The notes under the pieces are model-generated. The model was not told the DNA's origin. It ran no database searches and saw only the letters and a program-made list of their open reading frames with translations. Shown piece by piece: positions 1 to 64,000 of a stretch of DNA of 64,000 nt. The stretch covers positions 2,479,001 to 2,543,000 of the forward strand of contig JARUPZ010000027.1 in assembly GCA_031213475.1 (NCBI GenBank), written 5' to 3'. The DNA is from Nereocystis luetkeana. Its lineage: Eukaryota > Sar > Phaeophyceae > Laminariales > Laminariaceae. Position 1 is the stretch's first letter; the number at the start of each line of letters is the position of its first letter. The translations under genes were made by a program, and so were the position numbers.

Positions 1-758
1 CACTCGGTGATACTTGAACCCACGGAACTGATCTTGATAGGCGCGCGGACCACCGATCAAGCCATCGGGGACGAATATAATGAAAAAAAACGAATTCGAT
101 AAGAAGTCTTTTGAGACTTCTTTTGCTCTTCGTGCTTTTCGATTTAGGGAGTTTATCCAACTCGGCGTGGCATGTTCTTGAAACCGAAACAATCCACGCA
201 AACTTGAGCCGTGTTGTCGACTGCTTCAAACGTGAGATCTACCCTTCCCGAGAGACAGGGCCACCGGAGCAACCGCAGCGCGAGGTCCGACGGCCTCTAG
301 CACGGAGTAGACCATCCGCGGCGCCTCAGAAATTTACAAGGCCGTCGCAAACCCAGTTTTTCATCCCTCTGTGCCTCAAACCACACGAGCACCGACTAGG
401 GCACGACTTCGCTCAGAAGTGCGATCGCTGTATCTCCGTCGCTGCTGCCTGCGTTGGGCTTCGGGACTGCGCCAGCCACCCAAGATGTCCCAAGAGCGAT
501 AGCCTCTTCGGCGGTGCCGGCATAAACAGTCGGCCCCTGACCGCGGCGCCCCGGGGAGGACGCGGGCCGTCGCTCGCCTCGTTGGTTGCCCTCTGGTGTT
601 CGTAGACCCTTGTGCGTTATTCGTTTTTTTTTCAAATACGCTATTCCTCGATAGGACCCAAAGGCATATTCTTTACGAAATTATATTCGACTCAAAACGA
701 ATTCATTTTTTCCTATTCGATTATCATGAAAAATGCTTCTCGTTAAGACGGGCCCTAA
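1..758 (+). mobile_element. Dispersed repeat E1, copy a (right part, cut by window edge)
   Basis: This is the right-hand part of a repeat whose full-length relative lies at 26353-27235. Long stretches match nearly base for base (for example the segments around 150-330 and 420-660). The right end carries the terminal inverted repeat TTAAGACGGGCCCTAA at 743-758, the complement of the left end of the other copy. An open frame of 164 codons at 111-605 lies inside it, but the second copy does not keep the same frame intact and no protein family is recognisable, so I read it as non-coding. It is probably a non-autonomous DNA transposon of about 0.9 kb. Confidence 0.7.
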
Positions 759-1309
759 TAGGGATGCACCAGAAACATGGACATACATGCATTTCCCGTT
801 TGGAGGTCTCTTACTGGTGTTAGTTACAGTTTGTCGTGACGGCAAATACGTGATTACTCGTGCGGCACGCAGTAGCACACCACCGGTAAAATAACACCAA
901 AAAGTAACATAGAAAACAGATTGGACCCTCTCCTATGACAGGAAAATATACAATAGATTCAGGAAAATATATAATAGATTATACACCGCCAGTGATTCAG
1001 CGATTCAGGAACGGTTCATAGTTGAGCTAACAAATACCATGACATACCCTCCGTGGCATTGGACGAGCTACCAACTAACACACAAAACGAATCTGTGCTC
1101 TACGAGGTTTTAGTTCTGAGCTTCAAGGTGTTCGCTGAATAGCTGCGCAACTCAGGGGGGGCATCGCTCAAACATCGGAGCCAGAGGCGCTCATCACCCA
1201 ATCGACGCTGAACATGCTAACGAAAGAGACGTAATGCCTTGGTCTGTTGACAGGCCAGGCTCAGTGCTGCCGGCACCTTCGACCCTGCCACCATCGGCAC
1301 CGGCACAGT
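759..1309. other. Intergenic stretch without recognisable gene
   Basis: No gene-like frame is seen. A short direct duplication (AGGAAAATATA followed by AATAGATT) occurs twice between 950 and 982. Confidence 0.5.
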
Positions 1310-1550
1310 CGATGGCGATGGGTTGATGCGCCATGAGTTGCAGAAGACCTCTCTGTGTGCTCGCAGCGTGGTAGTACTTCTTGGAGTCGCCGGGAAATAC
1401 GTACCCCGTACCAAACAAGCCTTCCAACAAGCAAGGAAACGCAAATGTGAAAAATAGCTGGATAGCTGGCACCGCCGCAACTAACTATAATACCTAGCCA
1501 ACTAATAACTCGCTGGCAACTATTATTAATAGTCAGCCAACTCACAACCC
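1310..1550 (-). mobile_element. Dispersed repeat E3, copy a
   Basis: One of three related copies (also 25540-25742 and 55269-55527). The shared core reads TTGATGCGCCATGAGTTGCAG, then GACCTCTCT, a stretch resembling CGTACCCCGTACCAAA, and paired GTTGGC-type sequences near the right end (CGCTGGCAAC and CAGCCAACTCACA). No coding capacity is evident. The GTTGGCTAGCG-like ends suggest short inverted repeats, so a small non-autonomous element of about 200-260 bp is likely. The strand given is arbitrary. Confidence 0.55.
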
Positions 1551-1595
1551 TACTATTCCTCGATAGGGGACCCATAGGCATAAAAATACTTACGT

Positions 1596-2890
1596 TTATC
1601 CCTTTATTAAAATCACTTGATTGTAAGAACCTGCCTCACGCTCAGCGAGTCTCCCACGTTTTTTTGTCGCTTCTACGATCTTTGCTTTCTTTGCGTGCTT
1701 GCTTCTCGTGCCACACTTTTTTTCCCGGAACAATAGAAAAAAAACTCGGAGAAAGAAAAAAGGCGATTTTGTTTTTTTAGCGGTTTGGCAGGCTGGCTCT
1801 CTTTCGCATTTTTTCACCGGCTGGTTGAATTTTCTTTTGCACTTTCAGTTCTTTTTTCCTTTTTTCTTCTTCCGTTTCGTGTGCGTGTGGATAAGTCGGA
1901 GCACGGCGACGCGAGCGAGCCCGGCGCCGTCGCGGGTGTCGATGGATGCTGGCGGGTAGAGGGGGGGTTGCAAGGAGCGCGGTCGCGGTTTCCGTGGCTA
2001 GGCGTCGTGTGTGCCTCGAGACACAAGGGAAGCATGAATGGGCTCTGCCTGGCCTCCATCTGAAAAATTAGACTGAGTATGTACGAGTGGATAAGGGTCG
2101 TTCGGGATTGCAAGCTAACATTCAAGCGGTGCTTATTTTTGCGACAACGCTGAACTATATATACACAGAGATGTACGTGTGACCACAGAACTTGCATCTC
2201 TTCTAGGATTGAAGAATCGGCACGGACACTGGTTGTGCTGGATGTCGACGGGTAGAAAGAACGGTTTAATGTGAAGAACCCACACACACACACGCCGTCT
2301 GACCACCGACATCGTCGAGCTGGCGAACGAGGGTCACGGTGAGCACCGGGCTTCACGCGGGGCAGGCGACGGGGATCACTGTGACAGAGAGGGGGGAAAG
2401 CTTTACCCGGACCGCATCGGCGGCGAGGTGGTCGCGAGAGAGGCGTGCGGCGTACGAGGCTGAGAGAAGCTCTACTGTTATTTATTTATTTTTCGTTGAT
2501 TTTTGACTGGTGCAAGGTGTTCCAGGGGCAGACAATTATTACATGAGGGGGACGGGATTTTTTTCTCTTTCCGAATTTTTCGGTTTTGTTTTCATTGTTT
2601 TTGCGGTGCTGCTGCTGTGACATGCTGTACTTTCTCGTTCGTACATACCAGGTACATACAACATCGAAATAAGAAAATCAGTACCCTACCTGGGGTATGT
2701 ACGTACGTACGTACGGCATGTGACTCTTGGCATTGTCAAGTCGCCAATTTGCGACTACGACATTCATAAATATATACCAGGTATGATTAATCATCGACCT
2801 TCTGTTCGCTTCGCGTATTTTTCCTTCCTGAGCGAGCGTAGCAGGGGGCGTAGGCCGCCCGCGGAGCGAGCGCCTTGTACTTTTCACGAA
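1596..2890 (+). mobile_element. Large dispersed repeat E2, copy a
   Basis: This region matches 30245-31265 over most of its length: the block beginning CTTGATTGTAAGAACCTGCC, the pyrimidine-rich part at 1690-1870, the block around 1900-2160, and the block at 2540-2880 ending in GAGCGAGCGTAGC and GGCCGCCCGCGGAGCG. Copy a holds two stretches missing from copy b: repeat E4 at about 2178-2296 and about 170 bp at 2350-2515. No frame is conserved between the copies. The GC-rich, palindromic right end (TAGGCCGCCCGCGGAGCG) is notable. Confidence 0.65.
2178..2296 (+). repeat. Repeat E4 copy a, inserted in E2
   Basis: About 115 bp beginning GTGACCACAGAACTTG and ending in an (AC)n tract is nearly identical to 3881-3998. 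The other E2 copy (30245-31265) lacks it at the corresponding place (near 30815), so it behaves as an insertion in this copy. The trailing (AC)n run may be a tail. No coding frame is conserved. Confidence 0.6.
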
Positions 2891-2980
2891 ATTCTATTCA
2901 AAATAAAATCAAATGCATTTTTTCCAATTCGAATATTATTTAAAAGGTTTTTCGGCCCTTAGTATGGGAACAACAACTAA

Positions 2981-3068
2981 ACCAGTAATTACAGTACTAT
3001 TAATACTTCGAAGCATTAATATCCGACCAGTAATTACAGTACTATTAATACTTCGAAGTATTAATATT
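2981..3068 (+). repeat. 45-bp tandem duplication containing ACTTCGAAG palindromes
   Basis: A unit beginning ACCAGTAATTACAGTACTAT is present twice with a 45-bp period. Each unit carries TATTAATA and a TACTTCGAAG palindrome. The second copy of the palindrome is the perfect TACTTCGAAGTA at 3049-3060. Confidence 0.75.
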
Positions 3069-3880
3069 AACAACCGAAAAGGAAAGGGCGTAACGCGACC
3101 AATGTCTGCTATTAATGGGATAAATACGTTTTCAGAGAGGAGCCTTCGCGATCGAAGTATTCCACCCAGCTTGCAAAGATGAGTTTCGACCAAAATCTTC
3201 GATCACACAGATGCCGTTCATTTTAATTTTTCACAGCTAGAGCCATCCCATACAAAAAGTCAATAGGTTAATCAATACCAGGTATTCGTGAAATTAAAAG
3301 ATTTTAACATGTTGCAAAGTCATAATACCCTCCCTTATCTGGGTTATATAGTATCAGTTCGCAGAATGATTATGTATATTGTCCTGTTGACCCGGGTAGC
3401 ATCCAGGGGAGCCACTGGCCTATATCCTTGACAAGGAAATACATACCAGGTATAGAATACGCGCGAACGGCTTATCATAAAATTTGGAAATTCAGTAAAA
3501 ATGGGATATAGACGATACATAGTATTTTTCCTTGTTACTTTCTCCTTGGTTCTTTGTCTTACTCTGTTCACAAGCAGTGGTGTTTTTGTTATTTCTTCTT
3601 TTTTCCAGCTCGTTCTTTTTCAAGTGTAGGCCACCTCGCCTGCGGGGGGGGGGGCACGCCAGATTGTTTCTCTTAGATTTTGCTTTCATTTTTCTTCTTT
3701 TTCTTTTTCGACTTGTCTACCTTGTTTTTGTTTTCTCTTTGATTGTTTCTTTTCGTTTCACTATTTCATAGATTGCGTATGTCGTGCCTGTCGTATCTAG
3801 TATGATGACATGGCTTTGCATTGCCCACTGCAGTTCACACTGCACACGTGGCAACGTAGTATCTCTGTGGCGTAGCTTTG
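3069..3880. other. Non-coding stretch, AT- and pyrimidine-rich
   Basis: No supported gene. TACCAGGTA copies lie at 3276-3284 and 3444-3452, and a T-rich tract fills 3535-3770. Confidence 0.4.
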
Positions 3881-3998
3881 TGACCACAGAACTTGTATCT
3901 CTTCTAGGATGGAAGAATCGGCACGGACACTGGTTGTGCTGGATGTCGACGGGTAGAAAGAACGGTTTAATGTGAAGAACACACACACACACACACAC
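3881..3998 (+). repeat. Repeat E4, copy b
   Basis: A nearly identical second copy of the segment at 2178-2296, again ending in an (AC)n run. It stands alone here, outside any E2 sequence, which supports E4 being a separate mobile or duplicated unit. Confidence 0.6.
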
Positions 3999-4919
3999 GC
4001 AGCTTGCAAAGTTGAGTATCTGGTACCTGGTATCAACTATTTAGTCAAACTCACAGCTGACGATTCCTAGTTTTAATTGAAAAAAAACATGAAACGAAAA
4101 ACATCGAACCGAATTTGAGTGACCTCTACGTACGAGATGATAGAAATACACACACATAGTTGATACAATAAGAGTCTTAGGCTCTTGAGCCTTGAGCCAC
4201 ACGCTGCCCCCTCGGCAGGCAGGGCCCGTCTGGGCTGCAACATTATCATCAAATCAAACACCAGGTATCAAACAGATACCATTCCACAGGTAAATACCAC
4301 GTACGCACGGCGGTGTGGAACAGGCCTTGTTCGGTACCTGGTTCTGTACATACCGGGTGTAGCAGGGCGTACGCAGGCAAGCTGCCTTCGGGAGTTGCGT
4401 TTTCTCACATTTGTGTCGCAGCAACCAAGAGACACTTGCTCTACACAAATATGCTCGGGCCGGCATCGGCAGCAGCAGCAGCAAGCAGCCGCCGAGCCCA
4501 GTCACAGAGTACGAAAACGAAGAATCATAAATCCATGTAACAGCAGCTGTGGATACCAGGTCCCCTTCCCCTAGATACTGTACTCCCGCCTCATTTACAC
4601 ACAAGTTCAAGGTATCCAAGGTCTGTCATTCCGTTCCGTGCAGACCCGAGGCATCAACCCACCTCTCTGAGGGTGTGTGCTCCACAGCACTATTATTACA
4701 CCAAACAAGTACCAGGTACGTGCGTAGAAAAACCTGCCAGGGGCACCGCTCCATATTGGCGCGTCAACAGGACACACACAGCACCCAGTACTCCTGTACC
4801 GCGATACATACCAGGGTATACGAAATAATATGAAATGTCACCTACGACGGCATTGAATCTGTAAACCCAAGGGGTGGGTAGATGTACCGGTACCAGGTAT
4901 AATTATATGCGTTTCTTAC
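3999..4919. other. Non-coding stretch, likely 3' part or intron of the minus-strand gene at 4920-6768
   Basis: It holds TACCWGGTA at 4024, 4710 and 4891 plus near-matches. A minus-strand acceptor-like site near 4235 (ending TTGCAG) would join in phase to the exon ending at 4920 and give a short open stretch starting SPDGPCLP, but it stops after about 17 codons. I do not call it an exon. Confidence 0.35.
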
Positions 4920-6768
4920 CTTGCGCCGACCCCGAATATAGCTACGGGGATGTCCTCGCGAAGGCCCTCCACAAACTCTTCGCAGTCCAGTGGCCAATGC
5001 CGAGACTCGAACAACCCGCCTCCGCCGATAACAAACCCCTTGAAGCGGCTTACCTACCGTATGACGCAATACCATCATACAATAGCAGAATGGGGTGATT
5101 ATGTTGTAAAAATAGGAGCTGTACCAACCTGTATACCCCTTACTTCATACCAGGTACCTGGTACCAGGTACAACTTGGGTACAACACAACACAGCGCTAC
5201 TCGTCGTTCATACAGGATGATCTAATGATGTACTGCTCTGTGCTGTAGATGATTTAGTCCACGCAGAACAGAGGCACCAGCAAATCGTCGCAGCAGCAAG
5301 CTGACCAACGGGAAACTATTTTTTTATACCCCACAAGACACCGGACACCTGATCACGAGACACCGGATACGGGTTCGTAACTTCGTATGCTCCACTTGGT
5401 GATATACTTCCGTAAGTTACGAGTGTTCCAGTACGAAACATGGAGATGGGGCCGAAAATGTTTATGGGCCCATGGTCCTCTCAGGTTCTCGCAACTTGGG
5501 AACACGAGGAACCTGCTTGTTATATGTCGAATCTACGTGTATGTACCTGGTACCTGGTATCGGCTACAATATCATGCGTGACGTAGGTAGCGCCATCGAC
5601 GATAAATGCATGCATGCGGCCGCGGCAACCACTGTAGAAACTTCACGTGTTGGCGACAAAGAGACGAGAACCGAAGGACATACTGCTTGAATCCGAGACA
5701 CCGTACCCCGATCGATTCCTCACCTGTTCGCCACTCTTTCGATCGCAGCCGAGCCCTACCACCCCAGCTGAATTCTTCGCGAAGAACTCGCCTGGCGAAA
5801 AGCAATCGAAAAACGAAAACAACAGCAACAACAACAACAACAACAACAACAACAAAAGAGGTTGCAGAAAACCAAAACCATCACATACCAGGTATTTATT
5901 TTGCTTTGCCATGTTGGGAACATTTGCCGAAGACAGAGACTCTCACAGCCCAACGGACACGCAGGATCCTGCCCTCTACCCTCTGCCCTCTCTATCGTGT
6001 TGGCACATCCGCGGTGGTGGTGGTCGGGGTGCCAAGCAGGCTGGTCAGCGTTTAGAGGCTCCTAAAAGCTTCTCTGGGCGGGGCCATCTAGGAGCTCGCT
6101 AAATCGCCAAATATTTACAACAAACAAGTAATGGGAGGTGTTGTGCGTGCTACGAGTGAGTATACCTCGTGTTTTTTATCATCATACCTTCGTGAAAACC
6201 GTTTGCTAGGGCTTCCTTCGACGGGTGTGCGTGCCACACGCAGCTCGCTTCGGGGGAGACGCTGGAGACGAGTCTCGACAAGGTCGAGGCCTGGATGACG
6301 TCTCCCATGTTCCCGTTGCAATACGCTCCGAACAGCAGGATGCATTCGCTCACGTCTTCCTCCTGTCCAATGCCCTCGACCAGTAGAGAACGCTCGAGAT
6401 GATGATGAGCCGAAAAATCAGCCGAAATGTTGGACTCGACGATGCACGAACTGCAAAGCAAAAGGGAGATCGTGTCTACCCATCTCCGCGCCGAAAGCAT
6501 GAGAAACGGCGACCAGGCAGAGTAGGTCGGCGCTGAATGGCGCAGGGTGCTATAAGAGCGGGAAACCCTAGCGCTTGCTTACTCCGTGCTGTGGATGTCC
6601 CCCGTTGATGATTCGTGATTCGTGATTCGTGATACCACCAGTACGTGGTGATTTTCTGGTCGTTGACGAGAATGAAAACTTTGTTTCTGCTTCACAATTT
6701 CGCGAGGTGTGATGATGGCGTGGTCCGCTTTCCGCCCGCGTTTCTCCTTCCCTTTTTGTTTGCCAACG
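4920..6768 (-). CDS. Polysaccharide pyruvyl transferase family protein (partial, at least 3-4 exons)
   Basis: Enzymes of this family transfer pyruvate from phosphoenolpyruvate onto sugar hydroxyls as a ketal; relatives include CsaB-type proteins. I infer exons, in transcript order, at 6583-6768, 6188-6450, 5724-5791 and 4920-5038. The 6188-6450 exon encodes ILLFGAYCNGNMGDVIQ, matching the family's N-terminal Gly/Asn-rich motif. The 4920-5038 exon encodes GFVIGGGGLFES and then IPVAIFGVGA, the classic central motif. Acceptors are pyrimidine-rich (CTTTTGCTTTGCAG before 6450; GCTTTTCGCCAG before 5791; the one before 5038 is weak). Donors are GTAAGC, GTATGA, GTGAGG and GTAAGA. Reading phases (2, 1, 0) agree across all three introns, which is unlikely by chance. 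The Lys/Arg-rich 6583-6768 exon is the least certain. The start codon and the C-terminal half were not found, so the gene may extend left, be incomplete, or be a relic. Confidence 0.62.
5821..5853 (+). repeat. (CAA)n microsatellite
   Basis: About eleven CAA/CAG-type triplets in a row, inside the proposed intron between the exons at 5724-5791 and 6188-6450. Confidence 0.9.
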
Positions 6769-8346
6769 CTGCAAGGCAAAACAAGGAAAACCGAAGTACC
6801 AGATAGATGCTGTGAAGATGGAGAGCTGCGAGTGAGTGTCAGCAGTCAGTCCACTGAACACTCAACTCCTGTTGTTCCAGAGTATATGGAAAAATGATCT
6901 CCGCACTCACTAGGGTTTGTGAGATATTTAACCTACCCTGCTGTGGCTTAGTTTTAGCACATGCCTGCCTGCTGGGCTTTGATGCCTTGGACACCAGGTG
7001 GCCGCGGTTCGGCGGGGCAATCGTCTTCCGAATTTTGATGAATTGCCAACCTTTGGCAGGCAACTTGGTAAACCGAGCACCAACAACCAGCACTTTGCCA
7101 GTTTATTCACATAAACAGCGGGGGAAAAAATAAAAAAAAACGCACACACCGCGCGCATATTTCGTATTTCGCGCGAAAAAAAAATGAATACACCAAAAAG
7201 ACATGAAAAAATCGAAAGCCTTCCGGCATGCCCATAGTCGGGGACGAAATCTTCGAGGAAACTTGCTGTAGTAATTATTTATTTTCCGGTTTGGAAATGC
7301 TATCTGACCCAAACAATTAAATAAATTGACCTCTGTTTCAATTTAATGATTTCGTACTGGAAATAAAGGTAATTATTTATTTTCCGTCTCCGGGCACACG
7401 AAAGGCAAATACCTGAGAAATGAAAAACGTGTGAAAATCGTCGCCATAACTCTTTGACATCGTGTTCTGTGCACTGCTCCTGCTTCTTCTGTGATTCTTC
7501 CAAGTATATGCCCGACTGAGAGTGGAATGCGCGTTATCTTCAGCTCGGTCGCTAGTGTTCTCCATTTCCATTGAACATGTATGGCAGTTGGTGACAGGGG
7601 CAGAGGCAGAGGACAGTAAGAAAGGAGGGGACGATATTTCATTTTTTTATTTTTCGCAGTCCGAAATTTTCGGCCTACATACCCCTCCACTCCTGCGCTA
7701 CTGCTCTACTGGTGTGCGAGTAGGAATCAAATCTGTCGGCCGAACAAACTGTATGACGATGGGGACCAAAAGAGAAATGAAGTGCCTCAGGCTGAGAAGG
7801 TGAAGTCGACGGAGACGTACCGTATACGTATGCTTGAGCACGTACCAGGACGCCAGGACAAAAAGCAGGTGTGGTTGCGGTTGGTGTCACTTTTCGCTTT
7901 TCACTCTTCATGTTCGTTCGAAATAAAGAGACCAATAATAAAATAAAGAGACCAATACTCCTATTTTTGTAACCGTAGAAACATGCGGCTCAATAGCCCC
8001 ACACTTCGTCACCGCACGAGAAAAAAAGACCTGACAAGCACTGCGAATACTACGAACACAATCACGCCGCCGCGCCTAGAGTGGACCGTCAGTAGCGCAT
8101 AGCGACAACAGATAGCTTTCAGCGGGGTGCTGGGTGCACTTCAGGTCCGTTTTGATATCCTAATCGACTGGCGACTGCGGGGTAAGCAGGGGCCAAGTCG
8201 TCGCAAAGTTGCTGAGAGGTCGGAAGCCGTACAACAGCAGCTCATTGCTGCCGCCGTAGTGAGCAGCAGCAGCGGCGGCATCACCAGCAAGCAGCAGTAA
8301 GTAGTCGTAGTAGCAGCAGTGTATATTACGAAATAAAGAGTGTATC
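6769..8346. other. Intergenic region between two diverging genes
   Basis: The minus-strand pyruvyl transferase-like gene ends its visible part at 6768 and the plus-strand gene starts at 8347. Both promoters should therefore lie here. A pair of near-identical ATTATTTATTTTCC boxes (about 7275 and 7373) and a repeated AATAAAGAGACCAATA (7922 and 7942) are visible. No convincing exon was found. Confidence 0.4.
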
Positions 8347-11300
8347 ATGACGACCGACGTTATTCCCGTCGCTCCCGAGGTCGAAATTTATGGCGGAGCG
8401 AGACTTGCCCACGACGGCTGGGTGTCAGAGTTCGAAGCCTTCAAGAGGTCGGAAACACAACAAGCTAATAATGGAGGAGTATTGCATTCCGTGCCAGCTT
8501 CCGCTCGCTCCGGACGTTCCGCAGCTGCACGCGGTGCCGCCACAACGCCTGATCCTGCCGGAGGCGATACGACGAAAGGCATGGACAACCTACGCGCGGA
8601 AATCAAACTTCTTCACTGGCACAAGCTAGCGAACGAGGCGGCTTTGAAGGCCGCCCTGCTGAAGACGAAGAAGATTAAAGCTCAGGGAGGGGGCACGACG
8701 AGGCCAGTCCCCGCCATGACGACGTTGTCCATGCCGACGGAAGAGAGGGCGGCTTGGATGCAGCAGGTGATTGAGGAGGAGCAGAGCAAGCCCCTGCAGG
8801 TGACGAAGGACTTCATGTCCAAGTACGAGGAGAAGGAGAAAGAGAACGAGGGGAGGTTGGACAACGAGGTAGCTGCGCACATTCGCAGCTTGAAGAATAT
8901 TCGGAAACAGGTATGACTGCATTGGGTACGAGCTGCAGTCAGTGCCACACGCTGTACCACTCACCCCGCTTGTACGAGCCTCTCGGCTCTCCAAAATATT
9001 GTGGCGCCTGCCTGTCGAAGCACAAACATACTCCTACGGGGTCGTTCAAGGTATACCAAACTACAGTACTTACGGATACGACTCGTATGATACCTGGTAT
9101 AGGTTGTAGCTGTGTGATGTCTATTCCGTCCGGCAATGTATCCTGTACGCACTTTCATCCGTGTCGCACATAATAACATGTATGTGTGTATTCAAACGTA
9201 TACCAGGTACCTGGTATGTACGTACGTACTCACCTTCTTTCATATTTCAGCCTCTCCCGTCCTCTCGTTGATGACGGTACGGGAGCAGAAGCTGTAAGCC
9301 AATTTATATGCTTTGTATGTACCAGGTGTGTATGTACGACGTATGTACGAGTATATATATATGCTTCTGTTGTATGATTTGTATGTACCTGGTACCTGGT
9401 ACCTGGTATGTATTTATGTACTGGTATATACCATGTATGTACCTGGTATGCATGTATGATACGATACCAACTATACAAGGCGCTTGTACGCATACATGCT
9501 CGACGTTGAAAAACGCAACAAGAAATAGGATGGGTGACATATTACTGCACAGAATACTTCTGATTTACACCATTCATACTAATATTAATATAACGGGGGA
9601 CCATAGTAGGTAGGACCTACTACGGTACACACAAAACCTATAGGTTTCCCTATTTTTACTGGCAATTTTTGGTCCTATTTACTATGGTCCCACGTAATAG
9701 TGTGAATTAACTTGGTGCGTCGTACGAATAGACCCTCTTAGATCACCGTGTTATATATGTATCTGAGTACGCGAGTACACGTTATACGTATGAGTGCGAT
9801 ATATCTGGCCCTGGATCCTATCGTGGATCGTGAACCTATTTTTTTTACCTGATGTTTGAAAGGACGATATGACCCGTCCGCCAATCAATAGAATCCTCCA
9901 GGAACCGCGCATTTGTTGCTACGGGAGAACGCAAAGTGTTCGTGTGTTCATAACGTAAACAACCCTTCAGACTCCAGACGACTGACATCAATTTCAACAA
10001 CAGGGGTGTCTCTTGTCGGACATCCTTATATCCAGCACTATAAAGTACCTGGTATGCCACTGCATACTAACAGGTGCCAGCTACGTCATACCCCATAGTC
10101 CCAGCATACCCAACGACACTCAGTGCTCGGTACGATATTCCGTACCTGGCGCATTGTACACAAACACAGAACAGTGACAGCAAGCGGAAGCGTCCTGCTG
10201 CCAGGTGATCACAGGAAATATGTCATTGATGGGAGGCCGCGGTTTAACCCCTAGACTGGCCGCCCCCTGCACTACATCAATAGTAAACTGAGTAAGGCCA
10301 AAAACGGCCTTGCCGCGACAACATAGCCCTGTTTCCTTCGCGCCAGCTTTGCATCTTAGTGATATATCGCCTCGTCGCGCGTGATGGCCAGTTTGTTTTT
10401 TACAAGCAACACTCATAGATGGCCACCGCAACGATTTTTGTAGTGTTGAATACTTGAACATTGTTTTGAGGTGTTGGTATCTCAGCCAAACCATACGAAA
10501 CCCGTAAAGATGCATCCGAACGAAGCGGGATTCCAAGAAAGTATCAACTTTAACTTGCGCTTGGTTTGACAGCTAGACGCATAGAGCTCCGAGGCCATGG
10601 TTGCGCCTTGTAACTACTGAAGATGCGCCGAAATGCACCGACAGCTGTGCTTCGTGGCACAGGTATCATACCGTCACCACCGAAGTCATCACGGGCGTTG
10701 TCGGTGTTATAGTTAACGAATCGCAGTCCAGAAAGCTAAAGTTTATATAAGGCGTACGGAGGAGGAAACAACACATAAGTTCAACGGGAAAGTTTCCGGG
10801 CACGCCACACGCTATCATGGTCGCACAGCCCACAGCTCCACCCCTACCTACTCATACTCACAACGACACCCGTCTTCCGGCCCAAGTCCCTGTCTATGCT
10901 CGCGAATAACCCTCCTTACACATAGTGATGCAGACCGGGGAGGTGTTTAACAGACGCTTTGGGTTGAGCGTGTTCGGTGAGTCCGATGCGGGGCTGTTTT
11001 CAACAAGCACGTGCTATCCTGCGTGGTAGCACAACAGAGTTGATGATCTGGTTTCGAAAGAGCACACGATGCTGCACCATGCTATCGTCAAGTTCGATGC
11101 CTCCTCTTCAATTTGAGAAAACATGATACTCCTAGACCTTGGCTCCTCTACATCGGAAATATAGCTCGCTCCCTCGACGTGCCTCAAGAAGAGCCTCAAA
11201 AAGAGCTTTATGCCTACCGCAAGTCAGGTGGGGACGAGCCCGCGAAACGATGGTGCTTGTGCCTGAGGCACTTTTTCCGTTTCGTTTTTGTTTTCTTAAC

Positions 11301-13261
11301 GTATCATACTATACACTTGTAAGGCTATGTACCCGAGCCAACTACATTCGTATTAATAGTACATATTTATAGTAGTGGTTGTACTCGCGGTAGAAACGTC
11401 TGTGTTACTTCGATGTTCGGGTCTAAGCGCTAGATCTGTAGAAAAGAGAAACGTCTGTGTTACCTCGGGTTCCGATCTGAGCGCTGCATCTCTTCAAATC
11501 ACTTTCGGAACACCGAGCAGAAAAACTTATGAGTGCACACCGACCGACTGAGGGGTATGACACTACAGTTAATATACCATCATGGATTTGTCCGCCACCC
11601 CCTCTTCTAATCGATGCCACCGCCGTTGTCACTGCGGCTCGGCACGCCAGATCGAGAAAAGAGGAGAGATGAAGGCCAGACGAATCAAGTACAGAGCCGC
11701 CCAGCAACAGCTCGATATCGAAAAACAGCAGCTCCTAGTCGGCAAGTTGCAAGGGGAAGACGGAGGTCGAGCATCCTTATCCTCACCTGGAGAGCCGGGA
11801 GAGGGCGGGAGCAGGGCGACAAATCAATCTCCACAGGAGCAAGAGCAGGGAGCTCGTAAAACTGTGGGCGCACTCGACACTGTCCTCGGTAGCCTCGACA
11901 AGCTGGTAGAACTGGAAAAACGCATCAGCTCCCTGGAAAAAAGCAACGTGTACGATGATTTTCGCGCCACCACAAAGCAGCGAGGAACCTTTCGCGCTGC
12001 CGATAAAGCCTCACACGCACCGAACTCCATCTCCACGGCAAGGCGAAGACCTCCTGGACCCGCTGGAAGTGGAGGTGGCGCTTTTCCTCGACGACGAGGG
12101 GCACCCAGGCCGGGCGCTGGAGAAAAAAACCGCCGTCTAAGCTTCTCGAAGCAGAAAACCGAAGCCACCGTCGATGGGCCGTCACAAGTTTACTACTCTG
12201 TGCGCGTACGGCGCAAAGCCGGATCGATATCGGGTGCCGGTGCGGCGCGGAGAGAGCGAGCCAGCGGGATTTCAGGAACCCGTGGTGGAGCAGGGCAAAG
12301 GGCTGAAACGGAGGCACCAAGCGCGCGGGATAGAGGTGGTGGTGCGTCGACATTCCTCACTCAACTGCCTGACGTACATCGGGGCCCGACTTCTATCGCA
12401 GCAGCAGCAGCAGCAGGGGCGGGGCGAAGCGAAGGGGCTGGGCGGTTCCGCACCGCAATTTCTGAAAAGAAACGCGTCGAGGCGAGGCGTAAGATAGCAG
12501 GAGACAGGGCGGAAGCGCTCAGAATCGCGCGGCAGGACCGAATCATCCGGGAGTGGATGCACCGCAAGAAAGCTGCCGCCGCGACGGGAAGCCGTCAACG
12601 AAAATCATCGGTTTTGTCCGGATCTGGACGCGCTGGCGTGCGCGCACGCCTGCCGGGCAGTCGAAACGGCTCGCGTGTTGGTCGTGGTTCGGTCAGAGGT
12701 GGGGCTAATGCGCATCTCCAAGAGTTTCGCGATATCCGTGCGCACTACGCCAAGCGCACCGAGAAGCTCCGTCGCGATTTGTCGAGTCGGACGAAGGGCC
12801 CAGAGAGGAGCACGGTCTTAGCAGGGACGCGCACAAACGCTATTGCTCGCCCAAGACCAGCACCTCCGGTAGCCTTCGTTGCGCCGACACGGCCCGTTCG
12901 AATGTGTCTCCCAAAGCCGGGCCTGGAGAGGAGGAGAGACGTCAGACGGGTTACTGCGGAGGGAATCGGAGTCGGGCGTGGGAAAGATAACGTGGTGGAG
13001 GAGAGGGGCGGGCGGTTGCGCCGACTGAGGCAAGGGGTCGGGATGGCGGCTCGCGGCACGGGCATGAGGGCGGCGAGGGTGGGGCGGCAGGAAGCCGCGA
13101 GCTTTGGAAGCATCAGAACCAAGAGGGTTAAGGGCAACAGGTCGACGCCGCAACAACGTACGGTTTTTGCTCTGCCCAGGGTGCGAGGGGTGGGAGGCCG
13201 TGCAAGCGGCGGGGGTGGCCGTGGGGGCACAGGGTCCAGTTATGGCGTGGGGCGTTGGTGA
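8347..13261 (+). CDS. Coiled-coil, basic protein with a zinc-ribbon-like segment (function unknown)
   Basis: I do not recognise the family. The first exon, 8347-8910, starts at an ATG and encodes 188 residues with a Lys/Glu-rich helical part (about residues 80-188, including SKYEEKEKENEGRLDNE), ending at a CAG|GTATGA donor. A phase-consistent second exon, 8943-9050, would add CHTLYH...KYCGACLSKHKH, a Cys/His-rich zinc-ribbon-like stretch, but implies a 32-nt intron. Its donor AAG|GTATAC joins in phase to an acceptor before 11651. The last exon, 11651-13261, encodes about 536 very Arg/Gly/Ala-rich residues with a coiled coil at each end of its first half (for example LDTVLGSLDKLVELEKRISSLEKS). 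Total would be about 760 residues. The 2.6-kb intron holds MITEs and TACCWGGTA copies. The 8347 exon and the 11651 exon could instead be two genes, the second starting at the ATG at 11582. Confidence 0.5.
9201..9448. repeat. Cluster of TACCWGGTA motifs
   Basis: Six perfect copies lie at 9201, 9208, 9386, 9393, 9400 and 9440. Two sets form chains in which neighbours share the TA, with an exact 7-bp step. A further perfect copy lies just upstream at 9091. Confidence 0.9.
9594..9694. mobile_element. MITE family B, copy 1
   Basis: A 101-bp element begins CGGGGGACCATAGTA and ends with the inverted counterpart TACTATGGTCCCACG. It is flanked by TAA on the left and TAAT on the right. Three other copies exist in this window (44490-44590, 53726-53831, 55078-55179). 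It lies in the proposed long intron of the gene at 8347-13261. Confidence 0.85.
9695..11650. other. Probable intron sequence
   Basis: If the gene at 8347-13261 is one unit this is intron. A TACCTGGTA copy lies at 10046. A GGCCGCGGTTT-containing block at 10230-10290 resembles 28803-28865. No other gene is supported. Confidence 0.4.
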
Positions 13262-14745
13262 CGATTGCGTTGCAGGAAGAATAAGATGAGAGGCGAGAGA
13301 ATGAACATTTCTCTCCTATTCGCTGAGACCTAGTTTAGCCGACACTTTTCTTCCTCATTGCATGCAGCCTCATGCCTATAAGGTGCGTTGCATTGTGTGC
13401 CGGAACCTGCCATGATATTTCGCGATGTATATGGCCTTGGTGCGACCACAAGGCTGCGTGTTTTTTTTCGAGATGTTGGCCATAGATATTTTAAAGCGCA
13501 GGAGCATCGTGTGAAACGTGGAGACACAGTCAAGTAGGAGTCTACTCGCTCCCTTGGCAACCGCCGAGATCATGAAAGATCGTGAGAGAGTCGCACCAAA
13601 CGCCGTTGTAGGTCATCGCGAGACGTCGGATACGTGCCAGCGTTTGTCCTGGGGTTTGTCCTGGTATACACATGTAGACGTGACTCCATGGCCCAGCATA
13701 ACCCCGACACCATGGCGCAACGCAACTCTCATATCGAGGATATGCTGCTGTACCGATGTACTACTCTCTTGTGGGGGATTGGCGTGTCCGAATTTGCGAA
13801 GAAAACTAAACAGCAGAGTAGTGATAGGGACAATGATGACGTTCTCGCATTGGCTCCTTTTCCGTTTTTCGACAAACCTAGACCGTCATCACGAAACTCC
13901 TTTATTGGTACGGCGTTTCTAGTCGTCCACGTGGTAGGTCATAGATGAACGCTGGGTTTGATTGATGCCTGATGATGGAGCACGGGGCGAAAAAAGGAAT
14001 GGATGCGTTTGATAACGAAGCAGTACCGACGCAGGTAAATTTAGATTTCGACTTTGTTCTTCTTGTTCTCTCTCTGTCCACTATTTTGGATCTTGAAAGC
14101 GAATGTTTGATAGCGGGGGGTGGATCGACATCCCTCCATATCACACAAAAATACATGTTACACGCTTTGCACGTACGTACGTATGAGTCTACGATAGGGG
14201 TACTTCCTGTACAGGAAATTTATGTCTGGTACCTGGTGAATATGACTGCAGCTCACCGTCTCCACGAGGTGGTGAGAAGAAAAACCAGCCGGAAGTCTCG
14301 ACCGGGCCGGTCTGTTTTCGGCGTGGTGTGCGCTACGCTCTTTATAGCGAAAGGCACGGCTAATATCTGACGATTTTTTGCCCCAAGCACTTGTTCGTAT
14401 GAGGGGGGGGAGGGGGCGGTAGGACTTGGTGGCGCTGCTGCTGCCGTCGAGCACCGACCGACCGACTTTTGGTGGTGTTGCTCCCGCGCACGATCGGGAT
14501 TTCATGGCCCACATCATCACCCTCAATTCCTTTCTTCTAGAATACCATCTAGGAACCCATCTTGATCCTGCTGACATGTGGCGCACAAAAAAAAACAGGG
14601 CAGGATACATTATTCGTACGGTGCATAATACCTGGTACCGGTAGGGGTAAAAAACGTATCGCGCATTGTCTTTACTACTTAGCAAGATTAATAGTATAGG
14701 CACTGCTTTACCCACCTTACGGAGCCATCACCACAGCCGGGAGAT
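13262..14745. other. 3' flank and intergenic region; one weak exon candidate
   Basis: An ATG at 13975 opens a short frame (EHGAKKGMDAFDNEAVPTQ) that ends at a good donor, CAG|GTAAAT, near 14035. It could be a first exon on the plus strand, but no partner exon was recognised. TACCTGGTA lies at 14629. Confidence 0.3.
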
Positions 14746-15093
14746 TGTTGCAAGGATTTTACCCTGGGCTGGGTAATCGATCGATATTTCACCCCTATAG
14801 CTCAGTCGGTAACACCTTCTTCACGTTTGACGTCGTCGAGAACACGGATTCGAATCCTACGTCGAATGTTTCTTTTGAAGAAACGCTTGCGCGTGCGTCC
14901 CTAAAAACACATCTCCCTGGTTCCTCAGTTATTGAAACGAAGCGGGTAGGTCAGCGTACAGTCGTATACGGTACCGACACCCCAACGATCTCGCCGTTCG
15001 GAGGGGGGGGGGGGGGTGTTTTGAGGAATACCCTGGGCTGGGTAATCGATCGGTCTTTTACCCCTATATAGCTCAGTGGGTAACACCTTCACA
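14746..15093 (+). mobile_element. TRIM-like mini-LTR element, subfamily A, copy 1
   Basis: Two direct terminal repeats (14746 to about 14825, and 15017-15093) flank about 190 bp. The repeats start TG and contain CTGGGCTGGGTAATCGATCG and a tRNA D-arm-like TAGCTCAGT; the right one ends CACA. The internal part begins TTTGACGTCGTC, holds a tRNA T-arm-like GGATTCGAATCC, and ends in a long G-rich purine run just before the right repeat. No clear target duplication. It has no coding capacity and is close in sequence to the copy at 18261-18605, so it is fairly young. Confidence 0.7.
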
Positions 15094-15129
15094 ATATATA
15101 TGGCGAAGCAAGGTTTTAAAGAGGAAAAA

Positions 15130-15170
15130 TGAAATCAATCAATCATTCAATCAATTAATCAATCAGTCGT
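15130..15170 (+). repeat. (ATCA)n-type simple repeat
   Basis: Repeated AATC/ATTC tetranucleotides directly follow the element at 14746-15093. Confidence 0.8.
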
Positions 15171-15439
15171 AAATCGGCACGCGCACATCATGTTCCTGTC
15201 GCCCGCGACTATTAGCAACTCCTACATATGTACGTATTGGTGACGGAGAGGGGTCGAAATGATGGCATAATCGTACCGCGGATGGGGAGGAGAGGGGGTA
15301 CTGCACCTTTTTTTGTTCAGGGTGTCTTAACATGAGGAGATATCTAATACCTATCAGGTATCAGGTACGTATTTATCTGTGCCCCCCTCAAAATCCGACT
15401 TCTGACTGACGCGTGCTCTACGGCAGAGGTATAGTACAT

Positions 15440-15440
<1 letters not shown>

Positions 15441-15520
<80 letters not shown>

Positions 15521-15531
15521 GCTGTTGCTGT
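15441..15531 (+). repeat. (GTT)n microsatellite
   Basis: About 28 uninterrupted TTG triplets followed by two GCTGTT variants. It makes long homopolymer frames (Val, Leu, Cys or, on the other strand, Asn, Gln) that are not genes. Confidence 0.95.
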
Positions 15532-16462
15532 TTGTTCTCACATTTACTCATCGCCACACACAATACAATGCAGTCCGTGGTCGCAGGACTTGCTCCAATA
15601 ACTCTGGAGTGGGGATGGCGCTTGGATGCAGTTTAGGAATTAAGGATAGAACGTAATGAGAAGGAAGGAGCAAATGCAGCAAATAGAGTAGACAAGCTGA
15701 AAGTTGGCACGGAAGGGAGGTTGACTTGGTGCATGGGTTTCCTTTTGTTTCCGAGGTTTTCTGCTTTCGGGAAAGTTATGAGTGATCCATGTTGAAGATC
15801 ATGCTGCACATTGTCTGATGGCAAGAGGAATAATAATAATAACTCTGGAAGTGGAAAGGAATGCCTCGGTAAAAATAAAACAAGCAAATAATAGTACACA
15901 CGATAACTGAAGCACATCTACACCTCAGACAAAACGTAAAAAGGGAGGTCTGCGCACGTACGTAAGCACCTGCTATATAATACCACCCATTCATATATTA
16001 TACCATCCATGTTTTCTGAGGTTCCTCGCTTGACAAGCTCCTTCCTATTCACACAGTAAGTCACTCAACTGCCGGCTGCGAGAAAAAATGCACGCTCAAG
16101 CCCGATGCACAATGCAAGCTATCAACCCCACATGGGTTAGGTCACAGGTGGGCACGGAAGAAACGAATCCGACACCCCACTGCGCACCCATTTTCGAGAC
16201 CCAGGTAGAGGGGCGTCCACTAAAACCAACGAAAACAGTTGAAAAAAGACGTCGCTTTTCGTAACACTTCGTCTACCACTATTGTTAGAAACCGTCACCC
16301 CCCACCGGTTTGTTCCTCATCTTAAACTTTGCAGCAGGAGGAGTGATTGTGGTGTCTGTTGGTCCTTTTTTGTCGTGCCCCCCTGCTGCCTGGGTAGGTA
16401 TCTAACCAATAATCAGCACGATCCGACCATTTATTTGGAAAAAAAGACCCACTTAGGGTATA
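15532..16462. other. Non-coding stretch
   Basis: No gene, repeat family or RNA signal recognised. Confidence 0.4.
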
Positions 16463-16870
16463 GAGATACCAATCTGGGTGGAAATATAAGGACCGTTTAA
16501 AGGATACTATGAATACCAAGCGGTCCTTATATTTATGCCCAGAGTGGTATTAAATAGTGGGACTTCGGATACAGATATACCAATCCTGGCGGAAATATAA
16601 GGGCCGTTTGGGATTTACTATGAATACCAAGCGGTCCTTATATTCACGCCCAGAGTGGTATTCGGATACTCGTATAAAGATACCAATCCGGATGGGAATA
16701 CAAGGACCGTTTGAAAAAAGCTATGAATACTAAGCGGTCCTTTTATATTCAAGCCCAGAGTGGTATTCGGATACTCGTACAAATTTACCAATCCGGACGG
16801 GAATATAAGGACCGTTTGAACAATACCATGAACACCAAGCGGCCCTTATATTGACGCCCAGAGTGGTATT
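16463..16870. mobile_element. MITE family A, four copies in tandem
   Basis: Four units of about 102-113 bp start near 16464, 16577, 16679 and 16785. Each has a foldback structure: GGAATATAAGGACCGTTT on the left pairs with AAGCGGTCCTTATATT on the right, framed by GATACCAATCCGG and CCCAGAGTGGTATT. Units differ at several positions, so the array is not brand new. Dispersed single copies occur at 28455-28546, 29205-29280 (partial) and 53512-53592. Confidence 0.85.
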
Positions 16871-17281
16871 GGGTAGCTCCTCCCCGTCGGTAACTCCCCT
16901 CCCCGTCAAGACACCTGCGACCATAGCGAGCGGTGCACCTCTTTTTTTCCTCTTTTGATCATAGTATATGAGCTCTTTTCTTCACCCAGAAATTGACTTT
17001 GAGAAACAACGAAAGTTCAACTCGATCGCCTAGGTATACAAGGAGTAACACCTAAAATACTGCCCGGTATTAATACAATGGTGTCCCACAACAACACTGT
17101 TGCGTTATATACTTCTTCAACTCCTTCTGGGGCCACGGCAGTTAGTTAGAAATCGTTTGGCCACAAGAAAAACACAAATGTGGGGTGTTCGAAGAGTAAA
17201 TCGAGAGAGGATAATGCCTTCGATGTCGGCTATTATAGGGAGAAAGCTTTTTTTGCTATTTGTGGAAACCCTTCTTACTTT
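16871..17281. other. Non-coding stretch
   Basis: Nothing recognisable; it abuts the mini-LTR element at 17282. Confidence 0.4.
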
Positions 17282-17725
17282 TGTGGTGGAAAGCGAGTTT
17301 AGAAGCCTTAAATCCCTGTAGCGTTTGTTACGTAACGTTTGTAGCCCACATTTCCCTACAATGGCGTCGACGGCAGGATGTGAGATTATGAAGAGGGAGG
17401 TCCGTGGTTCGATCCTCGCCTTCATCCCCCGAAAAAAGGGGAAAAAGGGGAATATCTCATTCATCATGTTCACGAACCTGTGAAACTTACTCACTTAGAA
17501 AACACCCATGAAGGAACGATGAGAGCACAATGCGATCATTGCATACTGAGTCCGGTACCGAAAAGCCGGAGGTAAAACTTGGATACTCAAGAGTCTCATC
17601 GGGGTTCCTGTCTTTTATACTCGCAGGCAGAGACAAGTCAGGTTTAGTGAGGGATAGTGTGGTTTAGAAGCATTAAATTCGAGTAGCGTTTGTTACGTAA
17701 CATTTTTAGTCTTCGTTTTCCTACA
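17282..17725 (+). mobile_element. TRIM-like mini-LTR element, subfamily C
   Basis: Direct terminal repeats at 17282-17360 and 17658-17725 share TTTAGAAGC and GTAGCGTTTGTTACGTAAC and run TG...CA. The element is flanked by the 4-bp duplication CTTT (17278-17281 and 17726-17729). Right after the left repeat comes ATGGCGTCGACGGCAGGA, a primer-binding-site candidate identical to that of the element at 61597-61939, followed by a T-arm-like GTGGTTCGATCC. A purine-rich GTGAGGGATAG precedes the right repeat. Divergence between the two repeats suggests it is older than the other copies. There is no coding capacity. Confidence 0.7.
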
Positions 17726-18260
17726 CTTTTTTCCCACCACTATAATATTATTGAGAAAATATAAAATAGAAAATTCCGAGAAAATATGGATCAGGAATTT
17801 TCCACGAAAGTTCTTGCCCGAAGTTTACCTGAAAATTCAACGATTTTTCCGAGAAAATTATTTGAAAAAAAGGCGGTAAACAGAGCTGGATCTACGCCTT
17901 CTTCGTAGAATGGGTTGCTCCGTCTCCCGAAAAAATGTAGACAGCCGGCATTGGTTGCGGACGAGGGTCACGCCCGACATGCGATGTGAAGTGCCATGTG
18001 CGCTCGCAAATCTTGAGAAGGACAGTTCCTAGTGGGCCCTCAGCCGCACCGAGCGGCAGCCTGTTGCAATAAGTCGGTTGTCTGCGGCTAGAGGAGGAAG
18101 CGCGCTTCACTATATGCGCTGCCAGCTGCTGCTCATTATCATAGAGGACGTGACGAGAGAGAAGGGAAAACACGAAATGTCTGGGGCGAAACACGGACCG
18201 GGACAGACTATGTGTGTGTGACATGTGGCGATAGGCACGAACGAGGAAGATAGCAGCAGT
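17726..18260. other. Non-coding stretch
   Basis: An AT-rich part (17735-17880, with GAGAAAATAT-type repeats) is followed by GC-richer sequence. No gene seen. Confidence 0.4.
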
Positions 18261-18605
18261 TGTTATAAGGATTACCTTGGGCTGGGTAATCGATCGGTCG
18301 TTTACCCCAATAGCTCAGTAGTAGGTAACACTTTCACATTTGACGTCGTCCAGGTCTCGGGTTGGAACCTCACTTCGAACGTTTCTTTTACAGAAACGCT
18401 TGCGCGTGCACACCTACACAAAAACACATCTCCCTGGTTCCCCAGGAAATGAAACGAAGCGGGTAGGTCAGCGTACGGACGTATACGGTTCCGACGCCCC
18501 AAAGACCCCGCCGTTCAGAGGGGGGGAGAGTGTTATAAGGATTACCTTGGGCTGGGTAATCGATCGGTCTTTTACCCCTATAGCTCAGTAGGTAACACCT
18601 TCACA
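18261..18605 (+). mobile_element. TRIM-like mini-LTR element, subfamily A, copy 2
   Basis: Terminal direct repeats 18261-18338 and 18531-18605 begin TGTTATAAGGATTACC and end TTCACA. The 4-bp target duplication CAGT is present at 18257-18260 and 18606-18609. A purine-rich run (AGAGGGGGGGAGAG) stands immediately before the right repeat. The end of each terminal repeat resembles a tRNA A box (TAGCTCAGTAGGTAA), and the internal part holds a B-box-like GGGTTGGAACCTC. It looks whole for a non-coding element and recent, since the two repeats differ at only a few positions. Confidence 0.78.
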
Positions 18606-18883
18606 CAGTCGATAGGGCGGTCTCTGCTGTGGCTCAGATGGATCTGTCCGATGTCCGTTCCCGACAGAGTGCGGGCGTGTAGTGGAGTGCGAGGGGGTGG
18701 GGACGTGTTGCTGTGTGGGGAGTGGGGAGGGTGGGGAGTCGGGGGCAACGAAAACAATCGTGGCTTGGAGCTTGCAGGGTCAAGGATCAACTTCAACGGG
18801 AGGGATACCCTCGCAGGATTGACAACGCCCGTATTTGCGTGATAGAATGGTTCCGGTTTAATTTTAATTCGCTACGACTCCTA

Positions 18884-19080
18884 TCGTAGCATGCCTCTCA
18901 ATGAGAAATGTTTGGGCTCAAAAGTGCAACGCCCCATTGCAACTCATAATTGCCTAATTGCAATCCATATCGTAGCACGCCTCTCAATCAATGAGAAATG
19001 TTTGGGCTCAAAAGTGCAACGCCTCATTGCAACTCCTAATTGCCTAATTGCAACCCCTATTGTAGCACGCCTCTCCTGTC
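18884..19080 (+). repeat. Tandem repeat of about 90 bp, two and a bit units
   Basis: A unit running from CGTAGCATGCCTCTCAATGAG to GCCTAATTGCAA occurs twice and begins a third time at about 19062. The units are over 90% alike by eye. Confidence 0.8.
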
Positions 19081-22000
19081 AGAGATGAATGCCCGTGCAA
19101 CCCAGAGGATACACAACGGAAAGAGAACACGCCACTACACTGCAAAAAAGGTCAGCATGAAAAACAGACCAGTCGGATGGGATTTCTGTACGAATTCTAA
19201 AACATCGCACATTTTTTCCACTTTGATGAAAAAAAACTTGGGGTTTTCGTACATACAGTAGATACCCCCCACCCTTCATGCGACTCGCCGGACACCTCAC
19301 GGCGCTTCGCGCTTGGTGCAAGCAGTGTCTGCCTGGTGGGTGAAAACCCGAGATGCTCCGTCCCGGCATTGTAGGGATACGAGGGTGTATGGGCATACGA
19401 CTACGGCCATGCATGAGATCGGTACATCTCTCCTATCGAGTACACCGCCCCCCCCCCCCCCCCCGGCTTCCTGTTGGTGTCCCATTTTTTTGTGTTTTCG
19501 TTTTCGTTTTCGTTTTTTTTTTTTTCCCGTGTACCCTCGCGCAACCTGACGAAAAATACCTCGCATGGGCTATACGCTATACGGGTGTCATAGGCATATA
19601 TGAAACGAATGAAATTGAAAATAACAAACGAGGCTTGGGAAAATAAATATGACGAGTTCTTCAGTTTTTTTTTGTGGGGCCCAAAATTATACCAGGTACC
19701 TCGTTTACTGTGAGTGGGTGCTGTAATATAATGCTATTGATACCACGCCACAGCTGTGAATGGCTCGGCAGCTCTCGCTTGCTCAGCCTCGACAATACAC
19801 AATACGCGCATAGGGTCAGAGCAACAGCAGGTACCTCTCATTCTACAGACTACCAGCACGTCATTTATTCTAAGAATATAACTTTTAATATTAACGGTAG
19901 AACATAAAGATCATCAGCGACAGCTATTAATAGTTTCTTGGTCATCCCCTCCCTGCCATATGTGCATGCGCGTGTTGAACATGTCTGGCAACGACAAACA
20001 CACCAATATTTCATGCGTAGAAGTACAAGGGCCTTCCTTGGGTACGAACCAACCCCAACCCCGGCACGCGCAGCGCGCACGTGGCGCTGCAACTTCTGTT
20101 ATGTGTTGAACATCACCGAGACCCTGTACTGCATCCATTTCTCTTCGAACATAGGGGCAACGACCAGAAAAATACGATAAGAAGCGTCTCATCAACCGTC
20201 TAGGGCGGGCGATCTGCAGAACGATCTAAAAAACGTACTGCAGTACGATCTGCAGAACGACCACACTAGTGTCATGCGACGAGCGTGTTACAAGTCCCAA
20301 CAATTCAGCGTAGTTCAGCACCACAGTAAACGGACGATTCCTCAATCAAGCAGCGCCGCGTTCGGCCACGCGCATCCAACGCTGTAGCCGTCATTTATTT
20401 GATTCGCCCCTTTTCGCCTGTCTCTCAACTCCCAGATTGTGTACCGTAAGAAGCATTATCTGATTTTTCGTGTGTTTTTGGTGGAAACACCGTTTCGAGT
20501 TTTCCAACCTCGAAAAAGCGGTGGGAAGCGGGAAGGCAAGTAAGCTACACTACTGGTACACAAGCATCTAAGAGCAAAGCGAAAGACCAACAACTCAAAA
20601 AAAATCCGTAAGACCTCTGCAAAACCAATCGACATAATAAAACATACCAGGTATTAGCAACTCCCGCGGACCACGCCGACCCTTGTTGAAAAAAAAACTG
20701 CAAGCAGTCCTACACGGTCGCCAGCAAAAAGGAAACCGCACAGGCAAGTTGATAACTCTTGCCATAGTCGACGCCGCCAAATCTTCCCTCAAGCGCCAAC
20801 CAGCTCCAGACAAGGAAAAACAACAACGCGCGCATCCTCTTACAGCCGTGGCGTGCCGTGCGCACAATACAGGCGGCACACTTTCTTCGTAATTAATCGC
20901 GCACCCATGCAACAAGCCTACAACGAGAACAGCCCTTCCATCGGCGCGTCCCGAAGACACCACGCGTCTGTCCCCGGCGCAACATCTGCTTCAACATCTC
21001 CAGGAAACCTTCGATGACGCGAGACTTCGAGTGAGTCCACGGATATCACCAGCAGGGCAAACCCCCTCAAGTACAAAATAGTTTCGGATAGGAGAGCAAG
21101 GACTGCGGTGAAACAACATCTCACGACCAACAGAACATGAACAACATCTGCGAGGCCAGCCTGCGCCCGTCGTGGCTGGTCGACCAGCGCGAGACATTCA
21201 CACGAGCACACTGCGACCTACCACAATGTTGCTTGCTGACCAGCCGCCTCCACGGTAGCCTAACGCGGTCTGTCTTCAGCGGAAAATCGTTGTTCTGATA
21301 ATTCTCACCCAGCCATATCCCTCCTAACCCGACTTGGACTCATTTTACACAAGACCGTAAATACGCGAGTGCGCTCGGTTCTCACCCAGCTGCTTAGTAT
21401 CTCCTAATCCCACCTGTGCATTCATCTCGCACAACACCGCACGCATGCGAGAGTTCGCTTGGAGGGTATATAACTGCAACTCACGTTAAACGATCTGGCT
21501 ACGCGTATGACAACGGTAGAAGACTCATAGCAGTTCGCCTCGACATTACGCCTGCGCTGTTGTACGCATCCCCTCCCCTCCCCTCCACCCCCCCCCCCCC
21601 CCCCCCCCCCCCCGCCCTTCCGGGAACCCACCACACCCTATAGCCCTCGTCCATCCCTATCTTGTCCCGTTTGACACCATAGACACCTTCCGCGTCCCGA
21701 AAATTCTAGAACCTGCCTGAAAAAAAAAACACCCAAAAATCCGGCAAAGGGATAGGCAATAGCCTTTCCGTGCGACGAGGCAATACACCGGGTAGCGAGG
21801 CGTGTAGACATCCCCTTAGCCCCCCCCCCCCCCTCCCCCCATCCCCACACTCTTGTCCTGATGTGACAGACAGGAAAGAGTAACGCATCCCGTCCCACGC
21901 CTACGCACCCACATCCCTGCCGAGCTCTGAGACGAATACTGTAATACGGGATATACGTTTCTCTGGCCTTGTCTTGGTTTCGCGCGTCACTCTCCTCCCT

Positions 22001-22387
22001 GGCGTCAGTCTCGCACGATACATCGGTAATAGCCAACCCACCACCCACCCACAACACTCTCGGGGTAGGGACCCGTAGGCGAACGAGGCAAAACAAGTAG
22101 ACTAGACTACCACGGCTACGCCGGTGTGCCACCACCACCACCACCACCGCCACCGCCGCAGCACACCGCTGGCTAAGCAGCAGCACACCACGGAAGAATA
22201 TAGCAGCACAACCCCAGCGGATTATAGCAGCAGCACAACCCCAGCGTGTTGTAGCAGCAGCACAACGTCGGCGTATCAAGCAGCACACCGCCGGCGCAGC
22301 AGCAGCAACAGCATATTATCAGACCATCCAACCAACGGACAGTCGGACGGGCAGGCAGCAAACAAAACTCCCGCCCCGTCCCGCTTA
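19081..22387. other. Long stretch without a supported gene
   Basis: It contains homopolymer C tracts (19447-19464, 21589-21613 and near 21822), a (GTTTTC)n-type tract at 19495-19520, TACCAGGTA at 19690 and 20645, and a local CTGCAGAACGATC repeat at 20213-20265. Trinucleotide repeats of GCAGCA/CACCAC type fill 22128-22310. A GC-rich patch at 20660-21250 is open on the minus strand with a hydrophobic stretch (VLALLSETILYLRGFALLVISV) but lacks any recognisable motif. Part of the right side may be the 3' untranslated region of the minus-strand gene ending at 22388. Confidence 0.35.
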
Positions 22388-23069
22388 TTATAGCCCAAGA
22401 CCTCCGGGAATAGTGTTCGCATCGTCCGCCGACGGCCTCTCCTTGCGGGGCTTGTTCCTCTTGTGGGAAACCGTTTCCCACTCCCCGCCCTGCCCCCCGC
22501 CCTCCGGCCAATCACCCCCCCCCTGGTGTCCCCCCCAAAGGTCGACTCCTCCGCCGTCCCCCCCGTTTTGTCCCGGGCGGGACCCTCCCGCTCCCCCTAC
22601 CCCCCCCGCGACTGATCCGTTAGCCTTGGAGCCCTTTTTGGAGGCCTTCTTAGGGGCCGCAGCGGCTGCCTTCGCCGCCGCTGCCGCTGCTGCCTTTACC
22701 TCTTTGGCCGTCTTCTTTTTGCGTACCCTCTTCTTGGCCGCTTCTGGCTCCTCCTGCACGTGTGCAACGAAAAATCGGCAGGGGTATAATTCGGGTGGGG
22801 ATTCATTATTGAGTGATGTTAACGGAAGACCGGCGGGGGGGGGGGGGGGGGAGGGGGGGCATCGGGATGGCGCCATGGTGATGATGACGACGATGATGAC
22901 CCCTAAGTACACGCAACTCGTTTACGTAACCCCTCAAGCTCTACAGCCCTTTTTTCCGGACATGTTACTTGGAATTAGTGTAGGACGCTTGTTTTCAGTA
23001 CGTAGGGTAAGGGTTGAACGACCAGGGCCGTCGTCGCAAGGAAGGCTCAGACCTCTGAACGAGAACATA

Positions 23070-23109
<40 letters not shown>

Positions 23110-23697
23110 AAAAACAAGCTTTGCATCTGCTGCGCCGCTACGGCCGGGAAATTCTCTCAACTCCCGCCCCTCCGCCCCACCTTCCCCTCCCCCTCATCCA
23201 CCCCGTCTTACCGTAATCACAGGAGGAGCTTCTGGTACTGCCTTCCCCTTCCCCTTCCCCTTCGCCTGAGGCTGGGCTGCCTTTGCGGGCTTCTTTGCTG
23301 CTTTGGCCTTGATCACGGCGGGTGGAGCCTCCCCACCACCACCCTTTCCAGGAAGCCCGCGTGCCCCGGCGCCGCCGTTAACCATCGCGCCCCCTCCCGA
23401 AGCCGCCCCTCCACCCTTCCCACTGCCTCCGTTCTTATGCGCGCTTCCGTTTGCCGTCGATGATGCCGACTTAGACTTCGCCTTGGATTTTTTCGACCCG
23501 CGACCTGACGAGGCCTTGGTGGGTTTTGAGCCGGAGCAGCGGCCCCATGCGAAGAGGAGGACGCCCGAGGCGACGATGGCACCCGCTCCCATGTAGACAG
23601 GGCTCACGCCCTCCACGCCGGTGGCGGTGGCCATCGTCTTGTAAGCGTCGGCGATTGCTGGCGGGACGTTGTAGGTTTCGATCTGCGCGCGAGACAT
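22388..23697 (-). CDS. Single-pass membrane protein with Lys/Ala/Gly-rich tail (unknown function)
   Basis: Two exons are clear: 23212-23697 (162 residues from the ATG at 23697) and 22388-22753 (121 residues plus stop), joined in phase 0 by a 458-bp intron with donor ACG|GTAAGA and acceptor CGTGCAG. The protein of about 283 residues has one hydrophobic segment (MGAGAIVASGVLLFAWG, about residues 38-54). A long low-complexity tail follows, rich in Lys, Ala, Gly and Ser, with KKRVRKKKTAKE and poly-Ala. The C-terminus contains EWETVSHKRNKPRKER. This layout recalls lysine-rich ER membrane proteins, but that is only an analogy. A strong acceptor (TTTCTTTTTCATG...GCGCAG) lies right at the N-terminus, so the true first exon may lie upstream and this exon may begin at 23681 instead of at the ATG. 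Confidence 0.65.
23069..23108 (+). repeat. (CCAG)n microsatellite in intron
   Basis: Nine or so CCAG tetranucleotides inside the intron of the minus-strand membrane protein gene. Confidence 0.95.
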
Positions 23698-24069
23698 GAA
23701 AAAGAAACAAGGCAGTTGAGGCATATGCGGATTTTTAAGGCATAAAAATGAGTCAAGGCGAAGCACTTGAGAGAGACATTTATCTTTTTTAGGTAAGAAC
23801 GAATTTGAAGGCACAACAGAAGATGAGGCCACACCTTCAAGGCAGTCGAAAAAAACTTGAAAATGAGAAAGGCGCAGCGAAGCAATACACCAGCGAGTGA
23901 CCTCGACAAGCAAGCCCCCGACGCCCGACCCTTATCCTTATGCTCGCGCTCGGCGACACCAACCAAAGCTGTCAAACGGACTTCAGCGGTCAGACGGTCT
24001 TGGGACACCTCGGCGAGGGGCCAGGTGACACGCTGGCTCAACGCTCAACGCCACCGCTGACCCCACCAG
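23698..24069. other. 5' flank of the minus-strand membrane protein gene
   Basis: It probably holds the promoter or an upstream exon of the gene at 22388-23697. No specific site can be named. Confidence 0.35.
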
Positions 24070-24860
24070 TTGCGGAAAGGAGGCGTGTTTTCTCCAAGCG
24101 ATGGATGGCGAACTCGATGCGAGAAACGTCAGTATTTGCCGGCAAATGACGACCGACAACGGGCAAACTGTTTCCGGCTCGCTGTGCCGTACATACGTTT
24201 TGCAATAAAAATCGGCCACGGTGAAAGGGGATAGGTACATGTCAGCTATCATGGGGAAAAGAGGCGTGTTTCCTCGAAGAGACGGAGAACTCGAGGCTAG
24301 TAGCGCCCAAACTGCTGTACGTATTAATAGTACACGTACGGACGCACGCGGCGAAGGGAGGGGGTTCCATGCCAGCTAAGGAAAAGAGGCGTGCTTCCTC
24401 GAAAATATGGCGAACTCGAGTCTAGTCTCGTGCAACATTTACGATCGAACAACAATCGACAACTGGCAAACCGTTATCGGCTCGCTGTGCCCTACTACAC
24501 GGAAGCACGACCGCGACAAAGAGGACACCATGCCACCTCAGGAGAATAGGCGTGTTTCCTTGAAGCGAAGGCGAACTCGGTGCGAGTAGACGAGTAGCGT
24601 CCATTTTTTGTGTCGAAGTGCCGCCAATTTACCACCCCCTTTTCCGGCAGCACGTGCCGCATTACAGCACTACACGCAAGCGTATACGACAGCGGCTAGG
24701 GGGTGCACCGTGCCACCGTGCCAGCTACGGAAAAACAGGCCTTGTTTCCTCAGAGCGACGCCGGACCCGATGCAAGTAGCACCCGAATTTGGGATCGAAT
24801 TACAGCCGACAGCCGACAACCGACAAACCTTAAAACGTTTACACGTCAGACAGACCATCT
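24070..24860 (+). repeat. Degenerate minisatellite, five units
   Basis: The phrase AGAGGCGTGTTTCCTCGAAG followed by GGCGAACTCGA recurs near 24077, 24257, 24385, 24546 and 24735, at spacings of about 128-189 bp. Between the phrases run ACGATCGAACAACAATCGAC, GGCAAAC and TCGGCTCGCTGTGCC-type sequences. The units are strongly diverged. Confidence 0.75.
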
Positions 24861-25539
24861 ACTGTAGTCAGTCTAAATCCTGACGTGCCGTTATGAGATG
24901 CTGTGCATGATCTATCTGTACAGTACATATCCAAGCCGTGAAACCCGTGCTGGACCATGCAGATTATTCGGGTCCCACGCGGCAAAATGAGCTAGATCCT
25001 ACGGATGAGGACCACCTCCACTCTAGAAGAGCCACACAACGTAAGTGCAAATCGATGATCTAGATAGATCATGATCTGTCCGACGATGTGTGAAACATTT
25101 GAAGCAACGGACACGTCAGACCCGCCCATCCACGAAATAATAGCAATTTCAGGGCACATCCATCAGAACACCCTGATCTGTACGACCTAGTCCGTGTTGG
25201 AGGTCCGATCGGTAGGATCTGGCACAAGTTCCCTCGGTTGGATTGTACGATACAGATCCTGCACAATATCTCATCAGGGCGGATGTAGCATCTACAGTAG
25301 ACGATTTAAATTATCTGTAGGTTATCTCCTAACTGTCTGTAGATCGCGATTTGTTCCATGCGTGGAAATGTTCGTCTCGTCTTTGCTCTCCAGCCGCAGC
25401 TGCCTGGCATTCACGGTGATATATAGCGCTACGCATCATAACTACGTACATGTTCGTAACCTGTACCGGTACTGGTAAAGGCTGTACTATTACTCTACTG
25501 GTATTACTATTCACCCTGTAGCAGGGCTGAGAATTAGTT
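24861..25539. other. Non-coding stretch
   Basis: Several TAGATCATGATC/AGATCCTA-like short palindromes; the related phrase GATCTACATCATCTGTAGGA occurs at 28229. No gene seen. Confidence 0.35.
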
Positions 25540-25742
25540 TCACGTTGGCTGGCGGTGGTCATGGGGTTTTGATGCGCCATAAGTTGCAGTGGACCTCTCA
25601 GGTGTCTCTCCTTCTCTGAGCGAGAAATGCGCACCCCAGAGCAAAGAAGCCTTCCATACAGAAGGAAAACCCAATAGTCGGATAGTTGGGACCGTTCCAA
25701 CTACTATATAGTTGGCGACGTCTGAGTCATCCAACCCACAGG
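25540..25742 (-). mobile_element. Dispersed repeat E3, copy b
   Basis: It shares TTGATGCGCCATAAGTTGCAG, GGACCTCTC, GAAGCCTTCCATAC and the right end GTTGGCGACGTCTGAGTCATCC with the copies at 1310-1550 and 55269-55527. No coding frame is conserved. Confidence 0.6.
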
Positions 25743-26352
25743 TCCACATCACCAAGTATGACCCTTGAGACTTGAGAGGGAAAACGTGACGACAAAACGT
25801 GGACTAAATGAGTACAGGGTATGCAGTACAGCATCTGCCACTGTTGGCGGACGGTAACTTCAGAGCTGCGTCTACGAAGGGAGCAGCGGGCTTAGATAAA
25901 GTTGCTGCCCGCTCACACCAGGCAGTTGATGACACCAAACCTTAATTAACTCACGGTGTTTGGACACGCTATCTGTCTCTGGGTTCCAGAAGGCCAAAAA
26001 AAAAGTTGAATACGTACAAAAAACGACACCCTGGTAGTCTGCAGCATTAGAAAGCCTGTTGCCTTCGGTATGATACTACTGTAGACTACACAGCAAAACA
26101 CCGCTGCTGTACGAGTGTAACACCCAGCTGATACCACAGCAGTACTTGATACCGGATTCAAACTGCTGTACGTGCTGCTGGAACATGTATGTTGACTTGA
26201 AGAGTGTGCGTTGCGTCGAGATCGGCGTTTTGGAGCTAAGCTTTATACTCGAAGTATAAGACTACATGGTACGTACGTCCGAATCGCCGGACGGGGGTTC
26301 GCTTCGTGTCGGTCCTGTTCACGCCACAATGTTTTGATGGGAAATTGTACTG
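25743..26352. other. Non-coding stretch
   Basis: No gene recognised. Confidence 0.35.
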
Positions 26353-27235
26353 TAAGGGCCCATCTTAACGAGAAACTTTTTTTATGATACTCCGCCAAAA
26401 CATTTATTTTATTTTATGATATTTGCATCTGATTGGTCGAAAAATGAATCACCAAGCAGGCATTTTGACATTTGATCCGGATAAAACAAAAAAACGAATT
26501 CCACATGAAGTCTTTGGGGGCTTCTTTCGCTCTTGGTGTTATTCAATTTGGGGGAGTTTGCCCAACTCGACGTGGCATATTCCTGAAACCGAAGCAAGCC
26601 ACGCAAACTTGAGCCGTGTCGTCGACTGTTTCACAGGTGAAATCCACTATCCCCGAGAGACAGGGCCACTTCAACAGCCGCAGCGTGAGGTCCGACGGCC
26701 CCTAGCACAGAGTAGACCATCCGTGGCGCCCCAAAAAATTACAAGGCCGTCGCAAACCTAGTTTTTACTCCCTCTTTGCCTCGCAAACCACACGAGCACC
26801 GACCAGGTCACGACTTCGCTCACAAGTCGATCGCTGTATCCTCGTCGCTGCTGCCTGCGTGGGGCTTCAGGGCTGCGCCAGCCACTCAAGACGTCCCAAC
26901 AGCGATAGCCTCTTCGGCGGTGCCGGTAGAAACAGTCGGCCGCTGAGAGCGGCGCCCCGGGGAGGACGCCGGCCGTCGCTCGCCTCGTTGATTGCACTCC
27001 GGTGTTCGTTGACCCTTGTGCGTTGTTCGATTTTTTTTTCAAACACGCTATTCCTCGATAGGACCCAGAGGCACATTCTTCAAGAAATTATATTCAAATC
27101 AACTTCATTTTTTCCTATCCCACTATCATGAAAAAGGTTTCCCGCAGTCCCGTTTTGGGGACAATCTTTTCAAATTATAAGTAGTTTGTCGCCAAAACGG
27201 GGCTGCAGTCCCAAACGGGTTAAGACGGGCCCTAA
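26353..27235 (+). mobile_element. Dispersed repeat E1, copy b (both ends present)
   Basis: The left end TAAGGGCCCATCTTAACGAG and the right end TTAAGACGGGCCCTAA are inverted copies of one another, and the likeness runs inward on both sides (TTTTTTTATGATA against TATCATGAAAAA). The body matches 1-758. This defines a non-autonomous TIR element of about 790 bp, enlarged here by a piggyBac-like MITE (about 27131-27219) inserted in its right terminal repeat. No transposase frame is present. Confidence 0.75.
27131..27219. mobile_element. piggyBac-like MITE family C, copy 1 (left end incomplete)
   Basis: GCAGTCCCGTTTTGGGGACA pairs with TTGTCGCCAAAACGGGGCTGC, and the right side ends AAACGGG followed by TTAA. 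The element sits exactly at the TTAA inside the terminal repeat of E1, which in copy a reads CTCGTTAAGACGG uninterrupted. Confidence 0.75.
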
Positions 27236-27636
27236 ACTCAACAAGAGTCTGTTTTTTTCTGTTATACTTTACATGCTTTGCGAGGCAGAGCGACTTGCTC
27301 CAAAGACAGTTGGCAAAGTTATTTTAACTACAACGTAAGTTCGAGCCCGAACTAAAGACGAAACACCCGGGACCCTGGAAAAAAATCGCGGATTTAGCAG
27401 TAGCAAATTGTGGGTTGCAGGTACTGCTGTGTCCAGTCCGCATCATACCAATAGTTTCACACCAACCAGTACAAAAGCAGTCGAACGCACCCGCTGAAGT
27501 AGAAAGGCGTCGTTAATCGTACACCAAAATATAAGTTCGCGCGATCGGACTGTCACACTTCTGTACCAGGTATGACATACAAGGTTGCAAACATGATTCT
27601 GACCAAATTCTCGATCACACAGCTCATGTGTTTGGA
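27236..27636. other. Non-coding stretch
   Basis: No gene; TACCAGGTA at 27564-27572. Confidence 0.4.
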
Positions 27637-27990
27637 TTTTTTTTTTTTTTTTTTTTTTTTTCATCCCATTCATTATCTTCGCACATCTTCTTGTCTCTCT
27701 CCTTCCAACTCGTAACTCAGATCCGGGGTCACATAGCAGGCTCTTCTCCCCCCTTCCCGCTACGGTACGTCCCTTCATTTTTTTATCGCGAGAAGATTTC
27801 AGCCTTTTCTTCCCTCGTCGACTCGCATCGAATTGTGCCTACCCACGCTGCAAGGCGCTCTCAACAATTGAATCCCTTTTTCTTTTTCTTTTTTGCAAAT
27901 AAAGTCAAAGTCCGACCCTCCTGGGGCTCGAACCCAGGACTCAAACAAGTAGAATTCGAGGTTAACCACTTGGATTTACATAGAAATAGA
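27637..27990 (-). mobile_element. tRNA-derived SINE with poly(A) tail
   Basis: Read on the minus strand, the element begins with a tRNA-like head: an A-box-like CCAAGTGGTTAACC and a perfect T-arm CTGGGTTCGAGCCCCAG. It continues through about 250 bp of unrelated body (TCTCGCGATAAAAAAATG, GGATCTGAGTTACGAGTTGG, GTGCGAAGATAATGAATGGG) and ends in 25 A residues. This is the standard layout of a Pol III-transcribed SINE mobilised by a LINE. A second, older copy is at 56560-57175. I saw no clear target duplication. Confidence 0.8.
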
Positions 27991-28454
27991 AGCAGACACG
28001 GATCGGCCGAACGTCAAATATCGACTGTCCGTCTCTCTGTGCTGTATGCATGGGCGGCCTAATTAACCAATCAACCCACGAACAGCGGCGTGACGGATAT
28101 CAAACGAGATTCGAGCTCTATACGATATCGACATAAATAAGCGAAAAAATCTACTAAATAGGCAATCGATACTGGTATGTACTACAGCAGTGCTTTGTGT
28201 CAAATGTTCACACGTCGGACACACCACGATCTACATCATCTGTAGGAGATCCTACCCTCCCATCCTGACGTACTGCTGCGTAGGATCTGCTTACAGTAGT
28301 ATGTAGACCCAACCCGAGGAAACATGCCTTAGCACATGGAGACTATGGCTCCCACCCGGCAGCGTGAGTTGAAATCATACCTGAAGATCAGGGTTCTATC
28401 TTCATCATCATGTGGGAATCCAGTGTCTGTCTGAGGCGGGAAACTTTTCGTTGA
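27991..28454. other. Non-coding stretch
   Basis: No gene recognised. Confidence 0.35.
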
Positions 28455-28546
28455 GTATCAGATCACTCTGGGCGTAAATCTAAGGACCGCTTGGTCTTCA
28501 TATTGATGTGTAAACGGTCCTTACATTCACGCCCATAATAGTATCA
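28455..28546. mobile_element. MITE family A, single copy
   Basis: CTCTGGGCGTAAATCTAAGGACCGCTTGG faces AAACGGTCCTTACATTCACGCCC in inverted orientation, framed by GTATCA on both sides. It is the same family as the tandem array at 16463-16870. Confidence 0.8.
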
Positions 28547-29204
28547 CAAATCAACATTGAAAACACGGGGATGCCAGGGGATGGAGGGCAAAATACCTTC
28601 GATACGAGATACTGGTACATACTGGGGTCTTGGTCTCGGGCGTCGACGCATCCATCCATCGAAAAATCGATACGTACGATATACAACACTAGGAGGCGCA
28701 GGACCTGGCTGGCTCCCCGAGGCGGACGTGAGTTCCTTCTCGCAGAAACGCCACGACGAGTATGAACCCGAGACCATTCCGGCCCAAAGATGCTAAGAGT
28801 AGGTGGCCGCGGTTTGGTCCCTCGACTCACCGCCCCCCCCTACAGCGAACTACAAACTACACTCAAATCAGTGCAATAGGGGAACGAACAGAGTCATCAC
28901 GCATCCAAAAAGATCGGTCCAAACCTCTCAACCTCTAACCGCAGTCCCGTTTCGGAGACAAACTACTTAGATTTACAATCAGATACAGCAGTAGGGATCC
29001 CCCAGTGAGGCGGTAGTGTGCCCAGAGCAATAGAACCGCCTTATAAAGGCAAGCTGCCTTATTCATTCCAGGTTACGAGTGCAGTTCCCAGTCACGCTTG
29101 CGATTTGACCGCCTTGTATCAGGATACCGCCTTCCTCAGACCGCCTTATATGGGGGGGAACCCTCCTGTATGTGTTCTTGTACGGCAGCGCATTACTAAA
29201 AGTG
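28547..29204. other. Non-coding stretch with a half MITE-C
   Basis: At 28939-28976 one arm of MITE family C is present (CGCAGTCCCGTTTCGGAGACA and on). A poly-C and GGCCGCGGTTTGG block at 28803-28840 resembles 10230-10255. A repeated GACCGCCTTATA phrase occurs at 29035 and 29138. Confidence 0.5.
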
Positions 29205-29280
29205 TTAGACGAGTACCACCCTCGACGGAAACGTAAGGACTAAGGACCGTTTAGTACTCATATTAATGCCTAAACCTTTC
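29205..29280. mobile_element. MITE family A, partial copy
   Basis: GTACCACCCTCGACGGAAACG and AAGGACCGTTTAGTACTCAT match the left half of family A; the right half is degraded. It abuts a MITE-C copy, as also seen at 53512-53682. Confidence 0.55.
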
Positions 29281-29284
29281 TTAA

Positions 29285-29373
29285 CCCTTTTAGGACTGCA
29301 GTTCCGTTGTAGGAACAATCCACTCAAACTCCAAGTATTTTGTCCCCAAAACGGGACTGCGGTACTAAAAGGG
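29285..29373. mobile_element. piggyBac-like MITE family C, complete copy
   Basis: An 89-bp element begins CCCTTTTAGGACTGCAG and ends CTGCGGTACTAAAAGGG. It is exactly flanked by TTAA on both sides (29281-29284 and 29374-29377). CCYT-type ends plus TTAA duplication are the signature of the piggyBac superfamily. It is non-coding. Confidence 0.88.
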
Positions 29374-29559
29374 TTAATTTAGATGCAGAGTGGGATACAA
29401 TATATGCCCCAGTATACCAGGAAGGTCATACATCTTCGCTCAAGTCCATCCACCCACCCGAGAAAAAGCACGAGCATGTTATACTTGGACGTTCGATCCG
29501 TCCCTCGGGTCTGAACGTAACATCGTACCTGGTATCAGTTTCTACCGCACAGACTCAGC

Positions 29560-29910
29560 ATTGTGGCGTGTGTGGGGAAGTCCTTGACGGCTTTCCGTCA
29601 CAAAATGCCGGTGGACGGTCTAGTTTTGGCCCGTCAGGCCGCTTGAGACTCGATATCATAGTTTTCATTGGGGGGAAAATTTTGACGGCTGTCCGTCACA
29701 ACATGCTGGTTGAAAGTCTAGTTTCGGCCTGTCAGGCCGCTTCAGAATTCGTGTTATATACTACAGTAGTTCCTCGTGTGGGGAAGTCCTTGACGGCTGT
29801 CCGTGAAGGGGCAAGAGTGCCGTCAACTGACATTTATGCCCAAATGCACTAGTGTCCGGGTGGAGAGTTCCTTGGCTTGACCGCCGTCCGTCAAGGTGCA
29901 AAAGTGTCAA
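29560..29910 (+). repeat. Minisatellite, about four units of 86-105 bp
   Basis: The phrase GGGGAAGTCCTTGACGGCTG followed by TCCGTCA recurs near 29583, 29688, 29790 and 29876. GGTCTAGTTTTGGCC and CGTCAGGCCGCTT lie between the earlier units. The array happens to be open in one frame, which I attribute to its GC content. Confidence 0.75.
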
Positions 29911-30149
29911 CCGACATCTTAGACCGAATATACCGCAGTAGTTTAGAGTACATACGTACTTCCTTTGAATCGGCGGCGGCCCGTCGGAGGGCAAGATTGC
30001 CATGTGGCATGCTTCAACCAACATCTCTGCTCTTAAGCGAGAGCGCTGCCTGCGTCAAAGCCGTACGACGCTCGAGCACTTGCTTTACGTACCAGTGTGA
30101 AGCGAAAATAAGCGGCGAAAAATGAGGCCTTGAATTAGGTCAAATCGGA

Positions 30150-30244
30150 TTAGGGCCCGTTTTAACGATGAAATTTGAAGTCCAACATGGAATAGACTAA
30201 AATCAAATTTGCTCTTCATTGGTCTAGAAACATACTTAAAGTTA
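30150..30244 (+). mobile_element. E1-type left terminus (fragment)
   Basis: TTAGGGCCCGTTTTAACGA matches the left terminal repeat of E1 at 26353. It lies directly before E2 copy b, and a diverged E1 body follows E2 at 31460-31790. E2 may therefore have landed inside an old E1 copy. Confidence 0.5.
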
Positions 30245-31265
30245 CCCTTTTCCTAAAATCCCTTGATTATAAGAACCTGCCTCACGCTCAGCGAGCTCTC
30301 CCACGATTTTTTGTCGCTTCTACGATCTTTGCTTCTTCGCGTTTTTGCTTTCTTTGCGTGCTTGCTTCTTGTGCCACACTTTTTTTCCCGGAACAGTATA
30401 AAAAAAATCTCGGAAAAAGGAAAAGTCGAATTGTTTCTTCAGCGGTTTGGGAGGCTCCCTTTCGCTTTTTTTCACCGGCTGGTTGAAATTTCTTTTGCAC
30501 TTTCAGTTATTTTTTCCTTTTTTCTTCTTGCGTTTCGTGTGCGCGTGTGTAGTCGGAGCACTGCGACGCGGGCGAGCCCGGCGCCGTCGCGGGTGTCGGC
30601 AGATGCTGGCGGGTAGAGGGGGGGTTGCAAGGAGTGCGGTCGCGGTTTTCGTGGCTAGGCGTCGTGTGTGCCTCTAGACACCAGGGAAGCATGAATGGGC
30701 TCTGTTTTGCCTCCGCCTGAAAAATTAGACTGAGTATGTACGAGTCCATAGGGTCGTTCGGGATTGCAAGCTAAAATTCAAGCGGTGCTTATTTTTGCGA
30801 CCACGCTGAACTATAGACAGAGACGAACGCCCGTCTGACCATCGACATCGTCGAGCTGGCGAACGAGGGTCACGGTAAGCACCGGGCCACGGGCAGACAA
30901 TTATTACATGAGAAGGGACGGGGATTTTTGTCTCTTTCCGAATATTTCGGTTCGTTTTCATTGTTTTTGCGGTGCTGCTGCTGTGCCATGCTGTCCTTTC
31001 TCGCACGTGCGTACATACCAGGTACATATCATACAACACATCGAACGAAGAAAATCAGTACCCTACCTGGGGTATGTACATACGTACGTACGTACGTACG
31101 GCATGTGACTCTTGGCATTATCAAGTCGCCAATTTACAACTACAATCATAAAAACATATGTTTAATCATCGACCTTCTGTCCGCTTCGCGTAATTGGATG
31201 TACTTTTTCTTCCAGAGCGAGCGTAGCGGGCGGCGTAGGCCGCCCGCGGAGCGAAGCGCCTTATA
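30245..31265 (+). mobile_element. Large dispersed repeat E2, copy b
   Basis: It matches 1596-2890 over about 1 kb at roughly 90% identity by eye, lacking E4 and one further segment. It retains the shared TACCAGGTA (31016, equivalent to 2646). It has a plain TA at 31157-31158 where copy a has TACCAGGTA at 2775. Confidence 0.7.
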
Positions 31266-31459
31266 TATAGTACACATACCACCACCAAAAATTGGAATTC
31301 TGGGATATGTATCAATTTTGAATTGGACCAAAAACAAGAGCAGGTCCCAGGACCTTTTGCTGTAAATTAAATTCCAGTTTGGGAGTTGACCCGACTACGG
31401 GCGGCATGTTCACGGTGGGTCAACGCCCCCCGGACATTCCAGTGCATTTCTTGATCGCA

Positions 31460-31790
31460 TCAATGACCACCACCGAGTCAGCAACACGTCAACCACAACG
31501 CGAGACCACCGGGGCAACAGCCGCGCCCATGCCTACGGACCATAGCACAGCGTACCCCGGCGGTGTCGCTTCACAGACAATCATGGATTGCGGTCGCAAT
31601 CCCAACTTTTCAATCAGCTCGATGCGTCATACTGCACGAGAACCGAATGATCAACCCAATAACGAGCGGATACGCTCAAGACTGCGATAGCTGAACCAAC
31701 GTCGCTGCCCCGCCCGCAGCGTTTTAGGGTGCCTCCACCCACCCAAGATACCCTGAGAGCAATAGCTTCCCAGCCTACGCCACCAAAAAC
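31460..31790 (+). repeat. Diverged E1 body
   Basis: Short runs such as AACGCGAGACCACCGG, GCCTCCACCCACCCAAGATA and GAGAGCAATAGCTTCCCAGC line up in order with the E1 body (for example GCCAGCCACCCAAGATGTCC at 470). It is an old fragment. Confidence 0.45.
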
Positions 31791-34700
31791 GAAAAGAGGC
31801 TGGCGGCGGCGCGCACGCGTCGACGCATATACCTACGCTCTCGTCTTTTCTTGTCGGAGTTTTGTTAGCTGGGCGTGTGAAACGTGCAAGGTTCTTTCGA
31901 TTAAAAAAAATGTCAACAAATAATTCACCTCCCTGATAAGACGGAAGCTCGTACTTTTCATGAAATCAATCTGAATTGGAATAATATTTCCCAAATTGCT
32001 TTTTGTGTTTACCGTTAATATGAGCCCGTACCCGCTAATATGAGCCCTTACGACCAAAATACAACATACGTCGAGCTTCCGCGAAATACGGCAAAAGACA
32101 AAATATTTTTAGCTGCTTACGGGTAAGCAACCGCACAATAGGGGACGTTCAAGAGACGTGCCAGGTAAGATCAAGAGGCACAGACAAAAGTGTGGAAGGA
32201 TGATTTTCTTTTGGGCGGGCGGGTGGATTCAACAGCTGTACAATTTTAGTTTTGCTTCGTGATCTAGCGCCGCGGCACTGCTAATACAGTGCCCAATACT
32301 TGTAGACTGTATGGTTTGTTTAAGAAGGACATGAGACGTTATGTAGATAAGGCGGCCCAGACCTATTCCCGCTCGACGTATGCACGTCATTGCCCAATCC
32401 GACATGGATGCTTGAAAGGGCTTCTTCCTCGTATACGACAGCTGAATACCACCACCACCAGTATATATATGATGTGGTACCTTATACTACTAAGTCAAAA
32501 GTAGCGCAGTACGTACTGCTATAGACACGGGCGGTTCCTTTATCAAAGCCAGCCCATTGCTGAACAAAAAACCAGAAAACCTGGCAAGAAAAGAGCTTCG
32601 TATTATACTATCAATATTAATAGCTACGTATGCACAAAAACATACGAGTATTCATGCTGTCATGATGGTGTACAGCCAGACACCGGTATCTTTGACTTGC
32701 AATGATCAACATAACATTGTGAGAAGAATGCCCCCTATGCCGCAATTCTATGAATCTATCAATATGACATCATACGACTACGCTCATCTCTGTTCTGTGT
32801 ACTCTGCGCGGTTTTGCCGTAAATCGAGGCTAGGCCCTCGGGGGTTGATCGCCTCCAACACCAGCATATCAGTGTTACACAATCTTCAACGCTCACCAGT
32901 GTTACAACCTGGCAACATATTCATAGCTTCGACAATACGAAAATACAGCCAAGCCGCTAACCCATCCGTTGGCTACTCGTATCATACTTTTTTGGTACTG
33001 CTATGTCATACTGCGTCACAGCCCACAGACGCAGCCTGCACCGTCTCTCACCCTTCCGAGTCATGCAGCTCAAAAGTACACACTTACAGCGGCAGTATAA
33101 TGCCAGGTACCAGTATGAAGCAAGCATCACAGAATTTCAGATGAGTGATTGGAGGTGATTGAGCTGTGTGTGGCGAAGTGATGCTATGAAGTCTGTCCTC
33201 ATAGGTGATTGAGCTGTGTGTGGCGAAGTGATGCTATGAAGTCTGTCCTCATATATACTTGGTACCAGCATGTATGGTGCGAGTAGCAAGACAATCGGAA
33301 AATGAGCGTAGTTCGTGCCTGTTCCACTATTAGTCCATACTACAGCAGCAGTGGTATGCCGGTAGGTCGTTGCGCTCGTATGATTGTACAGGTAAACTCT
33401 GCCAGACCCAGCAAAGCGAAGACGAGAACGAACATGTTGCTGTGCTACTGACGGTTGTGCTACTACTGCCGACTGCATATCGGGAATTGGTGGTGCTTGT
33501 ACTGCGGTCGGGCGATCGGCTGAAAACTCTTCAGACTGTGGATTCGCTGACGTCGGCAGCACATAGTAGGGCTGGGTACTGGCGCAGTATGTACTGCCAG
33601 TGCAAGTATACTGGCAGTATACTTGGGTTAGGGAGAGTACCGGTAGATTGGGCATTGAACGGTATATTGTGCCTCACGTACTTCCCACAAAACGCCATCC
33701 CATACAACGGAAAACTTGACAAAACTAAAATGCGTGCACAAGAGAGAGGAAGGAGGAGGAGGGAGAGACGGGATTTTGAGCACGATAGACGAGGTCTTAT
33801 CACCCGCTTGTTCAACGGGCGGTGGAACCTGCTCCGAGCCAAGATTCTCTGAACATCCGCCGCTCTTGCCGGAATCAACCCAGAACCATACTTAACCCGG
33901 AGTGAAATGGGTACAGCAGTAATGGGAAGTGGAGCGAAAAGTCGAAACAAACAGACCGGCAGAGCCACCCGACCAGCCGGGGGTGGGGGGTGGGGCTCGC
34001 GGCAACAGCAGCATATTGAGGTAATCACGCCGACTGGCTGCGCCAGCCAGAACACGACCCTACTCCGAACGTACAGGTACTGCAGTCTACCTGGTATGCT
34101 TCTTTCATAGTTTTCGCACAAGTGTGCATACGAACAACGATTGGTCCCTTTGTTTCCCCGACAGCTGGTGCCAATCAGAAGCGTCAGCATTACAACATTG
34201 TGTCGACGGAGAAGGAACAACCAACAGCTGATTAGCCTACAGCTGACAGCTGATGAAGAATGTACGAAAGCAACGCACAACAGCAGCAGCAGCACAGCGC
34301 AGATGCACAGCGCGGGTCCACCGGGCGAGGCCACCACCAGATCGGAGCAACTTGCACCGCGTCAGTACCGAAAGAGCTATCCCTGGTACCTGATATCATC
34401 TACGGTACCGGTAACACACGAAAAAGCGCGTACCAGGTAATTACATACTAAAACTTTGCCCGAGTTTTGACTGTGCGCAGGATTACTGCCGGCCGGAGCA
34501 ACGGGAGGTATACTCGCCGGAAGACGAATCACTTTCACATTTTAACGAGATGTAACAACGAATCTGATGATTGAAGACCTCTGGTTTGACTTTTCTCAGA
34601 GATTTTCTATCGCTGTTTGTGCCACACGGTGTACGCGTACTATATACCAGTACCAGGTACCAGGTACTGGATACTGGAACACCTGGGGGATTTTGGTACT

Positions 34701-34874
34701 GAAATAGAGTTACGATGGAATGTCAAGTCAGAAGGCATCGCTTGAACCCTGTTGTACCTGGTATAATTACCGCTGCACACAGACGAACGCCGATCCCTCC
34801 GCCGCGAAAGCTCTCCCCGAGGGGTCTGCAGGCATCAACGAAACACGCGCCATGGAACCCCAACACCTCCTCAC
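31791..34874. other. Long stretch without a supported gene
   Basis: It contains an exact tandem duplication (33154-33253), TACCWGGTA at 34088, 34431, 34651, 34658 and 34755, and an AGTACTGGCAGTATAC local palindrome cluster at 33570-33610. No exon was recognised. Confidence 0.35.
33154..33253 (+). repeat. Exact 50-bp tandem duplication
   Basis: The 50-bp unit starting GGTGATTGAGCTGTGTGTGG is present twice with no visible difference, so it is recent. Confidence 0.9.
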
Positions 34875-34961
34875 CTGCTCCTTTACGTCTACAGCCATCT
34901 TAGCCGCCGGCTCGAGGTACTCTTTCAAGCTCTCCATCCACGCGGAAGCGTCTCCTGCCAT
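34875..34961 (-). CDS. Possible first coding exon of a divergent minus-strand gene
   Basis: An ATG at 34961 opens a 29-codon frame (MAGDASAWMESLKEYL, then EPAAKMAVDVKEQ) that ends at a strong donor CAG|GTGAGG in phase 0. It lies about 650 bp from the RRP12 start in divergent orientation, and the sequence between is GC-rich. The encoded stretch looks like an amphipathic helix with no family match I can name. No second exon was found downstream, so this remains a candidate. Confidence 0.35.
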
Positions 34962-35610
34962 GGCTTCGAACTGGAAGCTTGCAACTTGCAAAAATACAAA
35001 TTACTGTACAGCAGGTCGCGTGGAACCGACGATGCTGTGAGCTGCGAGAACCGGGACAGGAAGCGACGGGTTGCGGAGCCGCGAAAAAAGCGGGAGAGAT
35101 GCGGAGGGAGGGAAGCGCACGGTACGGAGTGCAACGGCGGAGGCGATGAGGGTCTCTCTCTCTGAGAGAAGGGGGTGGGACCGCGCCGTGTGGGCCGTCG
35201 AAACTCGCGGAGCAGGAAAAGGCAGTACGAGGCAGTGGTGCTGATGATCCAAGCGTTTTCGTTCCCTCGATCATGCGTCTTTCTATGGACAAGCCTCCAT
35301 CCCACCGAAGAGCGAGCCCTTCCACACGTGCAAACACCTGACTCAAACCCACCTACGAGCACCGCTGTACTAGGGGCTGTAGAAGACTAGAACTCTGCCT
35401 TTTGCTCTTGTCCGGGAGATGGGTTGTCTTGTTCTCAATGCGCACCTCTAAATCTCCCCTTTTACCCACAAGATAAAAATTATCTCCACATGTGGAAACC
35501 CATGACCGCGCTATGCCAGATCCATCCATCCATCCATCCATCCATCCATTCGTTTCTACTGCCCCTTAGGTCACCACACGAGGCTCTCTTCCCTCATTCC
35601 TCTGAGGGAC
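34962..35610. promoter_or_regulatory. GC-rich intergenic region upstream of RRP12, possibly bidirectional
   Basis: A 650-bp region separates RRP12 from the candidate minus-strand exon. It includes GAGAGGGACC-type purine blocks and a (CATC)n run at 35522-35549 just upstream of the RRP12 start. No specific transcription-factor site can be supported. Confidence 0.35.
35522..35549 (+). repeat. (CATC)n microsatellite
   Basis: Seven CATC units about 60 bp upstream of the RRP12 start codon. Confidence 0.95.
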
Positions 35611-38600
35611 ATGGCCCCTGTCATCCCTGTAGCTGAGGTGTCGTTGAGTCTTGCTGCTGCCTCTCTTCAGGATTCGCAAGCGCCACAAGATGTTGACCCT
35701 TTTGCAGAGATCAAAGAGGCAGTCGAGGCAGGCGACGGAGCGGCCCAAGGACTGCTGGTCATCCTCTCGGCTCTGCGCGAGACCATCGGCGAGTGTCGGT
35801 CCACATCGCCGGCGGCAGCGGCCACCTCGGAGCCTAGCGCGACGGAATATCTGGCCGCAATTATCCCCGCTATCCAGGGTCAGGACCAATCGCACACCCC
35901 TCAGCTGCTAGCCCTTCTAGCTGCAGTGATGCCCTGCGCCCACCGCTCGCTGCTGAGGCTCAAGTTCCCCAGCATCGCGGCGGTTCTCATGGGCTTCCTC
36001 CAGGAGGGGGGCCTGGACGCCGAGGACTCGGACGCGGCCGCCGCCTCTTCCTCCGCCAACGTCCTGCAGCGCGTGCTTCGCTGCACGGGCTACCTGCTAG
36101 CAGCCCAGGAATCGAGCTCGGCGGTATGGAGCAGCCCGGGAGTGCTACGGGCGTTCCTGTCGTTGCTTCACTTCTTCGCCGACCGCCGCTCGAAGGTCAG
36201 GCGAGCGGCCCATGAATCCGTCGTTGAAATCCTCCGAGCCCAGCGCCTTCCCCCTTCCACCACCGCCGCCGATGACAGCGGGAGCAAGAAGACGAGCAGC
36301 AAGGGCCCCGCGGGACAAACCATGGAGTTCTGCCGCGCCGTGGTGACCTCCTGCACGAGCCAGGACGTTATCCGCGCGCTTCACCTGCTCCAGTTTATGC
36401 GCCTCGCCGTACCGCTCTTCCCGCCCAAGCAAGCGTCGGTGTTATGCGAGCTGACCCTGCGGCTGCTCCCGCTCGGGAGCCCACCGCTGACAGCCGCGGT
36501 GATGCAGACGCTCAGCGCCGTGGTACAGAGCCCAGCGCCGTGCCTGACGGCGCCGTTCTTGGCGAAGCTGACGGAGGAGTTGCTCTCGCTGCAGCCCAGT
36601 CGGAGCGCAGGGGCTGGCGCCGTCTCGTTCGCCCCCCTCCTGGCGAGCTGCGTCGTTCGCCTGCAGGTCAGTCGGTCCAGCACCACCAGCACCACCAGCA
36701 GTAGTGTCAAGTGTTGCAAAATTAGTCGCTGCCCAAGGGTGTCTCGTGTGTAGAGTGTACCAGGCCAGTTGTAAGTAGGGTACTGGCTGTAGCTGTGGGC
36801 TTGTGTAGAGTTGTGTCTCGTAGCGCAAACGAGTGAATCACGTGACTCAATGCACAGAGGGGTGTGGAGATGGGATGGGCGAGCAAAGTATGGGGAACGG
36901 TCGGCTCAAGGGGGGCTTGCGCTTGCTCTCCCTTTTCCTTGGAACCGGGGCCGTGGACGGAGCTCGTACATAAGTGGCGCATCACCCCGGAGCTTACGTG
37001 TTTTTTCTACTTATTTTCACGTTTTTTTTTATGCGCGCGCAGCAGCGCGAGTACCAGGTAATATTCAAGTAAAAACTCTCGGAACATCCAGCAGTCAAGA
37101 TCCAACTTTGGTGTCAATCACGTCAATCGAAGACCCAATCGCGAATCGTCGCGAGGCCCCACTCGACTACGCCTATAGCGTGAATTACCCCCCTTTCTTC
37201 AACCTCTCGCTCTTCCCTCCCCGCCCTTACCCGACCCTACCAAGGGCATGGACTCGGAAGCTTCGAAAAAGATCCTGGCACGCGCCGTGCTCGCGCTTGT
37301 CGGCTATTGCGAATCCTCCTCGGCGGTTGTCCACACGTCCTCGTGCGGCGCGATCAACCTCATGTTTCAGGCCTGCGTAGACCAGGGTATGGTAACGCAG
37401 ATGGCGGCCTCCCTGGGCCGAGGGCACGCGGCGGGTGGGCCCTTAGCCGACACCCTGTCCTCTCTCGAGACGCTCCTTCAGTACCGCTTCCAGCGGTCGT
37501 GGCCGAAGTCCCTGCCGCTCCTCGGACGGCTCTTCCTGCACCTGCGCGGCGCGTCGTACCCTCTCCTAGTCAGCGTTCTGCGAGGGCTAGGTGAGCTGCA
37601 CGACGCCCTCACGAGCGTCCCGTCCGCCGCCCTGCCAGGTGTCGCTTCCGCTATTAACGAAGCCGTGGCCTTTGCGATCGAAGGGATGGGCGCGGAACGC
37701 GTCCTAGGGGTGCTGCCGCTCGCAACCGCGGGGTCGCCGCCGATCGCCGAGGTGGGACTGGCGGACGCGCGGACATGGCTCCTTCCTCTGTTGAAGGAAC
37801 ACGCGGGGGCAGGGCCGTCACGGCTGGCTTTCTTCCAGAGCTACGTGCTGGCAACGGCGAAGGCTTGCGACACCGCCGCGAAGTCGGGCCGGCTCTCCTC
37901 GAACGAGGCCCGCACGCAACGGTTCCGAGTGGTTGAACTTTGGGGGCTCCTGCCGGGTTTCTGCGCGCGGCCGACCGACGTCGCGGACGCGTTCGGTACC
38001 CTCGCCCCGGTCCTCGCAAACGCCATGCAGGACGCGAACTACCCTGGCATCTTGCCAGAGGTGTGCGCCGGGCTGCAGGTGCTCGTTGCCGGGGTGAAGG
38101 CGCAGTCAGCTGGAGATGTTGCCGCCAAGGCCGATATGGAGAAGTTGTCTAATACCTCAACCCGCTTTTTGCCGAAACTGTTCGCGCTCGTGGACACCGG
38201 AGGGGATGGAACGGCGGCGGCTGGGGCGGCCGCTGCTACGGCTACTCCGACGGGTGGCGCGGAATCAGACGCTGCGGGGGCGGCAGCGGCGGCCAACGAG
38301 AGGGCGATGGCGGTGTGTGGAGCGGCGGCGGCGTTAGCAAGTATCGCTCCGCCGGCTTTCCTCGGGTCGCTTTTCAAGAAACTCCTGCACAAGTTGGTTC
38401 AGGCAACTGCGGCCGGAGGAGAGGGCGGCAGCGAGGGGACGGGGGCGGAGGGGAAGGCTGCTTCTCTTAAGGTGCGTGTTGGTTGCAGTTAGCGATCCTG
38501 ACGCGCTGGCTCCGTTGGCCCTCTTGATGCGCTGAGTCTAGCTTCCACCATTTTACTATTAACAGTACAACAGGCTACCAATAGTCGATTCCTTCAACTC

Positions 38601-41600
38601 TACTTACAATTATCCAATTATTTTCCAAGTAAGTTGTCCCCGAATGTTCTTAAGGTGGTTGAGATGCGTAGAAGAGTGCGTCGTGCTTCCATCTGTCAGG
38701 AGTATTGTTGATCGTGCATTGCTGAATGAACTTTTGATCAATGAGAGGTGCTTCGTTGGCAAGGGCCAACACCGGGAGTCGTTGTCGGAGGTGCTGAACG
38801 TACTTACGTACAGTAAGCGAGTTGTCCTTCCTTCGGACGTTAAAACGCTCGATGAAAGTGTGTCTTGCGTAGCGAAGAGACGAGATCACGGCGGTCTATA
38901 TTTTTTCAACGAAGAGTTCGAGTTCCGTATTAGCATGGTTTTCCTCGCCCTGGTTTATGGTGACGTCGCACATTGCGACGAGACAATACGTCCTTCCAAC
39001 TCAAACACGCCTCCCACCTTCCTTTCGCCCTCGATCTGTTCGTCTTTTCCATTTCCTTAAACTGTTGTAGCGGGCGCAAGTGCTGCTTCAGCTGGCAGCG
39101 GCGCTGGCCCCTTCACTGGACCTGGAGGCGACATCCCTGCTCTACCGCTCCGCCAAGCCGCTCGTGCTCGATGACTCAGCCCCGCAGCTACAAAAACGAG
39201 CCTACAAGGTTAGACTAGACGTGGTTGCTGCGCAAGGCAGCAAGGAAGGCGGGTTTTCTATATTCGCGCTGACGCTTCCCGCGTGTCTGCGAGCGCCGAC
39301 CGCTGAGTCCGCAATTGCGCAAGCATCCATCGCGTGTATTCCCGCATAATCAATATTTTTCAAGAATGATTTTCGGCGTTGAAACGCGCTTTCCGAATGT
39401 TGTTTCCGATACCGTCCAGACACAGATGATGTACGTATGTACAGCAGTAGTTGCTGTTTCCGATGATGATACGTCTACACTACCACTCAATCGCCCGATC
39501 GATGCCTCCATCCTTTTCCTGTTTTGTTTCCCTCACCTTTTGATGTTTGGCCCCGGTGCTCCGCCGCTTCCCAACCCACCTTCTCGCGAAGGTTCTGCTG
39601 GCTCTGTGCACGCACCGGCCCGACTTCATGGCCTCCCCCGAAAACCTCCCGCACGTCCTGGAGTTGTTCACCTCCTCCCTCCTCACGTGCCACGTCTCGG
39701 CGAGGGTAATGCGGCTGCAGTGCCTCTCGCGGCTAGCCGTCTCCTTCACCCCCGGAAACGATGCCCAGGCGCAGTTCCTCCCGGCCGCAACCCTTGAGGT
39801 GGTCCTCTGCACGAAGGACTCGAACGGAAGGACGCGGGAGCTAGCCTACAGCGTGCTCGTCCTCCTTGCCATCGCCCGCGGGAACCCGGCGGACACCCTC
39901 AAAACAGTAGTCGGTGGGCTGGCAGCGTCTACTCCGCACGCGCGCTCCGCTGCGGTGTTAGCCCTAGGACACCTTCAGCTTGAGTTCGGCCACTTCAGGA
40001 GCGAAAAATGGGATGCCAGGGTAGCGGGTATGGTGCCAGAGCTTACCTGCACGATGCTGATGCTGCTGAAGGAGCCTTCCCGGGAGGTGGTTAAGGCTGT
40101 CCTGGGGTGGCTGAGGGTAGGGGTGGGCGGTGCGGACCGGGAGCTGTTGAGGCCCATGGTTCCAGACATCGTGAGTGGAGTGATGTCGGGTACTACTCCG
40201 AGGCATAAGGTGAGGGCGTCGTGGAATCGAATTTGTTGGTTTTGACTTTTTTTTTGCGTCAGGTGTTTCACGGGTGTCTCAAATGTGTGTTGCGACGGCG
40301 TTGGCGGAAAGGAGAGACAACTTTGCAGGGTGTCACCGCCTCTTTCTCTTACTAGATAACGGAGGGGCATTTTGCGCAATGCGTGCGTGTGCCTGCAACG
40401 TTGTTGATGATGGTACTCCCCACATCTCTCATGACGTGGTGCCTTGTCTGCCTGTTTGCTGGCTCTTCGATTTTGGGTGCTTGCTGCGGTTGGGGTCGGT
40501 GAAAAAGCAGTTCACCCGCCGTTTCCTCGCCACCCCGGTGCATGCACCCCTTGAGTAAAATATGGACGAGCAGCATGTACCTCGTCGTGAATCAGCCTTT
40601 CGCGTGTACCCCTTCGGTGCGTGTACCCCTTTCTGTGCGTGTACCCCTTTCTGTGCGTGTACCCCTTTCTGTCCGTATGTTTCCGTCATCAGGATCACTT
40701 CCGTGCAAAGATTCGCATCGTGCTCTCGAAGCTTTGCCGCAAGTTCGGCTTCGAGGAGATCAAGAGGCTCATGCCGGAGCAAGACAAAAAGCTTGTCGCG
40801 CATATGCAGACCACCGCCGAGCGAGAAATCAAAGCGAAGAAGGCGCGGCTGTCTGGTCGAGGCGTTGAAGACAGCGGCGCGGTTCGCCACGGAAGCAAGG
40901 GGGGCACCGGTGGCCCCGGCGAGGCCGGGATTTCGAAAGCGCTGCGGACCTTCGACGCCATTATGGAGGGTGAGTTTTTGCCGAATTACTTTTTTTCGGG
41001 CGAAATGCGAGTTTCATTTTGACGGCGCCAAAAAATAGGGACCCACCCCTATCTAAATATGTACTGTATGCACTGTATTGGATGTAGCGGCTATGATGAA
41101 ACCGTTTTGCCCCTGAATTTGATGTACGTACGCCGACCGAGATTCATATTTGCGATTCTCTAACGTGTACAATTCAACCAACACACTGCCACACAAGTTG
41201 ACGACAGTTGATGGCATCCTGCGACGCGAGTTCCTAGCGACAGCTATACTCTCTCTTCAAGGGTTCTATTTTGTTGTATTTAATCTCGTGCGGTTTTGAT
41301 GCACCCACCCATACCTTGTCTTGGTTGATGACTTGTCGCCGTCCTGAGGCGGATAGTTGAGCCACGTGGCGCAACCATGACGCAGCCATTTCATGAATAG
41401 GAGGGCAATGTGGGGCACTTGCGGAAAGCTTCCCGGGGGGGCTTTTAGTCGGTTGCCGCCGATTGCGTTCGTGTACTTTTCGGAGCGCGTGATGTCGGAC
41501 CAAGCACTGAGCGCTGTTAGCCATGCCCAAGCACCGGCCCGAAATTTGTCGCAACCCACAAAATACTATTAATAGTCGCGACGTGGAAAGCTACAATATC

Positions 41601-42878
41601 GCCGCGTCTTCCTTCATGAACATTTCACTTCACGCTCTTGTGTCCGTACGTATATATAGTAGGGGAGAAAACAGACAACATTTACCTATACGTACGTACA
41701 AAATAAGGCCTCTCGTACTGAAACCAGGGGAATCGTCTTGTCCACTCCCGCCGGAAAAAAACTTTGAGCGCCCACCACGCGCTCCATAGTGCACGTATGG
41801 CGCCGACACCTCGACCAATGTGTCCGGCCGAGTACTTACTGTTTTTCCCGAAAGTGCTCGTACGAAGGGAAAAGTTGGCAAAAGTGCGAAAATTTGACAA
41901 ACATACGTATACATATTATATAGATATAGATATAGCTCACGTCCTCTTTTCCACGCATAAAATTAACAAGTGACATGAACGCAACACACGTTTTTGTTTA
42001 TTTTGTCAGATTCGGATGCCGAGGACGGGTGGGACTCGGAGGACGAAGGCCCGAGCCTCTCCCGTGCCGACCGCAAGGAAAGCTCCTCGAAGCCTACCGC
42101 CGCCGGCGGCAGGCGCGGCCGGAGTAGCGGAGAGGACATGATGGTTCGGGAGAGGGGCGAGGACGGGACGAGCGTGGTGGACTTGCTGGATTCTTCCATG
42201 GTCCGTAACATGCGGGTTTCCAACGGAAATCGCGGCGGCGGGTCCGGGGGTAACGATGACGACGACTCGGACGGCGACGACGACGAGGAACCGGCGCTAG
42301 GCTTACGCGACGGAAAGTTTGTGATACCGGGGGGTAGCGACGATGATGACAGCGATGACGGGGGGGGGCGGAGAGGGAAGCGCGCGCGGGAGAAGGGCGC
42401 GGACAGCGACGGGGATGGAGACAGCGAATACAATGTCGACACCGGCAAGGACGAAGCCGGGTTCGCGCACATGCCCGGACGGAGGGCACGAGCGGCGGCA
42501 GACGAGGCCGGCGCGGGTACATCTAAAGGTGCCCAGGGGAGAGCAGTCCCTGGGGGGGGTCGCGGAAGAGGGGGCGCGGCTGGACGCGGCGACGCCGGTG
42601 GCCGCGGTGGCGGCCGAGGGGGCGGTGCCGATAAGAGGCAGAAGGTTAGGGCGGTCAGGGGTACCGCCACGGGGGCGGAGTTCCGGTCGAAGAAGGCGGG
42701 CGGGGACGTGAAGAGGAAGGGTGCTACTCTGGAGCCTTACGCGTACATTCCGTTGGATGGGCGTACTTTGACGGGAAGGAAGGCGGGAAACACCGCGCTT
42801 AAGCAGTACGACGCGGTGGTAGGAGGGGGGCGCGGGGCTAAAAAGGGCTCTCAACAGCGAAGGCGGGGGAAGCCGTAG
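35611..42878 (+). CDS. RRP12: RRP12-like ribosome biogenesis protein (HEAT-repeat, NUC173 family), six exons
   Basis: RRP12 is a nucleolar HEAT-repeat protein needed for maturation and nuclear export of pre-ribosomal subunits. Exons are 35611-36666, 37245-38471, 39071-39208, 39592-40209, 40693-40969 and 42010-42878. The first four junctions are phase 0 and the last is phase 1. All are GT-AG with pyrimidine-rich acceptors. The product is about 1394 residues, slightly longer than yeast Rrp12 (about 1228). Exon 3 (LDDSAPQLQKRAYK) joins exon 4 (VLLALCTHRPDF), the conserved QKKAYK region. Exon 5 starts DHFRAKIRIVLSKLCRKFGFE, the hallmark segment. The C-terminus is a disordered acidic and Arg/Gly-rich tail ending in EPYAYIPLDGRTLTGRKAG, typical of the family. 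The N-terminus aligns loosely with yeast, so a small upstream exon is possible. The first intron carries a TACCAGGTA at 37052. Confidence 0.93.
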
Positions 42879-44489
42879 TTAGCGGCGGCGGGTTCGTTGC
42901 CCCTATGCACCCCCCTCGTTTGGGCTTTTACGTTTCGGTCTGGGGTTTCGAGTGTTTTCGGCTTCGGGGAGGAGGGGGGAGGGTGTTGTTGCGCTTTGGT
43001 GGGAGGGCGTTAAGATGGAGGTGAAAGGGGTGTTCGATTGACACTTAAATGAGACGGCTGTTCGGTCGATAGGAGCGGAGCGACATCAATATAGTGCGCG
43101 AAATTATGTTCCTGGTTTTTAGTTTTCGAAGTGTTGCCCTGGACGTCGTACCTTTCGTTTAGTTTGTTTATTAAGTTCAATAAATCCTTGCTGCAAGTAC
43201 TCGTACACTTGGTATCTACGTATCGAATTAAGACACTTTCGAACTAGGGAACAAAGCGGTTAGTCTAGTCGGCGAAGCTTTAACGTTGCGGCAACGCTGG
43301 GCAACTTATTACGATAGACGGGTGGGGGTATCGAAGCTTGACTTTGGTTTCGATTAATCCTCACTTCCGCGAATATCGCACATGTGAGTCAATTGCAGAC
43401 AGTCGAAGTCAGCGAACGCTTTCGCGTACTCGAATTCATCTTATCAGTAGTATCCTGATCCGTGTGCGGTTCGGTGTTGACTTGCAACGGCACGTATGGA
43501 CCTTGCGACTATCATTAGTGTGTGACAAGTGTTGCGCACGCTTTCTGTGGCGAATGAGTCGCCGTCGCTCTATGGTCTTACCGTTTTGAGTAAAACAGTT
43601 CGCTCATCGTTTTCGGTATTTCGGTACTTCGTGTGTTTCCCAACTTCCCCTTTTTTTTTGCATCGAATCTCGCGAAATCGTAGAGAGCGTTGAGAACTGC
43701 GAAAATGGGAATTGCCAAAGAAATGCACCGGGTGCTTATACAGCAGTATCCAGGTACTAAGCTCTAGGGTAAACGAGTCAAAAGCAAGAAAGAAAAGAAA
43801 CTACAATCCGAGGAAAAATGATCATTCCCCCTGATTTTCTGACCGGCCTTCTGATACGATACAATACTGGTAGCTTTTACGCCGCCGTCGTAAGGCGGGA
43901 AATGTAACTTCAGGGCATTTTTACAGTCCTTATTATTGGTCGGAGAGGATTTTTTTGTAGTCTGCGGTTCGAAAAGAGAACGTATCGAAACTACGCAGCA
44001 GCCAGCCGCGTTTTTGGCCCATTTTGGCTCCGAGTTGGGATCAGGGTTAGGGTTTAGAGATTGGGTTGGATCTACGCCCGTGCCTTTACCCCACTAGAAA
44101 GTGCTTTCTTAGCCCGTATGTACATGCAGTCGTGGAATAGTGAACAGCCCGACCCCTGCTATTTATAGATCAAACTCGTGTCATTGTAAATATACCTCCT
44201 CTTATGCGCCCACATCCCGCGACAATACTGCGGCAGGCACAAACTTGTATGGCTATGTTGTGCGGAGGCAGGTTAAGGTCAAATCTCTTCATTGCTGCAT
44301 AGTTACTCCGCTCACCCCACACCCCCCCATTGTGTTTCCAGTTGTTTTTTTTTCGGGTGGCTTGACCAGTGCCTCAGTAGGGGTGGTGCCTACGTATGTT
44401 CTGACCTCATACGAGCTCAATAACTCAACCGAGTCATGCCTTCGATTTTTTTTTTCGAGCAACGCGACCAACATTTCTATGTGCAATTG
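42879..44489. other. 3' flank of RRP12 and intergenic sequence
   Basis: An AATAAA at 43179-43184, about 300 bp past the stop, may be a polyadenylation signal. After that no gene is seen. Confidence 0.45.
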
Positions 44490-44590
44490 CGGGGGACCAT
44501 AGTATATAGGACCAAATGTGGTCGGTAAAAATAGGGAAATATACGTGTAGGTTTCTGTCCACCGTAGGTCCTATTTACTATGGCCCCCCG
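44490..44590. mobile_element. MITE family B, copy 2
   Basis: 101 bp, beginning CGGGGGACCATAGTATATAG and ending TATTTACTATGGCCCCCCG. It has an uninterrupted TA at 44572-44573, where copy 3 has TACCAGGTA. Confidence 0.85.
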
Positions 44591-47500
44591 CAATAGTGAA
44601 AGCCCTATAACAAATTTACTGCCATGTAGTAAAACTTTTACACATACTAAACGGTATACTAATACCTGGTAGTTGTTTTCTCGGGGAGCTCAACCGGTCA
44701 GAAAAAAATAAACCAAAACGGCAACCCCCATCATGGGAAGAGTCGACTCCCTCCGGCATTTTTTTTGTGTCGGCAATGGAATGGTCAGTCGCCCTCTGTC
44801 GGGTTTATCTATCACCGAGCAGCACGGTCGCCTGTCTATGCTTTACAGGGGTATTAGGGGCTAGGGCCGATAGCGCTGTCATCTGAGACACGCAAGACAT
44901 ACTTCGAAGTACCAATATGCTTTATGGGCTACGGTATAACGGTGCTGCCTTTCTTTGAAGACCGTATCACCGGTATACTTGCAGCTTCAGATGACTCTTA
45001 TTTAACTACGAATGTGCCAATATGCAATACAGAGGGGACGATGATGTCTCCTCGGGTTTTTATTTAATGAAGCCTCTGCACGATAACAATTATTCGTACT
45101 TAGGGATGTAAATGTTTGTATGTGCTGTATGTGCGTATCATGCGCAACAGTTTGTTGTATACTTGACGGACGGAACTGTAAACCATATCCCCGGCTGCTT
45201 GTGATGGTGATATAGATAAAAAGAGCCACAACGACGACGACGGTCAGCCGTGCTACCGTTTGATACAACTGCTTGTGGTAATTGTTTCACTGTAGATTGT
45301 CTAACGCGTTTCTACTGCTGCTGAAAAAATGAAAAAATGGTCCAACTCTGACTCAAGATGAAGATATATTAACAAGTATTATTGTAGTTTGCCCCCGAAA
45401 CATTTGGTTGCAGTTGCAAAGGAACGCAGACACAACTACTCTTGTATATACCAGGTACCAGGTACTTTGGTAGCACACACTGCATACGCCCAGTATCATC
45501 GCTGCCGCCACCTCTTTGTGTTCTGCTTTTCTAGGATCGATCGCCCTGACGACGGAGACACAAAGAGGCCTTCATATCGTGATTCCTGACATCTAAACTC
45601 GTATATACCCTGGTACACAACAACACTACTAGTGGTGAGTGTCTCACATATATCCTGATGGCGCTGTACTTGTATGGGTATAACGTGCTTTGTGTCATAC
45701 GGGCGCACGACTTTAGCATCTAGCTGCTCTCGTCGTGCCGCGGTAACGGATATTCGATGCCCTGCTGCTGCACATGCACGCCCGCCTGCATACAGAGACG
45801 GTGCGTTCTCCACCAGGCTCGCACACCAACGCACCGCACACCAACGCCCCACCCCGCCACCCTTGCCAGATGTATCTAGCCACCCCGTACCCCGCGCCTC
45901 ACGCCGAGTGAAAAAGGACCGAGAAATCGAGACATCGAGATCGAGACGCAGGTACAGCAGCAGTTGTGGCAGCCCGCGGTGGAGCAACAATGATACCGCT
46001 GCTACAGTATGCACACAACTCACAATAGTTAACGGGAAGCGGTAAGTGACAATACGTCACCTGTAATATACGTACCCGGTAGAGCAGTACCGGTCACGGT
46101 AGCCGGTAATGCCTGGTACCAAAAGCCCGTACGAAAGCTTTTCACGTTTCGCGACACTGCAAACTGTAAACACGATGTTTGCCCCCGACAAGCGACAAGT
46201 GGGTGTAGGTAAAAATAATGGGGTAAATTTAAGTGACGCCTGCCGTACATAAAAGTTAAAAGTCAATACCTCATGCTCCAGCAAAAAGCCGAGGGGGTCT
46301 GACATGAGCTGGATACTACAAGCATATCGTTCATTGGCTAGCGCTTAATTAACGATTGGCTTGTGTTTTCGTCGATTGCTCACCTGGAAGTAGGTGACCC
46401 GACTGCCTGACTGACACCGTTGGCCGTTTTGGCGTTTGCCGACCTGATAGGGACAGCCTGGGTTTCGCCCGTTCGTGCGTGACGTCTACTGTGGCTCTGC
46501 TACTACTGTAGCTACTTTCTCCTTTGCTTAGCAATCAGGAAAAGGAAAAAAGTAGATGGGGCCATCACCAAAACAACACTAAAGCCCCCAACTTCAATCT
46601 TGAGCCATGCGCAGATAAAGTTTATGCTTAACTCAATACCTGTAGTCCTGCTGTGCCTATCCTTAGACCCTTTCCGCCCCAAAAGGCCTACTTTATACAC
46701 TTGACACTTACTTACCACCACGCATTTTATACCACCACGTATGATACGAGCACGTTTATCGCACCTCCATTTATTTACTGTACGCCCCCCACTTCTGCCA
46801 TCACAAGCGCGCGCAAGGCGTCCGAAAACCAATAACCGTTTTGCGTGTGATAGGAGATTGCTGCCGAGGAGGCAAGTTTTCGCCATCTGCCATGCCCGCC
46901 TTTTCGTCATTTGTTCGTATTCCTGCGTGCAACCTTTTCCTTCCCACGCCCCAACGAGGCCCGATAGTGCCATCATCACGGATGTTCTCTTCTTATTCTC
47001 CCCTCGTCCTTCCTACAGCAGTATCAGTAACCCACTCCTAGTTTCCCCCCCAGCGCTCCCTATTATCATAACGATCACACTGAATTAACCGTGTTGCTAG
47101 GAACCCCTTCCGCCCACGCGTTATATGGGCACCCGAGTACCCTTTTTCAATGTTAATATGCTCTTTTTTTGCTGCAACATCAACCATCAGGGGCAAACCA
47201 TCCGTACGCACCGCGGGTGGTCACAGTGGTCAAGAGCACCCTCTCCAATGTGATTGCAACCCGACATCTTAGATACATCCGCCCTCTGCCGTGCTGACGG
47301 GCCCCCTTGGTGCCGGCAATAGATGCATGTTCCCATGGACCCATTAGGCCGTGCCTATAGTACCTACGGTACCGGTCAGGGTGATAATCGTCCACTTTCC
47401 CAAATAAATGTTAGACGGCGGATTTGTACAAGGAATTTTCGTTCACCCGAGGTGAGATGGCTGGGACGCGCTGGGACAGGAATCGGTGGAGGGTGCACAA

Positions 47501-48009
47501 TATCGGGACCACTTGCTTGCCTAATGCGCTCTACATACACCCTGATACTCTCCACATATGTCATCTTGACACTCTTCGCATCAAAATAACTCGCTATTGT
47601 CTTCACTGACTGTCTGTACGTTAACAAAGGCCCCCCTTTTTTTACTGCGCCCGGGTGCTGTAGGCCACGTTTTTTTCGAAAGTAAAACCTCTCGTTGGTT
47701 GGATTGTATTCAGAGTGGGACATTTCTTGCAGCAAACTCTGCAGCAGTACGAGGTATATGTATAGTAGTGTTGTAGTAGTGAAAAGCTTGGCCGCAGCAC
47801 AGACTGCCGCAGAAAGTATAGCTGTGTGTGCTGAGGGATCCGACTGGCGCTATATGCACAACACACGTACTGCTACTACTCGTATAGTGTGCATAGAGTG
47901 CAGCACTAGTGTCACCCCTGTCCTGATAATCCGTTTCTATGGTGTCGCGAAGCCGTCAATTGCCGTGCGCATGGAAATATAGCTATTAATAGCGTAATGT
48001 TGTAATGTT
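44591..48009. other. Long stretch without a supported gene
   Basis: TACCWGGTA copies lie at 44663, 45449 and 45456, and TACTTCGAAGTA at 44900-44911. Open frames at 45496-46045 overlap on both strands and show no family features. Confidence 0.35.
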
Positions 48010-48420
48010 TGGCATGAAACAGAGGTATCGTATGCTCAAAGGTTGTCGAGGGGGGCGGGGGCGGGGTAGCGATGAGCGAAGGCCATATGGACTAAGTATG
48101 AAATGTAACCATACGATGCGTGTGCTCATGTAAGGTTTCCAGTGAGGGACAACCAAGAGGCCAGAAGAAACAGGAAGAGGGAGAATGCCATACTAACTCA
48201 CCCACGGCGTGGCTAGCGCCATGTTTCACATGAAACGGAGGTATTATATTCTGAAAGATTATCGACGTAGGGGGGCTATAGGGAGCGGAGACCGTATGGA
48301 TTGAGTATGAACTGTCGCCATGCGTGTGCCCATATTATATTATTGCCAATGAGGGATAACCAAGAGGCCAGAAAAAACAGGAAGGGGAATGATGGCTGAC
48401 CCACACACCCACGGCGTGGG
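48010..48420 (+). repeat. Tandem duplication of about 210 bp
   Basis: Two diverged units begin CATGAAACAGAGGTATCGTAT and CATGAAACGGAGGTATTATAT. Both contain GAGGGA-AACCAAGAGGCCAG and end in CCCACGGCGTGG. Confidence 0.75.
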
Positions 48421-48759
48421 GATGAAGCCTTGGTGCGGCCTAAGTTGTAAGTTTTGAGCGAAGACGAGCGTGGAATACGGTAAGGGAGGGGGGAGACAGA
48501 GGGCTACACGTGAAGCAGTTGAAAAACGAACCTACTTAGACTTTTCTTGTACAGTAGGTTCCCTTCTTTGGTTTCACTTGATTTTGTTCTTCTTGGTTCG
48601 AATGTGTGCTTGTTCGGCAGCACTTCTTTCTGTGCCTTTTACGTACAAGAAATCGAAGTCAAAGCTTTTGTACACATCGTCGGATGGTAACCATGACAAT
48701 ATAAATTATTAATGTAAGTACTCTAGTAAACGTACTGCAACGATTACATCCGCGGCCGC

Positions 48760-49864
48760 CCAGACGTGCTACGTATATAGCAGCAGTAGTAGTAGTAGCC
48801 TTTCACCAAAAATGCCAAACTGCTGTGATACACTACCTGGTATTTGATACTGCTCTATACTACTGAAATACTGTTGTATTAAGATTAATACAACTACATG
48901 CGTATATGCTCGTACTACTATACACCACTACTACAACAGTGCTATAAGTGTACTATTAATATTAATATTAATAATACTCCCCACTACTACTGTTGTATCA
49001 CTGCAACCACTACATTACTACTACTGTAAGTACTACTTTTACTACTATTAATAGTAGTACTACTAGACTACTAATTGTATTAGAAAAATCCAATACTTCG
49101 GAGTATATCTTAAATGTTAATAAAGCAGATATTAATTTTGAAAAATACATTGGATTTACAAAGTCGTTTTGTTTCTCAATCAGCTAGGTTTTCAAGATCT
49201 ATCTATAGATTGCCAGAATTTAACAGGGATTGGAGCAATTCTACCTGTTGCTTTTTTTACTGTACTCCCCTCTAGATTTTCTCGCCCATCAGCTGTATCT
49301 GCTGTATTTAGTACTACTATTACAGAACCACTTGTTAAGTGCAAGGCAGTCTGGACCTAGGGATCGACTATACTGCTAGCAGGTTGATGCCGTTGGCTCT
49401 GCTCTGGTCACTCACACGAGGTGCTTGACGATGTTATGAGTTGTAAGCTCTTGTAGTAGTTGATGCTTGCCTCGCCAGATATGTCTTCAGAACGAAGGGG
49501 CGAGGCGCTCATCAGAAAGGCAGGCGATAACGCCTGCCAAGTATGGTGAGGGGACGAGATTGTTACAAACCATAATGCCGCAACAGGGGAGAGGGGATAC
49601 CATAACACTATAATAGCCCACCCTTAAGGGCCGTATATGCAGATTCATAGAAAACTCAGGCACGAACCGTACCAATCCGGAGAATCCGGAGAATGGATCG
49701 AAGATGCTGTACCCCAAAACCCACTCCCACACCTCTAACTTGAAAGGCAATCGCCGATTTCACGTGGACACTACACACTGCAGTACTACTACAGAGCTAC
49801 CGTACTACTACAACGATATACAGTACTATACAGCAGTAGTACACTACTACTACTACTACTACTA

Positions 49865-49904
<40 letters not shown>

Positions 49905-49953
49905 GCAGTAACTACTACTATACTACTATACTACTACTACTATACTACTACTA

Positions 49954-49991
<38 letters not shown>

Positions 49992-49992
49992 A

Positions 49993-50051
<59 letters not shown>

Positions 50052-50240
50052 TACTACTACTACTATATACTACTATACTACTATACTATACTACTATACT
50101 ACTATACTATACTACTATATACCAGGTATATACTTCGAAGTATACTACTTCTCCTCCTCCTCCTACTACTTCTCCTCCTCCTCCTACATTTACTATTAAT
50201 ACTACTGTAACAGCAAGTACTATATACTACTACTTCGATA
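48760..50240 (+). repeat. (TAC)n / (ACT)n-rich microsatellite region
   Basis: Dense ACTACT triplet repeats occur, purest at 49842-50110, with (CTC)n patches at 50150-50185. In between, 49060-49360 is more complex but carries no recognisable gene. Long poly-Tyr, poly-Leu or poly-Thr frames here are artefacts of the repeat. TACCAGGTA (50120) and TACTTCGAAGTA (50131) sit side by side at its edge. Confidence 0.85.
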
Positions 50241-51301
50241 ATAAATAGCTCTACTAAATAAACTGATGTACCATGTGTTACTGGTGCTGATACATTTTTA
50301 CCATTAATTATATGTACTGCTGCTGTAGTGCAGAATACACATATTGCTTTACACACTCGTCAGTACACTTAATCCGAACCCCGGAGAGGTTCTCGAAGGG
50401 GGGGAGTATTTTTGTCTCCTTGCTGTTGTACGTACTCGTACACACATGCGCGTGTGTATGTTTTGCCCATACCTGGTATGTATATAATATTATGTACATA
50501 CCAGGTACCAGGTATCGTTTACCAGGTACATATTATTATTTCTCTTGTACGACGTCTCGTTTACATTGTACTCGAGGGGCTATGGAGTACTATATATACA
50601 CCCAAGGGGGAGTATATGCATCTCTTCTGCTGTACCCCCTGTCCGCGTCGTCGGACAAACTGCTGCTGAGTCCCAGGTGGTTGTACCGTACTACACTGAG
50701 TCGCACCAGGTAGTAGTACTACTGCTGCTGTTTGTTTAAAGTATCGTATATACTCGTATACTCACGGCTCGTTGCATATCTTACAACTACTACTTGTATA
50801 ACAACGAAGTATTTTCCATCCAACCTGCTCTGTACCAACCTGTTACAGCGTAGTGTCAGTTATGAAAAGGAAGCGTATACCATCAGCCGATGGTCTACGG
50901 TCCTGTTTCCTGGTGTGTGTTTGCTGCTGCTGCTGCTGTTACGAAATGATAGCCCTCGTGTAACGTCGTACTGCTGTTGTATGAATATCGGTATCGGTGT
51001 ATCGGTATCGGATCCATGTGTATGAAGATACGGCAAGTCGTCGTAGTCGGCAGTCGGTAAATCAACATTTTTCTTCATGAAAAACGGCAGTTACATTTTG
51101 CTGATGCCAAACCCCCCCTTTCCCCTTCCCGTGTACGCTATACGTAGCTTTCCTTTTTCGTTTGTGTGGGGGCTGCTGCTTTTTACTGCTTCCCACACCG
51201 CTGCCGTTGCACTCGCCCGAGAGACCACCCAACCACGCAGCGCCGGACCCTCGCGCTGTGCTGATAGAGTCCTAGTCCTTTTCATCGGGAGCGACAGCAC
51301 G
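50241..51301. other. Region upstream of the HMG-box gene
   Basis: TACCWGGTA copies at 50470, 50499, 50506 and 50520. From about 51100 the sequence becomes GC-richer, as expected of a promoter or 5' leader. The leader of the HMG gene should end at 51301. Confidence 0.45.
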
Positions 51302-54300
51302 ATGGCGAAGGTCGGTGCATAACTTCGCTACATAAATAGTGCGCGCCACGCAGTACAAAGCTCACGGAGTACGAGGGGAGGAGGGAGGGCTAGGTAGTTG
51401 TAGCGGCTTGTTGCGACAAGTGTTTAGGGCAGATGACCGACACTACCGCTTGCGACGCGCGCGCGTCGTAACCCTAGCTTCGCCAAGCTTGCTCCGTCTT
51501 AGCGTGGATCCGGCGGGGAGTACTCGTTGTCGGCGGATCCGTTGTTTGGCCCTCTTGTGCCTGCTCTCTTTGGCACCTTTTGAGCTCTTTTCTGCCTCGA
51601 GCCCGATGCTCAAACGCTTCATTCCGGCCAACTTTTTGCATCGCCTAAACGCGGGTGTCCGTTCATGAATCCCACTCCCTCGCCCTCTTCGCCTCGTCCC
51701 ATCCCCCGTGTGTCCTATGCGGATGGTTTCTGTGGCTTCCGGTGCTCCAGCCTGCCGTGAGCAAAAAGGTGAGTCCAGCCGTTATGTAATTCGATTTTTC
51801 GATTTTTCGTAGTTTTTCTGCCTGCACGAAACACCACGACCATGTACCAGAAAATTGAAAAAAGTAAGATAAGCCCAGGGCTCGAGTCAAGTACCCTTCG
51901 GCGCGATCCTTCGATGTGGGTGCGCGCGCTGCAACAACGCCACTACTCCCCAACACCCCCACCTCAGCCCCTCCTGGATCTTCGCTTGTGTCTCTGCCCA
52001 CCTCAATCCTCGCGGAGGTGGCCCAGCGCGGGCCGAATGGCGTATTCCCTCGTGTTCTGTTTCGCCGAAGTTCCGTCCGCAGAGCGCGAAGCACCACCAT
52101 CTGTCTATTGTGTTATTCATAGCCTTTGTGCACCACGCGCGCACAACACCCGTTCGTTCCCTGTTCTTGTCTTTTTTTTCTGCTTCCTGTTTGCCAACCC
52201 TCGGCTTTCGAAACGGCGGAACAGCAGTCATCCAAGAGTTCGAAGAGTGCCGCCAAGGCTCCCGTGAAGGCCAAGCGGGCGAAGCGTGCCAAGAAGGACC
52301 CCAACAAGCCGAAGGGCGCCATGTCTGCCTTCATGCAGTTTTCGCAAAAGGAGCGACCCAAGGTGGGTCTTTTTGTCTTTCTCCTCCTGTGCTCTTGCAG
52401 TGCATTTTTGTGCTGGTTGGTCTGTGATGTGTGCAGAAAGAAACGAAGCAGAAAAACTCGATAAAATCAAAATCAAATCAAATCAAATCCCTTGGTCTCT
52501 CCTCTCCCCCTTCCCATACTGCAAAGTCTATATATTTTTGTTCTCGGGCGTTGTTTTTTATTTATTTATTTTTTTGATTGGTTTGTCTCGGTTTTTGTGT
52601 GGGACGTGTGATTGAATTACACCCACCGAATTTATACGATCACCCCATCACACGATCACACATGCAGCGGCCTGCTGACACACAAGCGATTTGTCCACGC
52701 ACATAGACACGCACAGCACCTGGATTTCCCATGATATACCTGGTATGCAATAATGTCAAACGTGATGTCATGGCTGGGCGATATGTATGATACCACAGCA
52801 ATTATTATTCAAAATTGACGTGGTCTTACGTAGCGACTATTTAAGATTGATTCTACTTACCGGTATAGACTTTCCTGCTGCTTATACTCTTCCTACTGCT
52901 GCTGTATTTGTGTTCGTTGATAGTATCGTGAATCGTGAGTGGCGTTTTGTTTACGCTTGGAAACTCTGCCCCAGACTCCGGAGCCAACTACATGCCTGAG
53001 GCGCTTGCCCATATATCGCGTCACGGCTTCTGGTAAATACTACCAGTAGATGTACAGCGGTACACCGCGTACCACTGAACGAAAACATCATCCACTTTCG
53101 AATTTCAATGTACTTCCATGTCAGCATGAAACGGGGAATATACTTTCGCCCGTTCCGGGAGCTATGAGTAGCTGGAGTGGTGTGTAATCGGCTTATCTCC
53201 ATCAATCATTGGCTTTGCTTTCATTGGTTGCCAGACGAGGCTGCTGTAGCCTATGGTACAGAGGTACGACTTTTTTTTCGTATTTTCGGTTCTCGTGCAT
53301 ACTGCATGCATAGAGCTGCAGATACTGCATACCTATACATAGAGCTGCAGCAATGTGACACCGATTACGTCCTTTGATTTGATCAAGGTCTTTCTTCCCT
53401 CTCATAGAAGGATGGTCGCCTTTTAGAACCGCGGTCCCGTTTTGGGTAAAAGCTACTTGAAAATTGAGTGGTTTGTCCCCAAAACGGGACTGCGGTTCTA
53501 AAAGGGGTGAGCACTCTGTCCCGATTTATGAAAACCGTTTGGATTAAGTAGTGATAAACCAACGGTCCGATATATTGGGATAGAGTGGTATTACCCCTTT
53601 TGAACTGCAGTCCCGTTTTGAGGACAATCCACTCAAATTGTAAGTAGTTTGTCCCCAAAACGGGACTGCAGTCCTGCAAGGGTTAATATCAATTTAGATT
53701 ATCATCAATATCAATATTAATATTACGGGGGACCATAGTAAATAGGACTAAGTATTGTGAGTAAAAATAGGTCAATATATAGTTTTTTGTGTATACCATA
53801 GGTCCTACCAGGTATTAACTATGGTCCCTCGTAATAGTAGAGTTTGATGTACCGACGGGAGATTTCATGTGTGTGGATGCTCAGTCCAGTAGACAGTTCA
53901 GCTATGTATTCGTATTGTTTGTATGACCAATACATGCCATGAAGCCAATCCACAATATCACGCGTTATTAATGCATGCCATGAAGCCAATCCACAATATC
54001 ACGCGTTATTAATGGGCTACAAGTATACCATAGGAGTCAACAGCAGCATCAATACGGCCGGTGCATGTAGACCACTCGTACAAGCAGGTATCACACAGCG
54101 GCACAGGCAGTAGTGGTCCCTCTATAGTACCGGCTGCCGTCTATAGTGCGTGTGAAATCGCTTGGCACAGATGGGATTTTAAACCAGTGTGCGAAAAGTG
54201 CTGGTTGCCGGTATTGTTGGATCAGTGCATGCCGACACTTGAAAAGATGGGGGGACCCTACAGTGCTGCTCACAAGGACTACGTGGTTCGGGAGTAGTGC

Positions 54301-57300
54301 TGGCTGGTGCTGGGTGGCGATAGTGTTGGCTGGTGCAGGGACCACGACTCGACCGCTTTTCGTACCTGTTTTTCGGTCGGTGCCGGTTTTTTTTTGCGCT
54401 TTCGTGACGTTGATCATGCCACCCTACCACTGCTGTGTGCTGCAGCTCTATTAACTATAAATACGCGATGAGTCGGTGAGGCAATCTATAATCTAAAACC
54501 CCCTCTGTAGTTACCTGGGTCGGCCTAATGTTCCGGCATGTTTTTTTTTGTTTTTTGCGCCCCTCTGGGTCCTGTGAACCTTTCTGTGGCCTCTAATCCT
54601 CGCCGTGATATATTTGACTTGGACGTGTATCCCTGTTGTGGTGTACCTGGTACCTAGTTTTTTGTACGAGCCCTTTTTCTGATCATTTACCTATTAATAG
54701 TTATGATAATTAGCGTAGCTTCGCTTATACATGTAAAACAATGGATGTAGGAGAGGTTCAGATGCGTGGTCGGGTAAATGAACACAATAGAACTTTCGTC
54801 AAAGAGAGCTATTGACATAATAGCTTTAATAGAAAAGCTATGTAACGTAATCTAATTTTCGAATTTGAACATAGCGATTGCTTCAAGGGATCCTGGTCAG
54901 TGCAGCGCCGACGACATGCAGTCTTGAAACATTCAATTGGATTACGTCAGGTCTCTTTCACAAAAAATGTTGCATGTACTTTGTGTTCGTTTTCCCGACC
55001 ACGCACCCGAACCTCTCCCCTCTCTGTTGTTTTACATTTTCGAGCGAATGCTGTTGATCATAAACACCGTACTCTTACGTGGGGGGGGCATAGTAAATAG
55101 GACCAAATATTGTTAATACAAATAGGTAAGTATAGAGGTTTTTCTGCGTACGATAGGTCCTATTTACTATGGCTCCCCGTAATATTTAATAGTAACAATT
55201 CATCTATCATTACTAGGGTTCTGAGTGCGCTGGACTTGCCGGCTATTGATAGTACAGTAGTTATTATAATTAGTTGGCTAGCGAAGCTGGCCAACTAGTT
55301 GACTCTAGTTGACTACCAGGTCAGTGGGTTTAATGCGCCGTGAGTTGCAGTAGACCTCTTTCTGAGCAAGTGGTCTCAAGGAGAATTCGTACCTCGTACT
55401 AAATAAACGTTTCCATCAACACGGAAACCCAAATGGTCGGAGAGTGGGCCGCCGCAACTACGAAGCACCTGGTCACCTAAATACCTACAACGTGTGATAG
55501 CTGGCGACGTTCAGTCATCCAACTCACAGCTATATTTTGTACGACATAGTGATTCTAGTTCATTATTTCGATGGCGCCCAAAAAGAGACCTTGTGCACGA
55601 GTTGCCTGTAGCCAACGTACGCCATCCAGCAACGCACACAACCTGACGACAGTTGTAAAAAGATCCTGCTGCGGGAGTTCTTTTTAATATTAATACGTCA
55701 TAGCGGCAGGCTTTCCTCCACCTGGTCATTCATGATAAAATATTACCATGGTAAATCGTAACCACTGGGATTATTACAGCTATCATACCTGGTACATACT
55801 GCAGAGTAGGCAGGTATACGAGTATATATACCTTCGGTGTATGGATGTATCATCTGTACGTCAACATTTATTAAATTTTCCAGATCTAGCAGTAGCTTTT
55901 GTACCTGGTAGTGCTGTAGATCACTTTTTAGAAGTTGGAAGAATCTGGCAGGAGACGCTGCAGGAGATGTCTACGTACGTACCCACAAGATGCACGTATT
56001 TATACAAGTATTATCACGTACCAGGTAGGCATGAAGGATTGGTCTTGGAATCCTTTGTCGGTACCACAGCAATTTTTTTAAATACAGTCACTCACTATCG
56101 CAACATCCATGTGGACGTATGCAATGATCGGGAAGAAAATACCTCGATATTCTTATACTTCGAAGTATATGGAATGAGACGCCGGTCTGACAAATGTAAT
56201 AACGCATTGAACAGGTGAAGGAAGAGCACCCGGACATGAAGATCACTGAGATCAGCAAGGTGTTGGGTTTGCGATGGGGAAAGATGGACGACGCCCAAAA
56301 AAAGCCGCACCAGAAGAGGGCCGACGCGGACAAGGAGAGGTATGTTGCTTGCCATCGGTTGCGCTCGTAACCTTGGAAACCCATCCCGATCTGACCGTAG
56401 GTAGGTGTCCGATTTTTTGCACCCATGAATTTAATCGACACCCTGATGCCACGCAAGCTCATGGCCTGATCCACCATAGTCGAGGGTTTCCATCAAGCGG
56501 CCACAGCGAAACAGGAAAAACACCGAAACCGCATCTGATTAGTTTAGTCGTTTGAAGCCGGTGGCGTGTATGGTCAACCTCGCACACTCTCTTGTCAATA
56601 GAGTTGAGGTGAGGGGTCCGAGTCTCCGAATGGAGATTTGTGTTATCAAATATGACACCAACTGTCGAGAGCGCCTGTTGCAGCGGACGTCGGTAGTTAC
56701 CACTCGTCGTCAACGAGGGAAGGAAGCGCTAAACTCATCTCGCGATAAAAACGCGGGGCACGTACGCACTGTAGAGGGGAGGAGGGAGAAGAAAGCGCCT
56801 ACCATGGTACTATGGATCTGAACGCCTTCGTCTGATGGATCTGAGCTACGAGTTATTAGGGTCATTCTTATCCGAGAGCTTTTTCCCCTCCATTTTTTTT
56901 CTCGCGCATTTTTTTCATCTTCCAGATTTTCCTGTTCTTTCCTAAATATGTAAAATATCATGTTTCTGACTTTTTTGCTTGCTGATAAAATTCACACATT
57001 GTGACAGAACGCCTCCGTACCTTGATACCTGGTACATACGTCCAATTATTCCTCACCGGAGAAATTCTGGAACAAAGCTCTCTTGATAAGAATGGGCCTT
57101 CGTATTGTAGGCTGTAGGAGGGAGAGAAGAAAATGCGCGAAGATAATGATTGGGAGGGGGCGGGGGGAGAAAGGAGACCACGTGGGCGCCCCGAAAAACT
57201 TTCAAAATCACATCAGCGTGTGCTTATCACACACGGTCGATGGATGGGCGCTGTTTGCCACTGCTCCGTATTACCACTGTATTGTGGCGCACCTGTTGCG

Positions 57301-57693
57301 TATAAACATTGCCTTGACGCAGAAATGTACAAGAACGTTCCAATATACACTGGCTGGGTTCAAATTTATAATTTTAGCCAGCTCGACGCAACCCCAATTT
57401 TCAATTTTTAAAACTTTAGTCGGATACCAGGTACACATGTTTTTGCATTGTGGGAATGTGCAGCGACGTCGATATCACACAAACACCCTAAGCTTTTGTC
57501 CTGTACATCCCGCTTGTTGCATCAACGTCGATGGCTGACAACACTCTCATTTGATGTATTGTATGCACTGCTTTATCACCTATTGGTAAATAGGTACAAG
57601 AAGGACATGGTGGCGTACAACGCTAAGAAGGCTGCCGAGGAGGAGGATGAAGATGACGACGAGGATGAAGAGGAGGATGAGGACAGCGACTAA
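51302..57693 (+). CDS. HMG-box chromatin protein (HMGB/NHP6 type), four exons
   Basis: HMGB/NHP6 proteins bend DNA and assist nucleosome remodelling and transcription in the nucleus. Exons are 51302-51310 (ATGGCGAAG only), 52225-52362, 56215-56339 and 57594-57693. Phases 0, 0 and 2 agree throughout, and the product is about 123 residues. Exon 2 encodes a Lys/Ala/Ser-rich leader and KKDPNKPKGAMSAFMQFSQK, the start of the HMG box. Exon 3 gives EEHPDMKITEISKVLGLRWG. Exon 4 gives YKKDMVAYNAKKAAEEED and an acidic tail of Asp/Glu. The HMG box covers about residues 32-99. The second intron (3852 bp) holds MITEs of three families. The acceptor of exon 2 reads ACAGCAG, a tandem NAGNAG site that could add or drop one Gln. 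The tiny first exon is inferred from phase and start context; exons 2-4 are near certain. Confidence 0.88.
53419..53508. mobile_element. piggyBac-like MITE family C, copy in HMG intron
   Basis: CCTTTTAGAACCGCGGTCCCG faces CGGGACTGCGGTTCTAAAAGG. Flanking TTAA is no longer recognisable, so it is older than the copy at 29285-29373. Confidence 0.75.
53512..53592. mobile_element. MITE family A, diverged copy
   Basis: CACTCTGTCCCGATTTATGA and AACGGTCCGATATATTGGGA with ATAGAGTGGTATT at the right end resemble family A. It sits between two family C copies. Confidence 0.6.
53595..53682. mobile_element. piggyBac-like MITE family C, second copy in HMG intron
   Basis: It begins CCCTTTTGAACTGCAG, ends CTGCAGTCCTGCAAGGG and is followed by TTAA (53683-53686). 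The left flank is TTAC, one base from TTAA. Confidence 0.82.
53726..53831. mobile_element. MITE family B, copy 3, carrying a TACCAGGTA insertion
   Basis: The ends CGGGGGACCATAGTAAATAG and CTATGGTCCCTCG match family B. Its right arm reads GGTCC-TACCAGGTA-TTAACTATGG, where copies 1, 2 and 4 read GGTCC-TA-TTTACTATGG. The motif is therefore an insertion at TA (53806-53814). Confidence 0.88.
53933..54013 (+). repeat. Exact 41-bp tandem duplication
   Basis: The unit starting CATGCCATGAAGCCAATCC is present twice in a row inside the HMG intron. Confidence 0.9.
55078..55179. mobile_element. MITE family B, copy 4
   Basis: Left CATAGTAAATAGGACC and right GGTCCTATTTACTATGG arms are perfect inverted repeats. 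The outermost left bases are altered to a longer G run. Confidence 0.85.
55269..55527 (-). mobile_element. Dispersed repeat E3, copy c
   Basis: It begins AGTTGGCTAGCGAAGCTGGC, contains TTAATGCGCCGTGAGTTGCAG and AGACCTCTTTC, and ends GCGACGTTCAGTCATCCAACTC. It lies in intron 2 of the HMG gene. Confidence 0.65.
56560..57175 (+). mobile_element. tRNA-derived SINE, older copy, interrupted
   Basis: The head (TGGTCAACCTCGCACAC, then GGGTCCGAGTCTCC) and body (TCTCGCGATAAAAACG, GGATCTGAGCTACGAGTT) match the SINE at 27637-27990 at low identity. The last matching block, GCGCGAAGATAATGATTGGG, appears only at 57150, so about 250 bp has been inserted between 56856 and 57105. It overlaps intron 3 of the HMG gene. 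Confidence 0.6.
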
Positions 57694-60600
57694 AACACAA
57701 GACGTGTTGCTGGCAAAAAACCCTTTTCCCCCTCATTAATCTTCACGCTCGAGAGGTGTGCCATGCGGTTGCTCGCTCCCTGCCCTGCTTCGTTCCGCTC
57801 ACTGACCTTGCATCTCATCGTGCAAGACTTGCAGCAACGGCATTGTTCTTCATCGCTTTCCAGGCGACACAATGTCGATTTATATCGCGTGAACTCGCAG
57901 TATGAACCGAGAACCAATGGAATTAGGGGGGTGGAGGTCCTTCCATGACTACGACGAGTAGGGTTGGTTTTCCACCGCAATGGAGGAGGCGAAGGGGGGG
58001 GGGGGGTTATCGAGTACGAACGTAGCGTGTTTTTGAGTCCCGTAGGTCGGGTTTTAGCTGTTGTTGCCGCTGTTGTGGCTCGAGAGCGTTTCGATTTATC
58101 AGGCGTAGGATGGTGAGAAAGAAGGCGCAAGCGAGTTGGTGGCTGTCGCCGAATGGGCTGCTTGCAGGGCTCATGTACATTATATGCCCGAGAGTATGTT
58201 GCCTATTCGTGCGTCATGGGGGTCTGAAAGGTGAAGTGATTGGGTCGGAGAATGGAAGGGGAACGTGCGAAGGGCAAGCAAGCGGCCAAGCCAGACGGAG
58301 GAAGAGTAGATCACGTGTCTTGGTAGAAAAAAAGTTTACCAAATTGGAAAAATAAAACAAGAGTTTACCAATTGGAAACAGCGGGCTCCTGTTATCTCCC
58401 TTTCTCTGTGCCTTGTGGTAGTACGCGGTGTGTTTTTTTTCTGAAAATAGTTTTAGAGTGTTGAGGGGCTTCTACGACCGGATGGAGTGTAGTGTAGGGA
58501 GGCGTGTCTGACCAGGGCAGCCCCGTTGTGAATATCGTGCGCGAGCTTTTGTCGCGGACAGCTCTCGGTACGAAATCCGCCCGGCACTCAATTCGATTCG
58601 TGGTACCGAAGCGATCATGGGTCTGTCGTTGTTTATCCCCCTCCCTCTGATTTCTTTAAGACTCGGATCATTACGACAGCGGCCTGTACGATACTATGCA
58701 TTTTATTGGTGAAAAAAAGAAAGACAGCAGTACACCATGAGGACGACCTATTTACTGGGCATTCATTCGTCAGCAGCAGCAGGAGCAGTAGTACACGGTA
58801 TAGCAGTACTGTACGAGTACACCAGTGCAGGTATAGCAGTGCGGCCGTGATAAAATATGGCTGTTACCGCCAGTCCGCGATTTTTCAACGCACGTGTCTG
58901 TGGCACTGCTGTCTGTTGCTGGTTTGTTCTTCGGAACTTGTCGCCACCGCCGGGGCTGACGATCCTGCGATGTTCTTGACATTATATCTGATAATCTTTT
59001 TTACATGATCTTCGGTGATGGATCTTGAAATGTCTGTTTTTATCTATGCTGCGCTTGCTGACGGTGATTTGGTTCATGTCATGGTTTTCTTGGATGCTTA
59101 TTATCTCCAGCCGACCGTCTCCACTCTTCACGCCGTTTGTCGGTTTTTATTCGAGCGCGCATATACAGCCGAAACATTATTGGTCCCATCGGTACTCCTA
59201 CTATTACCAGGTACATTATAAATTACTCGCGCGTACCATAGTTGATTGATTGACGACTGGAAGCACTTTTGCGTTTATCGTTATAGTGCGGCAGCGCTTT
59301 ATTGTAATCGATGTGTCGAGCATTGATCGAGTCTGTTGAGTACAAGCGCATGTGTTTGGTTTCGTGTCGTACGAAGCTTTTTTATACAGAACAATAGCGG
59401 GAAAGCGCTTACAACGCACCGCCAAGCCAGTGTGCATTCGATGGATACACACAACAAATCGTCTGTCGTGCGGTTAGCTTGTAGGAGTACATGACATATA
59501 GCAGGTAATTCGCGCATAGTAAGTCGTTTAGCATGCTGGCCTCTTTGCTCATAAATACCTATGATACCTACACAAGGTTGCGATTGGCGTGAATCGCTTA
59601 CTTTTAGTCTGCATGGTAGGACAAAAACTGGCTGATCATCCATGAGCTGTCTGTTTTGTAGTACATAAATCATACCGACGGTACTTTTATGTAAATATTC
59701 GATTGCAAAACGTCAGTTCTACATATTAGGTAAAAGGAAAAAGGACCGAATAACTACAGCGCATTGGACATTTCGGGGCTACCTGATCCGGTGCAGGACC
59801 AAACACCACTTGCGCTGTACTACTGTACCAGGTACTACTTTTTTATACTCGTACATGACTTAAACGACCTGATGTTTTGGCGAAATCTGAAAATGGGTCT
59901 TCACAAACTCCGCCGCAGCATATTATGACTTCTGCGGGATGGTGGTATATAGCCCACCATCATACCGTTTCCTTACGTATACTACCGCAGGTATTTTGTA
60001 CCACATACCATACCTGGTACCTGGTAGGTTTTTGGTATTTGTGGTGCTTGCTTTTCTCTGGGCTTTCCACGGTCGGTTCTGAACCGCACCGCGGTCCGCG
60101 GTATGGTTCTGGAGCATTGCGCATTCCTACTTATGTTACATGCGGGTACAACTCCGGTTCGGATCTCGTCGTTTCGAAGTCCAACGGTTCGGTCCGTGCC
60201 CCGGAAAACCCATTTTTTTGTTCCGCGACGGTACCGATGAACCGAACCGAATCGCAGTAAAAACGCACACATGCACGCTTGCTTCGCGTGTTGTTGGTGT
60301 CTACCACACACAGTATCAGGTATTATCATTACCAGCATAAAAAACCTGGGGATGTACCCCGGGATGTCCCCTGACGACCATATATATATATGTCGCCAGA
60401 AATCGGGCCTTTCTTCGGTGTGAGAGTCAACATGACATCAGCACTTCCGTCGGTCGCGAATGAAACACATACAATCTTCTAGTGGTGCTGTGCTCACTGA
60501 CTATCGCCGTGTAATTTATGTAGTTTGTGTTTTCTTCTTCCTAAAATAGTGGTTGTACGGTACGTAAGAGTGTGATCGATATTCAAGCTGTGTGGACTTT

Positions 60601-60714
60601 CACACATGGGCAATCGGCTCACCAATTCGATTGCGTCTAAAGGGGGAATTATAACCATGAAGCTCCTTCAAGGTGCTGATACGCTGTAGACGGAACTACT
60701 CTTAATATGATAGT
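57694..60714. other. 3' flank of the HMG gene and intergenic sequence
   Basis: A poly-G run lies near 58000, AATAAAAC at 58350, and TACCWGGTA at 59205, 59826, 60011 and 60018. No further gene was recognised. Confidence 0.4.
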
Positions 60715-62950
60715 ACAGTGGAATACCCTCTGCATGGATGGGACACAATTTTCGTCCTGCAGAGGGGGCGCGTAGTACTTACTCGCTTGTTGTTTCTTGA
60801 ACCTTGGTTATTTGACCATTGACCCCGCATGCCTTTCGAGATGGGGCAGGGCGAGGGGAGCCAGACCGCTTGAGAGGGTAGGACTTCAGTATCTTCCTCG
60901 AGCGGGCGCCACCCGCACGTCTGCACGAGTCTTTGGAGGAAGCACACCGTGAAGCCTTTGGAGGGTTGGCAAAAACTGAATACCGTCTGCATGGGGCATA
61001 TTAGCGCCCTTCAAAAGAGGGTGCCAACAGTGAGCCTCCGGAGGAGAGGAAGAGGTGCACCGGGGTGGGCGTCGGGCCTATCGAGAATAGGGCGTTATGT
61101 TCGCCGTCCGGAGGGCGCACTAGTGAGTCTCCAGGGGGGGGGGGATTCATCGGTGAAGCTGCTGGAGGGCAGGGGAGGGCAAAAGCCAAAGCGGGACACC
61201 CCCTGCATGAGGGACACAATCATCGTCCTCTAGCGGGTGTCGTCAGTGAGCCTCCGGAGCGGGGGGGGGGGGGGGGGGGGGCTGAAGACTCTAGAGGGTA
61301 TGCGAAAGCGGAATGCCTCAAGCGTGGGACACAATCAAATATCGTATTCCAAAAGAGGGTGCCGACGATGAGCCTCCAGAGAGGGGTGGGGGGGTGAAGC
61401 TTCTGGAGTTTACGCGAGAACGGAACACCCTCTGCATGGGACACAAGTGTCGTCCTCCAGTGGGTGTCGTCAGTGAGCCTCCGGAGGGGGGGGGGGGCGT
61501 CAGGCCTCTGCAGGGTAGGAATTGATTATCGTCCACTAGAGAGCGCCATTCGTGATCAACCAGAGAGAGGGGGTAGGCCGTAAACCCTCCGGAAGGTGAT
61601 ATGAGGCTTAGATTGGGTAGGCGATTGGTTAACCTTTTACCTCTAGCCCAACGGGCTAAGACCCTCACAAATGGCGTCGACGGCAGGACATGGGGTTGTT
61701 GGTCGTGAGTTCGAATCTCACGTCCACCATGAAATCGCTTTTTCAAAGATCAAGTGAGTTTCCTCATGTCAAGAACCCGAAAAATGCTTCTGGATCCCCA
61801 GAAATTGGAACCGCGTGTGGTGGCGCGTTGACCCGTTAAAATCCGGTCCGTTCCAGGGGGGTAAAGTGTAAAGAGGCTTAGATCGGGTAGGCGATTGGTT
61901 AACATTTTACCTTTAGCCCAACGGACTAAGATCCTCACAAAGGTAGATGAAAACGGAGTACCCCCTCTGCTCGCATGAGACAATGGTCCATAATTATCGT
62001 CCCGCAGAGGGTGAGCCTCCAGAGGGCAGAACGTAATTTCCGTCCTCCGGAGTGTGCCATCCATTAATCTCTAGAAGTGGGAAACCGCGAAGCCTGGGTA
62101 GGGTCCGGTGAAGACAGAACCACTTCTACATGGGATGCAATTTAGTCTCCCAGAGGGTGCCGGCGGTGAGCCTCTAGGGAGGGGGATGCGTCAGGCCCCT
62201 GGAGGATAGACTTGCTCCTCACGCTCCTCAGAGAGGATGCTGGTCGGAACCTCCCGAGGGGACAAACCTTGGAGCCTCCCGAGAGTAGGTGAACACGGAG
62301 AACCATCTGCATGGGGTAAAATATCGTTCTTCACATGCGCCGCCAGCGAGCCTCCAGAGCGGAGAAACCGTGAAGCCTGTGGAGGGTAGGCGAAAACGGG
62401 ATACCCTCTGCACAGGGACACGGTTGCCAATTTTCGTCCTCCAGCAGGTACCGCCAGTGAGCCCCGCCCGGAGGGGGGGGGTTGAGCCTCCAGAGGATAG
62501 GGGGAACGTCAGGTCCCTGGAGAGTAGGACTCAATTTTCATTCTCCGTAGGGTATCGCCATTCGCGAGTCTCCAGATTCACCCGTGAAGACTCCGAAGGA
62601 TAGGAGCAAATGGGATGCCCTCTGCACAGGACACATTATCGTCGTCCAGAGGGTGCCGCCAGTCAGCCTCTTGAGAGGAGACATAGCGAAGCAACTAGGT
62701 AGGACGACATTTTTCGTCCTGCAGAGGACCCAACGCATGAGTCTCTGGAAGGAGGAAACCGCGAAGTCTCTGGAGGGTAGGTGCGAAAACGGAATACCTT
62801 CTATATATATGGAACATAACAATGTCGTCCAGAGAACGCCATCACCCGTGCGTAGGTTTCAGCGGGGGGGTGGGACCGTATAGCCCTTGGAGGGTGAAGG
62901 CTAGAACGGAACACGTTCTGCATGGGGTGCATTTTCGTCTTCCAGAGTGG
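60715..62950 (+). repeat. Degenerate satellite array, units of about 105-125 bp
   Basis: The phrases CTCTGCATGGGACACAAT, TCGTCCTCCAGAGGGTGCCG, CAGTGAGCCTCCGGAGGGGG and GAAGCCTCTGGAGGGTAGGC followed by GAAAACGGAATACC recur through 2.2 kb. Examples of the GTGAGCCTCC phrase lie near 61030, 61240, 61365, 61470, 62168, 62347 and 62456. CTCCAGAGG/CCTCTGGAG make each unit partly self-complementary. G runs of up to 22 (61260-61280) occur. It is interrupted by the mini-LTR element at 61597-61939. No coding function is evident. Confidence 0.8.
61597..61939 (+). mobile_element. TRIM-like mini-LTR element, subfamily B, inserted in the satellite
   Basis: Terminal direct repeats of 73 bp (61597-61669 and 61867-61939) run TG...CTCACA. 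Target duplication AAGG is at 61593-61596 and 61940-61943. The neighbouring satellite units give the empty site (GGAGGGTAGGC-type sequence without the element). After the left repeat comes ATGGCGTCGACGGCAGGA, shared with subfamily C, then a perfect tRNA T-arm-like GTGAGTTCGAATCTCAC. The terminal repeat itself carries a D-arm-like TAGCCCAACGGGCTAAGA. A purine run (AGGGGGGTAAAG) precedes the right repeat. It is non-coding, looks whole, and is moderately young since its two repeats differ at a handful of bases. Confidence 0.82.
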
Positions 62951-64000
62951 CAGCAGATATCGAATTTATGTATGGCGGGCTTCACAGAGGAGTGCAGGCG
63001 GGCGGGCCGCCGAAAACAAATATCGCGCATATGGGGGGCGGTTTTTCCGGAACATATCTAATTTTTCCCCTCGTGTGGTTTGGGATGCGCGCGCGCCGAT
63101 ATGGTGGTCGCGAGGTTACGATTGGCCATGACTGTAGGCGCACAAACCAAGGGCAAAATAATGTAGCGTTGCGGCAAGGGAGCCGGTAGCTTACAGGGGA
63201 AATGTCGTATTTACCAAGCGGGGAATTAGAAGGAAGCACAGTGCGTACGAGCACCTGATATTTTTAATCTCGACCCCCCGCATGTCTCGAGCTTTAGCGA
63301 TATATATAGACAAATGAGACGTGAGGGCTTTATCATCCATCTTCTATTCGATAGTGGCCATGCATCACTACTATATATAGTTCATGCTCATGCTACGCGC
63401 GCGTGTTGTCATCCATGCCCAATGCACCATCATTGCATGTTCAATTCTTCAAGTGCGATATTCAAAGCTTCTTCTCCTGACCAACAGTTGTATGCACTTC
63501 ACGTTGGGTCGTGTGGCCAACGCTGTGATCGCCATGTACGATTTTCCTTTCAATCCCTGAGTAAGAGGGAAAAAGTGTCCATCTTCAGATATATTCAGAT
63601 CGGTCTCTTCGCAGGAAGATAATGCTGAGGAAGACGATGTGTTTGTGGGCGGCCCCGCAGTGCGCCATTCTTAAGGCGGCTTACAAGCTTGACAGCCCCC
63701 ATAAGGCGTGTGGGTCTTCATGTTTACGAAAATAAATGTACAGCATGTGCGACATCACCCTTCGCAGAAAGGCGCGGAGGATAAATCCCCCCAACATCGA
63801 TGCTCGCCATCGTGCTTATCATGTCTTTTATCACAGGCGAAAGACACGAGCAGCGCCCACGGTAAACATTGGGCAAAGGGTGCATATGTATCGAGGTATA
63901 TAATTATTGCACGCGCATCACGATGGCAAATAAATGTGTACATTTTTGTTTGATTTTTTTTTTCATCTCCAGCAGCGTCCGGTCCTCGTTCTGTGCTCCT
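62951..64000. other. Right edge, candidate exon sequence of an unidentified plus-strand gene
   Basis: A good acceptor (TCTCTTCGCAG) precedes 63615. The frame after it reads EDNAEEDDVFVGGPAVRHS and stops at 63674, which would suit an acidic C-terminus. A second acceptor-like site (TTTTTTTCATCTCCAG) lies at 63958-63973 and leads out of the window. Neither can be tied to a family, so these are only candidates. Confidence 0.3.

Follow-up and report, generated by a model that had tools for sequence, protein, structure and literature searches.

Each copy of TACCWGGTA, a 9-nt word scattered through the genome of the kelp Nereocystis luetkeana, is probably a footprint left on excision by a DNA transposon of the cut-and-paste kind with TA as its insertion site, although the element itself was not found. 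The repeated unit is a 7-bp insertion, made up of CCWGG and one copy of TA, with respect to homologous sequences which carry a single TA. According to our best reading, the donor works like the Tc1/mariner/pogo elements, which is not to say that it is one of them, and the gaps that it left were healed nearly always in the same way.

The stretch of DNA analyzed (64 kb, hereafter the window) contains 54 exact matches to TACCWGGTA, the first beginning at position 2646 and the last ending at 60026. Dinucleotide shuffles of the window gave a mean of 0.45 and a maximum of 3 copies, and none of 100 shuffles reached 54. In the assembly, of 465,085,209 bases, the word occurs at 182,395 places, versus 1,744 for a control pattern consisting of the word read backwards (about 105-fold). 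Compared with the genome, the window is enriched (54 copies, where the genome-wide density predicts 25.1; P = 4e-7). A 200-kb sample, made up of the 10-kb interval 500001-510000 from each of the 20 sequences C1 to C20, contained 60 copies, and in it the word ranks first among the 256 odd palindromes (xxxxAyyyy); among strand-folded 9-mers of the window it ranks third, after a run of C and ACTACTACT. The original prediction, which from the window alone had counted 54 copies, estimated a 100-fold excess, expected a rank at or near the top and described the word as dispersed and bounded by TA, is borne out on these points. The sites fall into 44 clusters (36 single, 6 double and 2 triple; Table 1), and the bounding TA is the duplicated target. 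TACCAGGTA and TACCTGGTA are reverse complements, that is, a single word in two orientations. On the + strand the centre is A at 29 of the 54 sites and T at 25, and a G:C centre occurs once in the window. W therefore stands for orientation, not for degeneracy; as the one-mismatch neighbours are also scarce in the window (0-4 copies each), a degenerate motif was rejected.

Evidence for insertion comes from the comparison of filled and empty homologous sites. A gap-free homologue was found for 20 of the 113 scar clusters tested, a set that includes copies of the same repeats and hence does not represent 20 independent events: 12 were empty (single TA), 8 were filled and none was both. As a control, 980 TA-N5-TA sites were tested, of which 153 had a homologue: the site was empty in 13 and filled in 146, with 6 counted in both groups. 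Insertion at TA with duplication of TA is thus seen at 12 of 20 scar clusters versus 13 of 153 controls (Fisher p 2.3e-7 to 3.4e-7). With more stringent filtering for complexity, 46 scar clusters gave 3 empty and 3 filled, and 420 controls gave 4 empty and 39 filled. Clean filled/empty pairs include the window sites at 3276, 2775, 53806 and 57026, and a double scar is matched by an empty copy at 97.9% identity. The original prediction had offered no mechanism for the word; its flanking TAs are the key, as the duplicated target of the 7-bp insertion.

The flanks of the insertion points follow a common symmetric pattern, over about 7 bp on either side of the TA. When 101 loci were compared with 14,944 TAs from the same sequence, counting both half-sites, the preference was for W at -7 (p 2e-18), A at -6 (4e-10) and R at -1 (2e-10), a palindromic arrangement around TA of the sort expected from a TA-targeting transposase acting as a dimer. 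The pattern is not specific to the scars: AT-rich words such as TATATATATA also score above background, and so do, more weakly than these, TACCATA (74 sites, z 3.2) and TACGTA (z 3.3). Scars stack by sharing a TA, with equal (7) or opposite (6) centres in neighbouring pairs. The outer TAs of a scar match the preferred purine-TA-pyrimidine context, which would account for stacking.

One product strongly dominates among the scars. Genome-wide, one-mismatch copies exceed the control by about 120,000, which points to a long-running formation of scars. TACCAGGGTA (n = 10) and TACCTGATA (n = 13) show the target pattern (z 4.5 each), and we interpret them, without proof, as mutated scars; a repeat copy in C1 has TACCAGGTACCGGTA at the point where related copies have TACCAGGTA. 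TACCGGTA was considered as a second product and rejected: there are 6 copies versus about 1 expected in the window, but its 22 sites lack the target pattern. A single CCA overhang would be predicted to leave TACCATA, which in the window is no commoner than expected (7 copies versus 6-9.5) and has only a modest z value; this product may make a small contribution.

Four stretches of the window are exons supported by protein similarity (8347-8913, 11615-13078, 35695-36669 and 37248-38498, the alignment of the last extending a few bases beyond the stop at 38492). The word had been proposed to be confined to non-coding DNA. None of the 54 copies lies in these four exons, the only ones mapped in the window, and to this extent the proposal stands; the absence is not significant, because the exons (4,257 bp) contain few TAs (79 of the window's 3,595 TA dinucleotides) and only about 1.2 sites would be expected there. 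Beyond what the supply of TAs explains, confinement to non-coding DNA is thus not supported. The two inferred introns between supported exons (8914-11614, and 36670-37247 in RRP12) contain 9 sites. Of the 32 long ORFs in the window, 20 were compared with Pfam, and RRP12 was matched twice; Rfam at gathering thresholds and ARAGORN gave no matches.

Table 1. Probable scars (TACCWGGTA copies), empty target and TA-flanked array in the window.
Feature	Position	Remark
Scar TACCAGGTA	2646-2654	Exact match; also in diverged copy at 31016
Scar TACCAGGTA	2775-2783	Paralogous copy at 31157-31158 empty (single TA)
Empty target TA	31157-31158	Homologous to scar at 2775
Scar TACCAGGTA	3276-3284	Empty homologue L075 8201-8083, 90.8% identity
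Scar TACCAGGTA	3444-3452	L075 homologous site is TACCTGGTA, centre reversed
Scar TACCTGGTA	4024-4032	Exact match
Scar TACCAGGTA	4710-4718	Exact match
Scar TACCAGGTA	4891-4899	Exact match
Triple scar, shared TAs, orientation A-T-A	5148-5170	Exact matches
Double scar T-T	5544-5559	Exact matches
Scar TACCAGGTA	5886-5894	Exact match
Scar, inferred intron 8914-11614	9091-9099	Exact match
Double scar A-T, same inferred intron	9201-9216	Exact matches
Triple scar T-T-T, same inferred intron	9386-9408	Exact matches
Scar, same inferred intron	9440-9448	Exact match
Scar, same inferred intron	10046-10054	Exact match
Scar TACCTGGTA	14629-14637	Exact match
Tandem array, ~83-bp elements, TA-flanked, ends CCAATC/CCACTC	16467-16868	Sole TA-CCA inverted-repeat family seen in window
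Scar TACCAGGTA	19690-19698	Exact match
Scar TACCAGGTA	20645-20653	Exact match
Scar TACCAGGTA	27564-27572	Exact match
Scar TACCTGGTA	29526-29534	Exact match
Scar TACCAGGTA	31016-31024	Homologous to 2646
Scar TACCTGGTA	34088-34096	Exact match
Scar TACCAGGTA	34431-34439	Exact match
Double scar A-A	34651-34666	Exact matches
Scar TACCTGGTA	34755-34763	Exact match
Scar, inferred RRP12 intron 36670-37247	37052-37060	Exact match
Scar TACCTGGTA	44663-44671	Exact match
Double scar A-A	45449-45464	Exact matches
Scar TACCTGGTA	48834-48842	Exact match
Scar TACCAGGTA	50120-50128	Adjoins CTA microsatellite
Scar TACCTGGTA	50470-50478	Exact match
Double scar A-A	50499-50514	Exact matches
Scar TACCAGGTA	50520-50528	Exact match
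Scar TACCTGGTA	52737-52745	Exact match
Scar TACCAGGTA within short inverted-repeat element	53806-53814	11 gap-free element copies: TA alone here
Scar TACCTGGTA	54644-54652	Exact match
Scar TACCTGGTA	55786-55794	Exact match
Scar TACCTGGTA	55902-55910	Exact match
Scar TACCAGGTA	56019-56027	Exact match
Scar TACCTGGTA	57026-57034	Empty homologues in L075 and L077, 75-77% identity
Scar TACCAGGTA	57425-57433	Exact match
Scar TACCAGGTA	59205-59213	Exact match
Scar TACCAGGTA	59826-59834	Exact match
Double scar T-T	60011-60026	Exact matches

A search for the donor was performed in 315,559 bp holding 145 scars in 130 tested clusters, and no element with matching ends was found. Scars thus heavily outnumber visible donors, an unexpected ratio in a family of transposons. 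The TACC-ended pairs that surfaced begin with TACCGTAG, TACCGATT or TACCCACG; others were words of the TACCATAGG/TACCACGGG type within the common TTACGGGG repeat, or belonged to the old 83-bp array at 16467. This array, which begins with CCA and was not seen at any scar, is a weak candidate for a relative of the donor. Split alignments, which could have revealed a resident donor, occurred at three scars, the third with a 2.6-kb gap; TA-CCW ends were absent from the other two, which were read (L071, and C1 near 89,980). A 258-bp pair with CCAT ends (L081) was discarded as a single case, within chance by estimate. In favour of such a donor, the assembly has pogo-like transposase sequence (DDE_1, 28 matches, none linked to scars). 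PF13358 (DDE_3) gave no matches there, and in L091, the one DDE_1 locus that was read, inverted repeats flanked by TA were not seen at the threshold used. Among 10 ORFs from the fetched loci, Pfam recognized RVT_1, NADAR and NMD3 only. Viral contigs scanned for the triple word and for two window repeats gave no matches.

The steps by which such a scar could arise can be proposed. A dimeric TA-targeting transposase would insert the element, duplicating the TA; upon later excision, the tips of both ends would remain as single-stranded overhangs, which host end-joining would pair and seal as CCWGG. The tips might begin with CCA and leave 3-nt overhangs with a one-base overlap, or they might be CCAGG/CCTGG and leave 5-nt overhangs, paired at 4 of 5 positions, with A opposite A or T opposite T at the remaining one. 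Sleeping Beauty leaves C(A/T)G and a TA, and on this analogy we prefer the longer overhang, most of which is self-complementary, since it would account for the single product. We put forward only tentatively that this is a TA-targeting system whose unusually long (about 5 nt), nearly self-complementary overhang heals to a single scar, in a genome with scars exceeding resident elements by tens to one; it would then represent an almost wholly "hit-and-run" transposon or an ongoing elimination of elements.

The scarcity of donors also bears on other explanations. The 7 bp could be inserted directly, with no full element ever resident, for instance by abortive strand transfer at a cut TA that is repaired with transposon tips. 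The lack of donors in 315 kb with 145 scars, the single dominant product and the double scar facing an empty copy of nearly identical sequence would all fit, but ordinary insertion followed by excision predicts the same signature; to our knowledge no transposase or recombinase system works in this manner, and we consider it unlikely. Paramecium-type elimination of internal eliminated sequences (IES) has TA boundaries and genome-wide numbers. If elements were likewise present in a different nucleus or stage of the life cycle, and cut from the sequenced one, the huge numbers of scars, their TA boundaries, their one dominant product and the few visible donors would follow; the scars decay, though, as ordinary inherited scars would, and, unlike in Paramecium, no second genome or retained elements were seen here. 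We regard programmed elimination as highly improbable.

It is very improbable, too, that the word is a protein-binding or methylation site (with CCWGG as core) which was spread by selection for its function. An odd palindrome of fixed sequence, missing from the supported exons, might suggest such a site, but the empty-site pairs disfavour it by placing its origin in a 7-bp insertion with TA duplication, the flank pattern is of the insertion-target type, and the copies decay, with one-mismatch neighbours well over control. Least probable of all is a heptamer microsatellite (TACCWGG)n spread by slippage, as occurs in heptamer arrays of some bacteria. In its favour, 8 of the 44 window clusters are arrays of 2-3 units, and bacterial metagenome-assembled genomes (MAGs) have TACCWGG arrays, 5 of 40 matched ones mixing A and T centres. 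Simple slippage would not yield the mixed centres of neighbouring scars; given the bacterial arrays, mixed centres alone do not exclude a microsatellite. Against it, the remaining 36 window clusters, as well as 90 of the 101 in a larger set, are single units, and single units have one-TA empty homologues, so that the original prediction was right to set microsatellites aside. Many bacterial arrays, moreover, have degenerate neighbour units such as TACTTGG, which window scars do not; after reading 40 stretches, we rejected the notion that they are the same thing.

If TACCWGGTA is indeed an excision footprint, counting it would record past transposon excisions, by the hundreds of thousands in a single genome, and would serve, from sequence alone, both to time and to map the activity of the transposase and the fidelity of end joining in a brown alga. 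The scar would also predict the tips of the unseen element. Motif searches in such genomes could pick it up as a false regulatory site, and its 7 bp would shift the frame wherever it falls in coding sequence.

By title or start of abstract, no description of the TACCWGGTA scar was found among the open-licence papers listed; a string search there for the word, or for either of two extended versions of it, gave, among the matches listed, none on algal genomes by title, and no open-licence papers on transposon excision footprints of brown algae were found. The brown alga Ectocarpus is rich in Tc1/mariner elements (17 families and almost 12,000 copies, mostly non-autonomous), and in the main text of that report words beginning with "footprint" or "excision" do not occur (PMC12477816). 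Non-autonomous elements leaving short excision remnants are also represented by the Stowaway MITEs and mariner elements of plants (PMC4561436). In rice, excision of all DNA transposons studied had mixed outcomes, with deletions and filler, and 8 of 94 left the target duplication alone (PMC4423477); the kelp scars, unlike these, are dominated by one exact product. Tc1/mariner remnants are usually 2-4 bp long, and ZB and SB reportedly show a palindromic preference for AT at the target (PMC7913693). The 5 bp of CCWGG lie outside that range, which is a usual one and not a mechanistic requirement, and for this reason we describe the donor as working like Tc1/mariner. A close likeness is to the footprint C(A/T)GTA of the Tc1/mariner elements Sleeping Beauty and Frog Prince, also an odd near-palindrome with TA duplication and an A/T centre. 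In Sleeping Beauty it is explained by non-homologous end joining of 3-nt 3'-overhang tips (PMC3878927; PMC7827188). The kelp remnant, CC(A/T)GG, differs from it in being two bases longer and in being present in hundreds of thousands of copies.

The nine-base word TACCWGGTA occurs 54 times in the window, where 0.45 sites are expected, which agrees with the original count of 54 copies against about 0.5. The strong over-representation then noted holds genome-wide in the 465-Mb assembly (window at C27:2479001-2543000), which contains 182,395 sites versus 1,744 for the same pattern read backwards (the control word). A 200-kb sample, made up of bases 500001-510000 from each of contigs C1 to C20 (20 stretches of 10 kb), has 60 sites, and there the word ranks first among 256 odd palindromes. 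It is its own reverse complement except for the centre base, the near-palindrome described earlier; hence the 29 A forms and 25 T forms of the window (centre base on the + strand) are one sequence in two orientations. The observation of an over-represented word is confirmed. Its density in the window is about twice the genome average, and across 28 pieces density tracks the supply of purine-TA-pyrimidine sites (Spearman 0.47, p 0.012).

The word had also been held to be confined to non-coding DNA. The supported exons, 4,257 bp in all, contain none of the 54 copies, and nine lie in two inferred introns. However, as these exons hold 79 of the 3,595 TAs of the window, only about 1.2 copies are expected there, so that their absence shows no depletion. 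The RRP12 exon has its best matches at 96% and 90%, and a conserved window exon reaches 81% versus Laminaria digitata and 56% versus Ectocarpus, on which basis the source is taken to be a kelp-like brown alga; neither exon ORF of the second conserved gene has a Pfam match.

The word is an insertion of 7 bp (CCWGG plus a duplicated TA) at TA, hereafter a scar; a lone scar or a group sharing TAs counts as one cluster, and homologues with a single TA or with the scar are termed empty or filled. Comparison of the window with itself revealed exact 7-bp presence/absence at TA between site 2775 and a copy near 31157, and between site 53806 and several copies of its repeat. Likewise, TAATCAA-TA-CCAGGTA-TTCG at window 3276 corresponds to the empty TGATCAA-TA-TTTG in locus L075, and a double scar with opposite centres is missing from a copy of 97.9% identity.

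For a controlled test, scar flanks were joined as a model of the empty site and searched in the window, the 20 stretches and the merged C1 loci, together 315,559 bp without redundancy. We tested 113 of 130 clusters, the other 17 being of low complexity. A gap-free homologue was obtained for 20 (12 empty, 8 filled), which are not independent because the C1 loci were chosen for containing the word and some clusters belong to a common repeat family. The 8 filled clusters collapse to about four families, in one of which the relative's word differs by one base. Of 1,083 control sites (other TA-N5-TA sites), 980 were tested; 153 yielded a homologue, which was empty at 13 and filled at 146, 6 sites counting in both classes. 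Scars and control sites differ with Fisher p 2.3e-7 to 3.4e-7. Under a stricter filter, 46 scar clusters gave 3 empty and 3 filled, and 420 control sites gave 4 and 39, which points the same way but with little power. Five of the 13 control sites with an empty homologue are TACTCGATA and its reverse complement TATCGAGTA, possibly a second scar type or merely one repeat family.

The word is, moreover, a scar with a target site. After removal of the 7 bp from 101 insertion points (window plus 20 stretches) and pooling of half-sites, comparison with 14,944 TAs of the same sequence showed preference for W at -7, A at -6, A at -3 and R at -1, where T is rare; the signal is weak at -8 (p 0.03) and absent from -9 to -14. 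At 65 of the 101 points the TA has both a purine on its left and a pyrimidine on its right. Two or three TA-sharing scars are stacked at 11 points, neighbours having equal centres in 7 cases and opposite centres in 6. A dimeric transposase leaves just such a short two-fold pattern around TA; PMC7913693 reports palindromic AT-rich targets for ZB and SB.

AT-rich words score high on the target pattern, as AT-rich flanks predict. TACCATA has a modest score (z 3.2) and no excess in the window. As a further product TACCGGTA was rejected: its window excess is mild (6 versus about 1), but its 22 sites lack the target pattern.

Decayed copies are abundant. One-mismatch neighbours number 26 in the window versus 7.2 for other half-words of the same composition, and 87 in the 200 kb versus a mean of 28.6 for 11 such half-words. 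Genome-wide, 367,383 sites have at most one mismatch, and the control word reaches 66,255. Once exact matches are deducted from both totals, the excess over the control is about 120,000 decayed copies; scar formation has therefore lasted sufficiently long that many scars have mutated. Site 3444 is an A form in the window and a T form in its 92.7%-identical relative in L075, which may reflect a changed centre or two events. Bacterial MAGs (L001-L040) contain tandem TACCWGG arrays, some with mixed centres and commonly with degenerate neighbouring units. Several of the MAGs, among them Acidimicrobiia bin10049 and one of Chitinophaga, carry such arrays repeatedly; these are a different phenomenon from the kelp scars.

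The best reading of TACCWGGTA is probably a transposon excision footprint. A TA-targeting cut-and-paste element would insert and then excise, leaving a duplicated TA and a few fixed bases; we know of no other ordinary process that adds these. No donor (the element presumed to leave the scar) with the predicted tips was found among 1,308 distinct TACCW starts grouped by the bases that follow (the 25 largest groups), TA-flanked inverted repeats of up to 700 bp, or 33,379 TACC pairs at most 20 kb apart within single pieces. The pairs recovered had starts TACCGTAG, TACCGATT or TACCCACG, were words from within the common TTACGGGG repeat, or were the 83-bp array. Scars thus strongly outnumber visible donors in this sample, and therefore a hit-and-run element, direct insertion of the 7 bp, or elimination of the elements from the sequenced stage may each apply.

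CCA starts both ends of the 83-bp array, but none of its copies was observed at a scar. The short inverted-repeat element with ends TTACGGGGGACCATAGT is abundant across the 315 kb, and some of its many copies are nested or in inverted orientation. Among transposases, pogo-like DDE_1 has 28 matches in the assembly and DDE_3 none. The one DDE_1 locus inspected, L091, is without predicted donor ends; it also holds a 70-bp palindrome and a part copy of this at 3527-3552. DDE_1 matches of equal score with three in-frame TAG codons occur at five places (G000 C2:7920664, C809, C872, C1099 and C1378), which either a degenerate transposase in multiple copies or duplication of contigs may explain.

Features located in the window and in locus L091
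Feature	Position	Strand
RRP12-like ribosome-biogenesis gene, exons	window 35695-36669, 37248-38498	+
Second conserved brown-algal gene, exon ORFs	window 8347-8913, 11615-13078	+
83-bp inverted-repeat element, TA-flanked, ends CCAATC/CCACTC, four tandem units at ~105 bp	window 16458-16870 (array 16467-16868)	
Lone diverged relative of the 83-bp element	window ~28460-28545	
Short inverted-repeat element, ends TTACGGGGGACCATAGT	window ~53719-53848, 55059-55191, 44486-44597, 9571-9701; L074, L077, L088, others	
Long CTA microsatellite	window 49843-50117; also cited ~50131, 44899	
Palindrome TACTTCGAAGTA, 4 copies in window	listed with CTA microsatellite: 49843-50117, ~50131, 44899	
70-bp palindrome TTATATAGCACTACCTGC..., with perfect outer arms and 83% identity to its reverse complement	L091 3259-3328	

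Tips of CCA with a one-base overlap would also be compatible with CC(A/T)GG. In the Sleeping Beauty footprint, an A:A mismatch gives rise to the A/T centre. According to the accounts in PMC3878927 and PMC7827188, the Sleeping Beauty remnant is C(A/T)G plus TA, with 3-nt overhangs joined by NHEJ; the kelp CC(A/T)GG follows the same logic but is two bases longer, and the overhang behind it may be longer or of the CCA type.
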